A stretch of 64,000 nucleotides of DNA from Bacteroidota bacterium. Its GTDB lineage: Bacteria; Bacteroidota; Bacteroidia; Bacteroidales; JAAUTT01. Made by a program: the position numbers and the translations under genes. Below are positions 1 to 64,000 of the stretch, one piece after another; position 1 is the stretch's first letter; each line of letters begins with the position of its first letter. Below the pieces are notes generated by a model that was given only the letters and a program-made list of their open reading frames with translations, was not told where the DNA came from and did no database searches. The stretch is taken from NCBI GenBank assembly GCA_030706405.1, contig JAUZOO010000004.1, forward strand, positions 372,765 through 436,764. Reading direction: 5' to 3'.

Positions 1-1
1 G

Positions 2-1861
2 CAAACCGATATCCAGATAGCTTTTAAAGCATTAAATAGAAATGGCTTGCACGATAACGTAAAAGGAACAGTCTATGACGACACTGGCAGGGAATGTGTG
101 AGCTTTGAAAGCCAGCATTTGGGAATGGGACAGTTCAGAATGTATTACACCCCCGGACGGACCTATTATGCCATTTGCACCAACGAACAGAACATATCGC
201 AACGGTTTGAACTGCCTGCACCTGTTCCCCAGTCGGTTGCACTAAAAACGGCTTGGAACAACGATAACTTACAGGTAACATTGTCCAAAACTCCCGGTTA
301 TGTATTGCCCCTGGATGTTTACCTGGTGGCGCACATGCGGGGCGCAGTGCTTTATTCGCAACCATGGGACGACAAAAAGGTGGCCCTGCGCTTTGATAAG
401 GATTTTTTCCCCGCAGGCATTGTTCATTTCCTGCTGATCGATAAAGACAAAAATATACTGAGCGAACGCCTCGCATTCTCAACCCAAGGCAGTACGTTTG
501 CCCAAACCGATATAAAACCCGATAAACAAAGTTATAAAACCCGGGACAAGATTAACCTTACAATACAGGTTACCGACGAAAACCAATCACCTTTGGCTGG
601 TAATTTTTCCTTATCTGTGGTGGATAAACGGGATGTGGCCATGGATACAACATCCAATATTATTTCCACGTTATTGCTTACCTCCGAACTTAAAGGATAC
701 ATTGAGTCCCCTCTGAGCTATCTGCAAAAAGACAGCAAAAAGGCAAGTGCAGCCTTGGATGTGTTGATGATGACCCAGGGCTGGAGAAGATACGATGTGC
801 TAGGCATATTGAAAGGCAATATACAGAAAGACCTGAAGTATCCGGTAGAATCGAACCGCGAATTTTCGGGAAAGGTTTCCGGTATATTTTCGGCATTGAA
901 AGATGGAAAGCTCTCGCTCTTAGCAATTAAGGATTCGCTTATCGGCACAGCCTTCACCTCGCCAGACAAAGACGGGAAATTTGTATTTAAAAACATCGAT
1001 TATCCAGATAGTACGCGGTATATCGTGCAGGCAATAACAAAAAAAGGTTCCAATAAAGCGTTTATTGAGATGGATTCCATCGATGTCTTCCCCAAGGTAG
1101 GTCTTCCTCCTATACCAGTTAACAAAACACCTCGTTTCGAAGATTCTTATCTAAAGAAAACAAACGAAAAGTATGTAATCGAAAAAGGGGTGAGGGTCAT
1201 CAACCTGGCAGAGGTAGAAGTAAGGGGACAGAGATCAGTCCGCCCCCAGACAGAATCGCCCTATTATTCGGTGGCTTCCTCTTTTGTTCTTTCCACAGAG
1301 GAAATAGAAAAGGCCAATTTCCTGACAGTATTTGACCTTTTACGACGCCTGCCCGGTGTAACAACTTCGGGTAACGAGGTTTTTTACAGACAAGCCACGC
1401 CTTTACTGGTATTAGACAATATCCCTTCCGAGAATTTTGATTACAGCATGTTGAACGTAAATGACATAAGCGATGCTTTTGTGACCCCGGCCGTTGTAGC
1501 CATGCCTATGCTCGGTCCCCGTGCTGCAAATGGGGCTATTATAATTAATACCAAAAGAGGATTTGTGCAGAAAAACAAGCTGAACAAAAATATGCAGGTG
1601 CTTAACGTTATCGGTTACCAACAGCGGGCAGAATTTTATTCCCCGGCTTACCAAACCGAACAACAACGAAATAGCCCAACGCCTGACTTACGGTCTACAA
1701 TTTATTGGAAGCCCAACATTCAGACAGATAGTACGGGAACCGTTAAATTGAGCTTTTATTCAGCAGATGGGCCGTCCCAATATGGGATCGTACTTGAAGG
1801 AGTGAGTAGTTTTGGACATCTCATAAATTCCTCAAAAGAAATTACGGTAGTAAAGCAATAA
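2..1861 (+). CDS. Macroglobulin-like/TonB-plug protein, 5' truncated by window edge
   Basis: The reading frame is open to the left edge of the window, so the true start lies upstream. The first visible residues (AFKALNRNGLHDNVKGTVYD) resemble the macroglobulin-type (MG2-like) beta domains of large Bacteroidetes envelope proteins. About 390 residues in, a TonB-receptor plug-like segment appears (LAEVEVRGQ, then DLLRRLPGV, then ANGAIIINTKRG). The roughly 90 residues after it return to a macroglobulin-like end, with no room for a 22-strand barrel. It therefore cannot be a transporter by itself. Related family members are annotated as carboxypeptidase-regulatory-like or TonB-plug proteins of unknown function. 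It is separated from the xylan genes by 389 bp and is probably not part of the PUL. Confidence 0.8.
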   Translation, partial: QTDIQIAFKALNRNGLHDNVKGTVYDDTGRECVSFESQHLGMGQFRMYYTPGRTYYAICTNEQNISQRFELPAPVPQSVALKTAWNNDNLQVTLSKTPGYVLPLDVYLVAHMRGAVLYSQPWDDKKVALRFDKDFFPAGIVHFLLIDKDKNILSERLAFSTQGSTFAQTDIKPDKQSYKTRDKINLTIQVTDENQSPLAGNFSLSVVDKRDVAMDTTSNIISTLLLTSELKGYIESPLSYLQKDSKKASAALDVLMMTQGWRRYDVLGILKGNIQKDLKYPVESNREFSGKVSGIFSALKDGKLSLLAIKDSLIGTAFTSPDKDGKFVFKNIDYPDSTRYIVQAITKKGSNKAFIEMDSIDVFPKVGLPPIPVNKTPRFEDSYLKKTNEKYVIEKGVRVINLAEVEVRGQRSVRPQTESPYYSVASSFVLSTEEIEKANFLTVFDLLRRLPGVTTSGNEVFYRQATPLLVLDNIPSENFDYSMLNVNDISDAFVTPAVVAMPMLGPRAANGAIIINTKRGFVQKNKLNKNMQVLNVIGYQQRAEFYSPAYQTEQQRNSPTPDLRSTIYWKPNIQTDSTGTVKLSFYSADGPSQYGIVLEGVSSFGHLINSSKEITVVKQ

Positions 1862-2030
1862 TCTTTATAAACGGATTACTTGACAACCAAGCTTTAAGGC
1901 ATTAAACTATTTTGAATAAGTTTTTAAAAAATGCAAGAAACTAACGCGCAGTAACTGAATTAAATTCATTTTGATACTTAAAGGCTAATTCTTGTTACTT
2001 TCTGATAAATAGCAGGTGCATAGTGAGACC

Positions 2031-2059
2031 TACCTTTGTCCGTAATTTTAACGGACAAA
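2031..2059 (+). promoter_or_regulatory. Possible -7 element overlapping a perfect inverted repeat
   Basis: TACCTTTG at 2031-2038 matches the Bacteroidetes -7 consensus TAnnTTTG exactly. It overlaps the left arm of a perfect 9-bp inverted repeat, TTTGTCCGT (2035-2043) and ACGGACAAA (2051-2059). No good -33 TTTG lies at the usual spacing, so the promoter call is weak. The repeat could instead be an operator or the terminator of the preceding gene, although no T-run follows it on the plus strand. The rest of the 1862-2250 gap is AT-rich and shows nothing else. Confidence 0.3.
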
Positions 2060-2250
2060 AAGCTTAAAATTTCGCCCTGATTGTTCTAATCTGTATCTAT
2101 AACTAACGCCACAACCTATTGATATGAACAAACGTTCACTCCAACTTTAAAATACATCGAATTTCAGCCTGACGCTGACGGCCCTTTTTACCTTTCGAGG
2201 GGGGATTAATAGCCCCAAACACCTAACTCCTAACAATAATTACTAATAAA

Positions 2251-5200
2251 ATGCAAAAATTCAGTTCAAGAACAATCTTCACAACTTTCATCCTGTTTTT
2301 TACCCTGAATGTCAGTGCATGGATCGGAAGCCCGACTCCCAGGTTACATGTGGAAGGTCGCTATTTAAAAGATCCTCATGGAAATATTGTAAACCTTCAC
2401 GGCTTTGGACAAACCTACAGCCCATGGTTTAATGAAATGGGTACTTACTGGAGCAATTATGATGTTGCTGCCTGCCTGAGCTATAACCAAGGCCTTATTG
2501 ACAAAATAATGACTGCCGGCTGGAAGGTTAATTATATGCGGTTACACATGGACCCGTACTGGTCTAATACTCCGGGAGTTGTTACAACGGGCGAAAACGA
2601 TATCTCAGCGTTTAGTTTCGACCGGTTTAAAAAATATCTGGATGAAGTATTTATCCCCATGGCCGAATATGCAATATCGAAGGGGATGTATGTAGTCATG
2701 CGTCCTCCGGGGGTATGCCCCGAGAAAATAGCAGTGGGCGACGCTTATAACCAATATCTTATCAAAGTATGGGGATATGTATCGCAACACCCTAAATTAA
2801 AAAACAACCCGGGCATTATGTACGAGTTGGCTAACGAACCTGTTAACATACTGGGAACAGATGGCACTTACGGAGCAAGTGCACAAGGGCACTTCGATAA
2901 CCTGAAAAAATATTTCCAGGCAGTTGTTGATACAATACGGGCCAGCGCCGACAACATCCTTTGGGTTCCCGGGCTTGGGTACCAATCCTTATACCAGGGA
3001 TATGCAGTTAATCCCATTGAAGGCAAGAATATAGGGTATGCCATACATGTTTACCCGGGTTGGTTTAATAGTGGCACAGGTTATGACAACTTTAAAAAAG
3101 GTTGGGACGAACAGGTTAAACCTGCAGCCGATTTTGCTCCAATTATAGTTACCGAGATGGACTGGGCTCCAGAAGTGTACAAATCATCCTGGGGCAAAGC
3201 TAACACGGGGACAGCCGGAGGAGATGGGTTTGGGGCCAATTTTAAAAAGATTACAGACGATGCTGGTAATGTTAGCTGGATGTTGTTTACCTCTCCCGAT
3301 CTTCTTGCCAAATATAACGGAATTGCCCCAGCAACAGGAGAGGCATATACGTTCCTGAACGACCCCGAAGCATGTCCATGGCCTGTGTTCCACTGGTATC
3401 AGAACTATGCTCAGGCAAATTATCCCCATCCCGATTTTGTGAGCCAATCGCATAGTGATAACGGAGACGGAACTTATACAAACCCTTTAATATTTGCAGA
3501 TTTTCCGGATCCGGATGTAATCAGGGTGGGTAATGTTTATTATATGGTGAGTACGACCATGCATATTTTCCCCGGAGCTACGATTTTGAAATCGTACGAT
3601 TTGGTCAACTGGGAATATTGTTGTAATCCGTTGGAAAAGATAGAATCTTCCTCCTGTTATAACCTCGACGGGTGTAACCGTTACAGTCGTGGCCAATGGG
3701 CAAGCAGTTTAAAATACAAGAATGGTACCTTTTATCTTCATTTCAACACCTTAGATGACGGAAGTTATCTGCTAACAGCTACCGATCCTGCTGGTCCATG
3801 GACAAAGAAGAAGTTGGCCTCTTCTTTCTACGACGCTGACCTTTTCTTTGACGATGATGGGAAAACTTACATCGTTTATGGAATCAATAATTTGCACATA
3901 GCACAGCTTGACGCCAATTTCAATGTAGTTAAAGATCAGGCTATAACATTGGGTACAATCCAACCGGGCCTGGATAACTCCGGGACCGAAGGGAGCCATC
4001 TCTATAAAATTAATGGGTATTACTATATCTATGCCACAACCGGGGGATATTACGCGACTCAGGTTGCTTACCGTTCCTCGTCTATTTTTGGTCCTTACGA
4101 TGAGAAGGAGGTCTTTAACAGTGACCGCATCCATCAGGGAGCTTTAATACAAACACAAACGGGCGAGTGGTGGACGATGCTCTTTGCCGATAAAGGTGCA
4201 TACGGCCGACTGCCTACTTTACAACCGGTAACATGGACAGACAATTGGCCTGTTGTAGGTGTAAACGGAAAAGGTGTTGCCACCTATAAGAAACCCAATG
4301 TTGGCAAAGAGTATCCTGTTACGGTTTTACCTACCAATGATAATTTCAGGGATTACAGATTAGGCTTGCAATGGGGGTGGAACCATAATCCCGATAATTC
4401 CAAATGGTCCCTGACCGAGCGCCCCGGGTTTCTTCGGTTAAAAACGGTAAGTGTTGTTGATAGCCTTGTCCGGGCAAAAAACACGCTTACCCAACGGATT
4501 TTAGGGTTTCCTTCGGATTTGGATCATTCCTATGGAACCATTAAAATGCACATCAGTAAGATGCAGGAAGGCGATGTTGCTGGTCTGGCCGTTTATCAGG
4601 ACCCTCATGCCTATATCGGGGTAAAAGTAATTAGTGGCCAGAAAACGTTGGTTATAATGAATGCCGGTGTGCAGGTAACAGGCCCTGCGGTAACCGATTC
4701 GGTTGTTTACCTGAGGGCTGTGGCCAATTACAATACCAGTAAAGCAAGTTTTTATTACAGTACAGACAATATAACTTATACAAAGTTGGGCAACGATCTG
4801 GGTATGAAATTTCAACTTTCTGTATTCACCGGTAATAAATTTTGCCTTTTTAACTTTCCGACTGTTCAATCCGGCGGGCAGGTCGATATCGACTGGTTTT
4901 CCACCGAAAAGGATTTTATGGAAGATAAATTTTTCGACCCCAACTTTGTGGGGTACAGTGCCGATGCCTTAACTCTGACCGAATTGGTTATTGATAGTGG
5001 TAATCTACTGAATTTGCTTACTGGTAGTTCAACTAGCTTGTCGGTGAAGGCTGTTTATGCCGATAAACATACGGAGGATGTCAGCATCGGGGCTACATAC
5101 ACTAACCTTCATCCTGAAATTGTCCAAATTTTTAACGGACAGGTAACGGCCAAAGCCGACGGCGATATTACAGTAAACATCAGTTATAAAGGTGCTTTGG

Positions 5201-5832
5201 GTGATAAAAAGAGTGTTGATTTGCGCATCGTTTCATCAACCTTTCCTTTAACCAATAAGTTGTTTAATCCATCTATATATGCGACCGGTACATTTGATGA
5301 AACCACGAATACTTTGGTTACAGGTCTATACGGCTTTGGGGGATGGAAGTATAGTGCAGGAATAGACCTCTCGGCTTATAAATACCTGGTTGCTAAACTG
5401 GCTGCCGATAATAATAGTTCAATATCATTCAGAGTTTTTGACGAAAATAGTTACTGGTCTAAACCGGTTCAATACGATTTTGGGACTAACCGCCAGGTTG
5501 TTGTACCGCTTTATAACGCCTATAAGGCAGGAACAACTACCAAAATGAACTCCAGCCATATATATATTGCTGGCTTTTGGTCAACAGGCAATAGTCCCAT
5601 TGTTATCGATAGCGTGTTCCTTACCAACGCTGTCGAATACTCCCCAACACCGGTTATTGATTTGACCAATAAAACTATTGATGAAAATGAGCTGGTGGAT
5701 GTGTATTCCATAATGGGTATCAAAATACGGTCGAAAATTAAAAGAGGACAAGCAACCAAAGGGCTTCCCAATGGAGTGTACATTGTCGGGAAAAAGAAAG
5801 TGGTATTTATTGACAGTTTTAGTTCCAATTAA
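2251..5832 (+). CDS. GH5-GH43 bifunctional xylan-degrading enzyme with T9SS-like tail
   Basis: This 1193-residue secreted protein has a signal peptide at 1-23. A GH5 TIM-barrel spans about 30-390, with acid/base E196 in LANEPV and nucleophile E302 in VTEMDW. A GH43 five-blade propeller spans about 408-690, with base D420 in FPDPDV, D530 in YDADLFF and acid E580 in GTEGSH. A GH43-type concanavalin-like domain covers about 690-895, a Big-like beta domain about 910-1000, and a jelly-roll region about 1005-1145. The last ~50 residues (VYSIMGIKI, then LPNGVYIV) resemble a T9SS sorting tail, suggesting surface display or secretion. An endo-acting GH5 joined to an arabinofuranosidase/xylosidase-type GH43 fits debranching plus cleavage of arabinoxylan. 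The subfamilies cannot be assigned by eye. It is transcribed alone, with its own terminator. Confidence 0.9.
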   Translation: MQKFSSRTIFTTFILFFTLNVSAWIGSPTPRLHVEGRYLKDPHGNIVNLHGFGQTYSPWFNEMGTYWSNYDVAACLSYNQGLIDKIMTAGWKVNYMRLHMDPYWSNTPGVVTTGENDISAFSFDRFKKYLDEVFIPMAEYAISKGMYVVMRPPGVCPEKIAVGDAYNQYLIKVWGYVSQHPKLKNNPGIMYELANEPVNILGTDGTYGASAQGHFDNLKKYFQAVVDTIRASADNILWVPGLGYQSLYQGYAVNPIEGKNIGYAIHVYPGWFNSGTGYDNFKKGWDEQVKPAADFAPIIVTEMDWAPEVYKSSWGKANTGTAGGDGFGANFKKITDDAGNVSWMLFTSPDLLAKYNGIAPATGEAYTFLNDPEACPWPVFHWYQNYAQANYPHPDFVSQSHSDNGDGTYTNPLIFADFPDPDVIRVGNVYYMVSTTMHIFPGATILKSYDLVNWEYCCNPLEKIESSSCYNLDGCNRYSRGQWASSLKYKNGTFYLHFNTLDDGSYLLTATDPAGPWTKKKLASSFYDADLFFDDDGKTYIVYGINNLHIAQLDANFNVVKDQAITLGTIQPGLDNSGTEGSHLYKINGYYYIYATTGGYYATQVAYRSSSIFGPYDEKEVFNSDRIHQGALIQTQTGEWWTMLFADKGAYGRLPTLQPVTWTDNWPVVGVNGKGVATYKKPNVGKEYPVTVLPTNDNFRDYRLGLQWGWNHNPDNSKWSLTERPGFLRLKTVSVVDSLVRAKNTLTQRILGFPSDLDHSYGTIKMHISKMQEGDVAGLAVYQDPHAYIGVKVISGQKTLVIMNAGVQVTGPAVTDSVVYLRAVANYNTSKASFYYSTDNITYTKLGNDLGMKFQLSVFTGNKFCLFNFPTVQSGGQVDIDWFSTEKDFMEDKFFDPNFVGYSADALTLTELVIDSGNLLNLLTGSSTSLSVKAVYADKHTEDVSIGATYTNLHPEIVQIFNGQVTAKADGDITVNISYKGALGDKKSVDLRIVSSTFPLTNKLFNPSIYATGTFDETTNTLVTGLYGFGGWKYSAGIDLSAYKYLVAKLAADNNSSISFRVFDENSYWSKPVQYDFGTNRQVVVPLYNAYKAGTTTKMNSSHIYIAGFWSTGNSPIVIDSVFLTNAVEYSPTPVIDLTNKTIDENELVDVYSIMGIKIRSKIKRGQATKGLPNGVYIVGKKKVVFIDSFSSN

Positions 5833-5857
5833 CCTCCTGTATTTATAGGATTAATAT

Positions 5858-5891
5858 AATATGCCACCTTCAAAAAAGGAGGTGGCATATT
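5858..5891 (+). terminator. Terminator of the GH5-GH43 gene
   Basis: A perfect 12-bp stem, AATATGCCACCT (5858-5869) with AGGTGGCATATT (5880-5891), encloses a 10-nt A-rich loop and lies 25 bp after the stop codon. It is followed by TATGG and then an AT-rich stretch. The rest of the gap up to 6225 (about 330 bp) is AT-rich and presumably holds the promoter of the next gene; I see no exact -7 element there. Confidence 0.75.
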
Positions 5892-6225
5892 TATGGATTT
5901 GTAATTTAAATATATTTTGCAGAAACAGCCGCCCCAAAATACTCACACACAATTTATTACTTTACAACATTTTCATCCGTTACAAACGCACCATTTTTTG
6001 ATACTTTTCGATAAGTCCAATACTTGAACAGAACGTAATTTTATGCCTATAAATAGGGTGTTGATCTTTTGCCAGCTAATTAAAATGTATGTTTTTTTCG
6101 TGTCCGGATTTTGATATTCTTTATCAGAACTTATTACCCTTCTCAAATAAAGAATTATCTCATCAAATGAATATCGACATATTACCTAAACAAATTTACT
6201 TACATCATATAATTATTTTTTGATT

Positions 6226-8226
6226 ATGAAGAAATCTTCCATGCCTGTTTTTGCTTATTTTATAAGTATTGTTTTCTATTCATCAATTGGGTTATCTCAA
6301 ACAGCTCCTCGCAAAACATTTATGAACCCAGTAATTCCGGGCGACCATTCCGACTGTACATTAACTCAGGTTGGAGATCATTTTTATACTACCGGCTCCT
6401 CCTTTAACCCTACACCAGTTATTTATCATTCCACCGATTTGGTCCATTGGGAAGCCATTGCCCAGCCAGTATCGGCTGCATGGAAAGAATACGGCGACAG
6501 CCCGCAGGCTGGCTGCTGGGGTGGTCAAGTTGTTTATTACAACAATAAATACTGGGATTTCTTTTCCCATAGCGGAACCATGTGCTTTGTAACAGCCAAC
6601 AAGCCCGAAGGTCCATGGAGTCTGCCAACGAGAGTTAAAAATCCTTCAGCGCTTTCGTACACCTTGGGGTATGACAATTCCATTTTTATCGACGATGATG
6701 GGAAATGGTATATGATCGTAAAGAATGGACAATCTAACAATGGAATTATTGAGTTAGGTAACGATGGCCAACCAACAGGGGTGGTTTACGATTTAAATTG
6801 GCTGAACCCTAAAAACGAAAAATTTCCATATAGCTGGGCAGAAGGCCCTGTAATGTGGAAGGAAAATGGTTATTATTATTATTCTTTTGCCCGAGATGTT
6901 TCAGGTGGTCAAAAAGTTATAAGAAGTAAAAAACTTACAGCCGACAAGTCTGCCTGGACTATACCGGTAGATTTATTTAATGAGAATGACCCCGACAAGT
7001 CTAAAGCTATTTTCTTCGGTCCCAATCACGCTTCTGCGGCAGTTAAACTAAAGGACGGAACAAATTGGCTATTACACCCGGTTTGGGCTAGGGCCAATAA
7101 CAATGAATGGTTTGGCCAAGGACGACAGGGAATTTTAAATCAGGTGCGCTACAATGCCAATAATGAAGTTGTCGCCGACTATCCGCTGAATGCTCCTAAA
7201 ACAGCTCCCAATTTGTCATCTAATGGAATTCCATGGATGGTTCCGAAATCAGATTTTTTCACAACCAACAAACTTCATCCTGAATGGTCTTTCTTAGGCT
7301 ATACGTCAACCGAGACCTGGTCACTTACGGAACGTCCCGGATGGCTCAGGCTAGGCCCCAAAAGCAATACAAAGGCCAACACAGTTATCAAGACTGATCC
7401 GGAACATAACTATTCTTTAATTACCCGTCTCGACTTTGATGCCAAATCATCTTCTGATGAAGCCGGCATCAGGATTATTAATGGAAAAGAAAATCTTTTT
7501 GCTAAGATTTATAGCTCTGTTAACCAGTCTGGGAATAAGGTCGTTTGTTTTAGTTTTGATAAAGCAAATTATGAAACAAACAATAACGTTGGCAATATTT
7601 TATGGCTCAAAATAGAACGTAACAACCATATACTTACCGGTTATTTTAGCCCGGATGGAGTCAAATGGCAACAAGTCGGAGAACCTGTAAATGTATCCGC
7701 ACTGGATAGCTATAACATCGATTTTAACGGTTGGTGCGGAAACCGTCAAGGGTTGTACGTACAAGGCAAATCGGCCGATTTTGATCTTTATATCTATCGC
7801 GATGCATATTCTCCTATCCTTGCCGAATGTCCGGCCAATCAGAATGGAACTACCAAAACTGCATTGCCTGACGGAGCTACCATTCTCGATGATATTCATA
7901 ATGGCGACTGGGCTCTATATGCTGGGGTCGAATTCGGAAGCAGGGACTACGCTAAGGCCTCTGGACTTATAAAAATAACAGCCTCGTGTAATACCAAAGG
8001 GGGCATTGTTGAAGTATGGCAAGACTCTATAGGTTCTGGTAAAAAAATTGCTGTTTGCAAAATTGACAATACCGGAAGCCGGAGCGCTTTTAAAAAATTT
8101 ACAGCTAAAACAACTCAAACAATTGGCCAACACGATGTTTACCTAAACTTTGTCGGCAAAGGAAATGATAAATTGTTTTTGCTAAAAGAATTTGTCTTTA
8201 CCCAAACAGCCTCTTCTGCCAAATAG
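6226..8226 (+). CDS. GH43 beta-xylosidase/alpha-L-arabinofuranosidase with ConA-like and CBM6-like domains
   Basis: This 666-residue exported enzyme starts at the ATG at 6226 rather than the in-frame TTG at 6220, because the ATG opens a clean signal peptide (MKKSSMPVF...GLSQ). The GH43 propeller at about 30-330 shows base D43 (GDHSDC), pKa-modulating D150 (YDNSIF) and acid E206 (SWAEGP). It is followed by a concanavalin-like domain (about 340-525, LTERPGWLRL and ISSDEAGIRI-type strands) and a C-terminal CBM6-like jelly roll (about 545-664). The probable role is periplasmic removal of xylose or arabinose from xylo-oligosaccharides. The gene is an inverted paralogue of the gene at 13837-15819, lying on the other side of the HTCS. 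Substrate specificity within GH43 cannot be read from sequence. Confidence 0.88.
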   Translation: MKKSSMPVFAYFISIVFYSSIGLSQTAPRKTFMNPVIPGDHSDCTLTQVGDHFYTTGSSFNPTPVIYHSTDLVHWEAIAQPVSAAWKEYGDSPQAGCWGGQVVYYNNKYWDFFSHSGTMCFVTANKPEGPWSLPTRVKNPSALSYTLGYDNSIFIDDDGKWYMIVKNGQSNNGIIELGNDGQPTGVVYDLNWLNPKNEKFPYSWAEGPVMWKENGYYYYSFARDVSGGQKVIRSKKLTADKSAWTIPVDLFNENDPDKSKAIFFGPNHASAAVKLKDGTNWLLHPVWARANNNEWFGQGRQGILNQVRYNANNEVVADYPLNAPKTAPNLSSNGIPWMVPKSDFFTTNKLHPEWSFLGYTSTETWSLTERPGWLRLGPKSNTKANTVIKTDPEHNYSLITRLDFDAKSSSDEAGIRIINGKENLFAKIYSSVNQSGNKVVCFSFDKANYETNNNVGNILWLKIERNNHILTGYFSPDGVKWQQVGEPVNVSALDSYNIDFNGWCGNRQGLYVQGKSADFDLYIYRDAYSPILAECPANQNGTTKTALPDGATILDDIHNGDWALYAGVEFGSRDYAKASGLIKITASCNTKGGIVEVWQDSIGSGKKIAVCKIDNTGSRSAFKKFTAKTTQTIGQHDVYLNFVGKGNDKLFLLKEFVFTQTASSAK

Positions 8227-8463
8227 AGACTCTTCATATATTTAACGTAGACCCGAAAGGCTGCCCATACTTTACCACTGTTGGTTAACCATCATTGTAT
8301 CAATCAGGCATATAACATGACACGTCCCAATTGAAACACTTTGGTGATTCAGGAATCAATTGTTGTGATTTTGTTAGCGACCCTAATACATAATCTATGT
8401 CTGATTAATGCGTTAAAAAATTCATGTAGTGTGTGCAAAGACTTATTGTTAGTTAACAAATTA

Positions 8464-8556
8464 TAGACTAATTAAAGCTTCCTTAACTTTTGTTACACAA
8501 AGCTTTAATTAGTCTAAGTGAAAAACTTTTCGGAAGAACCGTCCTTCACTTTATTT
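8464..8556 (+). ncRNA. Structured RNA-like element, copy 1
   Basis: A perfect 17-bp stem (8464-8480 with 8500-8516, 19-nt loop) is followed directly by a second hairpin: AAGTGAAAAAC (8516-8526) pairs with GTCCTTCACTT (8541-8551) apart from two A/C mismatches. The 14-nt loop TTTTCGGAAGAACC can itself form a TTC/GAA stem capped by GGAA, a GNRA tetraloop. A T-rich run (TTTATTTTT) follows, as in an intrinsic terminator. The strand is inferred from that run. It could be a small RNA, a leader of the HTCS mRNA, the terminator region of the GH43 gene, or a mobile repeat. No known RNA family was recognised. Confidence 0.5.
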
Positions 8557-8694
8557 TTAGGTGTTTGGAATTATAGAAAGAGCCCAAGCCCTCCAATCTT
8601 ACTACATCGTTTATCGAAAAAACACAAACAACTAAACAACACTATCATTAAGATTGAATGATTTGTAATAATATTTTATTAGTTAGTTAAGTCA

Positions 8695-8786
8695 GGACTA
8701 ATTATATAGTTTTCTCAGCTTTGGCTATAAGAAACCATAATTAGTCTAACTGAGGGACTTTTCGGGAGAACCGTCCTTCATTTTTA
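8695..8786 (+). ncRNA. Structured RNA-like element, copy 2
   Basis: This is a direct repeat of the element about 231 bp upstream. The outer stem is GGACTAATTAT (8695-8705) with ATAATTAGTCT (8737-8747); the interior sequence differs from copy 1 but can still pair. The second hairpin, TGAGGGAC (8751-8758) with GTCCTTCA (8773-8780), has pairs where copy 1 has A/C mismatches. The loop TTTTCGGGAGAACC keeps the TTC/GAA closure, now with GGGA, another GNRA tetraloop. TTTTTAG follows, and the downstream TTTGGAATTAT is shared with copy 1. Retention of pairing and of the loop while other bases changed favours an RNA-level function. Confidence 0.5.
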
Positions 8787-9089
8787 GTTATTTGGAATTA
8801 TTTTAAAGCGTTAATTCTATTTTGGCAACTTCAACATCTAGTTAAAACACCTATAAACAGCTCAATTTTTAAATTAAACAAAATTAGAATAAGTGTACTA
8901 TAGAATTTATAACATCTTTCATGTAAGCCTAATGGGTAATCGTGAATATTAATAAGTTTTAATGCATTTATCTTCGTTGATCTGTCAACAAGCGGTTGAC
9001 GCGAAATAATAATTGTTATTTTTACATTTATTATTTTGCAAGGAATTGCCACATCTTGATCTCAACTATTAATCTGACAATCACCAACT

Positions 9090-12000
9090 ATGAAAAAGCG
9101 CTATGCTTTATGGCTCTTACTCTCCTTTATTATTTTAGTCCCGGCCGAAGGAAATCAACTTATAATAAAAAACATAAATGAGATATACGGGATCCCTAAA
9201 AACAAAGTCAAATGCATGTATCAGGACTCAAAAGGGTTTGTATGGCTTGGTATGGCTAACGGATTATATAAATTTGACCTTAATTATTATGTCAATAGTT
9301 CGCCGGAGAAAAATAAAATTAACGATATTCTTAACACCGACATACGTGCAATAATTGAATATGCCCCGGGGATGTTACTTATTGGTACTTATAGTAAGGG
9401 GTTGTTTATTTATAATACGGTTGAAGAAAAAGCCAGGCCAATCCAAATTAATGCCTCAATAGACATTTCCAAATTCTCTGTACGCTGTCTTCATCTTGAC
9501 AAAACTGGAGTAATATGGATAGGCGCAACGAACGGCCTATACCGTATCAAACAAAACCGTAAGCATTCGGACCTGTTTGATTTTCTTGGCCTCATAAATA
9601 CCAAAAACACAAATTTGGTTAACGATGAAATCCCAAAAATAATGGAAGCAAAAGGGAAGGTTTGGTTTTTAACCACTTCTGACATCGGAAGCTTCACAAT
9701 TACAACTAAAAAAATCCAAACAATACCAACTTATTATTCCAACTCCTCTTTTTGCTTTTTAGATGATAAAAAAATATTAATCGGAGGTTTCGGAACAGGG
9801 CTTAGGGTGTTAAATACAGAATCAAATAAAATTGAGCCTTATATAGGAGGCGGCATATCCAATAATTCAGACGTAACGGAAGTTTATAAGGATAAAGACA
9901 ATAATCTGTGGGTAGGCATTCAGGATCAGGGTTTAGTACTGTTAAATACCAAACAGCCCAACCCCACTCCAACAATAATATCGAGTAGAATTCCGGATTT
10001 TTCTCAATTAAACTCAAATTGTATCAACCAAATATCAGAAACAAAAGATGGGGTTGTATTTGTTTGCAGTGATGGAGGTGTGAATACCTTAAATTTAAAA
10101 AAATGGTTGTTTGATTCATATTCATGTACAGCTTATAATTCCTACACAAGTAGCGTATTTACTTATGAAGTCAGAGCCTTGTTAAATTCTGGAGATGGGT
10201 TCTTATGGGTTGGAACATTGGGTGGAGGCTTAAAACAGTTCGATTTAATTACCCATAAATTTAAAGACATCCCGTTAACGAGTAATGGGAAAATAATTGG
10301 GAAAACGATACAATCCATAATCCGCGATCACAAAGGAAACCTGTGGATAGGAACAGCAGGTGACGGTGTTATAAAATTTTCCCCGAACAAAAAATCAGGC
10401 TCCCCCAAAGGACCCATCGTTAATTACCGGGTATATCCTCAAAATTTTCCTATCAAAACACTTTATAACGATTATATAATGTGCCTATTAGAAGATAAGC
10501 GTAGCAATCTGTGGATAGGAACATGGTATGGCTTAAGCCTGCTGGAATCATCAGAGCTTGATAAGCAGGATCAATCTAAAGCAGTCATTAAGAATTTTTT
10601 AAAAAGCCACACTGACCCGCTGTCTGTCAGCAATAACACGATAATGAGTCTTTTGGAAGACAAAAACAACAATATGTGGATTGGCACTCAGGAAGGCCTT
10701 AATAAAATAATAAAAACGTCCAAAGGGTATCAGTTTGTGCACGACTTCAAAAATGGCGAAAGATCGTTGCTATCCAAAAAAGAAATTTTGGCAATGTACC
10801 AAAGTCAGAACGGAAATTTCTGGTTTTCAACCCAAGACGGCGGAATATCGTTACTGAACCCCCAAACAGGGTATTACAAACCCCTTAATTCAAATGACGG
10901 ATTTATCGACAATATCATTACATCCATTTCGGAAGATAAGAAAGGAAATCTTTGGTTGGGAACCAATAATGGATTATGCTGGTTTAATCCGGCGTCACAC
11001 TCCTACAAGATTTACACAACAGAGGATGGACTTATCTCAAATGATTTATCATTTACATCGAAATGCAATATCAATAACGACCTGTGTTTTGGGGGGAGCA
11101 GGGGAATCTCCATTTTTACACCCCAGTTACTAACTACAGTGATCTCCAAGCCGAACCTTGCATTTACCGATTTTAAGCTTTTTAACCGACCTGTTGCCAT
11201 AGGCTCCAATGAATCTCCATTAAAGCAACATATAAGTTTTACCAAATCAATATCCCTTAAATACAACCAAAATTACATCACATTGGCCTTTGCTGCTTTA
11301 AATTATAACCAACAAGATGAAATCCGATACTCCTGCATAATGGAAGGATTAGAAAACACTTGGGATAATTTAGGGAAAGAACATAAAATAACCTATACCA
11401 ATTTATCTCCGGGGCATTATACGCTTAAAGTAAAGGCCTATAATTCTAATGATTGCAATAATACTTCGTGCATATCACTGCAAATTACGGTAAAACCGCC
11501 CTATTGGAAAACAATTTGGGCATACCTGTTGTATGTTATCCTGATATTCTATACTCTATACCGGTCATACATCCATTTTATCAATAAAGAAAAGAAGGAC
11601 AATGCATTAGCATTAGAACGAATGAATGCTAAAAATACGCATGAGATGGATCTCATGCGGTTACAGTTTTTCACAAACATTAGTCATGAATTTCGCACCC
11701 CGTTAACTTTACTTTCGGCTCCGTTAGAGTCTTTAATGAAGGATTCTCCCAACCCGGAAAAGACTCAATCATATTATCAACTCATGCTCCAGAACGTTCA
11801 ACGGTTAACAAGGCTTATCAATCAATTGCTCGATTTACGAAAAATTGAGGAAGGTTATCTTAAAATGGAATGGAATCAGGGAGACATTGTCGATTTTATC
11901 CAAAAAATTATCAGCAATTTTCAGAACTATGCAGGCAAAAGGAATATCAATTTTGAATTCCACACCACACATCCTCATATATTCACTTTTTTTGATGCTG

Positions 12001-13241
12001 ATAAATTAGATAAAATTCTTTTTAATCTCCTTTCCAATGCCTTTAAATACACTCCCAATGAAGGTTCTATTTCTGTAACCATAAAGAAGGTACCTCCGGC
12101 AAAACTTCCGTTTAAAGGGATTGGCAATAAATATATTGAGCTACGAATAACCGACACCGGCTCCGGAATACCAAAAGATTCAATTGAAAAAATTTTTGAT
12201 CCTTTCCAAAAAGTCGACCAGAATAAACCCATAGGAAGTGCATCAACCGGAATAGGGCTTTCTTTAACCCGCGAATTAATTACAATGCATAACGGGGTAA
12301 TTATGGTAGAGAGCGAAATCAATAAAGGCTCAAGCTTCACCACCTACCTTCCGGTATATGAGTCTTGCCCATCAGAAGCTGAACACAACAACAAGACAAA
12401 TATTAAAAAAACATCGTCCACGGCAACTGAATGCGTAATAGAGGCAGCCGAAGATGCAGAAGTAATAGATTCTTCAGCGCCCAAACCTCTCATTCTTGTA
12501 GTGGAAGACAATCCCGACTTAAGAGTTTTCCTTACCAAAGAATTACAAGACAAATACAAGATAGACGAGGCTCCAAACGGGGTAGAAGGAATGAAACTGG
12601 CCATTCATAACATTCCTGATTTAATAATCAGTGATATTATGATGGATAAAATGGATGGCATTGAACTTTGCCAGAAGTTAAAGCTTGATGAACGTACGAG
12701 TCATATCCCTATTATACTGCTGACGGCCCGTCACTCTGAAGATATAAAATTAAATAGTTATGAAACAGGCGCAGACGACTATATAACTAAACCTTTTAGC
12801 GTCAAACTATTAAAGAGTAGAATTCAAAACCTGATAGACCAACGAAAAAATCTACGTTTGATCTTCAGTAAGAATTTGAACTTAGACTTTTCAACTGTTG
12901 TTACCAATAAGGTTGATTCTCAATTTATAGAAAAGCTCATGCAGGATATTGAGAAGAATATTGGAAACCCCAATTTTGACACAGAGCTATTAGCTAGCAA
13001 TATGGCCATGAGTAGAATGCAGCTATATCGTAAAGTTTCAGCATTAACCAATCAGACAGTTTACAACCTAATACGCACAGTCAGATTGAATAAAGCGGCC
13101 GAACTGTTGTTGACAACCGACATACAAATTGCCGAAATAGCAGCAACTGTTGGATATTCAGAACATTCTAGTTTTACTAAAAGTTTTACACGACAATTTA
13201 ATCAGACTCCAAGTCAATTTGTAAGAGAGCATCAAAAATGA
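9090..13241 (+). CDS. Hybrid two-component system regulator (HTCS)
   Basis: This 1383-residue one-protein two-component system is the usual transcriptional activator of Bacteroidetes PULs. A signal peptide is followed by a periplasmic double beta-propeller sensor with repeated Reg_prop motifs (GLVWLG/NLWIGT type) to about residue 720. A Y_Y_Y domain (about 727-800), one membrane helix (about 804-830) and a HisKA region with phospho-accepting His in ISHEFRTPL (about 864) come next. The HATPase shows the N box (NLLSNAFKY), DTGSGIP and GIGLSL. The receiver has VEDN (about 1137) and phospho-Asp in SDIMMD (about 1181). The protein ends in an AraC-type double HTH (about 1290-1382). By family knowledge it senses an imported oligosaccharide in the periplasm and activates the adjacent sus operon; xylo-oligosaccharide is the likely ligand from context. 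Confidence 0.96.
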   Translation: MKKRYALWLLLSFIILVPAEGNQLIIKNINEIYGIPKNKVKCMYQDSKGFVWLGMANGLYKFDLNYYVNSSPEKNKINDILNTDIRAIIEYAPGMLLIGTYSKGLFIYNTVEEKARPIQINASIDISKFSVRCLHLDKTGVIWIGATNGLYRIKQNRKHSDLFDFLGLINTKNTNLVNDEIPKIMEAKGKVWFLTTSDIGSFTITTKKIQTIPTYYSNSSFCFLDDKKILIGGFGTGLRVLNTESNKIEPYIGGGISNNSDVTEVYKDKDNNLWVGIQDQGLVLLNTKQPNPTPTIISSRIPDFSQLNSNCINQISETKDGVVFVCSDGGVNTLNLKKWLFDSYSCTAYNSYTSSVFTYEVRALLNSGDGFLWVGTLGGGLKQFDLITHKFKDIPLTSNGKIIGKTIQSIIRDHKGNLWIGTAGDGVIKFSPNKKSGSPKGPIVNYRVYPQNFPIKTLYNDYIMCLLEDKRSNLWIGTWYGLSLLESSELDKQDQSKAVIKNFLKSHTDPLSVSNNTIMSLLEDKNNNMWIGTQEGLNKIIKTSKGYQFVHDFKNGERSLLSKKEILAMYQSQNGNFWFSTQDGGISLLNPQTGYYKPLNSNDGFIDNIITSISEDKKGNLWLGTNNGLCWFNPASHSYKIYTTEDGLISNDLSFTSKCNINNDLCFGGSRGISIFTPQLLTTVISKPNLAFTDFKLFNRPVAIGSNESPLKQHISFTKSISLKYNQNYITLAFAALNYNQQDEIRYSCIMEGLENTWDNLGKEHKITYTNLSPGHYTLKVKAYNSNDCNNTSCISLQITVKPPYWKTIWAYLLYVILIFYTLYRSYIHFINKEKKDNALALERMNAKNTHEMDLMRLQFFTNISHEFRTPLTLLSAPLESLMKDSPNPEKTQSYYQLMLQNVQRLTRLINQLLDLRKIEEGYLKMEWNQGDIVDFIQKIISNFQNYAGKRNINFEFHTTHPHIFTFFDADKLDKILFNLLSNAFKYTPNEGSISVTIKKVPPAKLPFKGIGNKYIELRITDTGSGIPKDSIEKIFDPFQKVDQNKPIGSASTGIGLSLTRELITMHNGVIMVESEINKGSSFTTYLPVYESCPSEAEHNNKTNIKKTSSTATECVIEAAEDAEVIDSSAPKPLILVVEDNPDLRVFLTKELQDKYKIDEAPNGVEGMKLAIHNIPDLIISDIMMDKMDGIELCQKLKLDERTSHIPIILLTARHSEDIKLNSYETGADDYITKPFSVKLLKSRIQNLIDQRKNLRLIFSKNLNLDFSTVVTNKVDSQFIEKLMQDIEKNIGNPNFDTELLASNMAMSRMQLYRKVSALTNQTVYNLIRTVRLNKAAELLLTTDIQIAEIAATVGYSEHSSFTKSFTRQFNQTPSQFVREHQK

Positions 13242-13285
13242 AGTCTTTTTGTTGAGATATATTGAATTTGGGTGGGTTTAGAAAG

Positions 13286-13331
13286 AATACCAAAAGCCTG
13301 TAAATCTTACGATTTACAGGCTTTTGGTATT
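13286..13331 (+). terminator. Strong intrinsic terminator after the HTCS gene
   Basis: A perfect 21-bp stem (13286-13306 with 13311-13331) with a 4-nt loop TTAC is followed by TTT. It lies 45 bp after the HTCS stop. It separates the HTCS from the convergent GH43 gene and may act in both directions, since the stem begins with an A-rich arm. Confidence 0.85.
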
Positions 13332-13836
13332 TTTACAACTTTTGTTGCGGTCCGGACAAAAGATGAACTTTATTTTTTAGAAATTGTCTACCAACGAATT
13401 GTAACTAAAATTCGTTAGCAGGGGTAAAATTAAATTCACATCTTTCAGTTTTCCGATTAACAAAAAGATATCTTTCCTTCAGCAACTTCTATATGTAAAT
13501 GAGGCCATAACATTCGTTAAACCTGCTTTCGCGTCGTTCAGTGAATTTATAGCAACAGTTCGGCCGGGCACAACAGTATATTTACTTTGTCATTGATTGT
13601 CAAACCTTTGACAGCATAAAACTCGGATTCAAAATTTATTATCATTTAACTATATGAAAATAAGCCTTCAAACCAACAATTATAGATTTTTTGTTGCCTG
13701 ATAGTTATAGACTCTATTCTAGTTGGAAAGTTATAAGCTCGAGAGTTTGTATCAAATACGCCCCCTTCGTCTTTGTAAGTCCATCCGAACTAATATATCT
13801 TTTTAGGCGAAACTATCCGGTGAACGAAGAATTGAG
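13332..13836. other. Intergenic region between convergent HTCS and GH43 genes
   Basis: This is about 500 bp of AT-rich sequence without a credible gene. The only structure I see is an 8-bp inverted repeat, AACGAATT (13393-13400) with AATTCGTT (13409-13416), possibly a weak terminator for the leftward GH43 gene. Confidence 0.5.
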
Positions 13837-15819
13837 CTATTGAGCCTTTGACTTAAACACAAACTCTTTTAATAAAAACAGTTTATCTTCTCCCTGACCA
13901 GCAAACTTCAGATAAACATCATGCCGTCCAATAGTTTGAACTGTTTTAGCCTGAAATTTTTTAAATACAGCCAAGCCCCCGGTATTCTTGATTTTGCAGG
14001 TCGCGATCTTTTTACCAGTACCTATAGAATCAAGCCAAACCTCAACAACTCCGCCTTTGGCACCACACGAAGCCGTCATTTCAACTAAATCCGAAGCTCT
14101 CGCATAATCTTTATCACCAAATTCTACTCCGGCATATAATGACCAATCATCATTATGAATATCATCAAGAACTATAACTTCTTTAGATAAAGTTGCTCTT
14201 GCAGTGCCATATTGATTTGCAGGACATTCCGCAAGGATAGGTGTATAAGCATCCCGATAAATATAAAGATCAAAATCTGCTGCTTTGCCCTGTACGTACA
14301 ATCCTTGTCGGTTACCGCACCAACCATTATAATCTTTGGTATAACCATCCAGCACAGAAACATTTACAGGTTCGCCAACTTGTCGCCAATTAGTTCCATC
14401 AGCGCTGTAAAAACCAGTAAGAATATGATTGTTACGAACAATTTTTAGCCATAATACATTACCAATATTGTTATTCGCTTCGTAGGATGTTTTATCAAAA
14501 CTAAAACAAATTACTTTATCCCCCTGCTTGTTTAACGAACTGTATATCTTTGCATAAAGATTTTCCGCTCCATTAATAATTCTTATCCCTGCTTCGTCAG
14601 ATGTAGATTTTGGATCAAAATCGAGGCGGGTAATTAATGAATAGTTATGTTCCGGGTCTGTTTTAATAACGGTATTGGATTTGGTTGGGCTTTTAGGGCT
14701 TAATCTGAGCCATCCCGGACGTTCTGTAATAGAATATGTTTCCGTAGGCGTATAACCTAAAAACGACCATTCGGGATTAAGCTTAGCCGTAGTAAAAAAA
14801 TCCGATTTTGGAACCATCCACTGAATTCCACTTAAAGACAGATTGGGTGCAGTTTTAGAAGCATTTACCGGATAGTCGGCGACCACCTCATTATTATCTT
14901 CGTAACGTACCTGATTTAGCAGCCCCTGTCTTCCCTGGCCATACCATTCATTATTGTTAGCCCTGGACCAAACAGGATGTAACAACCAACTGGTTCCATC
15001 TTTAAGTTTAACAGCTGCCGAAGCGTGATTAGGACCGAAAAAAATGGCTTTCGATTTGTTCGGATCATTCTCGTTAAATAAATCAACAGGAGTTGTCCAT
15101 TCGGATTTATCGGCTGTAAGTTTTTTACTTCTCATAACCTTCTGTCCACCAGAAACGTCCCGAGCAAAAGAGTAGTAATAATAACCATTATCTTTCCACA
15201 TTACAGGACCTTCGGCCCAACTATATGGGAAATTATCATTTTTTGTATTGAGCCAGTTCAAATCATATACCACTCCGGTAGGTTGTCCATCATTACCCAA
15301 CTCTACAATGCCATTGTTGGGTTGTCCGTTTTTAACTATCAAATACCATTTTCCATCATCATCGGTAAAGACAGAGTTATCGTAACCCAATCCGTAAGGA
15401 AGTTGTGATGGTTGGTTTACCTTAACCGGCATACTCCAGGGTCCTTCAGGTTTATCGGCTGCAACAAAATACATTGTGTTTGCTCTGGAAAAATAATCCC
15501 AATATTTATTATTATAATAAACTATTTGGCCTCCCCAGCAACCTCCGGAAGGTTTATCTCCATATTCTTTCCACGCTGCTGACACTGGTTGAGCTATTGC
15601 TTCCCAATGTACCAAGTCGGTAGAATGATAAATAACGGGGGTAGGATTAAACGAAGAACCTGTTGTATAAAAATGATCACCCACCTTAGTCAGGGTACAA
15701 TCTGAATGATCCCCGGGAATAACCGGATTCATGTATGTATTACTAATACCTGCCTGGCTAAATCCTGTCGAAGATTGGATTAAAAAACTTAATATTCCTA
15801 TTATGATTATTTTTTTCAT
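13837..15819 (-). CDS. GH43 beta-xylosidase/alpha-L-arabinofuranosidase, paralogue of the 6226-8226 gene
   Basis: The ATG at 15819 is preferred over the in-frame TTG at 15825 because it starts the signal peptide (MKKIIIIGILSFLIQ). This 660-residue enzyme is collinear with the GH43 at 6226-8226, very roughly three quarters identical by eye. It has the same base Asp (GDHSDC), YDNSVF Asp and SWAEGP Glu, then the ConA-like and CBM6-like C-terminal domains. The two genes point at each other with the HTCS between them. The probable role is again periplasmic debranching or exo-hydrolysis of xylo-oligosaccharides. It stands alone: the next gene upstream (16586) ends in its own terminator, so a separate promoter must lie in 15820-16470. 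Confidence 0.88.
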   Translation of the reverse strand: MKKIIIIGILSFLIQSSTGFSQAGISNTYMNPVIPGDHSDCTLTKVGDHFYTTGSSFNPTPVIYHSTDLVHWEAIAQPVSAAWKEYGDKPSGGCWGGQIVYYNNKYWDYFSRANTMYFVAADKPEGPWSMPVKVNQPSQLPYGLGYDNSVFTDDDGKWYLIVKNGQPNNGIVELGNDGQPTGVVYDLNWLNTKNDNFPYSWAEGPVMWKDNGYYYYSFARDVSGGQKVMRSKKLTADKSEWTTPVDLFNENDPNKSKAIFFGPNHASAAVKLKDGTSWLLHPVWSRANNNEWYGQGRQGLLNQVRYEDNNEVVADYPVNASKTAPNLSLSGIQWMVPKSDFFTTAKLNPEWSFLGYTPTETYSITERPGWLRLSPKSPTKSNTVIKTDPEHNYSLITRLDFDPKSTSDEAGIRIINGAENLYAKIYSSLNKQGDKVICFSFDKTSYEANNNIGNVLWLKIVRNNHILTGFYSADGTNWRQVGEPVNVSVLDGYTKDYNGWCGNRQGLYVQGKAADFDLYIYRDAYTPILAECPANQYGTARATLSKEVIVLDDIHNDDWSLYAGVEFGDKDYARASDLVEMTASCGAKGGVVEVWLDSIGTGKKIATCKIKNTGGLAVFKKFQAKTVQTIGRHDVYLKFAGQGEDKLFLLKEFVFKSKAQ

Positions 15820-16470
15820 CAGCAACTAATTAATAAGTTAAAATTTCATTATCTCTCATAATCAATGATAAACCTCAAATAAAAATCAACTATTATTTTT
15901 TGTCATACTATTCTCCCTAACCATATCCATATTTCTTATGTATAAGCCGATTTTTTCATTCGAGCAGTTATTCTTCTAATTCAATTACCTTATTTACCCT
16001 GCTTTTAGTCTTTTTTACCGTCGCTCACATTGTTGTCCAGATGCATATTTGCATAATGAACTTAATGTCGATCATACTGGCAACTTTATATTTACGCCTA
16101 ATCGTGAAAAAAAACAATAACTCTGTTTATTTCTAAAACAATTTGAAGTAACTCGATTTCTTTTTGATGCATTTTTAAATTTCTACATCAATCTCTTCTA
16201 TTTGAATCTCTACAGATGTAATACGTTTTACATAGTCCTCAAAATAATGACATACCGAACTGTTAAGGCCCGTTGACGACTCATTTAATTTACATAATTA
16301 CCTGTAGATTATGGAGATAGAATTCCTCCTCAAGGTTTCCTAAGTCTTTTTAACCTTCAATTTTACTCCTGAAGCGTCTAAAAGATAATTGCCCCAATAT
16401 GGGCTTTGAGACAAATGATTACAACAAAAAATTACAAAAAGAGATAAAAACCAATAAAATTATGTGGTAA
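15820..16470. other. Promoter-containing gap upstream of the leftward GH43 gene
   Basis: This 650-bp AT-rich stretch has no credible gene on either strand. It must contain the promoter of the GH43 gene at 13837-15819, but I found no exact TAnnTTTG element on the minus strand. Confidence 0.4.
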
Positions 16471-16515
16471 ATTTTCTTCGGTGGCTTAAGCTTTTGCAAA
16501 ACCACCGAAGAAAAT
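16471..16515 (-). terminator. Terminator of the tandem sus operon
   Basis: A perfect 14-bp stem, ATTTTCTTCGGTGG (16471-16484) with CCACCGAAGAAAAT (16502-16515), lies 70 bp beyond the stop of the last gene of the minus-strand operon. On the minus strand the stem is followed by TTTACC. It closes the five-gene transcription unit 27478-16586. Confidence 0.75.
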
Positions 16516-16585
16516 AGAATTTCAAATAAGATGTTTGTTTTACAACAAAAGAACATCTATTTCATAATAACCTTAAAAATACCTA

Positions 16586-17635
16586 TTACTTTTTTTCTAC
16601 AGTATAATATTCAGGACCTACAGCTCTGTCTCGTACAACCATCGTGTCTTTGGTTGCATATTTTAAGCCATAATTCTTTAAATTGACACTATAATCCAAG
16701 TAAAGCCCATCCCGGTCAATTCCACCTATACTATTTTTTTCTCCTTTCGACACAAACTTACCTGTACCTGAAATATCAAAACTGGTGGGATTATCACCGC
16801 TCACAGTACAAGTTCCATCGCTTGCAAAAGTCAAGACTAAATTAAATGAAACTTTTTGCGCCCCCCTTTTAATAGACAACGGCAAAGTTACAGTCGACAA
16901 TGAGGTTGTTGAAATTTTAACCAATTCATTATATTCAAGATACTGATTATGACGAACTGAATCGTTTACCACGGATCCATCCGATGTTTTAGTAATATGA
17001 TCGCCTCCCCTTCTCAAATAATTGCCATGCCATGGATTGACATACTTAACAACATAGAGGACAAAGTTCTGTGGCTTTATAGTCCAGTTGGCATCAACAC
17101 AAGGATTAGCATTATCAATCGCCGGTTTACCCTGAAGAATAGAGTCAGCTCCTTGTACTTTAGTCATCACCAAAGGAATGGCATAAGTATTTACTAAAGA
17201 CTTAGGATCTGCGAAAAAAGCATCCGTCAACGTTACCTCAACCCCACCCATAAGGCTTCCTGATGGAATTGAAATCTGGTTAGAAGCCAATTGATAATAA
17301 TTAGAAGGCATGGGTAGAAGCTTCGAACCTGTAGTACCTCCAGATTTAAAATAAATCCCATTGCAATACGACTCATCTACCTTAAAATCGATAACAATAT
17401 TGTTTTTATTATCATAAACACCTCCCGTCGTAGCCTTTATCAATACCTTATGCTGATTGTCGATGGTATTATCCACGAACAAATCATCTCCAAGCTCTAT
17501 GGTCCTGGCTGGATATTGATTGGCAAAATAGACAGTCTGGTAGTCAAAATCAGAAAAAGAAATATCCTGGTTCTTACATGAAGTCAGCACCCCAACGGCA
17601 ATTGACAACCCTATAAATATCTTATTCATTTTCAT
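16586..17635 (-). CDS. DUF1735/DUF4361-type surface lipoprotein (XusE-like glycan-binding protein)
   Basis: This 349-residue lipoprotein has a short signal ending in a lipobox (GVLTSC, Cys about 20). The N-terminal half, with FDYQTVYFANQYPART and the NTIDNQHK segment, is typical of the DUF1735 (BT_3987-like) domain. The C-terminal half is a beta-rich DUF4361-like domain. Such proteins follow tandem SusC/SusD pairs in xylan loci (the XusE position in Prevotella bryantii) and are regarded as surface glycan-binding proteins. It starts 33 bp after the SusD gene and is the last gene of the operon. Xylan binding is inferred from position, not from a visible binding site. Confidence 0.82.
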   Translation of the reverse strand: MKMNKIFIGLSIAVGVLTSCKNQDISFSDFDYQTVYFANQYPARTIELGDDLFVDNTIDNQHKVLIKATTGGVYDNKNNIVIDFKVDESYCNGIYFKSGGTTGSKLLPMPSNYYQLASNQISIPSGSLMGGVEVTLTDAFFADPKSLVNTYAIPLVMTKVQGADSILQGKPAIDNANPCVDANWTIKPQNFVLYVVKYVNPWHGNYLRRGGDHITKTSDGSVVNDSVRHNQYLEYNELVKISTTSLSTVTLPLSIKRGAQKVSFNLVLTFASDGTCTVSGDNPTSFDISGTGKFVSKGEKNSIGGIDRDGLYLDYSVNLKNYGLKYATKDTMVVRDRAVGPEYYTVEKK

Positions 17636-17668
17636 ATCTTATTAACAATTTAAGAATTAATTCAATAA

Positions 17669-19459
17669 TTACTTCCAGCCCTTATTCTGAACTAATTTAT
17701 TATACTTTAGCAACTCAGAGTAGGGAACAGGGCCGTAATACATGTAATCCTGATATGAACGTACCTCAACATTATTAAGAGGAGTATAAACATTGCCATT
17801 GACATTCATACCACGGGCTGTCTCTGTCAGGTTTGCCTTCCAGCGACGGAGGTCCCAAAACCGGAAACTCTCGAAGCATAATTCCAAACGACGTTCATTA
17901 CGGATCAATGCTCGCATTTTGTCTGGCGAGGCCGCACATTCGTCCAGATATGGGTCAGTAATTATCCCAAGGGCCCTCTTACGGATAGCTTTGACAATAT
18001 CATAAGCTGAATAAGCGTGAGTTCCTGTTCCTTTTGGCCCCCATGCCTCATTGGCTGCTTCAGCATAATTTAAGTACATCTCGGTATATCTGAGCCGGGG
18101 ATTAATATGATTTTTCCCCGTAGATGAAACAGAATTACAGTTCACATCCATCCGCAAACGTTTCTTCATATAGTAACCTGTACGGGTAGAAGTTTCCTTC
18201 ACACCAATCCCATCTTTACCAGATGCACTCCCCGTATAAATCACAGGACTCCCAACCCCTTCAGTATTACCATTATACACAATATACTTAGCCAGGCGCG
18301 GATCTCTTCCCGAATAAGGGCTAGATGCATTGTATCCGCTCTTGGCTTGGTCAGTATAATCGATTGGATAACCGTTGGCCATAGGAAAAGCATCTACAAG
18401 ATTTTGGGTAGGATTCATATATCCATTACCAAACAGAGAAGGCGGGAAATTTTGAGATTCCTGATCTTTATTATTAGTGGCTATATTCTCTCTCCAAATA
18501 ATTTCAGGGGGATTGGCCGCATTGGAAATTCCATCAATCTCATTACTAGTATTAGCATAGTAAGTGACCCCATTGGCAGCGAGCCCCCAATCCGGAGCGC
18601 CTGCAGATCCTCTCTTATAGTCAATCAATTTCGCAGCATAATCAGCAGCATCTGTCCAAGCCTGGATACTATTGGACGTATTGAACGCAGGACTGGCCGC
18701 CAGCAACGCTGTTCTGGCCCGATATGCCCTTGCGCACAACCCATTGAATAACTGGAGAGCATATTGTCCCATCACACGATTATAAACTGACTGAGTTGTT
18801 GTAATCGAATTGAAGGGCGCCGGAACCGCAGCAGTCCCTTTTAAATCCGCATACTCAACAGGCAAATTACGTTCTGCACTGTCTAGGTCCTGATAAATCT
18901 GTTTCACACATGCGCCAAAGGTACCACGAGGAAGGTTATAATCATCATGAATCCCCAAAAACTTAGTAATGATTGGTACGCCCATTAGCTGTCCATCATT
19001 CGTAAATCCGGCATGATTACGCAACAGATAGTACATATAGAGTGCACGCAACCCGTAAGCTTCACCTTTCATCCTCATATTAAACAGCTTATTGGCAGCA
19101 GGATCAGCAGCCCATGTTACACTGTCGGCATTTTGAAGGAACAAATTAAGATACTGTATGGCCCCGAATCCATTAGACCACTGATCTAAAGGATTATTAC
19201 TGGAAGCCCACGTACCTGTAGCCATTTTCAAAAAACTGTTACTTTTTTGATTGGTCACAGCATCATCCGTAGCATACTCACTATTGTCATAATAAGTTGG
19301 GATATATCTATATGCAGTAATAATAAACCCTTGTGCATAGCCTGCATCGGTATACATTTGCTCTAAATTCTTTAAATTTTCAGGAGCCGGGGTAAAAAGA
19401 TCCTCACAGCTTGAAAGAATCAAGGCAAATGCCAAAATAAATAATATATTCTTTTTCAT
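17669..19459 (-). CDS. susD: SusD/RagB-like surface glycan-binding lipoprotein (XusD-like)
   Basis: This 596-residue lipoprotein has the lipobox LILSSC (Cys about 18) and the alpha-helical TPR fold of SusD. Recognisable marks are the N-terminal helix region (NLEQMYTDAGYAQGFIITAY), MYYLLRNHAGF, and the C-terminal RRLELCFESFRFWDLRRWK, the most conserved stretch of the family. It caps the barrel of the partner SusC encoded 24 bp upstream and captures oligosaccharides at the cell surface. It belongs to the second pair of the tandem system, where related SusDs serve xylan uptake. Confidence 0.93.
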   Translation of the reverse strand: MKKNILFILAFALILSSCEDLFTPAPENLKNLEQMYTDAGYAQGFIITAYRYIPTYYDNSEYATDDAVTNQKSNSFLKMATGTWASSNNPLDQWSNGFGAIQYLNLFLQNADSVTWAADPAANKLFNMRMKGEAYGLRALYMYYLLRNHAGFTNDGQLMGVPIITKFLGIHDDYNLPRGTFGACVKQIYQDLDSAERNLPVEYADLKGTAAVPAPFNSITTTQSVYNRVMGQYALQLFNGLCARAYRARTALLAASPAFNTSNSIQAWTDAADYAAKLIDYKRGSAGAPDWGLAANGVTYYANTSNEIDGISNAANPPEIIWRENIATNNKDQESQNFPPSLFGNGYMNPTQNLVDAFPMANGYPIDYTDQAKSGYNASSPYSGRDPRLAKYIVYNGNTEGVGSPVIYTGSASGKDGIGVKETSTRTGYYMKKRLRMDVNCNSVSSTGKNHINPRLRYTEMYLNYAEAANEAWGPKGTGTHAYSAYDIVKAIRKRALGIITDPYLDECAASPDKMRALIRNERRLELCFESFRFWDLRRWKANLTETARGMNVNGNVYTPLNNVEVRSYQDYMYYGPVPYSELLKYNKLVQNKGWK

Positions 19460-19483
19460 TTTATATACTCTTTTAATTGTACA

Positions 19484-22294
19484 TTAGAAAGAAGCCTTAA
19501 ATCCAAGATTGAAAAAACGGCACTGAGGGGCACTTCCTACATTAGTTTCCATCAATTTACGCTCCCCGGATATAGTAAGCAGACTCTCTCCGCTGAAATA
19601 TACGCTCAAAGCATGAACAAACGATTTTTTCAGGATATCCGGATCTAAATCATACGTAAGCTGCACCCTCGACAAGTCAAAACGGTTCGTCTTGTACTGC
19701 CAGAAAGTAGAATTTTGGAAATTATTGCTATTGTCTGTGGTGGTCAAACGTGGATAGGTGGCCGTATTTTTAGTTGCATCGGTCCAACGTCCCCAAACAA
19801 CATCTGAATATTTACTACTACCCTTTACCCAATAATAGGAACTATTTTTGAAACCAATAGCCCCAGTACTTCCCGTCCCCATGGCAAACAAGGTGAAATT
19901 TTTCCATTTTAAGGTAACATTTACCCCATAGGTAAATGGAGAAGCAGACCAGCCATTGTGGCCAAGGTTAACCTGGTCCTTCGAATTTACCACACCATCA
20001 CCATTAACATCCTGATATTTAAGATCACCAGGCTGTACATTGCCAAAAGTCTGTTGGGCATGATTAGTGATGTCTGTCTGATCCTGGAAGAACCCTTCAC
20101 AAACATACCCCCAGTAAGAATCCAAGGGTTTTCCTGCACGGTTTTGGTAAGCATCCAGATAGGCCTCATCCCTGCGGACCGCCTCAGTTGTAAGGTACAT
20201 TCCGCAAAAACCGAGTGTAGCATCCACCTGACCAATTTTTTTGTTCAGGTTCAAAGCAAAATCCACGCCGGTACGCCTGTCTTTATTATAATTCAGATAA
20301 GGCGCGAAATCGGTATAATACGAAGGATAAATGGTAGAGAGCCCTTGAGTTAATAAACCATTTGTGGTTTGTGTAAAATAATTAGCATCCAATGTAACCA
20401 TCTTGTTTAAAAGAGAAGCTTCCAGCCCTACACGAAACTCCTCACGCTGAATGGGCTTCATCACTTCAGGATCATCTTGACGTTTGGAAAGTGTTGTCCA
20501 ACCTCCGGAATTTCCATCGCGATAGGTGTACCATCCTCCGTTTTTGACAAAATAGCCTTTATACATGTAAAAGTCGGAAATATCTATATCCTGATTCAAT
20601 TTTGAATAAGAAGCGGTAAGTTTCAAGTTGTCCACAAAAGCCACATTGTCCTTGAAAAAATTTTCACCACTAAGGCGCCAACCTAAAGTAACCGTTGGAG
20701 AGAAAGCATTTCGGTGTCCTTCTGGCAATTTAGCCGAATGCATTTCTGCGCCTGAAAAATCAAAATAGTATTTATGCTTATAATTATAGGCCGCCTGAAA
20801 ACCAAGGTTCACACTACTTAAACTATGATATTGACTGCTCGAGTGGTCTGCATCGTTGGAAGCCCGGTTCTGATAGCCCCATCCTACTAACGTGGCAGAC
20901 ACATTGTGATCCTGGGCAAATGTGCGGTTATAATCAAACTGAGCCCTAGCTGACATAGTTTGTGTGTACGTGCTGCTTCCTACCGTTTCACTGGTAGTAT
21001 TGCCGTCATTACCATACTTTGTTAAGGAAGTAATAACGTCAGTTCCATTCACAGTTGACCAGGTAGGCTGGTAAACAGCATAAGCGACCTTATAAGCTTC
21101 GGAATAAAAGTCGGTATAGTCCATACTAAAACCGCTCTTAAACGACAAGCCATTCAAAACCGACCCCAGATCAGCGTTCATATTTACATCAAACATAAAC
21201 GTACGGTTTTTGTTTTTGATATAACCGGCTGCAAGCATATCCGAAAAAGCATTGGTCTGGTCTGTGGAAGTACCTCCTAAAAGATATTGCCCGTCAATCA
21301 CATGATTGCTATTTTTCACCATCGTTTGAAGTGAAGAATTGGAAGGGTCAAGCATACTGATCGGGATCAAAGGGGATATCCAGTTGGGGCGCAAAGTAGC
21401 CGAAGTGCCCCAGAAATCTCCCCGTCCGGTATAATTATCCGAAATTACAGCAGTAGCACTCGTTGACGCTTTAAGCCAACTGGTCAGGACCATATCGACA
21501 TTAGACCTTAAATTCAACCGAAAATCGCTATTATTCTTCTGTTCGCCATATTTTACCAGGCTATTATTATAAGACAGTCCCACATTAGTATAATAACGGG
21601 TACGCTCATTCCCTCCATAGGCTTCAGCGGTCACGTCTGATTTATTATAAGCCTTTTTCAGATAATCAGAACTAAAAAAGTCAACATCCGGATAGCGGTA
21701 CGGATTGGTACCTGCCCTCGTATTATCAATTGTAGCTTGATCATATGGCAAAGGGGTGATCCCATCATTGGTGCAAGCCTCATTATAAAGTGTCATATAA
21801 TCTGCCGCGTTCAAATAATTAGGATAACGTTTGGGGACATACAACCCTGTATTGGCACGCACGTCAACTGTAAGAGGTTTATTCGTCCCCCGTTTCGTAG
21901 TGATAAGGACAACCCCTTTGGCAGCCTTACTTCCATACAATACAATGGCATTACCACCTCTCATCACGGTAATGGATTCGACTTCGGATAAACGGACATC
22001 CGACGCATTGCGGGGGATACCATCCACCAATACCAGGCCGGCCTGGCCCCAGATATTCCCATTATAGCCCCCTACAAAGCTCTGAAGGCCATCAAGGCTA
22101 TAAGTACCATAACTCTTCTTCATCAATTCGGAGGCACTGACTGAAGAGACGGCTCCCAGCAAATCCTCTTTGGCTACCTTTCCAAAAGCAACATTTACAA
22201 GACTGTCCTTCTTTTCCTGCGCTTGTACACCGGTCCAATTTAAAAAAGACAGGGCGACAAGGGCATAACAGACATTTATTATTTTTTTCTTCAT
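19484..22294 (-). CDS. susC: SusC-like TonB-dependent outer-membrane importer lacking the N-terminal regulatory domain (XusC-like)
   Basis: This 936-residue SusC-type TonB-dependent receptor has a signal peptide to about residue 25 (GVQAQ). It enters almost at once into the plug (EDLLGAVSSVSASEL, LVLVDGIPR, AIVLYGSKAAKGVVLITTKRG) and then the 22-strand barrel, ending in an aromatic final strand (FFNLGFKASF). The carboxypeptidase-regulatory-like (CarboxypepD_reg) domain usual in SusC is missing, so it is shorter than the usual ~1000-1100 residues. This reduced form is the second SusC of tandem xylan systems. It imports oligosaccharides with the SusD encoded 24 bp downstream. The gene lies 79 bp after the first SusD of the operon. 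Confidence 0.93.
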   Translation of the reverse strand: MKKKIINVCYALVALSFLNWTGVQAQEKKDSLVNVAFGKVAKEDLLGAVSSVSASELMKKSYGTYSLDGLQSFVGGYNGNIWGQAGLVLVDGIPRNASDVRLSEVESITVMRGGNAIVLYGSKAAKGVVLITTKRGTNKPLTVDVRANTGLYVPKRYPNYLNAADYMTLYNEACTNDGITPLPYDQATIDNTRAGTNPYRYPDVDFFSSDYLKKAYNKSDVTAEAYGGNERTRYYTNVGLSYNNSLVKYGEQKNNSDFRLNLRSNVDMVLTSWLKASTSATAVISDNYTGRGDFWGTSATLRPNWISPLIPISMLDPSNSSLQTMVKNSNHVIDGQYLLGGTSTDQTNAFSDMLAAGYIKNKNRTFMFDVNMNADLGSVLNGLSFKSGFSMDYTDFYSEAYKVAYAVYQPTWSTVNGTDVITSLTKYGNDGNTTSETVGSSTYTQTMSARAQFDYNRTFAQDHNVSATLVGWGYQNRASNDADHSSSQYHSLSSVNLGFQAAYNYKHKYYFDFSGAEMHSAKLPEGHRNAFSPTVTLGWRLSGENFFKDNVAFVDNLKLTASYSKLNQDIDISDFYMYKGYFVKNGGWYTYRDGNSGGWTTLSKRQDDPEVMKPIQREEFRVGLEASLLNKMVTLDANYFTQTTNGLLTQGLSTIYPSYYTDFAPYLNYNKDRRTGVDFALNLNKKIGQVDATLGFCGMYLTTEAVRRDEAYLDAYQNRAGKPLDSYWGYVCEGFFQDQTDITNHAQQTFGNVQPGDLKYQDVNGDGVVNSKDQVNLGHNGWSASPFTYGVNVTLKWKNFTLFAMGTGSTGAIGFKNSSYYWVKGSSKYSDVVWGRWTDATKNTATYPRLTTTDNSNNFQNSTFWQYKTNRFDLSRVQLTYDLDPDILKKSFVHALSVYFSGESLLTISGERKLMETNVGSAPQCRFFNLGFKASF

Positions 22295-22373
22295 TTTATC
22301 GCTAGTTTAATATTAAACAGTTAATTACCGGTAATCGTCAGCTTCGCCAACGTTTCACGATAATTTGTTTTCA

Positions 22374-24305
22374 TTACCATCCCGGATTCTGGCTAAACCC
22401 TTTGTACAGGTTCACATCAGATGTCAGAAACGGGAACCAATAGTTTCTTGGCCCAAATTGTCTTTCTATTATAACAGTTTCCCTGAAGTTCTTCACGTGC
22501 CCGTTTTGAGGATTTTGGTACAATACACTGCTCGGCACATCGTTGGCCCGATCAAACTCAATTCCCTTCTTTAATGTATAAGGCCTCTTGTCCAATAGCA
22601 ACCAACGACGAAGATCTACAAAACGATGGCCTTCGAATGCCAATTCAACGGCACGTTCCCGTCGTAACTCACCCATAAAAAGATCCGGATCGTCAACAAA
22701 TTTTTGAGCGACCTGCCCAACACCCGCTCTATCGCGAATTACATTCACAGCCTTTTGCGCAGTGAGATAATAATTCGGGTCTTTCCCTTGCGATCCACCG
22801 TAAGCTACTGCAGCTGCTTCTGCATACATCAGATAAACATCGGCCAAACGCATAAATGATAATGACATGGTTGTACCCTTTACATAACCATCCCAGTCGT
22901 TCATCAATCTTGGGAGAAATTTGGTAAGTATATATCCCGTTGTCATTCCTTTTGCCCCGGTAGTACCTCCTGTCCGATAGGCCCCTCCCGAATAAAGGGC
23001 TGCATATTGAACATTTTCAGCCAATTTACTATTCAACGCACATTTAGCTCCATCAAACATTATATCAGTATAAAACCGAGGGTCCCTGTTTTTCCAGGGA
23101 TATTCCGGATCATACCCAGATTCAGGGTCCTTAACTGTAGGATCCTTAATAGGCATCCCATTAGCCATTCCATAATAATCTATATAGTTAGCCGTAGGTG
23201 AACATTTTATACCAGAATTATTAATAGATGCCGGACGATAGTCATTCGTCTGGTTCCACTGAAAACGGCCAGCAACCTCTGCCGTATTTTCCATAAAAAT
23301 GGCCTCTCTTACCACTTCTCCATTAACAGTGGCCGTTCCTGGGAGTTTACCACCCTGGTTGTAAGTATAGAATAAATCCGAATAATTGCTAAAAGGAACT
23401 AAACCATAACGCTTAGTAGATTCACAAAGTTGAAGGGCCTGTGCAAATGCATTTGTTGCTTTTTTGCAGTAGTCTATATCATAAGTCTGTTTACCTGTTG
23501 ATGCACTATTCATCAAAGGACTGCCTGCCCAAAGTAAATTTTTGCCCAAATAGGCAAGCGCCATAATCTTATTAATGCGCAAATTGTTATTTCCTGGCGT
23601 TAAATTCTGTTTCACCGTTGTCTGGGGCCAATCAATCTTGTCCCAATCAACCGGCAACAAATCTGCAGCTTTCTGAAAATCTTTAGCAACACTGTCGGCC
23701 AGGGCCTGGTAACTCAGTCGTGGAAGTTGCGGGGCCTGATCGGAAGGCAATACTGAATTAACGTAAGGCAAGCCGCCCCAATACTGCATTAACATGAAGT
23801 GAAACCAGCCTCTAAAGAAATACAACTGTCCGGCAATAAGGTTTTTCTCCACATCAGAGGCTTCAGTCAGTTTATCCAGATTAGCAATCCCTATGTTAGC
23901 CTTTCGGATACCGTACCAGCTCAATCCCCAAAGATTCCCTTTATCTCCACGGGTATTAGAAGAAGGCACTCCCCCATTTTTAAACCAGGAACCAAATATG
24001 GCATTATTCCAAGCTCTATAATCCCCCTGGTCTACATTATAAGCAAACAAACGGGATTCTCCTAGTTCCCATAACTCCTCTTCCCCAAAATTCCAATTAT
24101 TATGGGACCCTATAGCTGTTACTAAAGGTATACAGTTATACAACTCTTCCGTAAAACCTTGGAAATTCGTAAAATTTTTATAGGCATCTGTCGGGCTTAT
24201 ATCACTAAGGGGTGACTTATCCAAATAATCAGTACAGGAATTGAACCCGAAAAAGCTCACTATCAATGCAGATGACATTAATATTTTGCTAAAATATTTT
24301 TTCAT
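22374..24305 (-). CDS. susD: SusD/RagB-like surface glycan-binding lipoprotein (XusB-like)
   Basis: This 643-residue lipoprotein has the lipobox GFNSC (Cys about 24). SusD family marks are the early DYLDKSPLSDISPTDAY segment, YFFRGWFHFMLMQYWGGLP and the C-terminal RRERAVELAFEGHRFVDLRR. The family reads oligosaccharides at the cell surface and forms the lid of SusC. The start lies 11 bp from the stop of its SusC gene, which indicates tight co-translation. It is the first SusD of the tandem pair system, in the position of XusB, a documented xylan binder in related loci. The ligand assignment here is by context. Confidence 0.93.
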   Translation of the reverse strand: MKKYFSKILMSSALIVSFFGFNSCTDYLDKSPLSDISPTDAYKNFTNFQGFTEELYNCIPLVTAIGSHNNWNFGEEELWELGESRLFAYNVDQGDYRAWNNAIFGSWFKNGGVPSSNTRGDKGNLWGLSWYGIRKANIGIANLDKLTEASDVEKNLIAGQLYFFRGWFHFMLMQYWGGLPYVNSVLPSDQAPQLPRLSYQALADSVAKDFQKAADLLPVDWDKIDWPQTTVKQNLTPGNNNLRINKIMALAYLGKNLLWAGSPLMNSASTGKQTYDIDYCKKATNAFAQALQLCESTKRYGLVPFSNYSDLFYTYNQGGKLPGTATVNGEVVREAIFMENTAEVAGRFQWNQTNDYRPASINNSGIKCSPTANYIDYYGMANGMPIKDPTVKDPESGYDPEYPWKNRDPRFYTDIMFDGAKCALNSKLAENVQYAALYSGGAYRTGGTTGAKGMTTGYILTKFLPRLMNDWDGYVKGTTMSLSFMRLADVYLMYAEAAAVAYGGSQGKDPNYYLTAQKAVNVIRDRAGVGQVAQKFVDDPDLFMGELRRERAVELAFEGHRFVDLRRWLLLDKRPYTLKKGIEFDRANDVPSSVLYQNPQNGHVKNFRETVIIERQFGPRNYWFPFLTSDVNLYKGFSQNPGW

Positions 24306-24316
24306 GTTCTAATCAA

Positions 24317-27300
24317 TTAAAAAGTTAAATCTACACCAAGGTTAAACCGTCTAACAGTTGGATAAGCCCCCGTACTGGAACTGTTGTTGTTAAAGTTAGA
24401 CTCACGGTCATCCGGCATCTTGGTCCACAGTAATAAATTATCACCATTCAAATAAAGTCTGCAAGACTGCATTCCGATTTTCTTCACAAAATTACCTTTA
24501 AAAGTATAGGCAACCTCCGCGTTTTTTAGGCGCAAATAAGACCCATCGTACAAGTAACGGGTTCCGGAAGCATCAGAGCCTTGGGCTTGAGACCATCGGG
24601 GCAAAGGAGTCCCACTCCCACCTTTGGTCCAATAGGTCCCTTCCTTATACACAATATCTGACGAAGATTGGAAAGAAGGAAATGTAACCTCACGTGTCAC
24701 ATTGTTTACCCCATAAAACTGAACAAAACAGCTAAGGCCTTTCCATTCAAAACCCAAAGAAAAATTATAGGTATTCTGCGGGATACTTGAATATTGGTAA
24801 GGAGCCTGATCATAAGTATCAATAACCCCATCTCCATTAAAGTCTACAATATTATAGTCGCCGGTAGTTTTGTTACTATTGTTGGTAGACCTGGCGGTAC
24901 TCCCGTACACATCATCCCAGGTTTGAAGTTGCCCTTTATCAATGTATGCCTTAGTCTGCCCCATGCTAAAACCTGCCCGCTTCTGGTATGAAGGAAGCAA
25001 TGATGGGTCATCACGTTCGATCACCTCGTTAACGGCATGGGTCATATTGATATTAGACCACAGTCTAATATTATTGGCAAACTTATGGCTCAGTTTCAAC
25101 TCGATTTCATATCCGTGGCTGTTTACCTTACCCAGATTGGCTACCGGGGCAGCAACCCCGAAATAGGTAGAAATAGCACGATCTGTACCAGTAATCAAAA
25201 TATCTGAACGTTTGTCACTGAACAAATCTACCGTACCAGAAACATCGCCTCCCAACAAGGCAAAGTCAACACCAAAGTTACGCTTCAAATTCGTCTCCCA
25301 CGAAACATTCGGGTTCCCTAAAGAAGTCTGACGATAAAAAGTATAGGGAGTATTGGCTGGGATATCCCCCAGCTGAGCGTTCCCTCCATAAGTCCACTGA
25401 TCCCTATAAAGCCAGCGAGATGTACCTGTTACATTATCATCCCCCACTTTACCTATTGAAGCACGCAACTTCAACATATCAATAAAACTAAAAGATTTCA
25501 TAAAATCTTCACCACTTACCATCCAGCCTCCAGAGATAGAAGGGAAGAAGGCAAAGCGCTTATTCGAGCCAAATTTCTCTGAACCATTATAAGCTCCATT
25601 GATTTCTGCGAAATATTTTGTCGCAAAGTTGTAAGTAAAACGGAAAGCCCAGTCCTCACGATAGTGAGGAAACTCACTACCGGTAGCTACCTTATCGCGA
25701 CTAAAAAGTCCCAAAGCGGTAACATCGTGCCGGCCAAACTTACGGGCATAGTTTAATTGAACGGAATAGTACTGTTTGCGGTAGGTTGCCGTCTGATCAA
25801 TAGAGCCGGCCTGGCTACTCCACCGTACCCCTTCAGAAAAATCCAACTGCGAGTTTGCATCTACCGGGTATTGATAAACAATAGCCCCGGTTAAAGGATT
25901 CATCCACATGCGTTGGGGATAATTATACAAATCGTTGATCCCCCGGCCGGTTTCCTTAAATGTATTATCCAGAGTAAAGCTAGCCCTCGCTCCAAGTCCT
26001 TTTGTGATCATATCCAACTTTTGGTCTAAAATAAAGTCGGTATTAAGCTGGGTAGTGGTCCTCTTCTCTATCCCGGACATAGCTAAATCACAAACCGAAT
26101 TTGGAACGTCTGTTTTTCTGGGATCATAGTACGACCACATACCAGTAGTGGAATACTTAACAGGCATAGCATCCGGGGCGGTACGATAAGCAGAGATCCA
26201 ATAACCAGCATCTCCATCCTGAGCCCCCCAAGGCAATTTACGTACACCATTGGAGCCAAACAGATTAGTAGAAAACTTGGTAGTACTGGTAAGATTAAAG
26301 TCCAAATTACTCCGAATGTTGATCCGGTCATACCCATAACCTGGTTCGTACCCCCTATCATTCTGAAAGGTTTTAAACAAGTCCCCTTCATGCAGGTAAT
26401 CAGCAGAAGCAAAATATTTCACAACTTTTGTACCTCCGGATACATTCACGCTTGCATTATAGGACATCGCATAATCTTTAAACAATTCCTTTTCCCAGTC
26501 CACATTCGGGTAACGATCAGCCTCATAGGCATTGGCAGGATAACGGTATTTTTTGACCATTTCACTCGGTATATAAGAAGCCCATGCACCCGCGCCCGAA
26601 CCTATATTAAGCTCCCGCTCAATGACCAAGTCCTTAATCGAAAGCGCATCATAGGAATCATATTTTTCAGGAAGTTTCGAACGAACCTTTGCTGTCATGT
26701 TAGCCCTGACGTTAATGCTGGCTTTCCCTTCCGAACCTCTTTTCGTGTTAATCAAAATAACCCCATTAGCACCCCTCACACCATATATAGCAGTAGCCGA
26801 GGCATCCTTTAAAACAGAAACACTCTCAACTGAGTTTATATCAACGGTATTCATAGGGCGTTCAATACCATCAACCAAAATCAGAGGGTCGCTATTATTC
26901 CAGGAAGTTTGGGAACGGATAACAATCTTCGGGTCTTCAGCCCCCGGCATACCTGTAGCACTAAACGCAACTACCCCGGGCAAGTTCCCGGTAAGGGCTG
27001 CTCCAAGGCTGGAAACGCCCCCAGCACGTTCAAGTTCTTTACTTGATGTTTGCGTTATGGACCCTACAACTGATTCTTTTTTCTGTTTTCCATAACCAAC
27101 CACAACAACATCGTCCAAAACAACATTACTCTCCTTCAATACAATGGTAATGTTATCGCTACCGGTTAAATTTACCTCCTGAGTTTTCATTCCTATAAAA
27201 GAAACAACCAATGTTTGATTTTTCCCCGAGGGTACATTCAACAAGAATTCACCGTTTGTATTTGTTATTGAGCCCGATTTATTCCCTTTCAGCATTACGG

Positions 27301-27478
27301 TTGCCCCAGGAACAGGCATTTGTTTCTCATCAACTACAACTCCTTTAATGGTTTTATTCTGAGCAAATACAGAAGTACTGTAGAGAAATACTAATGAGAA
27401 CAAAAATCTTGTCAGAAACAACCTTTTACAGTTAAGTAAAGAAATTGCTTTATGCAATATTTTGATTTCTTTTTCCAT
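24317..27478 (-). CDS. susC: SusC-like TonB-dependent outer-membrane importer (XusA-like)
   Basis: This 1053-residue SusC has a long basic pre-segment before the signal helix (FLFSLVFLYSTSVFAQ). A CarboxypepD_reg domain (about 43-115, TIKGVVVDEKQMPVPGATV) is followed by the linker VLDDVVVVGYGKQ, the TonB plug (LPGVVAF, ILVDGIERP, ATAIYGVRGANGVILI) and the barrel. It is the first gene of the tandem operon 27478-16586 (susC-susD-susC-susD-DUF1735) and is probably induced by the HTCS, since HTCS proteins normally activate the adjacent sus operon. The predicted cargo is xylo-oligosaccharide, from synteny with known xylan loci. Confidence 0.95.
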   Translation of the reverse strand: MEKEIKILHKAISLLNCKRLFLTRFLFSLVFLYSTSVFAQNKTIKGVVVDEKQMPVPGATVMLKGNKSGSITNTNGEFLLNVPSGKNQTLVVSFIGMKTQEVNLTGSDNITIVLKESNVVLDDVVVVGYGKQKKESVVGSITQTSSKELERAGGVSSLGAALTGNLPGVVAFSATGMPGAEDPKIVIRSQTSWNNSDPLILVDGIERPMNTVDINSVESVSVLKDASATAIYGVRGANGVILINTKRGSEGKASINVRANMTAKVRSKLPEKYDSYDALSIKDLVIERELNIGSGAGAWASYIPSEMVKKYRYPANAYEADRYPNVDWEKELFKDYAMSYNASVNVSGGTKVVKYFASADYLHEGDLFKTFQNDRGYEPGYGYDRINIRSNLDFNLTSTTKFSTNLFGSNGVRKLPWGAQDGDAGYWISAYRTAPDAMPVKYSTTGMWSYYDPRKTDVPNSVCDLAMSGIEKRTTTQLNTDFILDQKLDMITKGLGARASFTLDNTFKETGRGINDLYNYPQRMWMNPLTGAIVYQYPVDANSQLDFSEGVRWSSQAGSIDQTATYRKQYYSVQLNYARKFGRHDVTALGLFSRDKVATGSEFPHYREDWAFRFTYNFATKYFAEINGAYNGSEKFGSNKRFAFFPSISGGWMVSGEDFMKSFSFIDMLKLRASIGKVGDDNVTGTSRWLYRDQWTYGGNAQLGDIPANTPYTFYRQTSLGNPNVSWETNLKRNFGVDFALLGGDVSGTVDLFSDKRSDILITGTDRAISTYFGVAAPVANLGKVNSHGYEIELKLSHKFANNIRLWSNINMTHAVNEVIERDDPSLLPSYQKRAGFSMGQTKAYIDKGQLQTWDDVYGSTARSTNNSNKTTGDYNIVDFNGDGVIDTYDQAPYQYSSIPQNTYNFSLGFEWKGLSCFVQFYGVNNVTREVTFPSFQSSSDIVYKEGTYWTKGGSGTPLPRWSQAQGSDASGTRYLYDGSYLRLKNAEVAYTFKGNFVKKIGMQSCRLYLNGDNLLLWTKMPDDRESNFNNNSSSTGAYPTVRRFNLGVDLTF

Positions 27479-28484
27479 TATACTACTAATTAATTTGATT
27501 TTGCATTTATCACCTGATGATAAAATTTAAACTTATACACAAAATTTTCTTAATTCTTGGTGTATTTAATAATACATTCATAAAGATAAGCAATTAGCTG
27601 TCGTTAATAATCCTAATCATAAATTGTAAGTTTTAATTGTTTAGTTAGTTGACAATAGAACTTTTATAAAAACTAGCTCTATGCCTTTTTATGTTTATGC
27701 ACAATAGAAGCATTATTCACTACAAGTATATTCAGGCCCAATCCCGGAAAGATATCCATCAAAATTCTGCCATATATCCAAATGCACAGAGGACCGACGA
27801 ACAAACCTGTCCGTAGAAAGCCTTGTATGAATAAGCAATAACCTTTAAGGTTTATCCGTAAAACAATAGTGATATTTCGGCAATTTTGAGGTAATTAAAG
27901 AAGCCGTATTCTCTGACATTTTCATATTCCACAATAGGAACATGATTGGAGTCCCAAAGGGAGCCTTAATTTTTAGAAGTTGTGTAATCATACATTAGCT
28001 AGTTAGTCAGTACTTAAATCTCGACCAATTATTAGGTCCGGATCAAAGATATTTTCACCTTGAGCATTCGTTGTTATCACTGAGTAACAAAAAAAAGTAC
28101 CACAGTAACAACTAACCCAAAACACAATTAACCAAAAACTTACACTAACTAAAAACACAAAACATTGAAGGAATATACAAATGAACAGCTTACTTAAAAC
28201 TGCCTACCGAAGATAATTTCAGCTTCCACTGGTTAATTTTCCAGTTCATGCCTAGACAAAAAACAAACCATGTAATGAACCCTTCATTGGGTCATTCGAG
28301 CTTTCCGCTTAAAAAATGCGATCAACCTTTGGCAAAAGGCTCTTTAAAATATCTGTAATTACGCATATAAGGTTGGGGGAGGCATCTCCTACCTATTACT
28401 ATAAACTCAGGAGATCAATCAATATAAAAAACCTCCTTCTTCAATTCGTCTCAATAAAAACGAATAATCCGGAGGCCATTTCAG
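27479..28484. other. 1-kb upstream region of the tandem sus operon
   Basis: This gap between the two leftward sus operons should hold the HTCS-responsive promoter of the operon at 27478. It is AT-rich with no credible gene. A small hairpin with one bulge (AATGAACCC near 28276 with GGGTCATT near 28298) and an ATTCGT/ACGAAT repeat near 28446-28466 are visible. I found no exact TAnnTTTG on the minus strand. Confidence 0.4.
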
Positions 28485-28524
28485 AAGAGACTGCCATCCT
28501 TGTTGTAAAAGAAGACAGTCTCTT
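28485..28524 (-). terminator. Probable terminator of the third sus operon
   Basis: A 9-bp perfect stem, AAGAGACTG (28485-28493) with CAGTCTCTT (28516-28524), has a 22-nt loop and lies 50 bp beyond the SusD stop. There is no clear T-run on the minus strand; the T-rich side is on the plus strand. The assignment rests on position. Confidence 0.4.
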
Positions 28525-28574
28525 TCCATTTTATAAATATTTGTAAATTTTATTTCAATTAACTTCTTACCATA

Positions 28575-30563
28575 TTATTGATTATACCCGGGATTTTGAT
28601 AAGCTGCTTTTTCCTCGGTTGTCATATCCAGGTTATCAATTTGCCCTTGCGGAATAGGACGCAGATAATAATGATGTGTTGCATCATTCAAAAGATCGGT
28701 ACGGGTTACCGTTACCGGTTTATGGTCATTAAGGTCTTTCCCGCAAATTGTATAAGTTGCGGCAATTTCTTCCCATTTTTGGGTACGCACTAAATCATAC
28801 CAGCGGTAGCCTTCGCCATAGTACTCGCGCGAACGTTCGGCCAATATGTAATTTACATCTATAGTTGCAGGCGTTGCAGCTACCATAGCTGCACTGTTAT
28901 CTTGCACTTTAACAACATTTCCGCCATTGCTCCAGCGCCACATTCCGGCACGCGCACGAATCACATTAATCAATGCCCTGGCGCTTCCATCTGTTCCTGC
29001 TACGGCCTTTATAGTCGCGCCCTTCACTGCGGCTTCAGCAGCAAGAAAGTACAGCTCGGATAATTTAGCTACAACAAATGGACGGGTACTACCTGCATTA
29101 GGAGACCCCAGCCCTACACCATTATCCGTCCGGTAAGGGCCAAGTTTCCAAAGACCAGGGTAAACAAGCCGGCTTATACCACTCGGAGAGATTACATAAT
29201 CAGCCCTGCCGGGCAATACACCTGCGCCTACAGCACTATTAAAAGTAGTATTGGAATAATCAATAGTTCCTGTCGGCTCATTATCCAAAAATGTCAGCAC
29301 TGCATCACCTTGGGCAATCAGCATATTGTTTGCATTATACAAGGTAGCATTGGTAATACCAGCTTTATTAAAGTTGGCACGGTAAACTGTGGTGAATGTA
29401 CCATCGTACCGTGAATCATTCGTCTTGTCGGCAAAAGTGTTGGTAAACACATCAATCGGAGGTGCCAGACGGACCCAGGGACGGCCTAACGATTGGACGG
29501 CTTCACGTTGTACTGAATTAACAACTGTTTTGGAGCTCCAATTTGTCTTAGAACTTGCAATGGCTGTGTAATTCCATGTTAAAAACCAGCCTGCAAAATT
29601 AGCACCATTACCTCCTGATTCATAAGAAAGACTTGCCCCATTGTACAGTTCACTTGTTTGGGTATGGTCGGCATACAGAATAGCTTCCTTGTTATAGTCG
29701 TTAGTACCTACGTTAACGTCATAATAGGTTGTTTGTAAAGCGTAATTTGTACCTGCCCCACTTATGCCAGCTGTTGCCATATCGTAGGCTGCCTGATAAT
29801 ACCATTGGGCATTATGTCCGTCAGGGTCAGTTCTTGTACTTGCCGGATAGGTAGGGATATTTTTAGGGTTTTCAAGCCACCACGCATAGGTCAGGTAAGC
29901 TTTTGCCAACAATAAGCGTGCAGCGGTTTTAGTTGCGCCGCCGGTTACACGTGGTGCATCGGGCAAATCATTTAGCGCTGTCAACAAGTCCGGGAACACC
30001 GCTTTAGTATAAACTTCCGGCACAGTGTTACGTACAGATGTTCGAACCGTTGAAGTATTGAATTTCAGCACACCTGAGCCTAAATCAAGAGGCACTCCTC
30101 CGAATGTTTGCACCAACAAAAAATAATCAAATGCTCTGAAAAGCCTGGCTTCCGCAATAATAGCCGCACTAATGGTCCCTAAAGCAGTAGCATTTTCAAT
30201 AACACCACTGGCCGTATTGATATTCGTAAATGCAGTACCCCAAAGCACTCCTGCATCGTTTTGGGTAGGCGACAGCAAACCTTTGCCCGATAAGTCATGA
30301 TATGCAAAGTTACTGGCATCACCACTTGCTCCCCATGTTGCCTCATCAGTACCGGTTTCGCAGTGATTTAAGTAATATCCATTTCCATACAGTTGGCGTA
30401 AATGTTGGTACATTCCGGTTACGCCCCCCATAATACCTGCCTGCGTTTTGAAATAATCAGGAGTATAAATAGCGCGAGGTTGTTCGTCCAAAATATTAGA
30501 GCATCCAGCCAGGAACATTATCAGGAGTGCTGTTCCTATAAATTTTATAGGTGTATGTTTCAT
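28575..30563 (-). CDS. susD: SusD/RagB-like lipoprotein of the FecR-controlled pair
   Basis: This 662-residue lipoprotein has the lipobox MFLAGC (Cys about 21) and SusD marks: the helical start TPDYFKTQAGIMGGVTGMY, RLFRAFDYFLLVQTFGGVP, and the C-terminal AERSREYYGEGYRWYDLVRT. It starts 11 bp after its SusC gene. It is clearly different from the two SusD proteins of the tandem operon and probably recognises another part or form of the polysaccharide. The ligand is unknown. Confidence 0.93.
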   Translation of the reverse strand: MKHTPIKFIGTALLIMFLAGCSNILDEQPRAIYTPDYFKTQAGIMGGVTGMYQHLRQLYGNGYYLNHCETGTDEATWGASGDASNFAYHDLSGKGLLSPTQNDAGVLWGTAFTNINTASGVIENATALGTISAAIIAEARLFRAFDYFLLVQTFGGVPLDLGSGVLKFNTSTVRTSVRNTVPEVYTKAVFPDLLTALNDLPDAPRVTGGATKTAARLLLAKAYLTYAWWLENPKNIPTYPASTRTDPDGHNAQWYYQAAYDMATAGISGAGTNYALQTTYYDVNVGTNDYNKEAILYADHTQTSELYNGASLSYESGGNGANFAGWFLTWNYTAIASSKTNWSSKTVVNSVQREAVQSLGRPWVRLAPPIDVFTNTFADKTNDSRYDGTFTTVYRANFNKAGITNATLYNANNMLIAQGDAVLTFLDNEPTGTIDYSNTTFNSAVGAGVLPGRADYVISPSGISRLVYPGLWKLGPYRTDNGVGLGSPNAGSTRPFVVAKLSELYFLAAEAAVKGATIKAVAGTDGSARALINVIRARAGMWRWSNGGNVVKVQDNSAAMVAATPATIDVNYILAERSREYYGEGYRWYDLVRTQKWEEIAATYTICGKDLNDHKPVTVTRTDLLNDATHHYYLRPIPQGQIDNLDMTTEEKAAYQNPGYNQ

Positions 30564-30574
30564 TGCTTTATGTT

Positions 30575-33500
30575 TTAAAATGTTACATTAAGGCCAATCA
30601 AATAATTACGGGTTGTAGGCGTATTGACCGCTATAGTCAGCAAACGTCTCTGAGCGTATGACAATGGTACAGCCGCATTTTCGTTGCCATATGAGTTGGT
30701 TTCCGGATCCATACCCGATTCTTTAGTGTAAGGAGAGAACATTACAAATGGATTTTCCACAGTGCCATAAATCCGCAACTTTTCAATACCTGCGAACTTA
30801 AGCCATTTAGGATTAACAGAATATCCAAGAGTTATGGTGCGCACCTTCAGGTATGACGCATCAAAGTAGCCCAAAGTACTGGCATATTTTGGATTGTCAC
30901 CGCCAACCCCGTTGGGTTTGGGATATTTAGCCCCGGTGTTGGTTGGGGTCCAGTAATCAACTCTCACATTATTACCCGATCTTGTATTCATATTATTAAG
31001 GTAGCTTGCCCCTCCATATAGGGTACTCATTACAATACCTCCGCTTTTGAAGGTACCAATAACGCTCAGGTCGAACCCTTTATAACCCACACGGGTATTG
31101 AAACCACCCTGAAAGTCTGGTGTAATGTCCATAATTTGCCGATCGGCAGGTCCAATTGCCCTGGTAGGTTTTCCATCAGCATCGTAGGTTCCGGAATATT
31201 GTACTTTAATCATCCCTACGTTGGAAGAAGTTCCCGGCTCCAATGTACTCATATACTTATCATCTGCTTGCCAAAGTCCTATTTTCTTATAATCATAAAT
31301 TGCATCTATAGGATGGCCAACAAACCATGAATTACCCTCATCTCTGGTTGCTCCTGAAGCAAGTGCCAACAACTTATTGTGGTTAGAATATACATTTACG
31401 CCAACCTCCCAGGTCCAACCATTAAAATTGTTCAATATCACACCATTTAAAGACAGCTCAAAGCCCTTGTTCTGGGTTTCACCAATATTGGCTGTATAGG
31501 AACTTACTCCCGATGATGAAGGCATACCAACATCCATCAGTACATTTTTAGTCTTCATGGTATAATATTCAACTGTACCGGACAGACGGTTCTTCAGGAG
31601 GGTAAAATCTAAACCATAATTATAGGTTGTGGAGAATTCCCACCCCAATTTAGGATTGGGCAGTTTAGTTACAGAGAAACCGGTAGAGTAGGTACTACTA
31701 CCAAAGTTATAAGGATTAGCAGACATAATCCCTAGTGTAGCATAAGGAGCAACAGCCTGATTAGAGGTTTCTCCATACCCCACACGTAATTTCAAATTAT
31801 CTACCCATGTAACATCCTTCATAAACGATTCTTTATTGATATTCCATCCGACAGACACTGCAGGATAGGAATGCCATTTATAACCAGGCGCAAGTATTGA
31901 AGATGCATCAGAACGATATGTAACGCTCAACATATAACGATCATCGTAAGAATACATCACACGTCCCATATAGGACATCAACCCACTTTTCGTGTAAAGT
32001 TGATTATTAGGATCAACCGTAATGTCGGTAGAAGCTGCTCTTCCTAAATTATAGAATTGAAAGAAATCGGCAGGAAGATTTTTTGCTGATACTTGTGACT
32101 TATTGTATGTAGTTTGCTCTGCAGAGTACATCGCTACCACATTAACCTTATGTTTCTCGGCAAAAGTGCGGTCGTAGGTCAACAGGTTTTCAATTGCCCA
32201 GTTAATAGTATGCTCGTTACTAATACTAGCTGTTGAAGGATTTGTCGGTGTGCCACTGAACACTCCAATTCCGGTATAATTGCCATAGTTGCTTTGACGA
32301 TAATTCAAACCCAGGTTAACACGTGCCTTTAACCCCTCTACGCCAGGAATTTTCACTTCTCCGAAAGCAGAATTGTAAGAGCCAAAAGCTCTGGTCTGGT
32401 CAATATATTGATCTCCCAAAGCCTCTATAGTTGATCTTGTAGATACCCATTGAGCACCTGAAGTAGCCTCCTGGATTCTCGTTTTCATCGTTCCGTCAGC
32501 ATTATAAATATTGGCAATTGGCGACCTTGCCAAAGCGTTACCCACGGCACCAAGATTATTGGCATTATTGATAGAATAATTACTGTTCGAAGAAAAACCA
32601 AAGTGTACGTAATTACCGATAAGCTGATCGAGTGATGCACGCATAGAATAACGGGTAAAGTTTTGCAACGGAATAACAGCTTGATCTTTGAAATATCCCA
32701 ATCCAAAATTATAGCTTCCTTTTTCGTTTCCGCCCGTAATACCTAAATCATGATTTGTTACGGTTCCGGCTTTATATAAAAGGTCCTGCCAATCTGTATT
32801 TACATCGTTCGATTCATCAATTGTATTTTTAGATTGATTGTTCGATGCAGCACGAAGGGCTACAAACTCAGGACCGTTCATCATGGGGTATTTGGCAAAA
32901 ATCGGTTTCGTCCCAAAATATCCATTATAAGAAACTTGCGCTTTTTTTCCTTTTGACCCGTTGTTTGAGGTTACCAGGATAACCCCGTTGGCACCACGTG
33001 AACCATAAATAGCGGTGGCGGAAGCATCCTTTAAGATATCAATACTTTTAATATCGTCGGTACTAATATCACTGATAGATCCGGCAAAGGGAATACCATC
33101 AAGCACGATCAACGGATCGTTGGTAGCAATGAGCGAACGCGAACCGCGGATACGGATTTGCATTGATGAACCCGGCTTAGATGATGTCTGCGACATTTCC
33201 ACACCCGCAATACGGCCTTGCAAGGCCCTGGAAATATCAGAAGCCGGGATATCCCGCAATTTATCACCCTTCATGGACGCAACCGAACCGGTCACGGCTT
33301 CCTTCCGTTGATTTCCATAACCAACAACAACAACCTCTTCCAGTTTCTTCACATCAGGCTTCAGTTTAATATCGATAGTCGATTTACCGGCTACACTGAC
33401 CGTTTCTGAAGCATATCCAATAAAAGAAAAAGTAAGGATCGCATCCGGAGAAGAAATATCGATGGAATATTTCCCATTTACATCCGTTACAGTTCCCTTC

Positions 33501-33946
33501 TGGGTACCTTTAATCATAATGGTTACAGCCGGAATAGCTTCACCGGTTGTTTCGTCAACAACGGTTCCGGTTACTTTTTGTTGCTGAAGTTCCTTGGCCG
33601 GAGCAATTACGATAAGATTATCTTCAAGGATTTTATAAGACATCCTGGAGGAACTTAATAATTGATCCAATACCTGCATGATTGACTTATTGGACACATT
33701 TAACGACACGGTTTTACTAAGTTCGAAGAATGCATCGTTAAAAAAGAACCGGTATTTTGTCTGTCCCTCAATCGTTCTCAAAACTTCTTTTATCGCCTGA
33801 TCTTTTACCTTAAAATTAAGACATTGCCCCTTGGTGGTTACAGAGGCAGAAATCTGCCACATACATAAACCCAAGGTTAAGATAGTTAGTTTCATACGTA
33901 ATGTTAGTTTTTTATAAAACTTGAGAAAGTTTCGTTGTTTTTTCAT
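30575..33946 (-). CDS. susC: SusC-like TonB-dependent transducer with STN signalling domain
   Basis: This 1123-residue SusC has, after the signal peptide, a secretin/TonB short N-terminal (STN) domain (about 45-118, IKEVLRTIEGQTKYRFFF then MSYKILEDNLIVI). A CarboxypepD_reg domain (about 125-200), the plug (VVVGYGNQRKEAVTGSV, ATAIYGSRGANGVILV) and the barrel follow. An STN domain identifies a transducer that passes a substrate signal to a FecR anti-sigma factor, as in FecA. The matching fecR and ECF sigma genes lie directly upstream. It forms a pair with the SusD encoded 11 bp downstream. The cargo is unknown, but xylan-derived sugars are likely from the surrounding genes. Confidence 0.95.
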   Translation of the reverse strand: MKKQRNFLKFYKKLTLRMKLTILTLGLCMWQISASVTTKGQCLNFKVKDQAIKEVLRTIEGQTKYRFFFNDAFFELSKTVSLNVSNKSIMQVLDQLLSSSRMSYKILEDNLIVIAPAKELQQQKVTGTVVDETTGEAIPAVTIMIKGTQKGTVTDVNGKYSIDISSPDAILTFSFIGYASETVSVAGKSTIDIKLKPDVKKLEEVVVVGYGNQRKEAVTGSVASMKGDKLRDIPASDISRALQGRIAGVEMSQTSSKPGSSMQIRIRGSRSLIATNDPLIVLDGIPFAGSISDISTDDIKSIDILKDASATAIYGSRGANGVILVTSNNGSKGKKAQVSYNGYFGTKPIFAKYPMMNGPEFVALRAASNNQSKNTIDESNDVNTDWQDLLYKAGTVTNHDLGITGGNEKGSYNFGLGYFKDQAVIPLQNFTRYSMRASLDQLIGNYVHFGFSSNSNYSINNANNLGAVGNALARSPIANIYNADGTMKTRIQEATSGAQWVSTRSTIEALGDQYIDQTRAFGSYNSAFGEVKIPGVEGLKARVNLGLNYRQSNYGNYTGIGVFSGTPTNPSTASISNEHTINWAIENLLTYDRTFAEKHKVNVVAMYSAEQTTYNKSQVSAKNLPADFFQFYNLGRAASTDITVDPNNQLYTKSGLMSYMGRVMYSYDDRYMLSVTYRSDASSILAPGYKWHSYPAVSVGWNINKESFMKDVTWVDNLKLRVGYGETSNQAVAPYATLGIMSANPYNFGSSTYSTGFSVTKLPNPKLGWEFSTTYNYGLDFTLLKNRLSGTVEYYTMKTKNVLMDVGMPSSSGVSSYTANIGETQNKGFELSLNGVILNNFNGWTWEVGVNVYSNHNKLLALASGATRDEGNSWFVGHPIDAIYDYKKIGLWQADDKYMSTLEPGTSSNVGMIKVQYSGTYDADGKPTRAIGPADRQIMDITPDFQGGFNTRVGYKGFDLSVIGTFKSGGIVMSTLYGGASYLNNMNTRSGNNVRVDYWTPTNTGAKYPKPNGVGGDNPKYASTLGYFDASYLKVRTITLGYSVNPKWLKFAGIEKLRIYGTVENPFVMFSPYTKESGMDPETNSYGNENAAVPLSYAQRRLLTIAVNTPTTRNYLIGLNVTF

Positions 33947-33977
33947 ATTTTTGTGTAGTTATTTTTAGACAATAGTG

Positions 33978-34066
33978 CCCCATCTCCATTTTAGGTGGGG
34001 TACGTTGAACTTCTAAGAATTATAGATTTTTTAAGACCGGGCATTGTTGTAGGAGACCTGCCCGGT
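33978..34066 (-). promoter_or_regulatory. Two adjacent hairpins between fecR and susC
   Basis: Hairpin A: CCCCATCT (33978-33985) with AGGTGGGG (33993-34000), 8 pairs including one G-U. Hairpin B: perfect ACCGGGCA (34036-34043) with TGCCCGGT (34059-34066). B lies 61 bp beyond the fecR stop, and A ends 32 bp before the susC start. On the minus strand neither is followed by a clear U-run; the T-run flanks B on the plus side. They may be an internal terminator/attenuator or stabilising 5' leader structures separating regulator from transporter expression. Confidence 0.45.
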
Positions 34067-34126
34067 TTATTTTTTTGTTAGGGTTAGTTCATAGGCTGAA
34101 TGGAATTTTAGTTAGACATAGTTAGT

Positions 34127-35278
34127 TTATTTGATTATATCCTGATAGTTTGCACTTCGTTTCCGTTCCTCTTTGATAGACACAACCCCTTTATTAATTT
34201 CATATTTAATCGGAGCAGTAAGTTCTATTACATTTAGGATCTGTTCTAAAGTCTCTTTGTTGAATCGTCCTGTAAATCGGTATTGGTTTAGCCTTGGAGA
34301 TTCAATCTGCACGGTCACGTTAAATTTCCGTTCAAGTATCTGACTTATATTTTCAAGCGATTCCGAATTTATAATCCAGATATTATCCTTCCATGAGGTA
34401 TAAATATTGGTATTGACATCAGAGTCAACCTTAACACCATTATTAACAGCCAGATCACTGCCCCTTCCAAGGCCTTGGGTTTGGGTTGTATTTTCATCAT
34501 CCGGCAAATTGCCCTTTGGGCAGTCCTGTGCCTCTTTCGTCAATACAACTACCTGTTTGGGTTTGAGCATTATATTTACGCCCTTGCCTTCTATTTTAAC
34601 TTTTCCTTCCACAAGTGTTGTTGTTACCTCCCGTTCTTCAGGGTAGGCTTTCACATTAAATGAAGTCCCCAGGGCTTTTATCTTTACCCCGAAAGCATCT
34701 ACAACAAAAGGCTTTTGAGGATTTTTCACAACCGAAAAATACCCTTCCCCTTCAAGATAAACATTTCGGTTAGTAAACCCATAATTACCCTTGTACCGCA
34801 AACGGCTCCCGGCATTCAACCACACATGGGTGCCGTCTGGCAAAACCAGCTCACTTTTTCCTCCTTTGGGGACTATAATTTCATGAACAACTTCACTTAA
34901 TTGTCTATTAGGTCCCCCTTTCGAAAGCAACAGCGTTGCTATTGTCCCCAAGGAAAAAAACAACATTACGGACGCTACGGCCAATAACCTATAAGTAATT
35001 TTCCATCTTTTTGCAGCATTTTCGGCATTATCAGAGGTTTCTATTTTATCCTTTAACTGATTCCATGCACCTTGTTTATTACCGGATATTTTTCCGCTAA
35101 CTTGAGAAACCGAAGTTAAGTCATAAAGGTTCTGGCATGACTTATAAAACTTTCTGTTTTCTTCAGACTCCTGAAGCCAATTGAGTAACTTACTCTTTTC
35201 TTCTTCGGATGCCTGATTCGACAAATAACTATAAATTAACAATTTGTATTCCTGATTTATATTTTCTTGTGAGTCCAT
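34127..35278 (-). CDS. FecR-family anti-sigma factor
   Basis: This 383-residue inner-membrane protein starts at the ATG at 35278 (MDSQENINQEYK), preferred over an in-frame TTG at 35287. A cytoplasmic N-terminal anti-sigma region (about 1-80) precedes one membrane helix (about 88-108, LLAVASVMLFFSLG). The periplasmic FecR domain (IIVPKGGKSELVLPDGTHVW, then NVYLEGEGYFSV) is followed by a C-terminal DUF4974 domain (NISQILERKFNVTVQI, FTGRFNKETLEQIL). Such proteins hold the ECF sigma factor inactive until the STN domain of the cognate SusC signals substrate. It lies between the sigma gene and susC, the standard order. An unusual insert rich in polar residues sits between the FecR and DUF4974 domains. 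Confidence 0.93.
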   Translation of the reverse strand: MDSQENINQEYKLLIYSYLSNQASEEEKSKLLNWLQESEENRKFYKSCQNLYDLTSVSQVSGKISGNKQGAWNQLKDKIETSDNAENAAKRWKITYRLLAVASVMLFFSLGTIATLLLSKGGPNRQLSEVVHEIIVPKGGKSELVLPDGTHVWLNAGSRLRYKGNYGFTNRNVYLEGEGYFSVVKNPQKPFVVDAFGVKIKALGTSFNVKAYPEEREVTTTLVEGKVKIEGKGVNIMLKPKQVVVLTKEAQDCPKGNLPDDENTTQTQGLGRGSDLAVNNGVKVDSDVNTNIYTSWKDNIWIINSESLENISQILERKFNVTVQIESPRLNQYRFTGRFNKETLEQILNVIELTAPIKYEINKGVVSIKEERKRSANYQDIIK

Positions 35279-35452
35279 AGTATACAATCTATTTATAAGA
35301 CGAATATTTACATTTGATAGGGTGACAGGATTTCTATTTTTTTAACAACAGGGCAATATTTTTTTACATCAAGTCGTTTTTTTGACTTTATAATAAATGA
35401 AAAGCTAATTCCTATAGAGAGTTTTGAATTCGGCAGATTTAGGAATGAGGTA

Positions 35453-36010
35453 TTAAAGATATTCCCCCAGTTGTTGCCGTAAGCTATCGATAGCTCGGCC
35501 AATTTGAGTTTTAACCGTATTGACAGATATATTAAACCGTTCAGAAATTTCGTTATAGGTAAGAAGTTCAAACCGGCTCGAACAAAAAATTTCCCGGCAT
35601 TGTTTGGGCAGTTGATTAATTGCTTCATGAACATCATGTTCTACCTCTTCAAGCTGAAGCATATTAAAAATATACTCTTCATTGACGCCTACCATCTCCA
35701 TAATTTGATCGTCGATTTCAATAAACGATCGCTGACCTGATGCTTGTTTCTGCCTGAGGCAGTCGGTGCTTGCATTAAAGACACTCCGAAAAAGGTAGGG
35801 CTTAATCCCGTAATTAATTTGTATTTTATCGCGTTTCTGCCATATTCTCAGAAATACATCATTAACAATTTCCTGCGCTTCCGCTTCATTTTTCAGGATA
35901 CCCAATGCATATAAATATAAGGTATCATAAAAACGTCGAAACATTAATTCAAATGCTTTATTATCGCTATTTCGAATTTTTTCCCAAATGCTTTCGTCAG
36001 TCAGTATCAT
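35453..36010 (-). CDS. ECF-type RNA polymerase sigma factor
   Basis: This is a 185-residue sigma-70 family protein starting at the ATG at 36010 (MILTDESIWEKI); an in-frame GTG at 36028 is a less likely start. Region 2 is visible (FELMFRRFYDTLYLYALGI, VNDVFLRIWQKR), and region 4 has the helix-turn-helix LTYNEISERFNISVNTVKTQ. There is no region 3, as expected for ECF factors. With the FecR protein and STN-SusC downstream it forms a complete outer-membrane-to-cytoplasm signalling chain, expected to activate the susC/susD genes at 33946-28575. The gap to fecR is 174 bp, so fecR may also have its own promoter. Confidence 0.94.
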   Translation of the reverse strand: MILTDESIWEKIRNSDNKAFELMFRRFYDTLYLYALGILKNEAEAQEIVNDVFLRIWQKRDKIQINYGIKPYLFRSVFNASTDCLRQKQASGQRSFIEIDDQIMEMVGVNEEYIFNMLQLEEVEHDVHEAINQLPKQCREIFCSSRFELLTYNEISERFNISVNTVKTQIGRAIDSLRQQLGEYL

Positions 36011-36333
36011 TAATAAAAAATTTGGCACAGGCGCCTAAGTAGCCATTATAGTTTCAAAATGTTATTCAAGGGAACATACCTATCATAGGCAACCATCTAT
36101 GCATCCGTCTGATATATAGCCCTAAGAATAAACCTCAAAAACAGCAAAAGCATTAGTAATACCTTAAGCATAAACCTTCAAACTTGCCCTTTCCAATTCA
36201 ATAGCAACAATAACAAGTATTTGGTCAGCTATACCAGATTCGCTTTTATTCTCTTATTGTTTTTCTTAAGACATCTAGTTACTGGTTACCAATTATTCAT
36301 ACGATATTCACTCTATAAATCCTAAGAATTTAC

Positions 36334-36377
36334 ATAATTTTAAGAACCTGCAAATTGTGGCAGGTTCTTAAAATTAT
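36334..36377 (-). terminator. Strong intrinsic terminator of the 36477-37160 gene
   Basis: A perfect 18-bp stem, ATAATTTTAAGAACCTGC (36334-36351) with its complement (36360-36377), encloses an 8-nt loop. It lies 100 bp past the stop of the minus-strand gene. The stem ends in A/T-rich arms on both sides. The rest of the 36011-36476 gap contains the presumed ECF sigma promoter but no gene. Confidence 0.7.
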
Positions 36378-36476
36378 TCAGAATAAGAAAAACCCAGAAA
36401 GCATAAGAATAATTGGAATAAAGGTTATCCTCAATAAAAAATTATCGGGCACCAACTCTTGAACTTTTTATTAAAG

Positions 36477-37160
36477 CTACTGCAGCGTATTTATGTAATC
36501 AACTAACTTAATTAAATCCCTTTCTTTTCCGACCTTTAACTTACTGGATTTTATATAAGCCTCAACTTGCTTGTTCTTTAAAAGATTACCTTCTAAATCA
36601 TTTTTTTTCGTAACCTTAAAGAATAAAGAATCTGTTGTTTTAAGATAGTATTCATCGTCGTTCTTTTCAAATTTTGCAGAACGAGCGTCTTGGTATCCTT
36701 TAGGTTGCTCTGCTGGCAAAAAAGTCACTGACAGCTTCTTATATAAGGCATTCTTACCTGGTTTTATACAAAAAAAATAGCCCTTTAATAATTTATTTCC
36801 TACTTTATAGTTAAATATTTCCAGTATATTATTCTGCATACGAATTTTTTTCACATTATCTTTCTCTAACCATAAAATTTGATCCTTGTTCTTAAATTCG
36901 ACTTCATCTTTATAGATATCATAACGTAACGATATTTCTAGGGAATCTCCAGTAGTAAAATACAATTCATTTTTTACAAAGTCAGAGGTAAAATATGGAG
37001 ACCCTTCAATATTCTGATAATTTGCATTAGACTCTCTAAACTTCATCTTAGCAACATCATTAAAAAACTCTGCGCTTCTTGAATTAGTTAAAAAATCTTG
37101 AGAGAACCCCCAAATAGTATTAAGCACTGTAAGCAAAAAAAATAGAGTAATTTTTCTCAT
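36477..37160 (-). CDS. Uncharacterised secreted protein of Bacteroidetes type
   Basis: This 227-residue protein has a signal peptide (MRKITLFFLLTVLNTIWGFSQ). I recognise a general pattern seen in Bacteroidetes hypothetical proteins: NIEGSPYFTSDFVKNEL, then SLRYDIYKDEVEFKNKDQI, then FNYKVGNKLLKGYFFCIKPG and a lysine-rich C-terminus ending in LIKLVDYINTL. No catalytic motif, lipobox or known domain is visible; the composition suggests a beta-rich periplasmic or surface protein. It stands alone between the ECF sigma gene and the enzyme bank, bounded by strong hairpins on both sides, so it is a separate transcription unit and may have nothing to do with xylan. Confidence 0.75.
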   Translation of the reverse strand: MRKITLFFLLTVLNTIWGFSQDFLTNSRSAEFFNDVAKMKFRESNANYQNIEGSPYFTSDFVKNELYFTTGDSLEISLRYDIYKDEVEFKNKDQILWLEKDNVKKIRMQNNILEIFNYKVGNKLLKGYFFCIKPGKNALYKKLSVTFLPAEQPKGYQDARSAKFEKNDDEYYLKTTDSLFFKVTKKNDLEGNLLKNKQVEAYIKSSKLKVGKERDLIKLVDYINTLQ

Positions 37161-37361
37161 AATGTTGTAGTTTTTAATTTTAAGTAAGTTGTTAAGATGT
37201 TTGTTTACCTCACATAATTCAAATATGTAGGGTAATGATTTGTATAGAAACCTTTTTTTATTTTAAAACAAGCACTAAAAAATTTCAAACCCTTTAAAAT
37301 ATCTATGATATCTCAAACTATACTCGACATTTATTAAATAACAAGAATTTAATAGTCAAAA

Positions 37362-37408
37362 GAAGGCTGTCTATTAGGAATCTGACATTTCCCTTTAGAC
37401 AGCTCTTC
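37362..37408 (-). terminator. Terminator below the GH2 remnant
   Basis: GAAGGCTGTCTA (37362-37373) pairs with TAGACAGCTCTTC (37396-37408) with one bulged base; on the minus strand it is followed by TTTTGACTATT. It ends transcription coming from the enzyme genes above. The rest of 37161-37596 has no gene. TATCTTTG on the minus strand (37504-37497) matches the Bacteroidetes -7 consensus but lacks a well-spaced -33 element. Confidence 0.65.
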
Positions 37409-37596
37409 ATCATCTAACTTTAAACTACTAACTACTACTAACTATTCTAGATATTTTTTGATATCATCTTTGTCGTTCCGACTCGTTTATCTGATACAAA
37501 GATATTTTCGTAACAACTTTTTTAATTATCAATAAATAACGAAAACTGGTATTTCTGTAACAATTAGAAAAAAGGTAAACAGATTCGACATTACGC

Positions 37597-38544
37597 TTAT
37601 TTACTATTTAATAGAAAAGATGAATCTTTTAACCCTGTAGAATGAACCTTCAATTTTATCTTTCCGACACTACCCTCTTTTCCTCGGATAATCACCAGGC
37701 AGAGACCGTTAAAGGCTTCGCGTTCTGTGGAGGCGAAAGAAACCAGGCTGGCGGCATCGCCATTATCGGTAGCTACAATCTCGCCCGGGCCTTCAACCGA
37801 AAACTGAAGCAGGTTTTTCGCATTCGGTATGGTTAGTCCATTCTTATCAGTAACCCGGACCGTAACAAACGTCAAGTCTTTTCCATCGGCTTTCAGAACT
37901 TTATGGTCAGCCGACGTTACAAAAGTGCCCCGTTGCCCAACGTGGACGGGATTGGTTTTGGTAAGCCAGACATTACGGTAAATAGCGCCGTCCACATCGA
38001 GAAAGATGGATTTCCCTGCATCGGGAGCCGGAATGTCAAGTTTACGGCGGTACCAGGCAACTCCCTGAATGGGAAGCCTTCCCATCCCTCCCCCAATGAT
38101 GACGTTTTCGCCTTTATAAAACGGTCCTTTGATAGCCCAGTCATGTGGCAGGGTAACATCCTCCCAGGAACTATCGTCGAATTTCGATTGCACAAAGGGG
38201 AAGTCGGCTCCCGGGTTTCCCTGAGGCCGCGCGTACCGTTTCGCCGGATCCTTAATAAAAGCATTGCCGGTGGGCAAAATCCACGATTTCAACACCGAAT
38301 TATCCGACGCAAGCTGAACTGCATCGGTTGGACGGGCATCGGCCGGACGATTATCTATATTGACATTGACATCGGGCCTCACATCATAAACCAGTTTATC
38401 GGCTTGTTGCGATGTTTCGTACCTGAAAAACTCCCATCCTTTGTCAATTGAAATCCGGTCCCTGACAACACTCTTTCCTTCCTGACCATAAACCTGCAAT
38501 CCAATCAGGAAAGTCAGTCTAAAGCCGAGGCTATACTTTTTAAA
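37597..38544 (-). pseudogene. GH2 beta-galactosidase-like remnant without catalytic barrel or start codon
   Basis: The frame encodes parts of a Bacteroidetes GH2 enzyme: an N-terminal sugar-binding domain (ISIDKGWEFFRY, DVTLPHDWAI, GVAWYRRKL) and a C-terminal GH2_C5-like domain (LTFVTVRVTDKNG, FSVEGPGEIVATDNGDA). Everything between is missing. The text jumps from LDVDGA straight to IYRNVWLTKTNPVHVG (near 37984), and then from GTFVTS to ADHKVLKADGKDL (near 37909). The second jump removes the whole TIM barrel with its catalytic glutamates. Upstream the signal peptide is still readable (KKYSLGFRLTFLIGLQVYGQ), but the codon where ATG is expected (38542-38544) reads TTT and is preceded by TAA. The frame stays open for about 300 residues. 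It cannot be an active glycosidase. Confidence 0.85.
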
Positions 38545-38596
38545 TTAAAGTTTAAGACTGTCATACTATTCAGTATTTGAAACTATAATCAAATTA

Positions 38597-38782
38597 GGAT
38601 AGAACACGGATATATAAAACACGGATTGGACGGATTAAAACGGATGATATTTATACGGATTTATAACAGATTTAAGTCAAGCAAGCTGACTGATAATACA
38701 GTAAGTGTTTGGAAACCATTTTAGTTTATCAGAATAAAAATCCGTTTTTATCCGTTAGATCCGTCCAATCCGTGTTCTATCC
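38597..38782. repeat. Imperfect inverted-repeat element
   Basis: The left arm GGATAGAACACGGAT (38597-38611) matches the complement of 38768-38782. A second segment ACACGGATTGGACGGAT (38619-38635) matches the complement of 38759-38775. The left arm therefore carries a short internal duplication of ACGGAT-containing sequence. Further CGGAT/ATCCG pieces continue inward (TTAAAACGGAT, ATCCGTTTTTATCCGTT). The ~190-bp element encodes nothing. It sits between the GH67 gene (10 bp from its stop) and the start-less GH2 remnant. The repeated ATCCGT motif is reminiscent of dispersed repeats in Bacteroidetes genomes; it could be a MITE-like element or a terminator-type repeat. Confidence 0.7.
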
Positions 38783-38791
38783 CTTTTTTAC

Positions 38792-40837
38792 TTATTCATT
38801 TCGGGATTGAGAATCTCCATGAATAAGAAACTCTAAATCATATACCGGGCGTTCAATTTCCAGCGGGATGGACCGTTGACTAAACTGCTGGAAATAAAGC
38901 AGGCCGGCATCCTTCCAAACTTGTGCATTACGGCATTGGTTGCGAAGTTTTTGCTGAACCTGTCCAAACCTTTCGGCATCGAGATAAGGCTGAACACCAT
39001 CCCAAACCTTTTGGAACTGCCGGACTTGCTGTAAGCCGGAATCATACCGATAGCAGATTTCATCCCACAACGAACGGCCACTTTGCATTTTATAATCCCA
39101 CGACACATGATGGAACCATAAAAGATATTTTTCGGGGCATGTTTTCAGGTCGTTTAACTGAGACCGCAACGGTTCGTAATACTGCTCAACGGCATCACTA
39201 CCGGTCTGCGTACGGTCGAAACCAACACCAAGCGTATCTGCTTTATGATAATACGGAGGAGTCCAGTCCGACCGTATACCTTTGGGTGCCCACCAGGGAC
39301 CGGGGCCATAATGATGTTCGGCAGCAAAAATATGATGAAAGCCAAGCGGCATCATGTAATTAACGGCAGCCTCACGGCTTTGAAGCATCATCTGCTTAAC
39401 CGGCTTCAGGAAATGCTCAGTCCAGTCTGCGGATGGCTCTGTTTTTCCAAACGTAAGCTTAAGCCATTCGTCGGCGATGGTTTCGCTCGCAAGACGGTTA
39501 TTCCAGGCCAGACGGCCAAAAGCATACCAGTTGGCCTGAGCGAAATGATGCCCGCACCAGTTGGCATCCAGTCCAACATTGGCAACTCCGGCAATCGCCG
39601 TATATTTCTGAGCAAAGATGCTACCATCGGTACAACGGGCAACCGTACTCCCCTGCCCTTCCTGGTAAGTGTCGCTTTGCAGGCATTCCTCCCACATCGG
39701 GGACAGAAACACAAGGTGAATTGAATGACCCAGATATTCCTGGGTTATTTGAAATTCTGGCATAACCGAAGTCTTCTTCATCGCGCCAAACAACGGACTG
39801 AACGGTTCACGTGGCTGAAAATCAATCGGCCCGTTTTTAACCTGAATAATGACATTGTCGCGGAACTTTCCATCGAGCGGCATAAACTCGTTGTATGCCT
39901 GTTTGGCACGGTCCTTATCATTTGAAGCATAAACAAACGCCCGCCACATCACAATTCCACCAAAAGGTTTCAGCGCATCGGCAAGCATGTTGGCTCCATC
40001 AGCATGGGTACGGCCAAAATCCTGAGGACCCGGCTGTCCTTCACTGTTGGCTTTAACCAGAAAACCTCCAAAATCGGGAATTATACTGTAAATCTCCTTA
40101 GTCTTGTCCTTCCACCATTTAATCACATCGGGATTTAACGGGTCGGAAGTTTTTAACCCGCCAATTAAGGCAGGAGAAGAAAATTTTATGGACAGATAAG
40201 TTTTAATCCCGTACGGACGGAGCACTTCGGCAATAGCTTTAACCCGTTCCAGATATTGTTTGGACAACATTAAAGGAGAAGCATTTACATTGTTCAGAAC
40301 CGTTCCGTTGATACCTACAGAAGCGTTGGCCCGGGCATATTCCTGCCACAGAAGCTTGTCTTTATCGGTAACCTCAAAAGCTGTTTCACCTTTACGCCAG
40401 AAAATCGAATTTCCGGCATAACCGCGTTCTATGGTTCCGTCAATATTATCCCAATGGTTCAGGACACGAACGGCATAGGAAGGATTACAAACCTCATCCT
40501 TAAACGCCTCTCCGGTCTGCTGACGACGCAGCAATTCATAAACGCCGTATAAAACACCCTGCTTGGTATTAGCCTCAATTCCTCTGGATGAAAGTTTAAA
40601 ACCATCATTTTTAATGGCTTTATCTTTTGTAATGGACAAAACAATCGTTGCCCCGGCTTTTCCCTGCCAGCCTTCCTGTAGTTCCTGCCTGGCAACCGAC
40701 AGCGTTGGGGAATTCGTTGTACAAACAACATTTACCGGTACTGAATTTTTATTGCGAAGCCAAAGCGAGTGACCATCTTCGGCATTCATATTCAGGACGG
40801 CACAAATTATAAACAATAAACTTATTCCAATCTTCAT
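38792..40837 (-). CDS. aguA: GH67 alpha-glucuronidase
   Basis: This 681-residue enzyme has a signal peptide (to about NMNA, 19), so it is probably periplasmic. GH67 releases (4-O-methyl)glucuronic acid from the non-reducing-end xylose of xylo-oligosaccharides. The N-terminal domain (about 25-125) carries GVLYGVYELLRRQQTG, and the TIM barrel begins at VRVLNHWDNIDGTIERGYAG. Catalytic candidates fit the family: E266 in NSEGQPGP, D339 in NGPIDFQPREP and E367 in TQEYLG. A helical C-terminal domain (HHVSWDYKMQSG) follows. The length is normal. It lies 30 bp after the GH27 gene, probably in one operon, and identifies glucuronoxylan as a substrate of the locus. Confidence 0.96.
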   Translation of the reverse strand: MKIGISLLFIICAVLNMNAEDGHSLWLRNKNSVPVNVVCTTNSPTLSVARQELQEGWQGKAGATIVLSITKDKAIKNDGFKLSSRGIEANTKQGVLYGVYELLRRQQTGEAFKDEVCNPSYAVRVLNHWDNIDGTIERGYAGNSIFWRKGETAFEVTDKDKLLWQEYARANASVGINGTVLNNVNASPLMLSKQYLERVKAIAEVLRPYGIKTYLSIKFSSPALIGGLKTSDPLNPDVIKWWKDKTKEIYSIIPDFGGFLVKANSEGQPGPQDFGRTHADGANMLADALKPFGGIVMWRAFVYASNDKDRAKQAYNEFMPLDGKFRDNVIIQVKNGPIDFQPREPFSPLFGAMKKTSVMPEFQITQEYLGHSIHLVFLSPMWEECLQSDTYQEGQGSTVARCTDGSIFAQKYTAIAGVANVGLDANWCGHHFAQANWYAFGRLAWNNRLASETIADEWLKLTFGKTEPSADWTEHFLKPVKQMMLQSREAAVNYMMPLGFHHIFAAEHHYGPGPWWAPKGIRSDWTPPYYHKADTLGVGFDRTQTGSDAVEQYYEPLRSQLNDLKTCPEKYLLWFHHVSWDYKMQSGRSLWDEICYRYDSGLQQVRQFQKVWDGVQPYLDAERFGQVQQKLRNQCRNAQVWKDAGLLYFQQFSQRSIPLEIERPVYDLEFLIHGDSQSRNE

Positions 40838-40867
40838 AAAAACATCACTTTATAAGATAAATATTTG

Positions 40868-42502
40868 TCAATTCAAATTAAACTCAATCTTATCAATATC
40901 GGGCATCATTTCGGAGGCATTCGACAGGCGGATAACGTTATAGCCTTTCTTCAGGGTAACCGGAACTGAGGTTGACTTAACTTTAGACCAGTCTCCTGAA
41001 TTTAAACCTGTAATGATTTTATCTACACCGTTTACCGACAGGGTAAGATTGCGGTTTTCTCCGGAAACATAATACAAGGTCAGGGTATATGAACCTTTTG
41101 ACTTAGCAAAGACATCCCTGAACTCTAAATAATTATCAGCACCTTTTCCCAGCCATGAAACTTTTGCTTTACCGGAACAAGCGGCATCGGCCACCGGTTT
41201 TCCCTGGTTGGCTACAATAACACTGTTTTCAGTCAGGTTTAAATTATTAATCCAGGCATATTCGGCTTCAAACACATCTTGAAGGCGAGTTTTAGCTGCA
41301 GTCACCTTAATCATCGACACGTCATGACCGGGAACAGTGACCGAGAAAACCGAATCGACGGTACCCAAATCCTTTTTAGCCCATAAGTCACGAACCTTAG
41401 CGTTGCCTGCGATGTTCAGATCTTTCCATCTGACAGACATCTCCGAAGGTATTTTTCCCTGATTAAACAGCACAACAGCGAACTCTTTGCCCTGGCGGTC
41501 TTTCAGGTTTTTGGCCCAAACCTGCAGACTATCTTTTTCCCATACCAAATGCCCCTGAATCCCGGCTGCATCCTGGTTTACGGCAATAACCTCAGCGTTG
41601 GTAACAATGGTTTTCGTTTCTTCGGACATCTTGGTCATATCGAAGCCCAACACCAACGGCGACGACAAAATGCACCACATGCTGAAATGGCTTTTATCCT
41701 CATTGGCAGTCATGCCACGGCCCACTTCGAGCATGTCCATATCGTTGTAATGTCCCGCACTGGCGTATGGAGCGAGGTATTTATTCAGGTTTATGATTCC
41801 GAGGATGCTTTTCCACTTGGGTTTGGAGCCGGGAACAAAATTAATGTCGTTGGACATACGCCACGAATCGGCAACTTTCGTTACCCAGGTTCCGGGAAAC
41901 TGCCAGCGGCAAACGTTATAGTTTACATCGCAGCCGGTGTTGTCAATTGCTTTGCGGATTTCGGTATAGCGTGTTTTTTCGTCGAGTTTTTGTTTCAGTC
42001 CCCCGCAGTAATCGACTTTTAAGAAGTCGTACCCCCAGGTTTTGAAAAACAGGTTTACATCCTGCTGGTCGTGACCGTACAAACCGCCGCCAACGCCACC
42101 GGGCTGACCGCTGTAATAGGAACCACAGGTATTTTCGCCGGCTTCGGAATAAAATCCAGCTTTGAGTTTTTTGGAATGGATATAATCGGCAAGATGTTTC
42201 ATCCCGTGCGGGAATTTCACGGAGTCGGTACGGAAAGAGCCGTCGGCATAGCGGCCTTTGAAGAAACCGTCGTCAATATTGAGGTATTGATACCCGGCGG
42301 CAGCAAGTCCGGAAGATACCATGGCATCGGCCTGCGATTGAATCAGGTTTTCGTCGATACGGGCACCAAACTGGTTCCAACTGGCCCACCCCATGAGGGG
42401 AAGTTTAGGTTTATCAGCAACACTGTTTTTTTTCTGCGTTTGCGCCGAAACATTAAACAACAAAATACAAAAAAACGAAGACAGGAATAAATGTCTGTTC
42501 AT
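40868..42502 (-). CDS. GH27 alpha-galactosidase (or beta-L-arabinopyranosidase) with C-terminal CBM-like domain
   Basis: This 544-residue exported enzyme has a signal peptide to about 20 (NVSAQ). The GH27 barrel opens with LPLMGWASWNQFG and YLNIDDGF. Nucleophile D164 lies in FLKVDYCGG and acid/base D219 in SWRMSNDINF. The usual GH27 C-terminal beta-sandwich (AKVRDLWAKKDLGTVDS) follows. About 130 extra residues at the end (from VFEAEYAWINN) form a CBM35/CBM6-like jelly roll with KKGYNVIRLSNAS. In xylan loci GH27 enzymes remove terminal galactose or arabinopyranose decorations; specificity cannot be decided here. It is followed 30 bp later by GH67. Confidence 0.9.
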   Translation of the reverse strand: MNRHLFLSSFFCILLFNVSAQTQKKNSVADKPKLPLMGWASWNQFGARIDENLIQSQADAMVSSGLAAAGYQYLNIDDGFFKGRYADGSFRTDSVKFPHGMKHLADYIHSKKLKAGFYSEAGENTCGSYYSGQPGGVGGGLYGHDQQDVNLFFKTWGYDFLKVDYCGGLKQKLDEKTRYTEIRKAIDNTGCDVNYNVCRWQFPGTWVTKVADSWRMSNDINFVPGSKPKWKSILGIINLNKYLAPYASAGHYNDMDMLEVGRGMTANEDKSHFSMWCILSSPLVLGFDMTKMSEETKTIVTNAEVIAVNQDAAGIQGHLVWEKDSLQVWAKNLKDRQGKEFAVVLFNQGKIPSEMSVRWKDLNIAGNAKVRDLWAKKDLGTVDSVFSVTVPGHDVSMIKVTAAKTRLQDVFEAEYAWINNLNLTENSVIVANQGKPVADAACSGKAKVSWLGKGADNYLEFRDVFAKSKGSYTLTLYYVSGENRNLTLSVNGVDKIITGLNSGDWSKVKSTSVPVTLKKGYNVIRLSNASEMMPDIDKIEFNLN

Positions 42503-42624
42503 AAATAGTATTATTAGTTAGAAGAGCCCGAATTTATTTATAACCGATTTAAACAACAACCCAACAAAATAATATGGCGAAGTTGAATAAAAAGTTGATC
42601 CTAAATTTCATCCAGACCTTATTG

Positions 42625-44358
42625 TTAATTTATAAATGCGCTTGCCCTGCTTTTTGCTATTCCATTTTCATTAAAAGCTTCGATCTCAAAATAGTACTTT
42701 TCGAGGCTATTTAAACTACGAATGGTTAACGAATCAGCTCCAAGAACTTGATAATTATGATATAACTTATCTTTACGGATACCATATTTAATATTATAGC
42801 CCACAGCTCCGGGCACTTTGTTCCAACTCAACTTCACAACACACCGGTCGGTTTGAGACCGTTCAACACTTAAATTCTTAACATTTTCCGGAGCTTTTCC
42901 GCCCCCGTTTCCAAAAACACGAATACCGGCGAGGGCAAACGTACCATCGGGCACATGATAATTGGTAAGCCTTATATAACGGGCTTTAATTGGCCTGGGC
43001 AGTTCAATGTAATCGTGAGGAACATCCGTTTTATCCCGGGTCTTATCAGCCAATGTTTTCCAGGTCTTATTATCTGAAGAATATTCAAGAAGATATTGAT
43101 AATATAAATCGGGGGTGCGGCCCAATACCTTGGTTTCGTTTTCGGCATAGTTAATTTGCAAAGCATTCACAGTACATTGTTTCTGCAAATCCATACTTAT
43201 CCATTCGCCTTTATTGCCGGTGCGGGCACTCCAATAAGTCCGGATTTCCTCGTCGGTTGCATAATTTTTGGGATGATCCGTTAATTCCGAAGAAACGTGT
43301 ACCGGTTTATTATAGGAAAGCAACATCCAATTGGGAAATAGCCCTTCCGGCCCTGTTATCTTTTTAGTTGGAATTTTAAATGGAAAATCTCCAAAACCAG
43401 TGTAAGTAAACAACTCTCCATCGTTATCAAAAAACATTGGAAACAATCCCAAACGACGTTCGAACATATGCTTTTGAGAAATGGTCATGGTTGAAATGTG
43501 CCAATAGTTGCCATACTTATCCATAAACGTACTGCTGTGCCCTGCCCCGGCAATAAACCCTTCGGGCTTTGACGAACAGGGGTTATTTGCAGCCAGCTTA
43601 AACGGCCCCAGGGGAGTATCGGAAACATATACGCCATCGCAATAACTTTTATATTCGGTGCCAGGAGCGGCATATTGCAAATAATATTTACCATTATGCT
43701 TTGTCATCCAGGAGCCTTCTATCCATGGCCGGGAATTTTTATTGTTATAATCGCCCGGACGTTCCCATCCATAGATATTTAGATTACTATTAAACAATTC
43801 AACCGGTTTGCTAATCGGATTAAGCGTTTTAGTGTCGAGTTCAACCCCATAGATAGGATTGACATCGGAACAACCGTAGTAAAAATACAACCGTCCGTCA
43901 TCGTCCAAAAACAGATCGGGGTCGATCATCCCTATTGGAAACGCGGCATTGGCGATCTTCCAGTTACCCGATTTGAGGTCGGCTGTTTTATAAATCGAGA
44001 CAGGCGCACCCTTTGATGCCATAAAATAGAGGGTATCTTTCATTTCCACAACGGCCGGAGCATAGTCTTCCAACGGAAGGTCTTTCGTTGTTATTAAATC
44101 CCAATGAATTAAATCTGCAGAATGAAAATACCCTCCTGATTTGGATGCAAACAGGTAATATTCGCCTTTGAATAAAACCATGGTAGGATCGGCAGCCTCG
44201 CGCCGCGACGGGGTATCGATACAAAACCGGTAACTCAGGTTAACCGGGTTGCACATTGAGGCCTGTTTTGGTTTGTTCGAAGCCCTATTTTGAGCTTGCG
44301 CAACAATCGGAACGACCAAACAACTAAACACGAAAAGAATCATTAACAATCTGTTCAT
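42625..44358 (-). CDS. GH43-family enzyme with discoidin (CBM32-like) and fibronectin III domains
   Basis: This 577-residue exported protein has its signal peptide cleaved near VAQAQ (22). The five-blade propeller at about 35-330 has GH43 acids D57 (AADPTMV), D148 (IDPDLF) and E214 (WIEGSW), with the typical SADLIHWDL and PLGPF turns. Then come an F5/8 type C domain (about 345-485, WISMDLQKQCTVNALQI, ARYIRLTNYHV) and an FN3 domain (about 490-577, VKLSWNKVPGAVGYNI). The add-on domains suggest binding to carbohydrate chains. The activity is probably xylosidase or arabinofuranosidase from context; this GH43 type is clearly unlike the pair flanking the HTCS. Confidence 0.85.
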   Translation of the reverse strand: MNRLLMILFVFSCLVVPIVAQAQNRASNKPKQASMCNPVNLSYRFCIDTPSRREAADPTMVLFKGEYYLFASKSGGYFHSADLIHWDLITTKDLPLEDYAPAVVEMKDTLYFMASKGAPVSIYKTADLKSGNWKIANAAFPIGMIDPDLFLDDDGRLYFYYGCSDVNPIYGVELDTKTLNPISKPVELFNSNLNIYGWERPGDYNNKNSRPWIEGSWMTKHNGKYYLQYAAPGTEYKSYCDGVYVSDTPLGPFKLAANNPCSSKPEGFIAGAGHSSTFMDKYGNYWHISTMTISQKHMFERRLGLFPMFFDNDGELFTYTGFGDFPFKIPTKKITGPEGLFPNWMLLSYNKPVHVSSELTDHPKNYATDEEIRTYWSARTGNKGEWISMDLQKQCTVNALQINYAENETKVLGRTPDLYYQYLLEYSSDNKTWKTLADKTRDKTDVPHDYIELPRPIKARYIRLTNYHVPDGTFALAGIRVFGNGGGKAPENVKNLSVERSQTDRCVVKLSWNKVPGAVGYNIKYGIRKDKLYHNYQVLGADSLTIRSLNSLEKYYFEIEAFNENGIAKSRASAFIN

Positions 44359-44465
44359 AAAATGCAGGTTTTACGTATATAAAGAATTCACGGATCAAAA
44401 CAACTATCCGGATAAGGTTTCAATAGAGTATTTCATCGTCAATATTAAAACCTTATTGCTGAACC

Positions 44466-46859
44466 TTATTGTTTAAGACATTCGTTTATCAGCTCTTTAA
44501 ATTCGCCGTCCGACGAAGCAAAATAGATTTTATCCTTAACAATAGTTCCGGCCCTGTTAACCAACGCATAATGCGGAATACCACTTATCTGAAATTTAGA
44601 TTTCAAATAATTCCATTCGTCGGATTTAACACGGTAATGCTCACCTTTGATATCGGGAACCATCATGTTCCAGGTATCAACAGGCGACGACTCATCGGTT
44701 ATATATAAGAAAACTACATCTTTACCTTTGTACTCTTCTTTCATCGGTTTCATATTCTCTATTCCCGCACGACAAGGGCCACACCAGGTAGCCCAAAAAT
44801 CGACGAATACAACTTTACCTTTGTATTTGGCTACAATTGCATCAAACAGTTTGTCGCCCGGTGTTTTTGGGGTTTCGTTTACCACATAACCGGTTTTATT
44901 CTTATTCTCAGCTAATTTTCGGGCATTCTCCAATTCCTTATTCTTACTAAACTGCAGCACATAATTGGCGATAAACTCCGATTTAACCGTTTGTTTTATT
45001 TTATTCGTATCCTCATCGCTAAAGGGTTTTTGGCGACCCTTCATACGGCCGCACATGGTTTGCGAAAACATGATGTCGTTTACCAAGCCAGTAGTTATGC
45101 CAAAGTACTTTTTGTAATTATCCTGATAAAAGCGATCATACATTGTTTGATATAGAGCAAGCATTACTTTCTGGTTTCTTGCGGCTAAACCTTTCCATAA
45201 TACGGAATCCTTCTTTACCTGAAGCAAACTGCTATCCTTATCAGTAATGTTTATTAGTTTATCCAGAAACTGTTCCTCGGCAGCTGTCAACAATCCGGAA
45301 GCCGCTTTAATGGAGTCTTTAAACAACTTGTAGAAATAATTTGCAGGCAAATTTCGCCTAACACAATCGGCATATTGAATCCTATTAATAAGGATATTAT
45401 ACGACGATCCACATACCAGGGATACCGGGTTATTCAGTTCTTCCATTTTAATAAAACTATAATACCCGGGCTGAAACATTTCGCCTTTTAAGGGAATTTC
45501 CCGCTGATCGCGAGGCACTTTATTCTTTTGGCGATAGGCCGATTCCCGATTCATGTTATAGGATAATATTTGCTCATAAGTCCTATAAGAAATATCCATT
45601 TGTTTAATGGCCGATGCTTTTTTACATATCTGATGACTTGACGCGTAACGCTGAAATGCTTCTTTTTCCCGGTTCATAATAGTAAAGCAATAGGCTTTAT
45701 ATTGTTCGCCATCCATATCGAGTATTTTATTCCTCATTTCGTCGTAGTCGAAATAACTAATGCTGTCCATGGCGGCCAAGTCAGTATTAATCCGTGCAAT
45801 ATCCCCCATAAAGAGGGATTTGTGTTCGCGTTTATTATAATCTGCATTCGACTTAAATGCCTGATTAAACTCGGAAACATCAATAAATTGAAACATCTGC
45901 TTTCCGGGCTCCATGAAGTACGATCCAGCCCCACCCAATAACCTAACATAAACAGGCTGGGGATGGATCATCGGGAATTTTACTTTAAACGTTCCGTCAG
46001 GATTAATATTGATCAGGTTTGAATATTGTTCCTGATATAAAATATCGTCAACATAAGCCATTCCGGTTTTCCCCATTTTAGGATGATAACCTTTTATAAA
46101 ACCCTGATAAACAAAAGTATCTTTATTAAAAACGGGAAGTTTAAAATCGTTGTCATCTTTTAAAACATAGTCTTTTTTATAGCTTGGCGTTTGGCTTAAT
46201 AAGCTGAGTTTTTTAGGGTCAGTCCCAAACAGTATGTTGTTGTCCTTGGTTGGCTTAACAAACAATTGGCATGTTTTCCCATCGCGTTTAAGGTCAAGAA
46301 TATATAAACCTTTTTTATTAACAACCGACACTTTATCCCAAACTTCATTACCGTAGATAACCAAATTGTTATGAATGCCCAGTACCCACTCATTACTGCC
46401 ATCGGTGCGAAGCCAATTACCGTTTAGCTCTTCGTGGATAACTGCTATACTCTTCTGAGGTACAATCTCAATGTTAAATATCTTCCATTGTTCCTCTTCA
46501 AAATCAATTAGTTCTGTTTTGGGGTTAAGTGGAGGGAATATTAGTTTATAGGAATTTATCCCCGTTTGGGGAGTAAACACATTTTTATTGAGCTCAATGC
46601 CTTCGGCACGTTTAACTAAAAGCTTTCCGCCGCCTTTACTATCCGAAATTCCGGTAACTTTAGACGAAACATTTATCCACCAGTTCGGAAAATATTTAAC
46701 CTCAAAACTAAACACTGTTGCTGTATCGTAAAGCTCTATGCGGGTTATTTTAACGTACGAGGCTGTGGTGGCACTAAATTTAGGATTATCAATAATTTTT
46801 TGAGAGAAAGTGTTTATTCCGATTAAACACAATAAGAAGAGAATCAAGTTTTTTTTCAT
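44466..46859 (-). CDS. Large thioredoxin-fold (TlpA/ResA-like) exported protein
   Basis: This 797-residue protein starts at the ATG at 46859 (MKKNLILFLLCLIGINTFSQ), which gives a clean signal peptide; an in-frame TTG at 46895 would bury it. The first ~640 residues contain beta-rich segments and a long helical middle without recognised family. The C-terminus is a thioredoxin domain with active site WATWCGPC (Cys 693 and 696) and the cis-proline region GIPHYALV. Bacteroidetes carry many such TlpA-like proteins acting as periplasmic thiol-disulfide oxidoreductases. Its place between a GH43 and the GH8 gene suggests co-expression, perhaps supporting folding of cysteine-containing exported enzymes, but this is inference. 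Confidence 0.85.
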   Translation of the reverse strand: MKKNLILFLLCLIGINTFSQKIIDNPKFSATTASYVKITRIELYDTATVFSFEVKYFPNWWINVSSKVTGISDSKGGGKLLVKRAEGIELNKNVFTPQTGINSYKLIFPPLNPKTELIDFEEEQWKIFNIEIVPQKSIAVIHEELNGNWLRTDGSNEWVLGIHNNLVIYGNEVWDKVSVVNKKGLYILDLKRDGKTCQLFVKPTKDNNILFGTDPKKLSLLSQTPSYKKDYVLKDDNDFKLPVFNKDTFVYQGFIKGYHPKMGKTGMAYVDDILYQEQYSNLININPDGTFKVKFPMIHPQPVYVRLLGGAGSYFMEPGKQMFQFIDVSEFNQAFKSNADYNKREHKSLFMGDIARINTDLAAMDSISYFDYDEMRNKILDMDGEQYKAYCFTIMNREKEAFQRYASSHQICKKASAIKQMDISYRTYEQILSYNMNRESAYRQKNKVPRDQREIPLKGEMFQPGYYSFIKMEELNNPVSLVCGSSYNILINRIQYADCVRRNLPANYFYKLFKDSIKAASGLLTAAEEQFLDKLINITDKDSSLLQVKKDSVLWKGLAARNQKVMLALYQTMYDRFYQDNYKKYFGITTGLVNDIMFSQTMCGRMKGRQKPFSDEDTNKIKQTVKSEFIANYVLQFSKNKELENARKLAENKNKTGYVVNETPKTPGDKLFDAIVAKYKGKVVFVDFWATWCGPCRAGIENMKPMKEEYKGKDVVFLYITDESSPVDTWNMMVPDIKGEHYRVKSDEWNYLKSKFQISGIPHYALVNRAGTIVKDKIYFASSDGEFKELINECLKQ

Positions 46860-46926
46860 GTTGTTGTTTCTAGGGTTAGTTATGTTTTTTGCCAATATTG
46901 CATCTGAATAAAGAACGAAACAATGA

Positions 46927-48246
46927 TTAACGATTTATTACAGGTTTAATAATTTGATACTTCCCACTTAAATGCATCAGTCCAAATAAATAAAGAAGTC
47001 CATCGTAGTAAGGGTCGAAATAGCCGTCGCTATAGGGTTCGAGCTTTGCGTCCCAAAGAGCCCTTACAAAATCAAGTTTCTTAGCATCAGTATTCATCAA
47101 TGATACCGACGCAGAAGTAGCAACCAACCCTAAAGAGTGCCGCAATTTCCGAAACCCGCCGGCATCGAGTATAAAGTCGGGACTTGACCCATCAACGTTA
47201 AACTGGTCATCGAAAGAATTAACCCCTTTTGAATACAGAAAATCCTGAAGTTTTTGAGCATATCCTTCCTGCCATGTTTTGTCCTTTCCAAACCAGACAT
47301 AGTCCATGGCAATATTCATGGGCACACGCCACGAATCGTAACGGAAAGCGGCCGGCATCCAGGGCGTTGAATGCGGCTGGCCCGAAAATTCGGTATAGTC
47401 GTAATTTAAACTAGTAACGGGATGACAAGCCCGATGCAGAAATGCCCTGGCCGTATCGGCACAATCGCGGTAAAACTGTTCATGACCATCGCGAGCATAT
47501 TCGGCCCAAATTTCAAAAAAGGCTGGTAAATGATACGATGGGTCTGTCCAGGTGTAGCCTTTTCCTTCGGGGACAAAAGAGATTTGTTTATGCTCTGTAT
47601 TAATAAGGTTATGAACATTATTGCTTCCATCTTTTTTCCACATAGCATCCAGTATGTTGCGGGCCTCGGCATAGTAATCGATGCCTGTATTATTGCCCCA
47701 CCGGTTCGAAGCAAATAACAGACTAGTAACATAATACAACTCTCCATCGGAAGCCGAGCCTTCAGAATTACGCTTCATCGTCTTAGGGTTGATGCTCCAG
47801 GCAAAATAACCTTTGCGAGGCCCATCCAGGTGTTGAAGATAAGCTTTCGACCAACGCCAGATCCTGTCGAAAACATTCTTTTTATTAAGTTGGACCGCAA
47901 TCATCATCCCATAAGAAAGCCCTTCGGTACGTGCATCGTGATTTTTTAAATCCGATACATAGCCCATGGAATCGCCTACTTCAAAATAGATACGATTGGG
48001 TCCTTCAAAAAGATCATAGTATGCTTTGGCCACTTTCTGATCGATAGCAGATTGGCTGTACCCGGCTTCCTGAAAAATATTCCGGTAAACACCCGAATAA
48101 TAAGCGGCTCTAAAAAATTCAGAATTGATTTCCGTTTTGGCTTGTCCTAAAACTGAACTACAAACCACCGAAAAGGCGCCAATCACCAAGGCCGAAGCGG
48201 CTTTTCTATTCAAAACACAACGTTGATATAATGCATTAATTTTCAT
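46927..48246 (-). CDS. GH8 reducing-end xylose-releasing exo-oligoxylanase (Rex-type)
   Basis: This 439-residue exported enzyme has a long, basic-headed signal peptide ending near SVLGQA (36). The (alpha/alpha)6 GH8 fold is shown by RTEGLSYGMM with catalytic acid E108, SASDGELYY (D167) and the helical repeats through to YDGLLYLFGLMHL. Full-length similarity in pattern is to Rex enzymes (EC 3.2.1.156), which remove xylose from the reducing end of xylo-oligosaccharides, rather than to chitosanase or cellulase GH8s; this rests on xylan context and general look. It is probably periplasmic. It lies 54 bp after the GH30 gene. Confidence 0.88.
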   Translation of the reverse strand: MKINALYQRCVLNRKAASALVIGAFSVVCSSVLGQAKTEINSEFFRAAYYSGVYRNIFQEAGYSQSAIDQKVAKAYYDLFEGPNRIYFEVGDSMGYVSDLKNHDARTEGLSYGMMIAVQLNKKNVFDRIWRWSKAYLQHLDGPRKGYFAWSINPKTMKRNSEGSASDGELYYVTSLLFASNRWGNNTGIDYYAEARNILDAMWKKDGSNNVHNLINTEHKQISFVPEGKGYTWTDPSYHLPAFFEIWAEYARDGHEQFYRDCADTARAFLHRACHPVTSLNYDYTEFSGQPHSTPWMPAAFRYDSWRVPMNIAMDYVWFGKDKTWQEGYAQKLQDFLYSKGVNSFDDQFNVDGSSPDFILDAGGFRKLRHSLGLVATSASVSLMNTDAKKLDFVRALWDAKLEPYSDGYFDPYYDGLLYLFGLMHLSGKYQIIKPVINR

Positions 48247-48300
48247 ACGACAATCTATTCAGGGTTAATTTTTCAACAAGACAATAATGAAACTAAAATT

Positions 48301-51249
48301 TTACTCTTTAATAAATTTGGATATGATAGTCTTTCCCGAACCCGTAATCTTTATTACATAAACCCCTCTTAAAAGATGTGAAATATCAACCTGGTTTTTA
48401 CCCGGAACAAGTTGCGCAACCCGTTTCCCTTGTATATCAAAAATTTCGCCCGACTTTATTGGCAACGTAGAATTTATATAAAGCACATCCCGGGCAGGAT
48501 TGGGATAAATTGAAAGTTCGCCAGCAGTTGCATTATTGACCCCAGTATTGACAGATGTCCATTTTGCATAAAGGGTTATGGAAGCTGTTACAACATCAGT
48601 TGCAAAATTCCACGCATTGGTACAGGCTGCATCTTTAAACCATCCGGCAAATACATACCCCGTTTTAATAGGAGCTGTTGGTGCTGTAATAGTGGAATTA
48701 TAATTAACGATCAGATCGGCAATGGAGCTGCCTCCGTTTGTATTAAAACTGACACTGCCCGTATTTACGGTAACGCCATCAAGTTTCAACGTAAGACTTG
48801 ACGCTGAAAGAGTTGTTCCTGGCGTAAGGTATGCACCAAACGGAGCAATAGCAGGCTCTGAACCACTGGTTACCTTATAAAAAGCGGTTGCTCCACTCAC
48901 TGAGGCCAGATAATAACTTCCGGCAGGTGCATTTACCGAAACATAAACTGCATTCATATCATTCACCTTTAAATTATGAGGAGTTGAAACACTGCCAGTT
49001 CCATCAAACGAAAAGGTTCCGCTACCGGCAATCAGCACAGGGGTATTGGCTGAAATCTTTCCGGAAGTGATCTTAGTGCCACTAATTTCGGTTGAAGAAT
49101 ATTGCAACGTATAGGCTTTTATACCCGAAGGGATAGTCGCCTCAAAAGGCAGAGTTAACATACCATATCCGTTGACAGTGCGGGTGTACGAAGCTGCTGT
49201 TGCCGAAAAACTGACAGGTGCATAAAAATTACCGCCCGCCTCGGTAAGGCTGAGCTTGCTACAGGTTGTCCCGGCAATGACATTGGCATTACTGTTTGTC
49301 ACGCTGTTATCTGTATAATAAATACAATTCTTATTGGAGGCCGATGAATACCAATTTTGAGACGACGTAATCCCGGTAGTGTTTGTGTAATCCAAAGATG
49401 TATATGAGGCATTATCAAGACAATCCAGTTCATTACTATCTCCGATACTGTAAATGCCCGCAAACTTGAACATCTTTTCGGTGCCTAACCGGAAGAACAC
49501 ATCCCCAAATTTGATCGTAAGCACTGAACTATAATTGGAGTTGCTGAGCCCAAGGATACCTGAGCATCCATCGATCAACACTTTACGGGATATATCAAGG
49601 ACCCAGTCATAATTTCCATTCTTGTCAAAACTGATCGTTCCATAATTATACGATTTGGCTTCGCCGTTACTATTGACATAATACAATGTAGTATTGGCCG
49701 ATGTGTAATTCATTGCTGACGATATATTGTCAATATGGAATACCAGCTGATTATACCTGTCATCTAATTTCAAGTAACCGTTGGCGCTTGTTGTGTTTGT
49801 ACTAATCAGTAAGTGACTGTTATCAAACGTTGCCGTTTTTCCGCTTAATTGATAACTCGTACCAAAGGAAGTATTGGTGACGGTCTGATCTTCAATTTTG
49901 TTGTAATGATAAACCGCTCCAGTCATCTGAGAAGCCGGTCGTTCACTACTTTTTACAAATATCAGCGTGGTAACACAGGATGGGTCAATCGTTAACTTCG
50001 GGCGACAAGTTTCATCCGTTAAACTAATCACTGAAGATGACATATTTACAGACTCAGAAGTTTTTACACTATTTCCAGATTTGGTATAAAATGGCAAATC
50101 TACAGTCAGATTATACGAGCTATCAGCCGGGTTGATAACCATCACAATAACGCTGTCGCCGGTTACCGACAAATACGAAGAACCACTTAGCTTACCGGTT
50201 GCATCCATAAAAGTTTGGTCAACACGCGTGGAGCCTGTTGAGTATTTGGCATAATGGGAAAGTATATATCCCCGTTTAGTAATTGCACCGGTTGTAGTTC
50301 CATTGGAACCATCTCCCATCAATCCATAATAACGTTTTGATGCATAATGTATCCAGGCGTTGACGTTACCCAACAAAGCCGTATTTAATTTGGTTGCAAA
50401 GCTGAACGCATCCTTCTTCCAGTTAAAATCGCGGGTAGTATTTTCGTCAGCGTTCCAGTTAATGAGATATTCTGTCATCCAGGCTTCTTTACCTTTAGCC
50501 TGAACTTGTTTAAATCCGCTTTGAAGGTTACCATACTGGTGGCCTCCATAGATCTCAAAATTAGCACACACATTGTCATCCAAAAAGGCATTTGCATAAT
50601 TATCGGTTAACCCAACGCTTTCCGGAGCTATAACCTTACAGTTGATGAGCTGTCCATAGTTTTTCACGAAATCGGCAATTTGCTGAGGGGTCCAGATACA
50701 TCCTGCATAGGAACTCCTCATATCAGGCTCGTTCTGAATAGAGATGGCATCCAATTCAACGCCATTGTTATGTAAATAAGTGACGTAGTCGTTCAGGTAA
50801 TTGGCATAATCTGCATAGTGAGAAGCTAAAAGATAATTATCCTGAGTAACGCCATTGGCATCTGTATATATGGCATTAACCGTATTGTAAGCTTTCCATT
50901 CGGCAGGCATGGACCATGGCGAAGCAAAAACGGTAATCCCCAACGATTTTGCCAACTGAGCGGTTGCCAACGATTGGCTCCACGATGAAGTTCCAACCGG
51001 AATATACAAACGCATGATATTATAACCTGCTTCACTGTTCTTTCCCCAAAGCTTTTTGATTTCGTCGGTGGACATATGGTTATACGCGAATGTAGGACTA
51101 CAGACAAATCCTCCAAATCCGGTTATTTTCTGATATTTTATACTGCTGTTGACCCTTATGGAAGCTATTGGGGTAACAGCATGTAAAGACTCTAGTAATA
51201 CTAAACAGGTAAATAGAGTAATAATTAATCTAAAAATACTTTTTTTCAT
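48301..51249 (-). CDS. GH30 glucuronoxylanase-like enzyme with InlB-type repeat and T9SS tail
   Basis: This 982-residue secreted protein starts at the ATG at 51249 (MKKSIFRLIITLFTCLVLLE) rather than the upstream GTG at 51279. The GH30 barrel begins at YQKITGFGGFVCSPT, with acid/base E174 in SIQNEPD and nucleophile E260 in AWMTEY, followed by the side beta-domain. The general pattern fits the xylanase branch of GH30, which cuts next to glucuronic acid branches. The middle (about 450-820) holds unassigned beta domains. A single InlB B-repeat-like unit (SFNTNGGSSI, GYVFAGWFKDA, ITLYAKW) lies near 830-890. The last ~75 residues are a textbook T9SS type A sorting domain (LSIYPNPARDVLYI, LLRGVYVIKITG). 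It is therefore a surface or extracellular endo-enzyme of this locus. Confidence 0.9.
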   Translation of the reverse strand: MKKSIFRLIITLFTCLVLLESLHAVTPIASIRVNSSIKYQKITGFGGFVCSPTFAYNHMSTDEIKKLWGKNSEAGYNIMRLYIPVGTSSWSQSLATAQLAKSLGITVFASPWSMPAEWKAYNTVNAIYTDANGVTQDNYLLASHYADYANYLNDYVTYLHNNGVELDAISIQNEPDMRSSYAGCIWTPQQIADFVKNYGQLINCKVIAPESVGLTDNYANAFLDDNVCANFEIYGGHQYGNLQSGFKQVQAKGKEAWMTEYLINWNADENTTRDFNWKKDAFSFATKLNTALLGNVNAWIHYASKRYYGLMGDGSNGTTTGAITKRGYILSHYAKYSTGSTRVDQTFMDATGKLSGSSYLSVTGDSVIVMVINPADSSYNLTVDLPFYTKSGNSVKTSESVNMSSSVISLTDETCRPKLTIDPSCVTTLIFVKSSERPASQMTGAVYHYNKIEDQTVTNTSFGTSYQLSGKTATFDNSHLLISTNTTSANGYLKLDDRYNQLVFHIDNISSAMNYTSANTTLYYVNSNGEAKSYNYGTISFDKNGNYDWVLDISRKVLIDGCSGILGLSNSNYSSVLTIKFGDVFFRLGTEKMFKFAGIYSIGDSNELDCLDNASYTSLDYTNTTGITSSQNWYSSASNKNCIYYTDNSVTNSNANVIAGTTCSKLSLTEAGGNFYAPVSFSATAASYTRTVNGYGMLTLPFEATIPSGIKAYTLQYSSTEISGTKITSGKISANTPVLIAGSGTFSFDGTGSVSTPHNLKVNDMNAVYVSVNAPAGSYYLASVSGATAFYKVTSGSEPAIAPFGAYLTPGTTLSASSLTLKLDGVTVNTGSVSFNTNGGSSIADLIVNYNSTITAPTAPIKTGYVFAGWFKDAACTNAWNFATDVVTASITLYAKWTSVNTGVNNATAGELSIYPNPARDVLYINSTLPIKSGEIFDIQGKRVAQLVPGKNQVDISHLLRGVYVIKITGSGKTIISKFIKE

Positions 51250-51423
51250 AGATTTAATCACATTTATTAATAGACACACCTACATCATATCAAATTCACT
51301 TTCATCACATTAGCACAATTAACAGCCACAATACTGCTAACAACAATGAAGATTGTCATTTCTTTATCGTTGGAGAAAGGTATAGAATTACAGCATGTTG
51401 ATTTATCATGATTTATTTATCTG

Positions 51424-53958
51424 TCAGTTTTTTGCTTTTGACAGTTTACTCTCTGGAGCTCCCAAATAACTAGGTTTCAGGCCGCCCGTATCAATAAGTA
51501 TTTTCTGCAAGACAATACCAGGTTCCAATACACGGAAACGCAAACGATGTATACCTGCAGTAGTTATAAGGTGCTTGGTTTTAGTTTGATTTATCCGTTT
51601 TGCCTGCCAGCTATCAATTTCTCGAGGCGAGTACGTTTGGTTTATGTTGACAATTTGTTCATTACCTCCATCGAAAGAAATTGCATAACGTAAACCTTTG
51701 TTTGCATTAAAATTCAACGTAGGCGACAACAACACATTCACATCAAACGTCCCGGTTGTTTTTAAATTGATGGCATATTCCACGTAAACCGAATCCTTTG
51801 ACGAAGGATATTGATTTTGAGGAAATGTACTGACTGCAGAAACAGTTTTTCCTAATTCAGGAATGACGTTCCAATGAATTTTATCAGTTCCTTTTGTTTT
51901 CTGAAAATGTTCGGCTTCTATAGACACAAAACCGTCCGATTCGTCGAAAGCCAGATCTGACATTAAAATTTCAGGTACTTCCACCCTTGTTACTTTGGGC
52001 ATTATCCTTCTTCGGGGTTCGGCCCAAGAACGGTACCCAATGTGAATCTGATCCATCATATGCGACCATTTACCATCGGCTATATCCTTATTATAGTGAA
52101 TGGTCAAAATAGAGTCCCTATTATAACATTGCAGAGCAACATCTGCCCAATAGTTTGCTTCGAGGTCGTTTTGTGCTGCCATTTTTCTGTTTTTAGCAAC
52201 GGCATAGTACATCTCGTAAAGATTAGAGCAAGCATTTACCGGAAACAATACCAACTGGTCGAAGGCATCTTTATAACTGTTTGGTATAAGATTATATAAC
52301 CGCATGGCATCGAGTGTCAAATCGCGATAATCGTTCCGCACACGTTCAAATTCGCTGTAATTATCAAGACTAAATGTATTGGCATCAAGCAATTCTGGCG
52401 TTACCCGGTGATTATATTTTGTATAAAGTTTAAGGATACGGGCGGCATCTTTAGCGTACTTTTCGCCAAACTGCTGGGCACACCAGTCAACCGGATATTG
52501 CTGTATATTTTGAGCATTAAACCGGGTAGGGTCCCAGGCCATATCGAGGAAAAAACTAATTGGATATTCCATTGGTTTTAAGTCCCCTACATTCAAAATC
52601 CAAAGCCTGTCGGCACGATGAGTATATGCTAGGTTCATTTGTTCCCAGATACGCTCAATCTGACTAACGTTTAACCACTTATAACACCTCGGCCCACCCA
52701 CATAATCGACATGATAATAAATCCCATATCCACCAGGATGGACGGGAGCATTGATATCGGGCAATTTGCGAACATTCCCCCAGTTATCGTCGCAAAGCAA
52801 CAGCGTAACATCGTCGGGGACACGCATTCCCTGATCGTAGTAATCCTGCACTTCCTTATACAAGGCCCAAACCTGAGGCGTTTTTTCCGGTTTCTGCCCG
52901 GTAACTTTATTAATAATCCCGCGTTGCTCTTTAACAATTCGTTCTAACAACGAGATATTACTTTCCCGGCTCATTGGTTCGTCACCATCGCCACGCATCC
53001 CAATAGTAACAAGCGTTTCCCAGTTTTTATTCCGTTCCACACCGCCTTGCCAGAAGTTTTTAAGCACGGTATCATTCTTGGTATAATCCCAAGCCCCCTT
53101 TCCATAACGGTGCCATTCGGCCTGCGACCGCCCCATCGGTTCGTGATGGGACAGCCCTATAACGACGCCCATTTCATCGGCTAAAGGGCCATTTTCTTTA
53201 TCATCGTCGAAAAAAGCATTTCCCCACATGGCTGGCCACATAAAATTACCCCGAAGCCTGAGGACCAACTCAAAAACATGGGCATAAAACTGATGATTAA
53301 AACCTCCGAACTTTTCTTTAGCCCAGCCGGAAAGTGCAGGTGCTTCGTCATTCAGAAATATCCCTCTGTATTTTACTTTAGGGCTTTCAACCACATAACG
53401 ACCATCCTTGACAAATAAGGATTTGTGCTTTACAACCGGAACATCGGCCCAGTAATACCAAGGCGAAACACCTATTTGTTTAGACACATCGTAAATTCCA
53501 TAAATTGTGCCCCGCTTGTCGCTCCCGGCAATCACAAGAGCCTTAGCGACCCCTGGGAAAGGCGATTGAATTGTTTGAATAACAAAAGATTCCCATTTCC
53601 CGGCAACACCTTTTACATCAAGTTTCTTATTTTTCACCAATTGATCAACCAACGGGCTTTTACCGATAGTCCCTACAATTACAATCCCCTTCTGATTTGA
53701 GGTATTGCTATATTTAATTTCAGGCTCACTACCGGTAACCCGGCCGATATCAGCTTTCAAGTCCTTTAAAGCCCGTATCACTCCCGGATAATCTTCGGAA
53801 CTGACTATTAAAGATGGTGTTTCAGTTGAGTCAGACAACACAAACTGGTTATCGGATTCTGTATTTGTAATATAACTATGTTCTTGTTCAGCATATATAC
53901 TAATGCTCGAAAATAAAAGTACAATACTGCAAGACCAAAATGCCCAAAAATTTCTCAT
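51424..53958 (-). CDS. GH115 alpha-glucuronidase, type 1
   Basis: This 844-residue exported enzyme has a signal peptide to about SIYA (23). GH115 enzymes remove (4-O-methyl)glucuronic acid from internal and terminal xylose units of polymeric or large oligomeric xylan. The N-terminal domain contains GIVIVGTIGKSPL and ALVIAGSDKRGTIYGIYDVS, and the barrel contains YRGIFLNDEAPALSGW, LRGNFMWPAMWG and VIGLSHHEPMGR. The C-terminal beta-sandwich ends with GIVLQKILIDTGGLKPSYLG. The length is normal. It differs from the second GH115 (59661-62243) in active-site surroundings: EAPALSGW here, EDWGLKPW there. It is preceded by a degraded GH43 fragment only 14 bp upstream. Confidence 0.95.
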   Translation of the reverse strand: MRNFWAFWSCSIVLLFSSISIYAEQEHSYITNTESDNQFVLSDSTETPSLIVSSEDYPGVIRALKDLKADIGRVTGSEPEIKYSNTSNQKGIVIVGTIGKSPLVDQLVKNKKLDVKGVAGKWESFVIQTIQSPFPGVAKALVIAGSDKRGTIYGIYDVSKQIGVSPWYYWADVPVVKHKSLFVKDGRYVVESPKVKYRGIFLNDEAPALSGWAKEKFGGFNHQFYAHVFELVLRLRGNFMWPAMWGNAFFDDDKENGPLADEMGVVIGLSHHEPMGRSQAEWHRYGKGAWDYTKNDTVLKNFWQGGVERNKNWETLVTIGMRGDGDEPMSRESNISLLERIVKEQRGIINKVTGQKPEKTPQVWALYKEVQDYYDQGMRVPDDVTLLLCDDNWGNVRKLPDINAPVHPGGYGIYYHVDYVGGPRCYKWLNVSQIERIWEQMNLAYTHRADRLWILNVGDLKPMEYPISFFLDMAWDPTRFNAQNIQQYPVDWCAQQFGEKYAKDAARILKLYTKYNHRVTPELLDANTFSLDNYSEFERVRNDYRDLTLDAMRLYNLIPNSYKDAFDQLVLFPVNACSNLYEMYYAVAKNRKMAAQNDLEANYWADVALQCYNRDSILTIHYNKDIADGKWSHMMDQIHIGYRSWAEPRRRIMPKVTRVEVPEILMSDLAFDESDGFVSIEAEHFQKTKGTDKIHWNVIPELGKTVSAVSTFPQNQYPSSKDSVYVEYAINLKTTGTFDVNVLLSPTLNFNANKGLRYAISFDGGNEQIVNINQTYSPREIDSWQAKRINQTKTKHLITTAGIHRLRFRVLEPGIVLQKILIDTGGLKPSYLGAPESKLSKAKN

Positions 53959-53972
53959 ATATAAATTAGTTT

Positions 53973-54460
53973 TTAATACTCAACAGTTTGCTCCGTCCAT
54001 GTGGCCTGATTGATGTAGAACCGCCCATCTTTGTAATACACCGGCTCAATGCCCATCTGGGGTGTCAGTTCCCAGGACTGAAACGTTTGACTATACGGAT
54101 AAGGGCGTTTCTCGAACATCATGTAATGGCACGAACTCCATAAGTTCCCATCGGGACCGATAAACAAAGAGTTAGGCCCTGTTTAGCAATAAGGGTCCTG
54201 CTTATCATGAAATTTCAGGTGGTCATATCCCCCTTCGACAGCCAGTTCGGGACGGTAGCCTTTTTTTCGGGTGCGAAAAAAAGGCTCGCGCGAAGCCAGT
54301 TCCCATGGGCCTAGCGGCGATTTAAATTTCAGCAAACCAACTTTGTAGCCTCGTGTCCAGATGGAGAAAAACATGAAGTAAACGCCATCCCGTTTAACCA
54401 CAAATGGCCCTTCAATCCCTCCAACCATCCAATCCGGCCATCCGGGTTGATCCCCTTTTT
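53973..54460 (-). pseudogene. GH43-like C-terminal fragment with in-frame stop
   Basis: Two segments in the same minus-strand frame read as parts of one glycosidase: IEGPFVVKRDGVYFMFFSI, LKFKSPLGPWELASREPFF and GYDHLKFHDKQDPYC (54428-54186), then a TAA codon (54183-54185), then TGPNSLFIGPDGNLWSSCHY through INQATWTEQTVEY (54182-53973). The EGP acid motif, PLGPW turn and NSLFIGPDG blade are GH43-like. Upstream the frame is closed by TAA after only about a dozen more codons, so the N-terminal half with the catalytic base is missing. It sits between the alpha/beta-hydrolase gene and GH115. It is a decayed gene, and the product would be inactive. Confidence 0.8.
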
Positions 54461-54534
54461 AATCCTGATGATTTTTATTGATTACTTATTTCGAAACATC
54501 GATTAAAGCCGATTTTTCGATTTTTTATAAAAAT

Positions 54535-55443
54535 TTATAGGATTTTTTTCTTGTCCGTTTTCCATAAAGGATTTTCAGACAGTCCACAAGGGTTTCCAGT
54601 GAATAATTTACCGGCTTCGACATCGCCTTTCAATTGCCATTTAAACCAGGCAGTAGCCACTTTGGCAAATTCGCCACCATGAGGTTGTCCATAAGTTCCA
54701 CCATGGCCCACATCCATATTAGCAACAAAGACAGGAACATGGTTAATTTTACGGAAGTCGTCCATACCATTTCCATAAGCAATGTCCTTTTCGCCACCAA
54801 GAATGTACAAAGCAGGTGTATGTAATTTCAACAGGTCATCTTTTTTCAGATTGGGCATTCCGGGCATACCTGTACCTGAATTAACAAAAATACCACTATT
54901 ACAAACAACGGTAGTGGTTACACGTGGATCCGGAGCCGTTTCGAGCGTTTGTAAACCTCCGCAGGACATACCGCTCACGGCAATCTTCGAAACATCAAGT
55001 TTGTTATAAAACGGGCTTTTTTTATTACTGTTCTGAGCGATGGCCCAGTTGATAGCATCGGTCATTTGCGAAGAAGTCGATTTTCCTCCTCCCCTTACCC
55101 CTTCCTGAGGCATTAGACCAATAGCAATTACCAGAAATCCGTGCGATGCCACTTCGGACAAAAAGTTTACATGTTCCCACGGGGAATTGGCGCAAGCTCC
55201 GTTCCCCCATGCGATAATGGGGAGTTTTTGCACTTTCCCAAATACACTGAGATCTTTCGGACAGAATATTGTGTGTGTAGGCAAGCTGTTATCGGTATAC
55301 ATTATTGCCTTATAAGATCCCGTCCCTCCATCTTCAACTGTCCTAACAGCCGGCTGGGCTGCTGGATTTTGTGCATGCATTGCACTGCCGAAACCACATG
55401 CTACAAAAAGCAGCACAAAGAAACATTTCATTTTCATAAGCAT
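54535..55443 (-). CDS. Secreted alpha/beta-hydrolase, candidate xylan-related carbohydrate esterase
   Basis: This 302-residue exported protein has its signal cleaved near AMHAQ (25). The alpha/beta-hydrolase fold is visible, with oxyanion-side PIIAWGNGACAN, nucleophile elbow GMSCGG (S160), a probable acid in GGEKDIAYG and a probable His in VGHGGTYG. It matches no CE family I can name with certainty; the overall look is dienelactone-hydrolase or chlorophyllase-like. Its position among xylan debranching genes suggests removal of acetyl or feruloyl esters, which is inference. ATG codons at 55443 and 55437 are both usable starts. It is separated from the GH43 gene upstream by 85 bp containing a small hairpin. 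Confidence 0.82.
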   Translation of the reverse strand: MLMKMKCFFVLLFVACGFGSAMHAQNPAAQPAVRTVEDGGTGSYKAIMYTDNSLPTHTIFCPKDLSVFGKVQKLPIIAWGNGACANSPWEHVNFLSEVASHGFLVIAIGLMPQEGVRGGGKSTSSQMTDAINWAIAQNSNKKSPFYNKLDVSKIAVSGMSCGGLQTLETAPDPRVTTTVVCNSGIFVNSGTGMPGMPNLKKDDLLKLHTPALYILGGEKDIAYGNGMDDFRKINHVPVFVANMDVGHGGTYGQPHGGEFAKVATAWFKWQLKGDVEAGKLFTGNPCGLSENPLWKTDKKKIL

Positions 55444-55453
55444 TTAATTTTAG

Positions 55454-55469
55454 GCACTATGAATAGTGC
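55454..55469 (-). terminator. Small hairpin below the 703-residue GH43 gene
   Basis: GCACTAT (55454-55460) and ATAGTGC (55463-55469) form a tight hairpin (six pairs with a four-base loop) within the 85-bp gap. About five tandem copies of ATTTT follow at roughly 55488-55514. On the minus strand the hairpin is followed by CTAAAATT, so it is a weak terminator at best. Confidence 0.35.
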
Positions 55470-55528
55470 TATGATTAGCAAAAACACATTTTATTTTATT
55501 TTATTTTATTTATTTCCTTTTCAATTCG

Positions 55529-57640
55529 TTATTCTACAGAAAATAAAACTTTATACGTTTTAACAATGCCTTTATAATCGCATGTTACTACGGCTATCCC
55601 TGATGTTGATTCAGCCTGTGAAACTGCCACTTTCAACTCCTTATTGTTTACAGATGCCGTAACCGCAGGAATTTGGGTTGTGCCAGCCGGAAGCGTGACT
55701 TTTGACTCATAAAAGCCGTAACCGACAATACCATTTGCAGTGGTCGATCTGACTGGAGTAGCCGGCACCTCAATTGACTTACCGTTTACTGCAATACTTA
55801 CTATAGGGACAACCGGACGCTCGATTTTCTTTTTGGCAGAGCTGAAACCAAGCCCTACAAAATCGAAAAGTGGGTCTTGATCAGCACTTTCGGCCACAAG
55901 AAAAATCGCGTGTTTCTTATCCAAATTGTCCACAAATTTTGACACATTGATCGTGAATTTTGTAGTTTCCTGTTTGGAATTGGCAGGGACAATAATCTCA
56001 CCTATTTTCTTTCCTTTCCAAGTTGCATTGTCCCATGGTCCGTCCAGCCAAACGTTAACCTTGAAGGTTTTTGTCGTTTTGGGAGTAAGAAAAAGGTTAA
56101 ACGCTGTTTTATTGCCCTTTTTGGTCCCTTCGAAGGCTTTTAGTCCATTTTTATCCTGATTAAGACCTCCGAAACCGAAATACTTGAAACCGACAATGGT
56201 TCCATTCTTCATATTGGTGACGGGCATATGGTTGTCCCAAATATCCCACGAATCTTGTTGGAGGCTTACATCGGAAAGATAACAGGCATATCCGGCTGAG
56301 TAATATTGATAAGGATCGAGCCCATAGATATGAAAACCTTCGGAAGTAACCTCGGCACCTTTGTATTCATTTCCCTGTTTGTCTTTCACTGTCAAAATAT
56401 GATCTTTTGAATAAGGGTCATACCCTGTGATCACGGCACTTCCACCTTCTGCTACCGGTTTTTCGTCCCACTGGATAGTGATAGGGGCTACTACTGCCTG
56501 ACGTGCAAAGCCGAAACCACGGGGCGGCCTGTGGTAAAAAACATACCATTGCCCATTAATTTGTTCAATACTACCATGGGTATTATGTCCGGCATTTGTG
56601 GTTTGTATTTTAAAACCATCCTGATTTAAGACAGGCCCACGCGAATCGACCAGAACACCACCACTTTTCCATGGCCCCAGCGGGGAATCTGCAACAGCGT
56701 AACGCAAAGTTGAATTGGTACTACCTACTCCGTATTCCGGTCCAGAGTACCCGCTAAAAACTGTAATATATTTATTACCGACCTTTCGAATTGAAGAAGC
56801 TTCGAAAAAATTGAATGTACCAAGATCCTGACCAGGATAAACGTTGGGATATACCGTACCTTGAGGATCCCTGATAACGCCATACCTTGCACTGGCAGGA
56901 AGAAGGTAGTTGATGATTGGGGTGCCGGGGCGAACCGAATACATGGTATTCTGATCCAATTGTGCCGCCATGGATCGTTGAAATCCCCAAAAACCATAAG
57001 CCCTAAAACCAATTTTGTAATCTGGGTCGTTGGAGTCTGTTACGTTTTCAATATAAACAGCCGGATCGAAACCAAAAATACTACCGGGCACGGTGCGGGT
57101 CCCATCCTCGGTAAGATTGATGGGAGTGAAAGGGCCATCGGGACGAGTCCCTTTGCAGACCATTGCTTCACGGTTCCTTCCTCGGCTGTGAGGAAACAAA
57201 TAATACTCCTTTTTACCATCCTTTCTTTTTACTTCAACGAGGTCAGGCGCATACATTACATCCCATTGTCCGTCTACCTTGTAAGTAAAAACCGGGCCTT
57301 CATCCCTCCAACTAGATAAATCTTCAATTGGAGCAGACCAAATCCTTATGTCGGCACCACAATAACTACTAAACCGGACATCGTGAGAACCAATGATATA
57401 GGCCCGATATTTCCCTGGATTGTCGGGATCTTCAAAAACGCGGGGTTCGCCATCGGGCAAATGCTCCCACAACGGAAGATAAGGATTACCTGTACCTTGA
57501 TAAGTATATTTGGCAGTCGACGCAGTATTTCCCTTCTGATTATCAACACCTTTAACTTCCGAAAAAGAAAGCAGGGATACCGATGTGATTAATAATAATA
57601 TCAAACGTCCCCCTCTTGACGCAAATTCAACTTTTCTCAT
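55529..57640 (-). CDS. GH43-like enzyme with C-terminal beta-sandwich domains
   Basis: This 703-residue exported protein has its signal helix at LILLLITSVSLLSF after a basic start. The propeller half (about 45-410) shows DGEPRVFED, SHDVRFSSYCGADIRIW, WDVMYAPDLVEV, FFEASSIRKVGNKYI (probable acid Glu) and HGSIEQINGQWYVFYH, consistent with a divergent GH43. The middle (about 430-600) is a CBM6-like jelly roll (VGFKYFGFGG, FKVNVWLDGPWDNATW). The final ~100 residues (IAVNGKSIEVP, AVTASVNNKELKV) look like a Bacteroidetes C-terminal Ig-like module. It is probably a periplasmic or surface accessory xylan enzyme; the exact activity is unknown. The start ATG at 57640 has no better in-frame alternative. 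Confidence 0.8.
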   Translation of the reverse strand: MRKVEFASRGGRLILLLITSVSLLSFSEVKGVDNQKGNTASTAKYTYQGTGNPYLPLWEHLPDGEPRVFEDPDNPGKYRAYIIGSHDVRFSSYCGADIRIWSAPIEDLSSWRDEGPVFTYKVDGQWDVMYAPDLVEVKRKDGKKEYYLFPHSRGRNREAMVCKGTRPDGPFTPINLTEDGTRTVPGSIFGFDPAVYIENVTDSNDPDYKIGFRAYGFWGFQRSMAAQLDQNTMYSVRPGTPIINYLLPASARYGVIRDPQGTVYPNVYPGQDLGTFNFFEASSIRKVGNKYITVFSGYSGPEYGVGSTNSTLRYAVADSPLGPWKSGGVLVDSRGPVLNQDGFKIQTTNAGHNTHGSIEQINGQWYVFYHRPPRGFGFARQAVVAPITIQWDEKPVAEGGSAVITGYDPYSKDHILTVKDKQGNEYKGAEVTSEGFHIYGLDPYQYYSAGYACYLSDVSLQQDSWDIWDNHMPVTNMKNGTIVGFKYFGFGGLNQDKNGLKAFEGTKKGNKTAFNLFLTPKTTKTFKVNVWLDGPWDNATWKGKKIGEIIVPANSKQETTKFTINVSKFVDNLDKKHAIFLVAESADQDPLFDFVGLGFSSAKKKIERPVVPIVSIAVNGKSIEVPATPVRSTTANGIVGYGFYESKVTLPAGTTQIPAVTASVNNKELKVAVSQAESTSGIAVVTCDYKGIVKTYKVLFSVE

Positions 57641-57730
57641 AAAACAATCTTTTTATATAATTTCACTTCTCATATACAACAACTTAAAATCTCTACAATC
57701 CCTTACCGGCCTTCATCCTGTGTTAAACTG

Positions 57731-57748
57731 GACGACATGCCCGTCGTC
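57731..57748 (-). terminator. Possible terminator after the second GH27 gene
   Basis: A perfect short hairpin, GACGAC (57731-57736) with GTCGTC (57743-57748), lies 70 bp past the GH27 stop in a 177-bp gap. It has no U-run on the minus strand, so the call is weak. The gap may also contain a promoter for the next gene. Confidence 0.3.
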
Positions 57749-57817
57749 GGTTTTCAGGCAGTATGCCTAACGCGATACGGCTAATAGAACCAATATTTCT
57801 CAATGCTAATTTCTATT

Positions 57818-59611
57818 TTATTTTATTGGACTAATTTTAAAAAGACCGGCACCATGCTGCGGCAATTCGCGGCTAAAGCTTCCATTGAAAGTTCCAAGGT
57901 CTTTATGGCTCCATAAATCGGTAACCTTGGCTTTACCTTTGATACCAATGGCTTCAAAATCGACCTTTACATTTGCAGTCTCGGGAAGATCAATAGCTCC
58001 TTTATCAACCAGTACTCCAAACACAACCGAGCCCGTTTCTTGAGTGACTACTCCGGTGGCAGAAAAAGTATCATAACCTTCGGGCAAGTCGTAAATAATT
58101 GTTGATTCGGCATGAGTGCCAATTCCACTGACGATTTGACCGTTCACCATCAACGGTCGGCCATCGCAAGCCTTATTTACCTGTGCAGCTCCCCAACCTG
58201 CTGTAGCGCTTATCCATTTCAAATCGGTTAGTTTAAGTTCTCCTTTGACTCCTTTCAAAACCGGATCAACCCAGGCCACATGGTCCCAATCGAAACCATT
58301 GCCACCATCTTTTACAAAAAGGACAAGTCTTTTACCTTCCTTTACCGATACTTCTACCTTTTGCGAGCTTCCCTTACCGGCAATTACAGGACTGGCGTAG
58401 TCAGCATTACCAAAATCGATGTTATCGCCTTTGCTTTGAGCATTGAAAAGAGCCACATATTTATCTTTACTATTAGGCACATCGGCCGTCCATACAATCA
58501 GATTCTTGTCGCGCGATACCTGGCGGTTATTGGCACTCTGCTGGTTTACCTTCAGCATATCTGGATTGGTGAGCATTTCCTTGGTAAAATCGTCGAGTTT
58601 GGTCATGTCGCCGCCGAAAATAAGGGGCGAACGGCCAATAGCCCACAAACTCATTAAGGAGTATTGTTCGTCTTTGGTAAACCTTGTTGCACGGGTAAAT
58701 TCGACAGTTCCGATAGGCAACATGTCGGCATCGGGAAAATGTCCGGGGGCACGGTAAGGAGTCCAGGCATCAAGACGTTCGAACATAGCCAGCAAAGCGC
58801 CCCAGCGGTCCCAGAAATCGTCGGTGATGCGCCACATGTTGGCATGAGTCATTACGTGTTCGCCCATTTTGACGGGAGTGGCACCGGGTGACAAACTCAA
58901 TACGATGGGGCGGCCAGTTTTGTCGATGGCATTGCGGAGAGCTTCCACTTCTGCTTTTTGCACGTTGTCGTAAGGGCGGGAAATATCGTCGCACTTAATA
59001 AAATCGACACCCCAGTCGGCATACATCTGTACAATCGAGTTGTAGTAAGCCTGTCCTTCGGGCTTGGAGGCATCAACACCATACATATCGGGGTTCCAGG
59101 CACAGGTAGAGCTTTTGATGGCAATATCCTGAGCTTTGGCGTTTGTACCTAGTACCGGAAGATTTTTATCGACCGCCAAACGAGGAATACCGCGCATAAT
59201 GTGGATTCCGAACTTCAAACCTTTCGAATGCACGTAATCGGCAAGGGGTTTAAACCCTTTCCCATCGGCAGCCGACGGAAACTTCTTAAGCCCGGGGGTC
59301 AAACGTCCGTACTCGTCCATGGTAAGCAGAGCGCCGGGTTTGTAAGAATGTCCCTTTGCTTCAGGTTCGTACCATTGAATGTCAACCGTAAGGTAATTAT
59401 ATCCACTTGGCAAAAGGTATTTGGCCATCGCATCTGCCTGTTCCTTAACCTGCTGTTCGGTAACAGTTGTACCAAAGCAGTCCCAACTGTTCCAGCCAAG
59501 TACGGGTTTGGGAGCAAACTGCCAATATTTTGGCATGTTCTGTGCCTGTAAAGCGCTAAACGATACGGCTATTAGCAGCATTAATAATTTAAGACTCCTG
59601 TTCATTGCCAT
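57818..59611 (-). CDS. GH27 glycosidase with a nested, apparently permuted NPCBM domain
   Basis: The start is set at the ATG at 59611 (MAMNRSLKLL), not the TTG at 59632, giving 597 residues with the signal cleaved near LQAQ. Numbering here counts from the TTG. The barrel shows KPVLGWNSWDCFG, nucleophile D215 (FIKCDD) and acid/base D271/272 (WRITDDFWDRW). The C-terminal sandwich starts at YVALFNAQ (392) and resumes at IGIKGKAKVTDLW (562). Between them lies NPCBM-like sequence in reversed order: its usual last part (VEVSVKEGKRLVLFVKDGG, DHVAWVDPVL, about 424-459) comes before its usual first part (LTDLKWISATAGWGA, GIGTHAESTIIYDL, about 467-544). Activity is alpha-galactosidase or beta-L-arabinopyranosidase type. 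It lies 28 bp after the GH115 gene is read... on the operon side, 49 bp below its stop given this start. Confidence 0.88.
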   Translation of the reverse strand: MAMNRSLKLLMLLIAVSFSALQAQNMPKYWQFAPKPVLGWNSWDCFGTTVTEQQVKEQADAMAKYLLPSGYNYLTVDIQWYEPEAKGHSYKPGALLTMDEYGRLTPGLKKFPSAADGKGFKPLADYVHSKGLKFGIHIMRGIPRLAVDKNLPVLGTNAKAQDIAIKSSTCAWNPDMYGVDASKPEGQAYYNSIVQMYADWGVDFIKCDDISRPYDNVQKAEVEALRNAIDKTGRPIVLSLSPGATPVKMGEHVMTHANMWRITDDFWDRWGALLAMFERLDAWTPYRAPGHFPDADMLPIGTVEFTRATRFTKDEQYSLMSLWAIGRSPLIFGGDMTKLDDFTKEMLTNPDMLKVNQQSANNRQVSRDKNLIVWTADVPNSKDKYVALFNAQSKGDNIDFGNADYASPVIAGKGSSQKVEVSVKEGKRLVLFVKDGGNGFDWDHVAWVDPVLKGVKGELKLTDLKWISATAGWGAAQVNKACDGRPLMVNGQIVSGIGTHAESTIIYDLPEGYDTFSATGVVTQETGSVVFGVLVDKGAIDLPETANVKVDFEAIGIKGKAKVTDLWSHKDLGTFNGSFSRELPQHGAGLFKISPIK

Positions 59612-59660
59612 TTTATGTATAGTTGTTTTCAAATAATCAATATGGTTTTACAGTAGAGCG

Positions 59661-62243
59661 TTATTTCAACAGTGAAATACCTGGCCCCACGTAGGTTTTC
59701 TTTAATCCGCCACAGTCAATGACAATGCGTTGAATTATCATTCCCGGGTCGCCACAGGTTAATGTGAGAGTGTGCGTTGGCTGCGATTTGTTTACCGCAA
59801 ATTTGGCCGTAGAAACAACGCCGTTTTGCAATACCCTGTCCTTCCAGGGCTCTGAATATTCTTTATGGTCACTTTGGGATACAAATGCAGGTTGTCCGTC
59901 GACCGATATGCCATAACGGGTGCTTTTCCCTTTATGAAGCGCCCAGAATGGTAAGCTGTAAACATATATTGTTACGGAGTCGGCTGTTACGCCGAAAAAC
60001 TCGTATTCGTAACGGGTACCGTTCAGTTTTTTGGGGTCGGCGGCTGGTTCGGTAGCTTCGCCTAATTGTATGGCGTACCAGTCGTACCCAACACCCTCAA
60101 TAGTCCGTAATGTATGGCCATTGGTCGAAACTTTATTTTTAATTTGTTTCAGGTCAATGATTGTACAACCTTCCAGAATGCTTTTTTGAGGATTGAGATC
60201 AACAGGCGTACTTTCGACACCTTCTGTAACGTTCACCCTAGGCATATCCTGATATTTTGCAACGAAACCAGGAGGTATAGACATCATGCCGTTCCACTTG
60301 CCATTGAGCATAGTATTGTAAGTAAGGGTAAGGCTGTTGATGCTATCGAAAGCGGCTTTGGATTGTTTGGCGGCCCAATTGGCGGTGGCCGGTTTATTTT
60401 CGGCAAGTTGCTCGTTGCTAAGTTGAGCCAACAGAAACTTACGGTTCATCTGGTATGAGCCCTTTACCGGATAAGCCAACAACTCATAAAATGCCGCACG
60501 GCTACTTTCGGGCAATTCCTTCGAAATTTTATCTGACAAATCTGAAATCCGTTTATAATCGGTCAAGCGTTGCTGGGCATCGTTGTAATTTTGGAACGAA
60601 AAAGCAGTATTCGCCAATTCTTTGTATTTGGGCGAGTCCCATTCGCGTTCCCAGCCCATATATTCGGGCTTACGGCTCCATGCAAGCCGGTAATAATTGT
60701 CTAAAATATCCTGAAAGTTTTTTTCGTATTGAGCGCCAAAGGTGTGGGTTAAAAACCGGCTTTGGTGCTGATTGATGCTTGCATAGTCGAACTTGTTAAC
60801 ATCCCATGCAAGGTCGAAAAAGGTTTGCATACCAAGTTCGGCAGGCTTAATGTCTCCCACGTTAACTAACCAGTAGTGGTTTGCCCCGGTTTGATATGCC
60901 TTCAAGAGCTCCTCGTACATCAGTACCGGAGGCGTAGTATTCAGCCACAAGTAATCATGCGGTGCCCCTAAATACGAAAAATGATAATAAACCCCTGCCC
61001 CACCGCTGCGTTTTTGTTCTTCAGGCCCACTGAGGCGTTTCATGTAACCGTAGTTGTCGTCCACCCAAATAAGGGCAATATCGTCGGGAACTTTTAAACC
61101 AAGTTCATACACATCCATGGTTTCTTTGTAGGGTACAAAAATTTGGGGTATATCAGTAACCGGCTTTTTCAGGTATTTGGTAAGAACATCCCGCTGATCT
61201 GTCATTACCTGCGTAAGCACGCTTACTTTTTCCTCGTTGGTAAGGTTTCCCCTCAAGCCCTCATCGTGTACGCCACGCATGGCCATCGTATAAATGTTTT
61301 CGTAAGGCGATGCTTCGCGCACACGGTCATCCATTTTTTTCAGGATAACATCTTTGTTTTTGGCATAGTTCCACTCACCATCGCGCTTGCTATCCCATTC
61401 CGATTTGGCGGCATTGTTAAACAATAACGGCTCGCAATGTGATGTGGTAACAATAATTCCATACTCGTCGGCCACCACTTTGCTTTCGGGGTGCGAATAA
61501 AAAGCGCCGGTACAGCTGTGCATGGCAGGTGCAAACATGTTCCCCTTGAGGCGGAGCAACAGCTCGCAAACCTGTGCGTAAGTCTTTGGCCCGATATCTC
61601 CCAAGTCTTTTTCGTAATTTTTGGTTGACCACGGTTTCAATCCCCAATCCTCATCGTTGATAAAAATACCACGGTATTTAACCGAAGGGCTTTTTGATGT
61701 ATAATTGATTGGTTTGATGCTTACGGTCGGACTTTTTTGCACCGGGACATCGGCCCACCAGTACCAGGGCGATACGCCAATGGCTTCGGAAACGGCAAAT
61801 GTACCATACGAAGCACCGCGACGGTCGCTACCGGCAATAACCAATGCTTGCTTTACACCGGGAAAAGGGTTGTCGATGGTTTTAAGAATGTAGCGCTCCC
61901 ATTGGTTGCGAACCGAGTCGATGTTCAGCTTTTTCGATTTAATCAGCTCTTTAATCAGCAGGTTTTTTTCGATCGTACCAATAATTACGGTGTATTCTTT
62001 AAGCTTCGATTTGGACGATACCAACCTGGGCATCTTTCCGGTAACCCGTTCTACGTCTTCGGCAAAAAGACGGGCTGTTTTTTTCACAGCAACAAAATCG
62101 GCAGTATCGAAACAAACCGATGCTAGGGCTTTTTCAGAAGCAATCGGAAAATCGGAGCTATTTTTTTGTGACTGTTTGTTAACCTCGATTTGAGAGAACA
62201 GAATACGAGGTATAAGCAATAAAAAGGATAATATATATTTCAC
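59661..62243 (-). CDS. GH115 alpha-glucuronidase, type 2
   Basis: This 860-residue exported enzyme starts with GTG at 62243 (MKYILSFLLLIPRILFSQ), accepted because it opens a good signal peptide. GH115 marks are YTVIIGTIEKNLL, ALVIAGSDRRGASYGTFAVSE, GVSPWYWWADVPV, YRGIFINDEDWGLKPW, RLKGNMFAPAMHS and IIVTTSHCEPLLFNN. The C-terminal region ends with GMIIQRIVIDCGGLKKTYVG. It removes (methyl)glucuronic acid from xylan. Relative to the first GH115 the residues around the active-site loops differ, which suggests a different subtype with a different preference. It is the first gene of a unit continuing into GH27. Confidence 0.94.
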   Translation of the reverse strand: MKYILSFLLLIPRILFSQIEVNKQSQKNSSDFPIASEKALASVCFDTADFVAVKKTARLFAEDVERVTGKMPRLVSSKSKLKEYTVIIGTIEKNLLIKELIKSKKLNIDSVRNQWERYILKTIDNPFPGVKQALVIAGSDRRGASYGTFAVSEAIGVSPWYWWADVPVQKSPTVSIKPINYTSKSPSVKYRGIFINDEDWGLKPWSTKNYEKDLGDIGPKTYAQVCELLLRLKGNMFAPAMHSCTGAFYSHPESKVVADEYGIIVTTSHCEPLLFNNAAKSEWDSKRDGEWNYAKNKDVILKKMDDRVREASPYENIYTMAMRGVHDEGLRGNLTNEEKVSVLTQVMTDQRDVLTKYLKKPVTDIPQIFVPYKETMDVYELGLKVPDDIALIWVDDNYGYMKRLSGPEEQKRSGGAGVYYHFSYLGAPHDYLWLNTTPPVLMYEELLKAYQTGANHYWLVNVGDIKPAELGMQTFFDLAWDVNKFDYASINQHQSRFLTHTFGAQYEKNFQDILDNYYRLAWSRKPEYMGWEREWDSPKYKELANTAFSFQNYNDAQQRLTDYKRISDLSDKISKELPESSRAAFYELLAYPVKGSYQMNRKFLLAQLSNEQLAENKPATANWAAKQSKAAFDSINSLTLTYNTMLNGKWNGMMSIPPGFVAKYQDMPRVNVTEGVESTPVDLNPQKSILEGCTIIDLKQIKNKVSTNGHTLRTIEGVGYDWYAIQLGEATEPAADPKKLNGTRYEYEFFGVTADSVTIYVYSLPFWALHKGKSTRYGISVDGQPAFVSQSDHKEYSEPWKDRVLQNGVVSTAKFAVNKSQPTHTLTLTCGDPGMIIQRIVIDCGGLKKTYVGPGISLLK

Positions 62244-62331
62244 ACTCTTAATTTTTCAAATGGAATAATCGTTGAGATCAATGCTAGTTTTCGAATGCTA
62301 TTTCACATATAGTTTATACACTACAGCAATT

Positions 62332-62496
62332 TCATTCAGAGCAATACCGGGTTACCAATTTCCAAACGGTCGTCATTTTGGTTCCATTTTCGGCATAAAG
62401 CCCTCCGCCGCCGGCATAGTTGATATCTTCGCCTCCTATCAAATCCTTACTGATGGTTATTCCCTTTATCCGGACATCCACTAAAAAAATGTACAT
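62332..62496 (-). pseudogene. Short ORF resembling a fragment of a right-handed beta-helix protein
   Basis: Within the 355-bp gap between GH115 and CE6 a 54-codon minus-strand frame (ATG 62496, stop 62332-62334) reads VRIKGITISKDLIGGEDINY, then AGGGGLYAENGTKMTTVWKL. The glycine-rich GGGGLYAENG step and VRIKGITI strand are typical of parallel beta-helix (pectinase-like) repeats. Another frame upstream (about 62594-62500) is also open (ADLKLSCHKVKVNDGTSRV) but runs into a stop, as if a frameshift separates two parts of one gene. I read it as the remnant of a lost polysaccharide-lyase-like or beta-helix gene; it could also be chance. Confidence 0.4.
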
Positions 62497-62598
62497 GGAC
62501 AAACCTGTTTAACTGCAGCAAAAACATCGATCCGACAAACTCTACTAGTTCCATCGTTCACTTTTACTTTATGGCAACTGAGCTTGAGGTCTGCCGGG

Positions 62599-63468
<870 letters not shown>

Positions 63469-63484
63469 TTAAAATTCGAAAGAA

Positions 63485-63520
63485 TGCACTTTACCAAAAG
63501 AGAGCATTTGATAAAGTGCA
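63485..63520 (-). terminator. Terminator after the GH3 gene
   Basis: TGCACTTTA (63485-63493) pairs perfectly with TAAAGTGCA (63512-63520), and after one mismatch the stem continues with CAAA/TTTG. On the minus strand it is followed by TTCTTTCG. It lies just past the GH3 stop and before the CE6 start. Confidence 0.65.
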
Positions 63521-63573
63521 ATAAAAACAATATAAACGTGTTGGAGATTTTTTAAGGCGTCAACGACTTAAGT

Positions 63574-64000
63574 TTACAGTACTGTAACTTTAGTCATTTT
63601 CAAATCTTTATTATCGGAGCTATTTCCATACAAAATTTCATATTCTCCGGCAGTTACAGTCATCGTACCACGTGACCGGTCGAAGAATTCGAATGATGTA
63701 TAAGGTAAGTTGATAGCTGCCTGTCCAGTTTTCCCAGCAGCAACCTCAACCCTTTGAAATCCCTTTAAGGTTTTAAGCGGGCCTTCAGCATCGTTTACTT
63801 TACGTACGTAAACCTGAACGATTTCTGTTCCATCTCGTTTGCCGGTATTGGATACTGGTATGGAAATCTCAATAGTTTCATCAGCTTTAATTGATGTTTT
63901 ACTGAACTTGGCATTACCAATCGAAAAGTTGGTATAACTCAAACCATAACCAAACGGGAAAAGAGGATCGGACATAAAACGGTAGGTACGGCCTTTCATG
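63574..64000 (-). CDS. GH3 glycosidase, C-terminal part (truncated by window edge)
   Basis: About 142 C-terminal residues of a GH3 enzyme are visible; the start is beyond the right edge. The segment YRFMSDPLFPFGYGLSYTNF is the characteristic end of the GH3 second domain. It is followed by the fibronectin-III-like C-terminal domain (ISIPVSNTGKRDGTEIVQVY, LKGFQRVEVAAGKT, GEYEILYG). In a xylan locus it is most likely a beta-xylosidase finishing xylo-oligosaccharides, but beta-glucosidase cannot be excluded because the catalytic part is not in the window. Confidence 0.88.
   Translation of the reverse strand, partial: MKGRTYRFMSDPLFPFGYGLSYTNFSIGNAKFSKTSIKADETIEISIPVSNTGKRDGTEIVQVYVRKVNDAEGPLKTLKGFQRVEVAAGKTGQAAINLPYTSFEFFDRSRGTMTVTAGEYEILYGNSSDNKDLKMTKVTVL

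Follow-up and report, generated by a model that had tools for sequence, protein, structure and literature searches.

The window examined here, a stretch of 64,000 nucleotides from a Bacteroidota bacterium, contains three SusC/SusD pairs, a FecR protein, an ECF sigma factor and an HTCS, all of them present and correctly placed according to Pfam and NCBIfam (Table 1). Both databases bear out the tandem susCDCD-DUF1735 operon of the sequence-only reading, since they recognise both pairs and the BT_3987-like_N protein, whose PF08522 domain we take to be the former DUF1735; an STN domain is not reported by either of them in the tandem SusC proteins. The STN-SusC with its own FecR and ECF sigma factor, claimed for the third pair, is equally real: the STN domain of SusC3 (whole gene 30575-33946) reaches 7.9e-09 and 35.6 bits against a cut-off of 28.4, and it is also over the cut-off in the seven ECF/FecR-linked relatives scanned, out of nine such relatives. 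The open reading frame called for FecR begins at a TTG at 35287, with an ATG at 35278, and that for the ECF factor reaches 36028, the earlier end point of 36010 being an in-frame ATG of this gene. The single parts are common, with 41 SusD and 29 ECF model matches in the genome (11 of the latter over the model cut-off), and it is therefore their combination that needs a test. Scanning the window for Rfam families and tRNAs gave no hits.

Table 1. Features of the three SusC/SusD pairs and their regulators (window positions, except for the second HTCS).
Feature	Position	Strand	Basis or remark
HTCS (Reg_prop propeller, Y_Y_Y, HisKA, HATPase, receiver, AraC HTH)	9090-13241	plus	Pfam
GH43 + GH43_C2 + CBM6 enzyme, between HTCS and tandem operon	13837-15825	minus	
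BT_3987-like_N / DUF5627 protein, tandem operon	16586-17635	minus	PF08522
SusD1 (tandem)	17669-19459	minus	Pfam/NCBIfam
SusC1 (tandem)	19484-22294	minus	N-terminal carboxypeptidase-like extension not reported
SusD2 (tandem)	22374-24305	minus	Pfam/NCBIfam
SusC2 (tandem)	24317-27478	minus	Pfam/NCBIfam
Hairpin after SusD3, where the third-pair transcript likely ends	28475-28535	minus	Fold
SusD3	28575-30563	minus	Relative of 7nek; 86% identical to L031
SusC3 plug and barrel (body)	30575-33334	minus	87% identical to L031; body tree
Putative recombination junction, TonB box (VVVVGYG, residues 205-211)	33306-33340	minus	blastn onset, changepoint
SusC3 N-terminal signalling module (N-module): STN and carboxypeptidase-like extension	33335-33946	minus	PF07660, PF13715
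FecR anti-sigma factor, encoded between the ECF gene and susC3	34127-35278	minus	PF04773 FecR, PF16344 FecR_C
ECF sigma factor	35453-36010	minus	TIGR02985, 147.1 bits, cut-off 126.4
Second HTCS, 64% identical paralogue	about C16:492560-496702	plus	Diverges from enzyme bank

The third pair seems to be transcribed as a separate unit, because SusD3 is followed by a strong hairpin (-21.2 kcal/mol, z -5.2, none of 200 shuffles being equally stable) and a gap of 1096 bp separates the pair from SusC2. This hairpin is not among the entries of the terminator scan; the Bacteroides-type -33/-7 promoter pattern gave one strict minus-strand match, which falls within a coding sequence, and scanning 26000-40000 for sigma-70-type promoters found sites no more numerous than in shuffles. 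As the promoter searches gave no usable result, the operon limits rest on the gaps and on one hairpin. The HTCS has the Pfam domain set that defines the regulator of an HTCS-controlled xylan PUL. It had been described as the neighbour of the tandem operon; the regulator itself is genuine, but it lies beyond a convergent GH43 gene, 595 bp from the latter and 3.3 kb from the operon, and it also stands behind a fourth SusC/SusD pair, as the last gene of a plus-strand run that starts outside the window with this pair (L009:9404-14486). About 107 kb away, its paralogue heads the enzyme bank. Besides this paralogue, matches at E 1e-200 occur in three of 295 genomes, with identities of 61% (G006), 41% (G247) and 36% (G262), too few for predicting HTCS targets from synteny. 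The tandem set would be a separate unit, presumably controlled by an HTCS, which by precedent would sense a periplasmic oligosaccharide.

The enzyme genes, the ECF operon and the tandem operon follow one another on the minus strand, an arrangement that might suit an ECF factor acting as master switch for the tandem operon and the enzyme bank too, with one inducer for the whole region. This possibility is unlikely, given the gap and hairpin between the third pair and the tandem operon, the second HTCS diverging from the head of the enzyme bank, and the similar enzymes found near transporter relatives that have other cassettes or none; a promoter motif is not demonstrable either way.

The kinship of the third transporter points to xylan. 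SusD3 matches 7nek over residues 25-661 (phmmer 3.7e-245, 818.6 bits), the next best chain being at 8.8e-12. In the available part of its source, 7nek is a crystallised SusD from a Bacteroides xylo-oligosaccharide PUL (F5, BVU_0037-0043) with a SusC/D that takes up xylo-oligosaccharides of up to DP3, and this SusD alone, the closest structural relative, is described as not binding them (PMC9599597). Of 94 loci with a SusC3 relative, 53 have GH67 or GH115 nearby and in the other 41 neither was found, while none of 50 control ECF loci, though these cover less sequence, has either enzyme; in the window, GH67, GH8, GH115 and GH43 stand upstream of the third pair. The 94 loci exclude one with SusC in pieces (G029) and two, G169 and G018, whose contigs agree in length and gene content with those of L032 and L106; all three are likewise left out of the body tree. 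In six Pedobacter loci, a pair of the third type comes after tandem-set genes on the same strand, in direct order SusC2-SusD2-SusC1-SusD1-BT3987N-SusC3-SusD3 in one (L104) and with one to three intervening genes in the remaining five.

These data bear on the possibility of two adjacent, independent loci, in which the ECF/FecR/SusCD unit would serve an unrelated glycan and the xylan genes would lie beside it by chance. The anatomy of a separate transcription unit agrees with it, and ECF/anti-sigma SusCD units next to a xylan core are on record for B. xylanisolvens and B. ovatus in the part of PMC4855328 available; against it stand the xylo-oligosaccharide type of SusD3, the GH67/GH115 association and the Pedobacter gene order, which render it improbable. 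The third pair as an unrelated neighbour, the outcome named in the sequence-only reading as speaking against itself, is unlikely because SusD3 matches 7nek and GH67 or GH115 lies near 53 of 94 relatives; its two claims of a xylan-related third pair and of two signalling systems of different kind within one xylan region both stand.

The unexpected result is that, as judged from sequence comparison, the third pair is a mosaic. With identities given in the order ECF/FecR/N-module/body/SusD (%), the window and its closest relative, L031, compare as 27/33/33/87/86, the three cassette values being at background level, and the nearest cassettes, 50-55% identical at most, belong elsewhere: L216 compares as 37/50/55/31/29 and L226 as 53/47/43/31/29, and the nearest FecR found, at 50%, sits with another SusC of the same genome. 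At the DNA level, blastn similarity to L031 extends over 4758 bp, from 33340 inside susC to 28584 at the end of SusD3, with no blastn match to L031 upstream of 33340. The same pattern recurs among the relatives, several of which come from metagenome assemblies with short contigs (L055 11 kb, L032 14 kb). The sister bodies L055 and L089 compare as 28/31/54/94/96, whereas each has a far closer cassette on an unrelated body (L055-L246, 72/63/75/35/30; L089-L244, 79/64/65/36/34), and so has the FecR of L118 in L262, the former being a fragment at a contig end. For L082 and L048/L062 no close cassette partner on another body was found in the compared set.

The comparison covers 53 cassette sets, defined by a FecR over 60 bits together with an ECF factor and a SusC N-module, loci missing any one cassette part being excluded and L118 added without ECF; all five parts are present in 48 of the 53. 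Among the ten STN-bearing members of the SusC3 family, the median body identity is 66.5 (45 pairs), and the cassette medians are 28.9 for ECF (36 pairs), 31.9 for FecR and 39.0 for the N-module, against 32.3 (1277 pairs), 32.1 (1320 pairs) and 36.4 in pairs with unrelated bodies. ECF, FecR and N-module have their nearest neighbour in common in only 16-20 of 48 sets, and therefore the cassette may also reshuffle internally.

An apparent mosaic might also arise without any exchange, if ECF, FecR and STN evolved much faster than the body, so that orthologous cassettes came to look unrelated. In vertical controls, where cassette and body stay together (L048-L062, 79/81/84/94/93; L226-L227, 74/75/84/84/80; L229-L269, 83/81/93/97 without SusD), ECF and FecR do fall below the body, at 79-83% for bodies of 94-97%, and none of these controls has a body near 60-70% identity. 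The drop is nevertheless small, DNA similarity ends abruptly inside susC, unrelated bodies carry far closer cassettes than sister bodies do, and trees with a single clade for the SusC3-type cassettes are rejected for FecR (p 8e-9), N-module (p 2e-4) and ECF (p 1.8e-4); the explanation is strongly disfavoured and appears most improbable. In the FecR tree, the ten SusC3-type transporters with ECF-FecR-STN cassettes require eight label changes, all forced by supported branches, and several of their cassettes are nearest to cassettes on unrelated transporters; in the body tree of 95, five changes of STN state are forced by supported branches. The presence of STN was scored on all 94 SusC frames.

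Further SusC3 relatives were sought in its genus and family (the same five genomes), where three genomes have a match, and in 395 genomes of the class, where 11 have one, itself included in both counts; none of the ten other class-level matches covers the STN part. For two further STN-SusC proteins of this genome, relatives were likewise sought, each time in 295 genomes. In the first family, N-terminal forms of both lengths, long and short, occur once more, and exchange was considered there and set aside, as its cross-genus long-form pairs have diverged too far (body 41-63%) to tell exchange from decay; the second has two relatives besides itself, at 43-44%.

A B. fragilis SusC invertase is reportedly the subject of Nakayama-Imaohji 2009, and the mosaic could in principle be one state of an active, programmed shufflon of that sort. 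Inversions at three B. fragilis SusC/SusD clusters by the invertase Tsr0667 (PMC4747536) and, for B. thetaiotaomicron, receptor shufflons controlled by a single transcription factor (PMC12548429) are described in the available parts of these sources. In the window, the repeats around the third pair are short and weak, for which reason active shuffling is kept as a rival only: none of the 15 inverted-repeat pairs listed in 28000-38800, with arms of at least 20 nt, has an arm at the junction, no site-specific recombinase occurs among the 29 window proteins scanned, and the compared cassettes come mostly from different organisms, which makes this alternative very unlikely.

In summary, the third pair quite probably imports xylan-derived oligosaccharides and came under new control when its signalling cassette was replaced. 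The substrates would be xylo- or glucuronoxylo-oligosaccharides. The cassette, that is, the ECF factor, FecR and the STN/N-terminal extension (about the first 204 residues of SusC), would have been joined to a conserved plug-barrel-SusD body through recombination inside susC at the TonB box; we infer such recombination as the origin of the mosaic from the sharp junction and from the unrelated cassettes on close bodies. Import by SusC3/SusD3 would let STN signal to FecR, which would free the ECF factor for transcription of at least its own operon; the signal would be import itself, with substrate specificity residing in the transporter body and not in the cassette. The relatives likewise appear to have swapped the sensing-and-switching module repeatedly for unrelated ones, joined within the importer gene.

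The substrate of a PUL is commonly guessed from the type of regulator, ECF pointing to host glycans and HTCS to plant glycans, and the sequence-only reading followed this rule. It does not hold here, since one transporter family has an HTCS, several unrelated ECF cassettes or neither close by, and cassettes close to those of the SusC3 family adjoin GH92, sulfatase, GH30 or heparinase-like genes elsewhere; in view of the mosaic and the cassette label changes, ECF control does not predict the glycan in this case. In one locus, L082 of Prolixibacter denitrificans, a SusC3-type transporter with an ECF factor even adjoins an HTCS. Transporters of one type can be placed under different control systems, and if cassettes are exchanged between transporters, the regulator-based guess is unsafe and should give way to one based on the transporter body. 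We lean slightly towards a broader reading, in which ECF-FecR-STN units may be plug-and-play sensors that report a working transporter rather than a glycan, one recombination moving the circuit between SusC proteins. If so, the recombination site would be the TonB box or the extension before it, circuits would cross species and glycan classes, the control type in Bacteroidota would be interchangeable whatever the substrate, and hybrids engineered at that joint should answer to the new substrate. The natural joint at the TonB box offers a cutting point for building sensors of chosen oligosaccharides, and a direct way of asking whether it is transport or ligand that ECF systems sense. Among the matches listed from open-licence PubMed Central, judged by title and the start of the abstract, exchange of ECF-FecR-STN cassettes between SusC bodies is undescribed.

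Among known systems, the FecI/FecR/FecA type of signalling is matched by the three proteins, which stand in order within a single run and carry the defining domains; unlike that type, the window unit is a mosaic, close transporters differing in cassette and the joint lying inside the transporter gene. B. ovatus PUL-XylL, which we take to be a tandem susC/D-HTCS xylan PUL, and B. xylanisolvens PUL 43 are of the same kind as the tandem part of the window. Tandem susC/D pairs, an HTCS and GH43/GH115 enzymes are shared with PUL 43 in the part of its source available (PMC4855328); unlike both PULs, the window has an ECF-controlled third pair, a fourth pair outside the window and two paralogous HTCS. 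The xylo-oligosaccharide PUL F5 has a like SusD, including the GRPW motif, mapped by hand onto the glycerol-holding R347 and W349, whereas R339 corresponds to a serine in SusD3 in the same mapping (PMC9599597, as far as its available part goes); the window shares the xylan-enzyme gene neighbourhood, but its SusC has STN with ECF/FecR, and the xylan region around the pair is very large. In the B. fragilis (Tsr0667) and B. thetaiotaomicron shufflons, as their partly available sources describe them, recombination likewise puts SusC/SusD under different control, whereas in the window no inverted repeat with arms of at least 20 nt was found at the junction and no invertase among the 29 proteins scanned, and exchange would have taken place between species, over evolutionary time. 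According to the same part of PMC4855328, a B. xylanisolvens HTCS cross-regulates a second xylan cluster, and in B. xylanisolvens PUL 70 and B. ovatus PUL 92, likened here by description, an ECF/anti-sigma SusCD flanks a GH67/GH10/GH2 xylan core, with the HTCS elsewhere. Xylan did not induce that SusCD, and it was assigned there to a PUL of its own; unlike it, the transporter family of the window is itself linked to xylan.

All the elements named in the sequence-only reading were recovered by Pfam and NCBIfam scans of the window, including, in SusC3, an STN domain that precedes the usual carboxypeptidase-like extension; the source genome, of 4.9 Mb, holds 41 SusD-model matches. Beyond the window, the enzyme bank extends for tens of kb (GH31, GH29, GH115, GH127, GH43, GH27, GH2, GH97, GH95, esterases, and an MFS transporter). 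The window HTCS is the last gene of a plus-strand run opened by a fourth SusC/SusD pair. Because that pair heads the same run, position alone is not enough to link this HTCS with the tandem set; the second HTCS of the contig (C16) is the better positional candidate for control of the enzyme bank.

Features of the window and of the surrounding contig C16 (positions without prefix are those of the window)
Feature	Position	Strand	Remarks
HTCS	9090-13241	plus	Pfam/NCBIfam
Tandem SusC2-SusD2-SusC1-SusD1-BT_3987-like protein	27478 to 16586	minus	Pfam/NCBIfam
SusC1	19484-22294	minus	no N-terminal extension; no VVVGYG TonB box by eye; short form also in three Pedobacter loci
ECF-FecR-SusC3-SusD3 set	36010 to 28575	minus	Pfam/NCBIfam
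Predicted secreted protein, 227 aa	36477-37160	minus	directly upstream of ECF gene; no Pfam or NCBIfam match; homologues (~31%) adjoin ECF gene, opposite strand, in two Sunxiuqinia loci (L048, L062)
GH2 remnant	37597-38499	minus	N-terminal sugar-binding part (weak, under Pfam cut-off) joins C-terminal domain 5 (PF18565) directly; catalytic barrel not found by Pfam scan
Imperfect inverted repeat	38614-38780		between GH67 and GH2 remnant; arms 22-25 nt, 84-95% complementary; resembles a small non-coding element
Enzyme bank: GH67, GH27, GH43, GH8, GH115 (two inside window), SASA esterase		minus	upstream of ECF set
992-aa protein	48301-51279	minus	between GH8 and GH115; Listeria-Bacteroides repeat, type IX secretion sorting tail; start resembles a GH30 enzyme (by eye)
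Six long GH115-like genes	51424-62243; C16 stretches L011, L138, L139		within ~90 kb of C16; three by Pfam, three by similarity
GH115-like fragments	C16:500957-501669		same ~90 kb
Fourth SusC/SusD pair, accompanied by NHL and BT_3987-like proteins	C16:360802-368299 (L009)	plus	just left of window
Second HTCS	C16:492560-496702 (L144)		64% identical to window HTCS; ~107 kb from it; diverges from head of enzyme bank

The third pair is most likely part of xylan use. SusD3 matches the crystallised SusD 7nek_A at 3.7e-245, the next chain following at 8.8e-12, and 7nek is the SusD of a xylo-oligosaccharide locus from an uncultured Bacteroides, with 99% DNA identity to B. vulgatus BVU_0037-0043, whose SusC/D takes up xylo-oligosaccharides to DP3, although SusD by itself does not bind them (PMC9599597). 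At least 80 SusC3 relatives were found by scanning genome contigs, and SusD3 relatives occur in 18 of 295 genomes of the order, the window's included. GH67 or GH115 lies within reach in 53 of 94 SusC3-relative loci versus none of 50 control ECF loci, the latter being shorter stretches tested with a different program. In six Pedobacter loci, relatives of the third pair come after tandem-set members on the same strand, either directly adjoining (L104) or with one to three intervening genes (L050, L056, L057, L060, L061), and no ECF or FecR exceeds thresholds there; therefore, the tandem set and the third pair travel jointly elsewhere under other regulation. The main caution against inferring function from adjacency comes from B. 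xylanisolvens, where an HTCS cross-regulates between xylan clusters and the SusCD of a neighbouring ECF/anti-sigma locus was not xylan-induced (PMC4855328).

The type of control varies across the SusC3 family. An STN profile, built on the STN regions of all 53 cassettes and itself containing the nine long SusC3 relatives, matches all nine of these (94-134 bits) and none of the 85 others, either in frame or in six frames upstream; PF07660 is present in all seven long relatives scanned against Pfam. FecR accompanies 9/9 long-form loci versus 0/85 others, and ECF 8/9 versus 1/85, the exceptions being a ninth long-form locus cut by the contig end (G006) and an ECF gene 6 kb off on the opposite strand (L106). 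HTCS genes lie within reach of 18 of the 94 loci. When mapped on the tree of 95 bodies (plug plus barrel, that of the window among them), the STN state has to change five times, with well-supported branches forcing every change, and a member from the window's genus with an HTCS 530 bp upstream (G262) is the fully supported sister of an ECF/STN member (L032).

Sequence comparison suggests that the cassette of ECF, FecR, and SusC N-module, which makes up the signalling portion of the third pair, was swapped as one block while the transporter itself stayed conserved. The nearest body to that of the window belongs to L031, on a 531-kb contig of a Prolixibacteraceae MAG, with 87% identity over plug and barrel and 86% in SusD; the cassettes share 33% in the STN/extension module, 33% in FecR, and 27% in ECF. 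By blastn, a single 4758-bp stretch (78.9%) runs from 33340 (codon 203 of susC3, the TonB box) to 28584 with SusD3, and no match lies upstream of 33340 at 1e-5. The cassettes nearest to that of the window sit on unrelated transporters, one encoded by the window's own genome (L216, with FecR 50%, N-module 55%, body 31%) and the other in L226 (ECF 53%, FecR 47%, body 31%). Similarly, L055 and L089 share 94% in the body but 28% in ECF and 31% in FecR, and genome G295 holds, on unrelated transporters, one cassette close to each of them (ECF/FecR/N-module 72/63/75%, body 35%; 79/64/65%, body 36%). At 54-67%, L042 (with L240) and L032 (with L229) follow the same pattern. The genome of L118 also encodes, beside an unrelated body, a FecR with 80% identity to the L118 FecR fragment. 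For L082 and the pair L048/L062, no close cassette partner on an unrelated body was found in the compared set. The body of SusC3 is ~65-68% identical to those of own-genus members (G169/L032, G262), and because it is much closer to the Prolixibacteraceae MAG, horizontal transfer of this transporter is suggested.

Whole-unit inheritance keeps cassette and body together, as in L048-L062 (79/81/84%, body 94%; one 8.2-kb aligned DNA stretch spanning ECF, FecR, SusC, and SusD), L226-L227 (74/75/84%, body 84%), L229-L269 (83/81/93%, body 97%), and L282-L283 (N-module 95%, upstream ORF 81%, body 96%). Among the ten STN-bearing members, with the pair L048-L062 omitted, median identities are 28.9% (ECF), 31.9% (FecR), and 38.7% (N-module); for pairs with unrelated bodies (1277 to 1320 pairs) they are 32.3, 32.1, and 36.4%. 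On the FecR tree, which has long branches, the label of the ten needs eight changes, all forced by supported branches, and a single clade is rejected (p 8e-9), likewise for the N-module (10 rows, p 2e-4) and ECF (9 rows, p 1.8e-4), the group having been set by body but the clade tests picked after the identities were seen. Changepoints fall at the TonB box (window, L042, L118), near the STN/extension border (L055, L089), or inside the extension (L032). The same nearest neighbour is shared within the cassette in 20 (ECF-FecR), 19 (FecR-N-module), and 16 (ECF-N-module) of 48 cases, within the transporter in 23/48 (body-SusD), and seldom between cassette and body (FecR 5/48, ECF 4/48, N-module 7/48).

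Glycan class is, as judged from the neighbouring genes, not tracked by the cassette. Behind matching cassettes lie GH43 and GH92 (L246), a carboxylesterase and GH2 (L244), two sulfatases (L240), GH30 (L262), and heparinase-II/III-like and GH88 genes (L226); the sole protein scanned behind that of L216 gave no match. A review describes ECF systems as a prominent feature of O-glycan loci in gut symbionts (PMC10766802). The premise that ECF/FecR control is generally a mark of host-glycan loci is undercut, since cassettes do not follow glycan class; the sequence-only reading holds for the parts observed and, most likely, for a xylan-related third pair, and is not supported for that rule.

In FecIRA-type systems, a working transporter signals via STN to FecR, and the sigma factor is freed. 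If SusC3/SusD3 works in this way, its uptake of xylan oligosaccharides would raise its own operon. A single polymer is then likely sensed through two inputs, one reporting passage through a specific pore and the other a periplasmic product. In SusC proteins of ECF/anti-sigma loci, the STN domain is described as participating in anti-sigma signalling (PMC7782687). Programmed inversion in B. fragilis is a known case of exchange at SusC/SusD genes (PMC4747536); the apparent exchange here is a variant seen between species, and takes in the sigma and anti-sigma factors.
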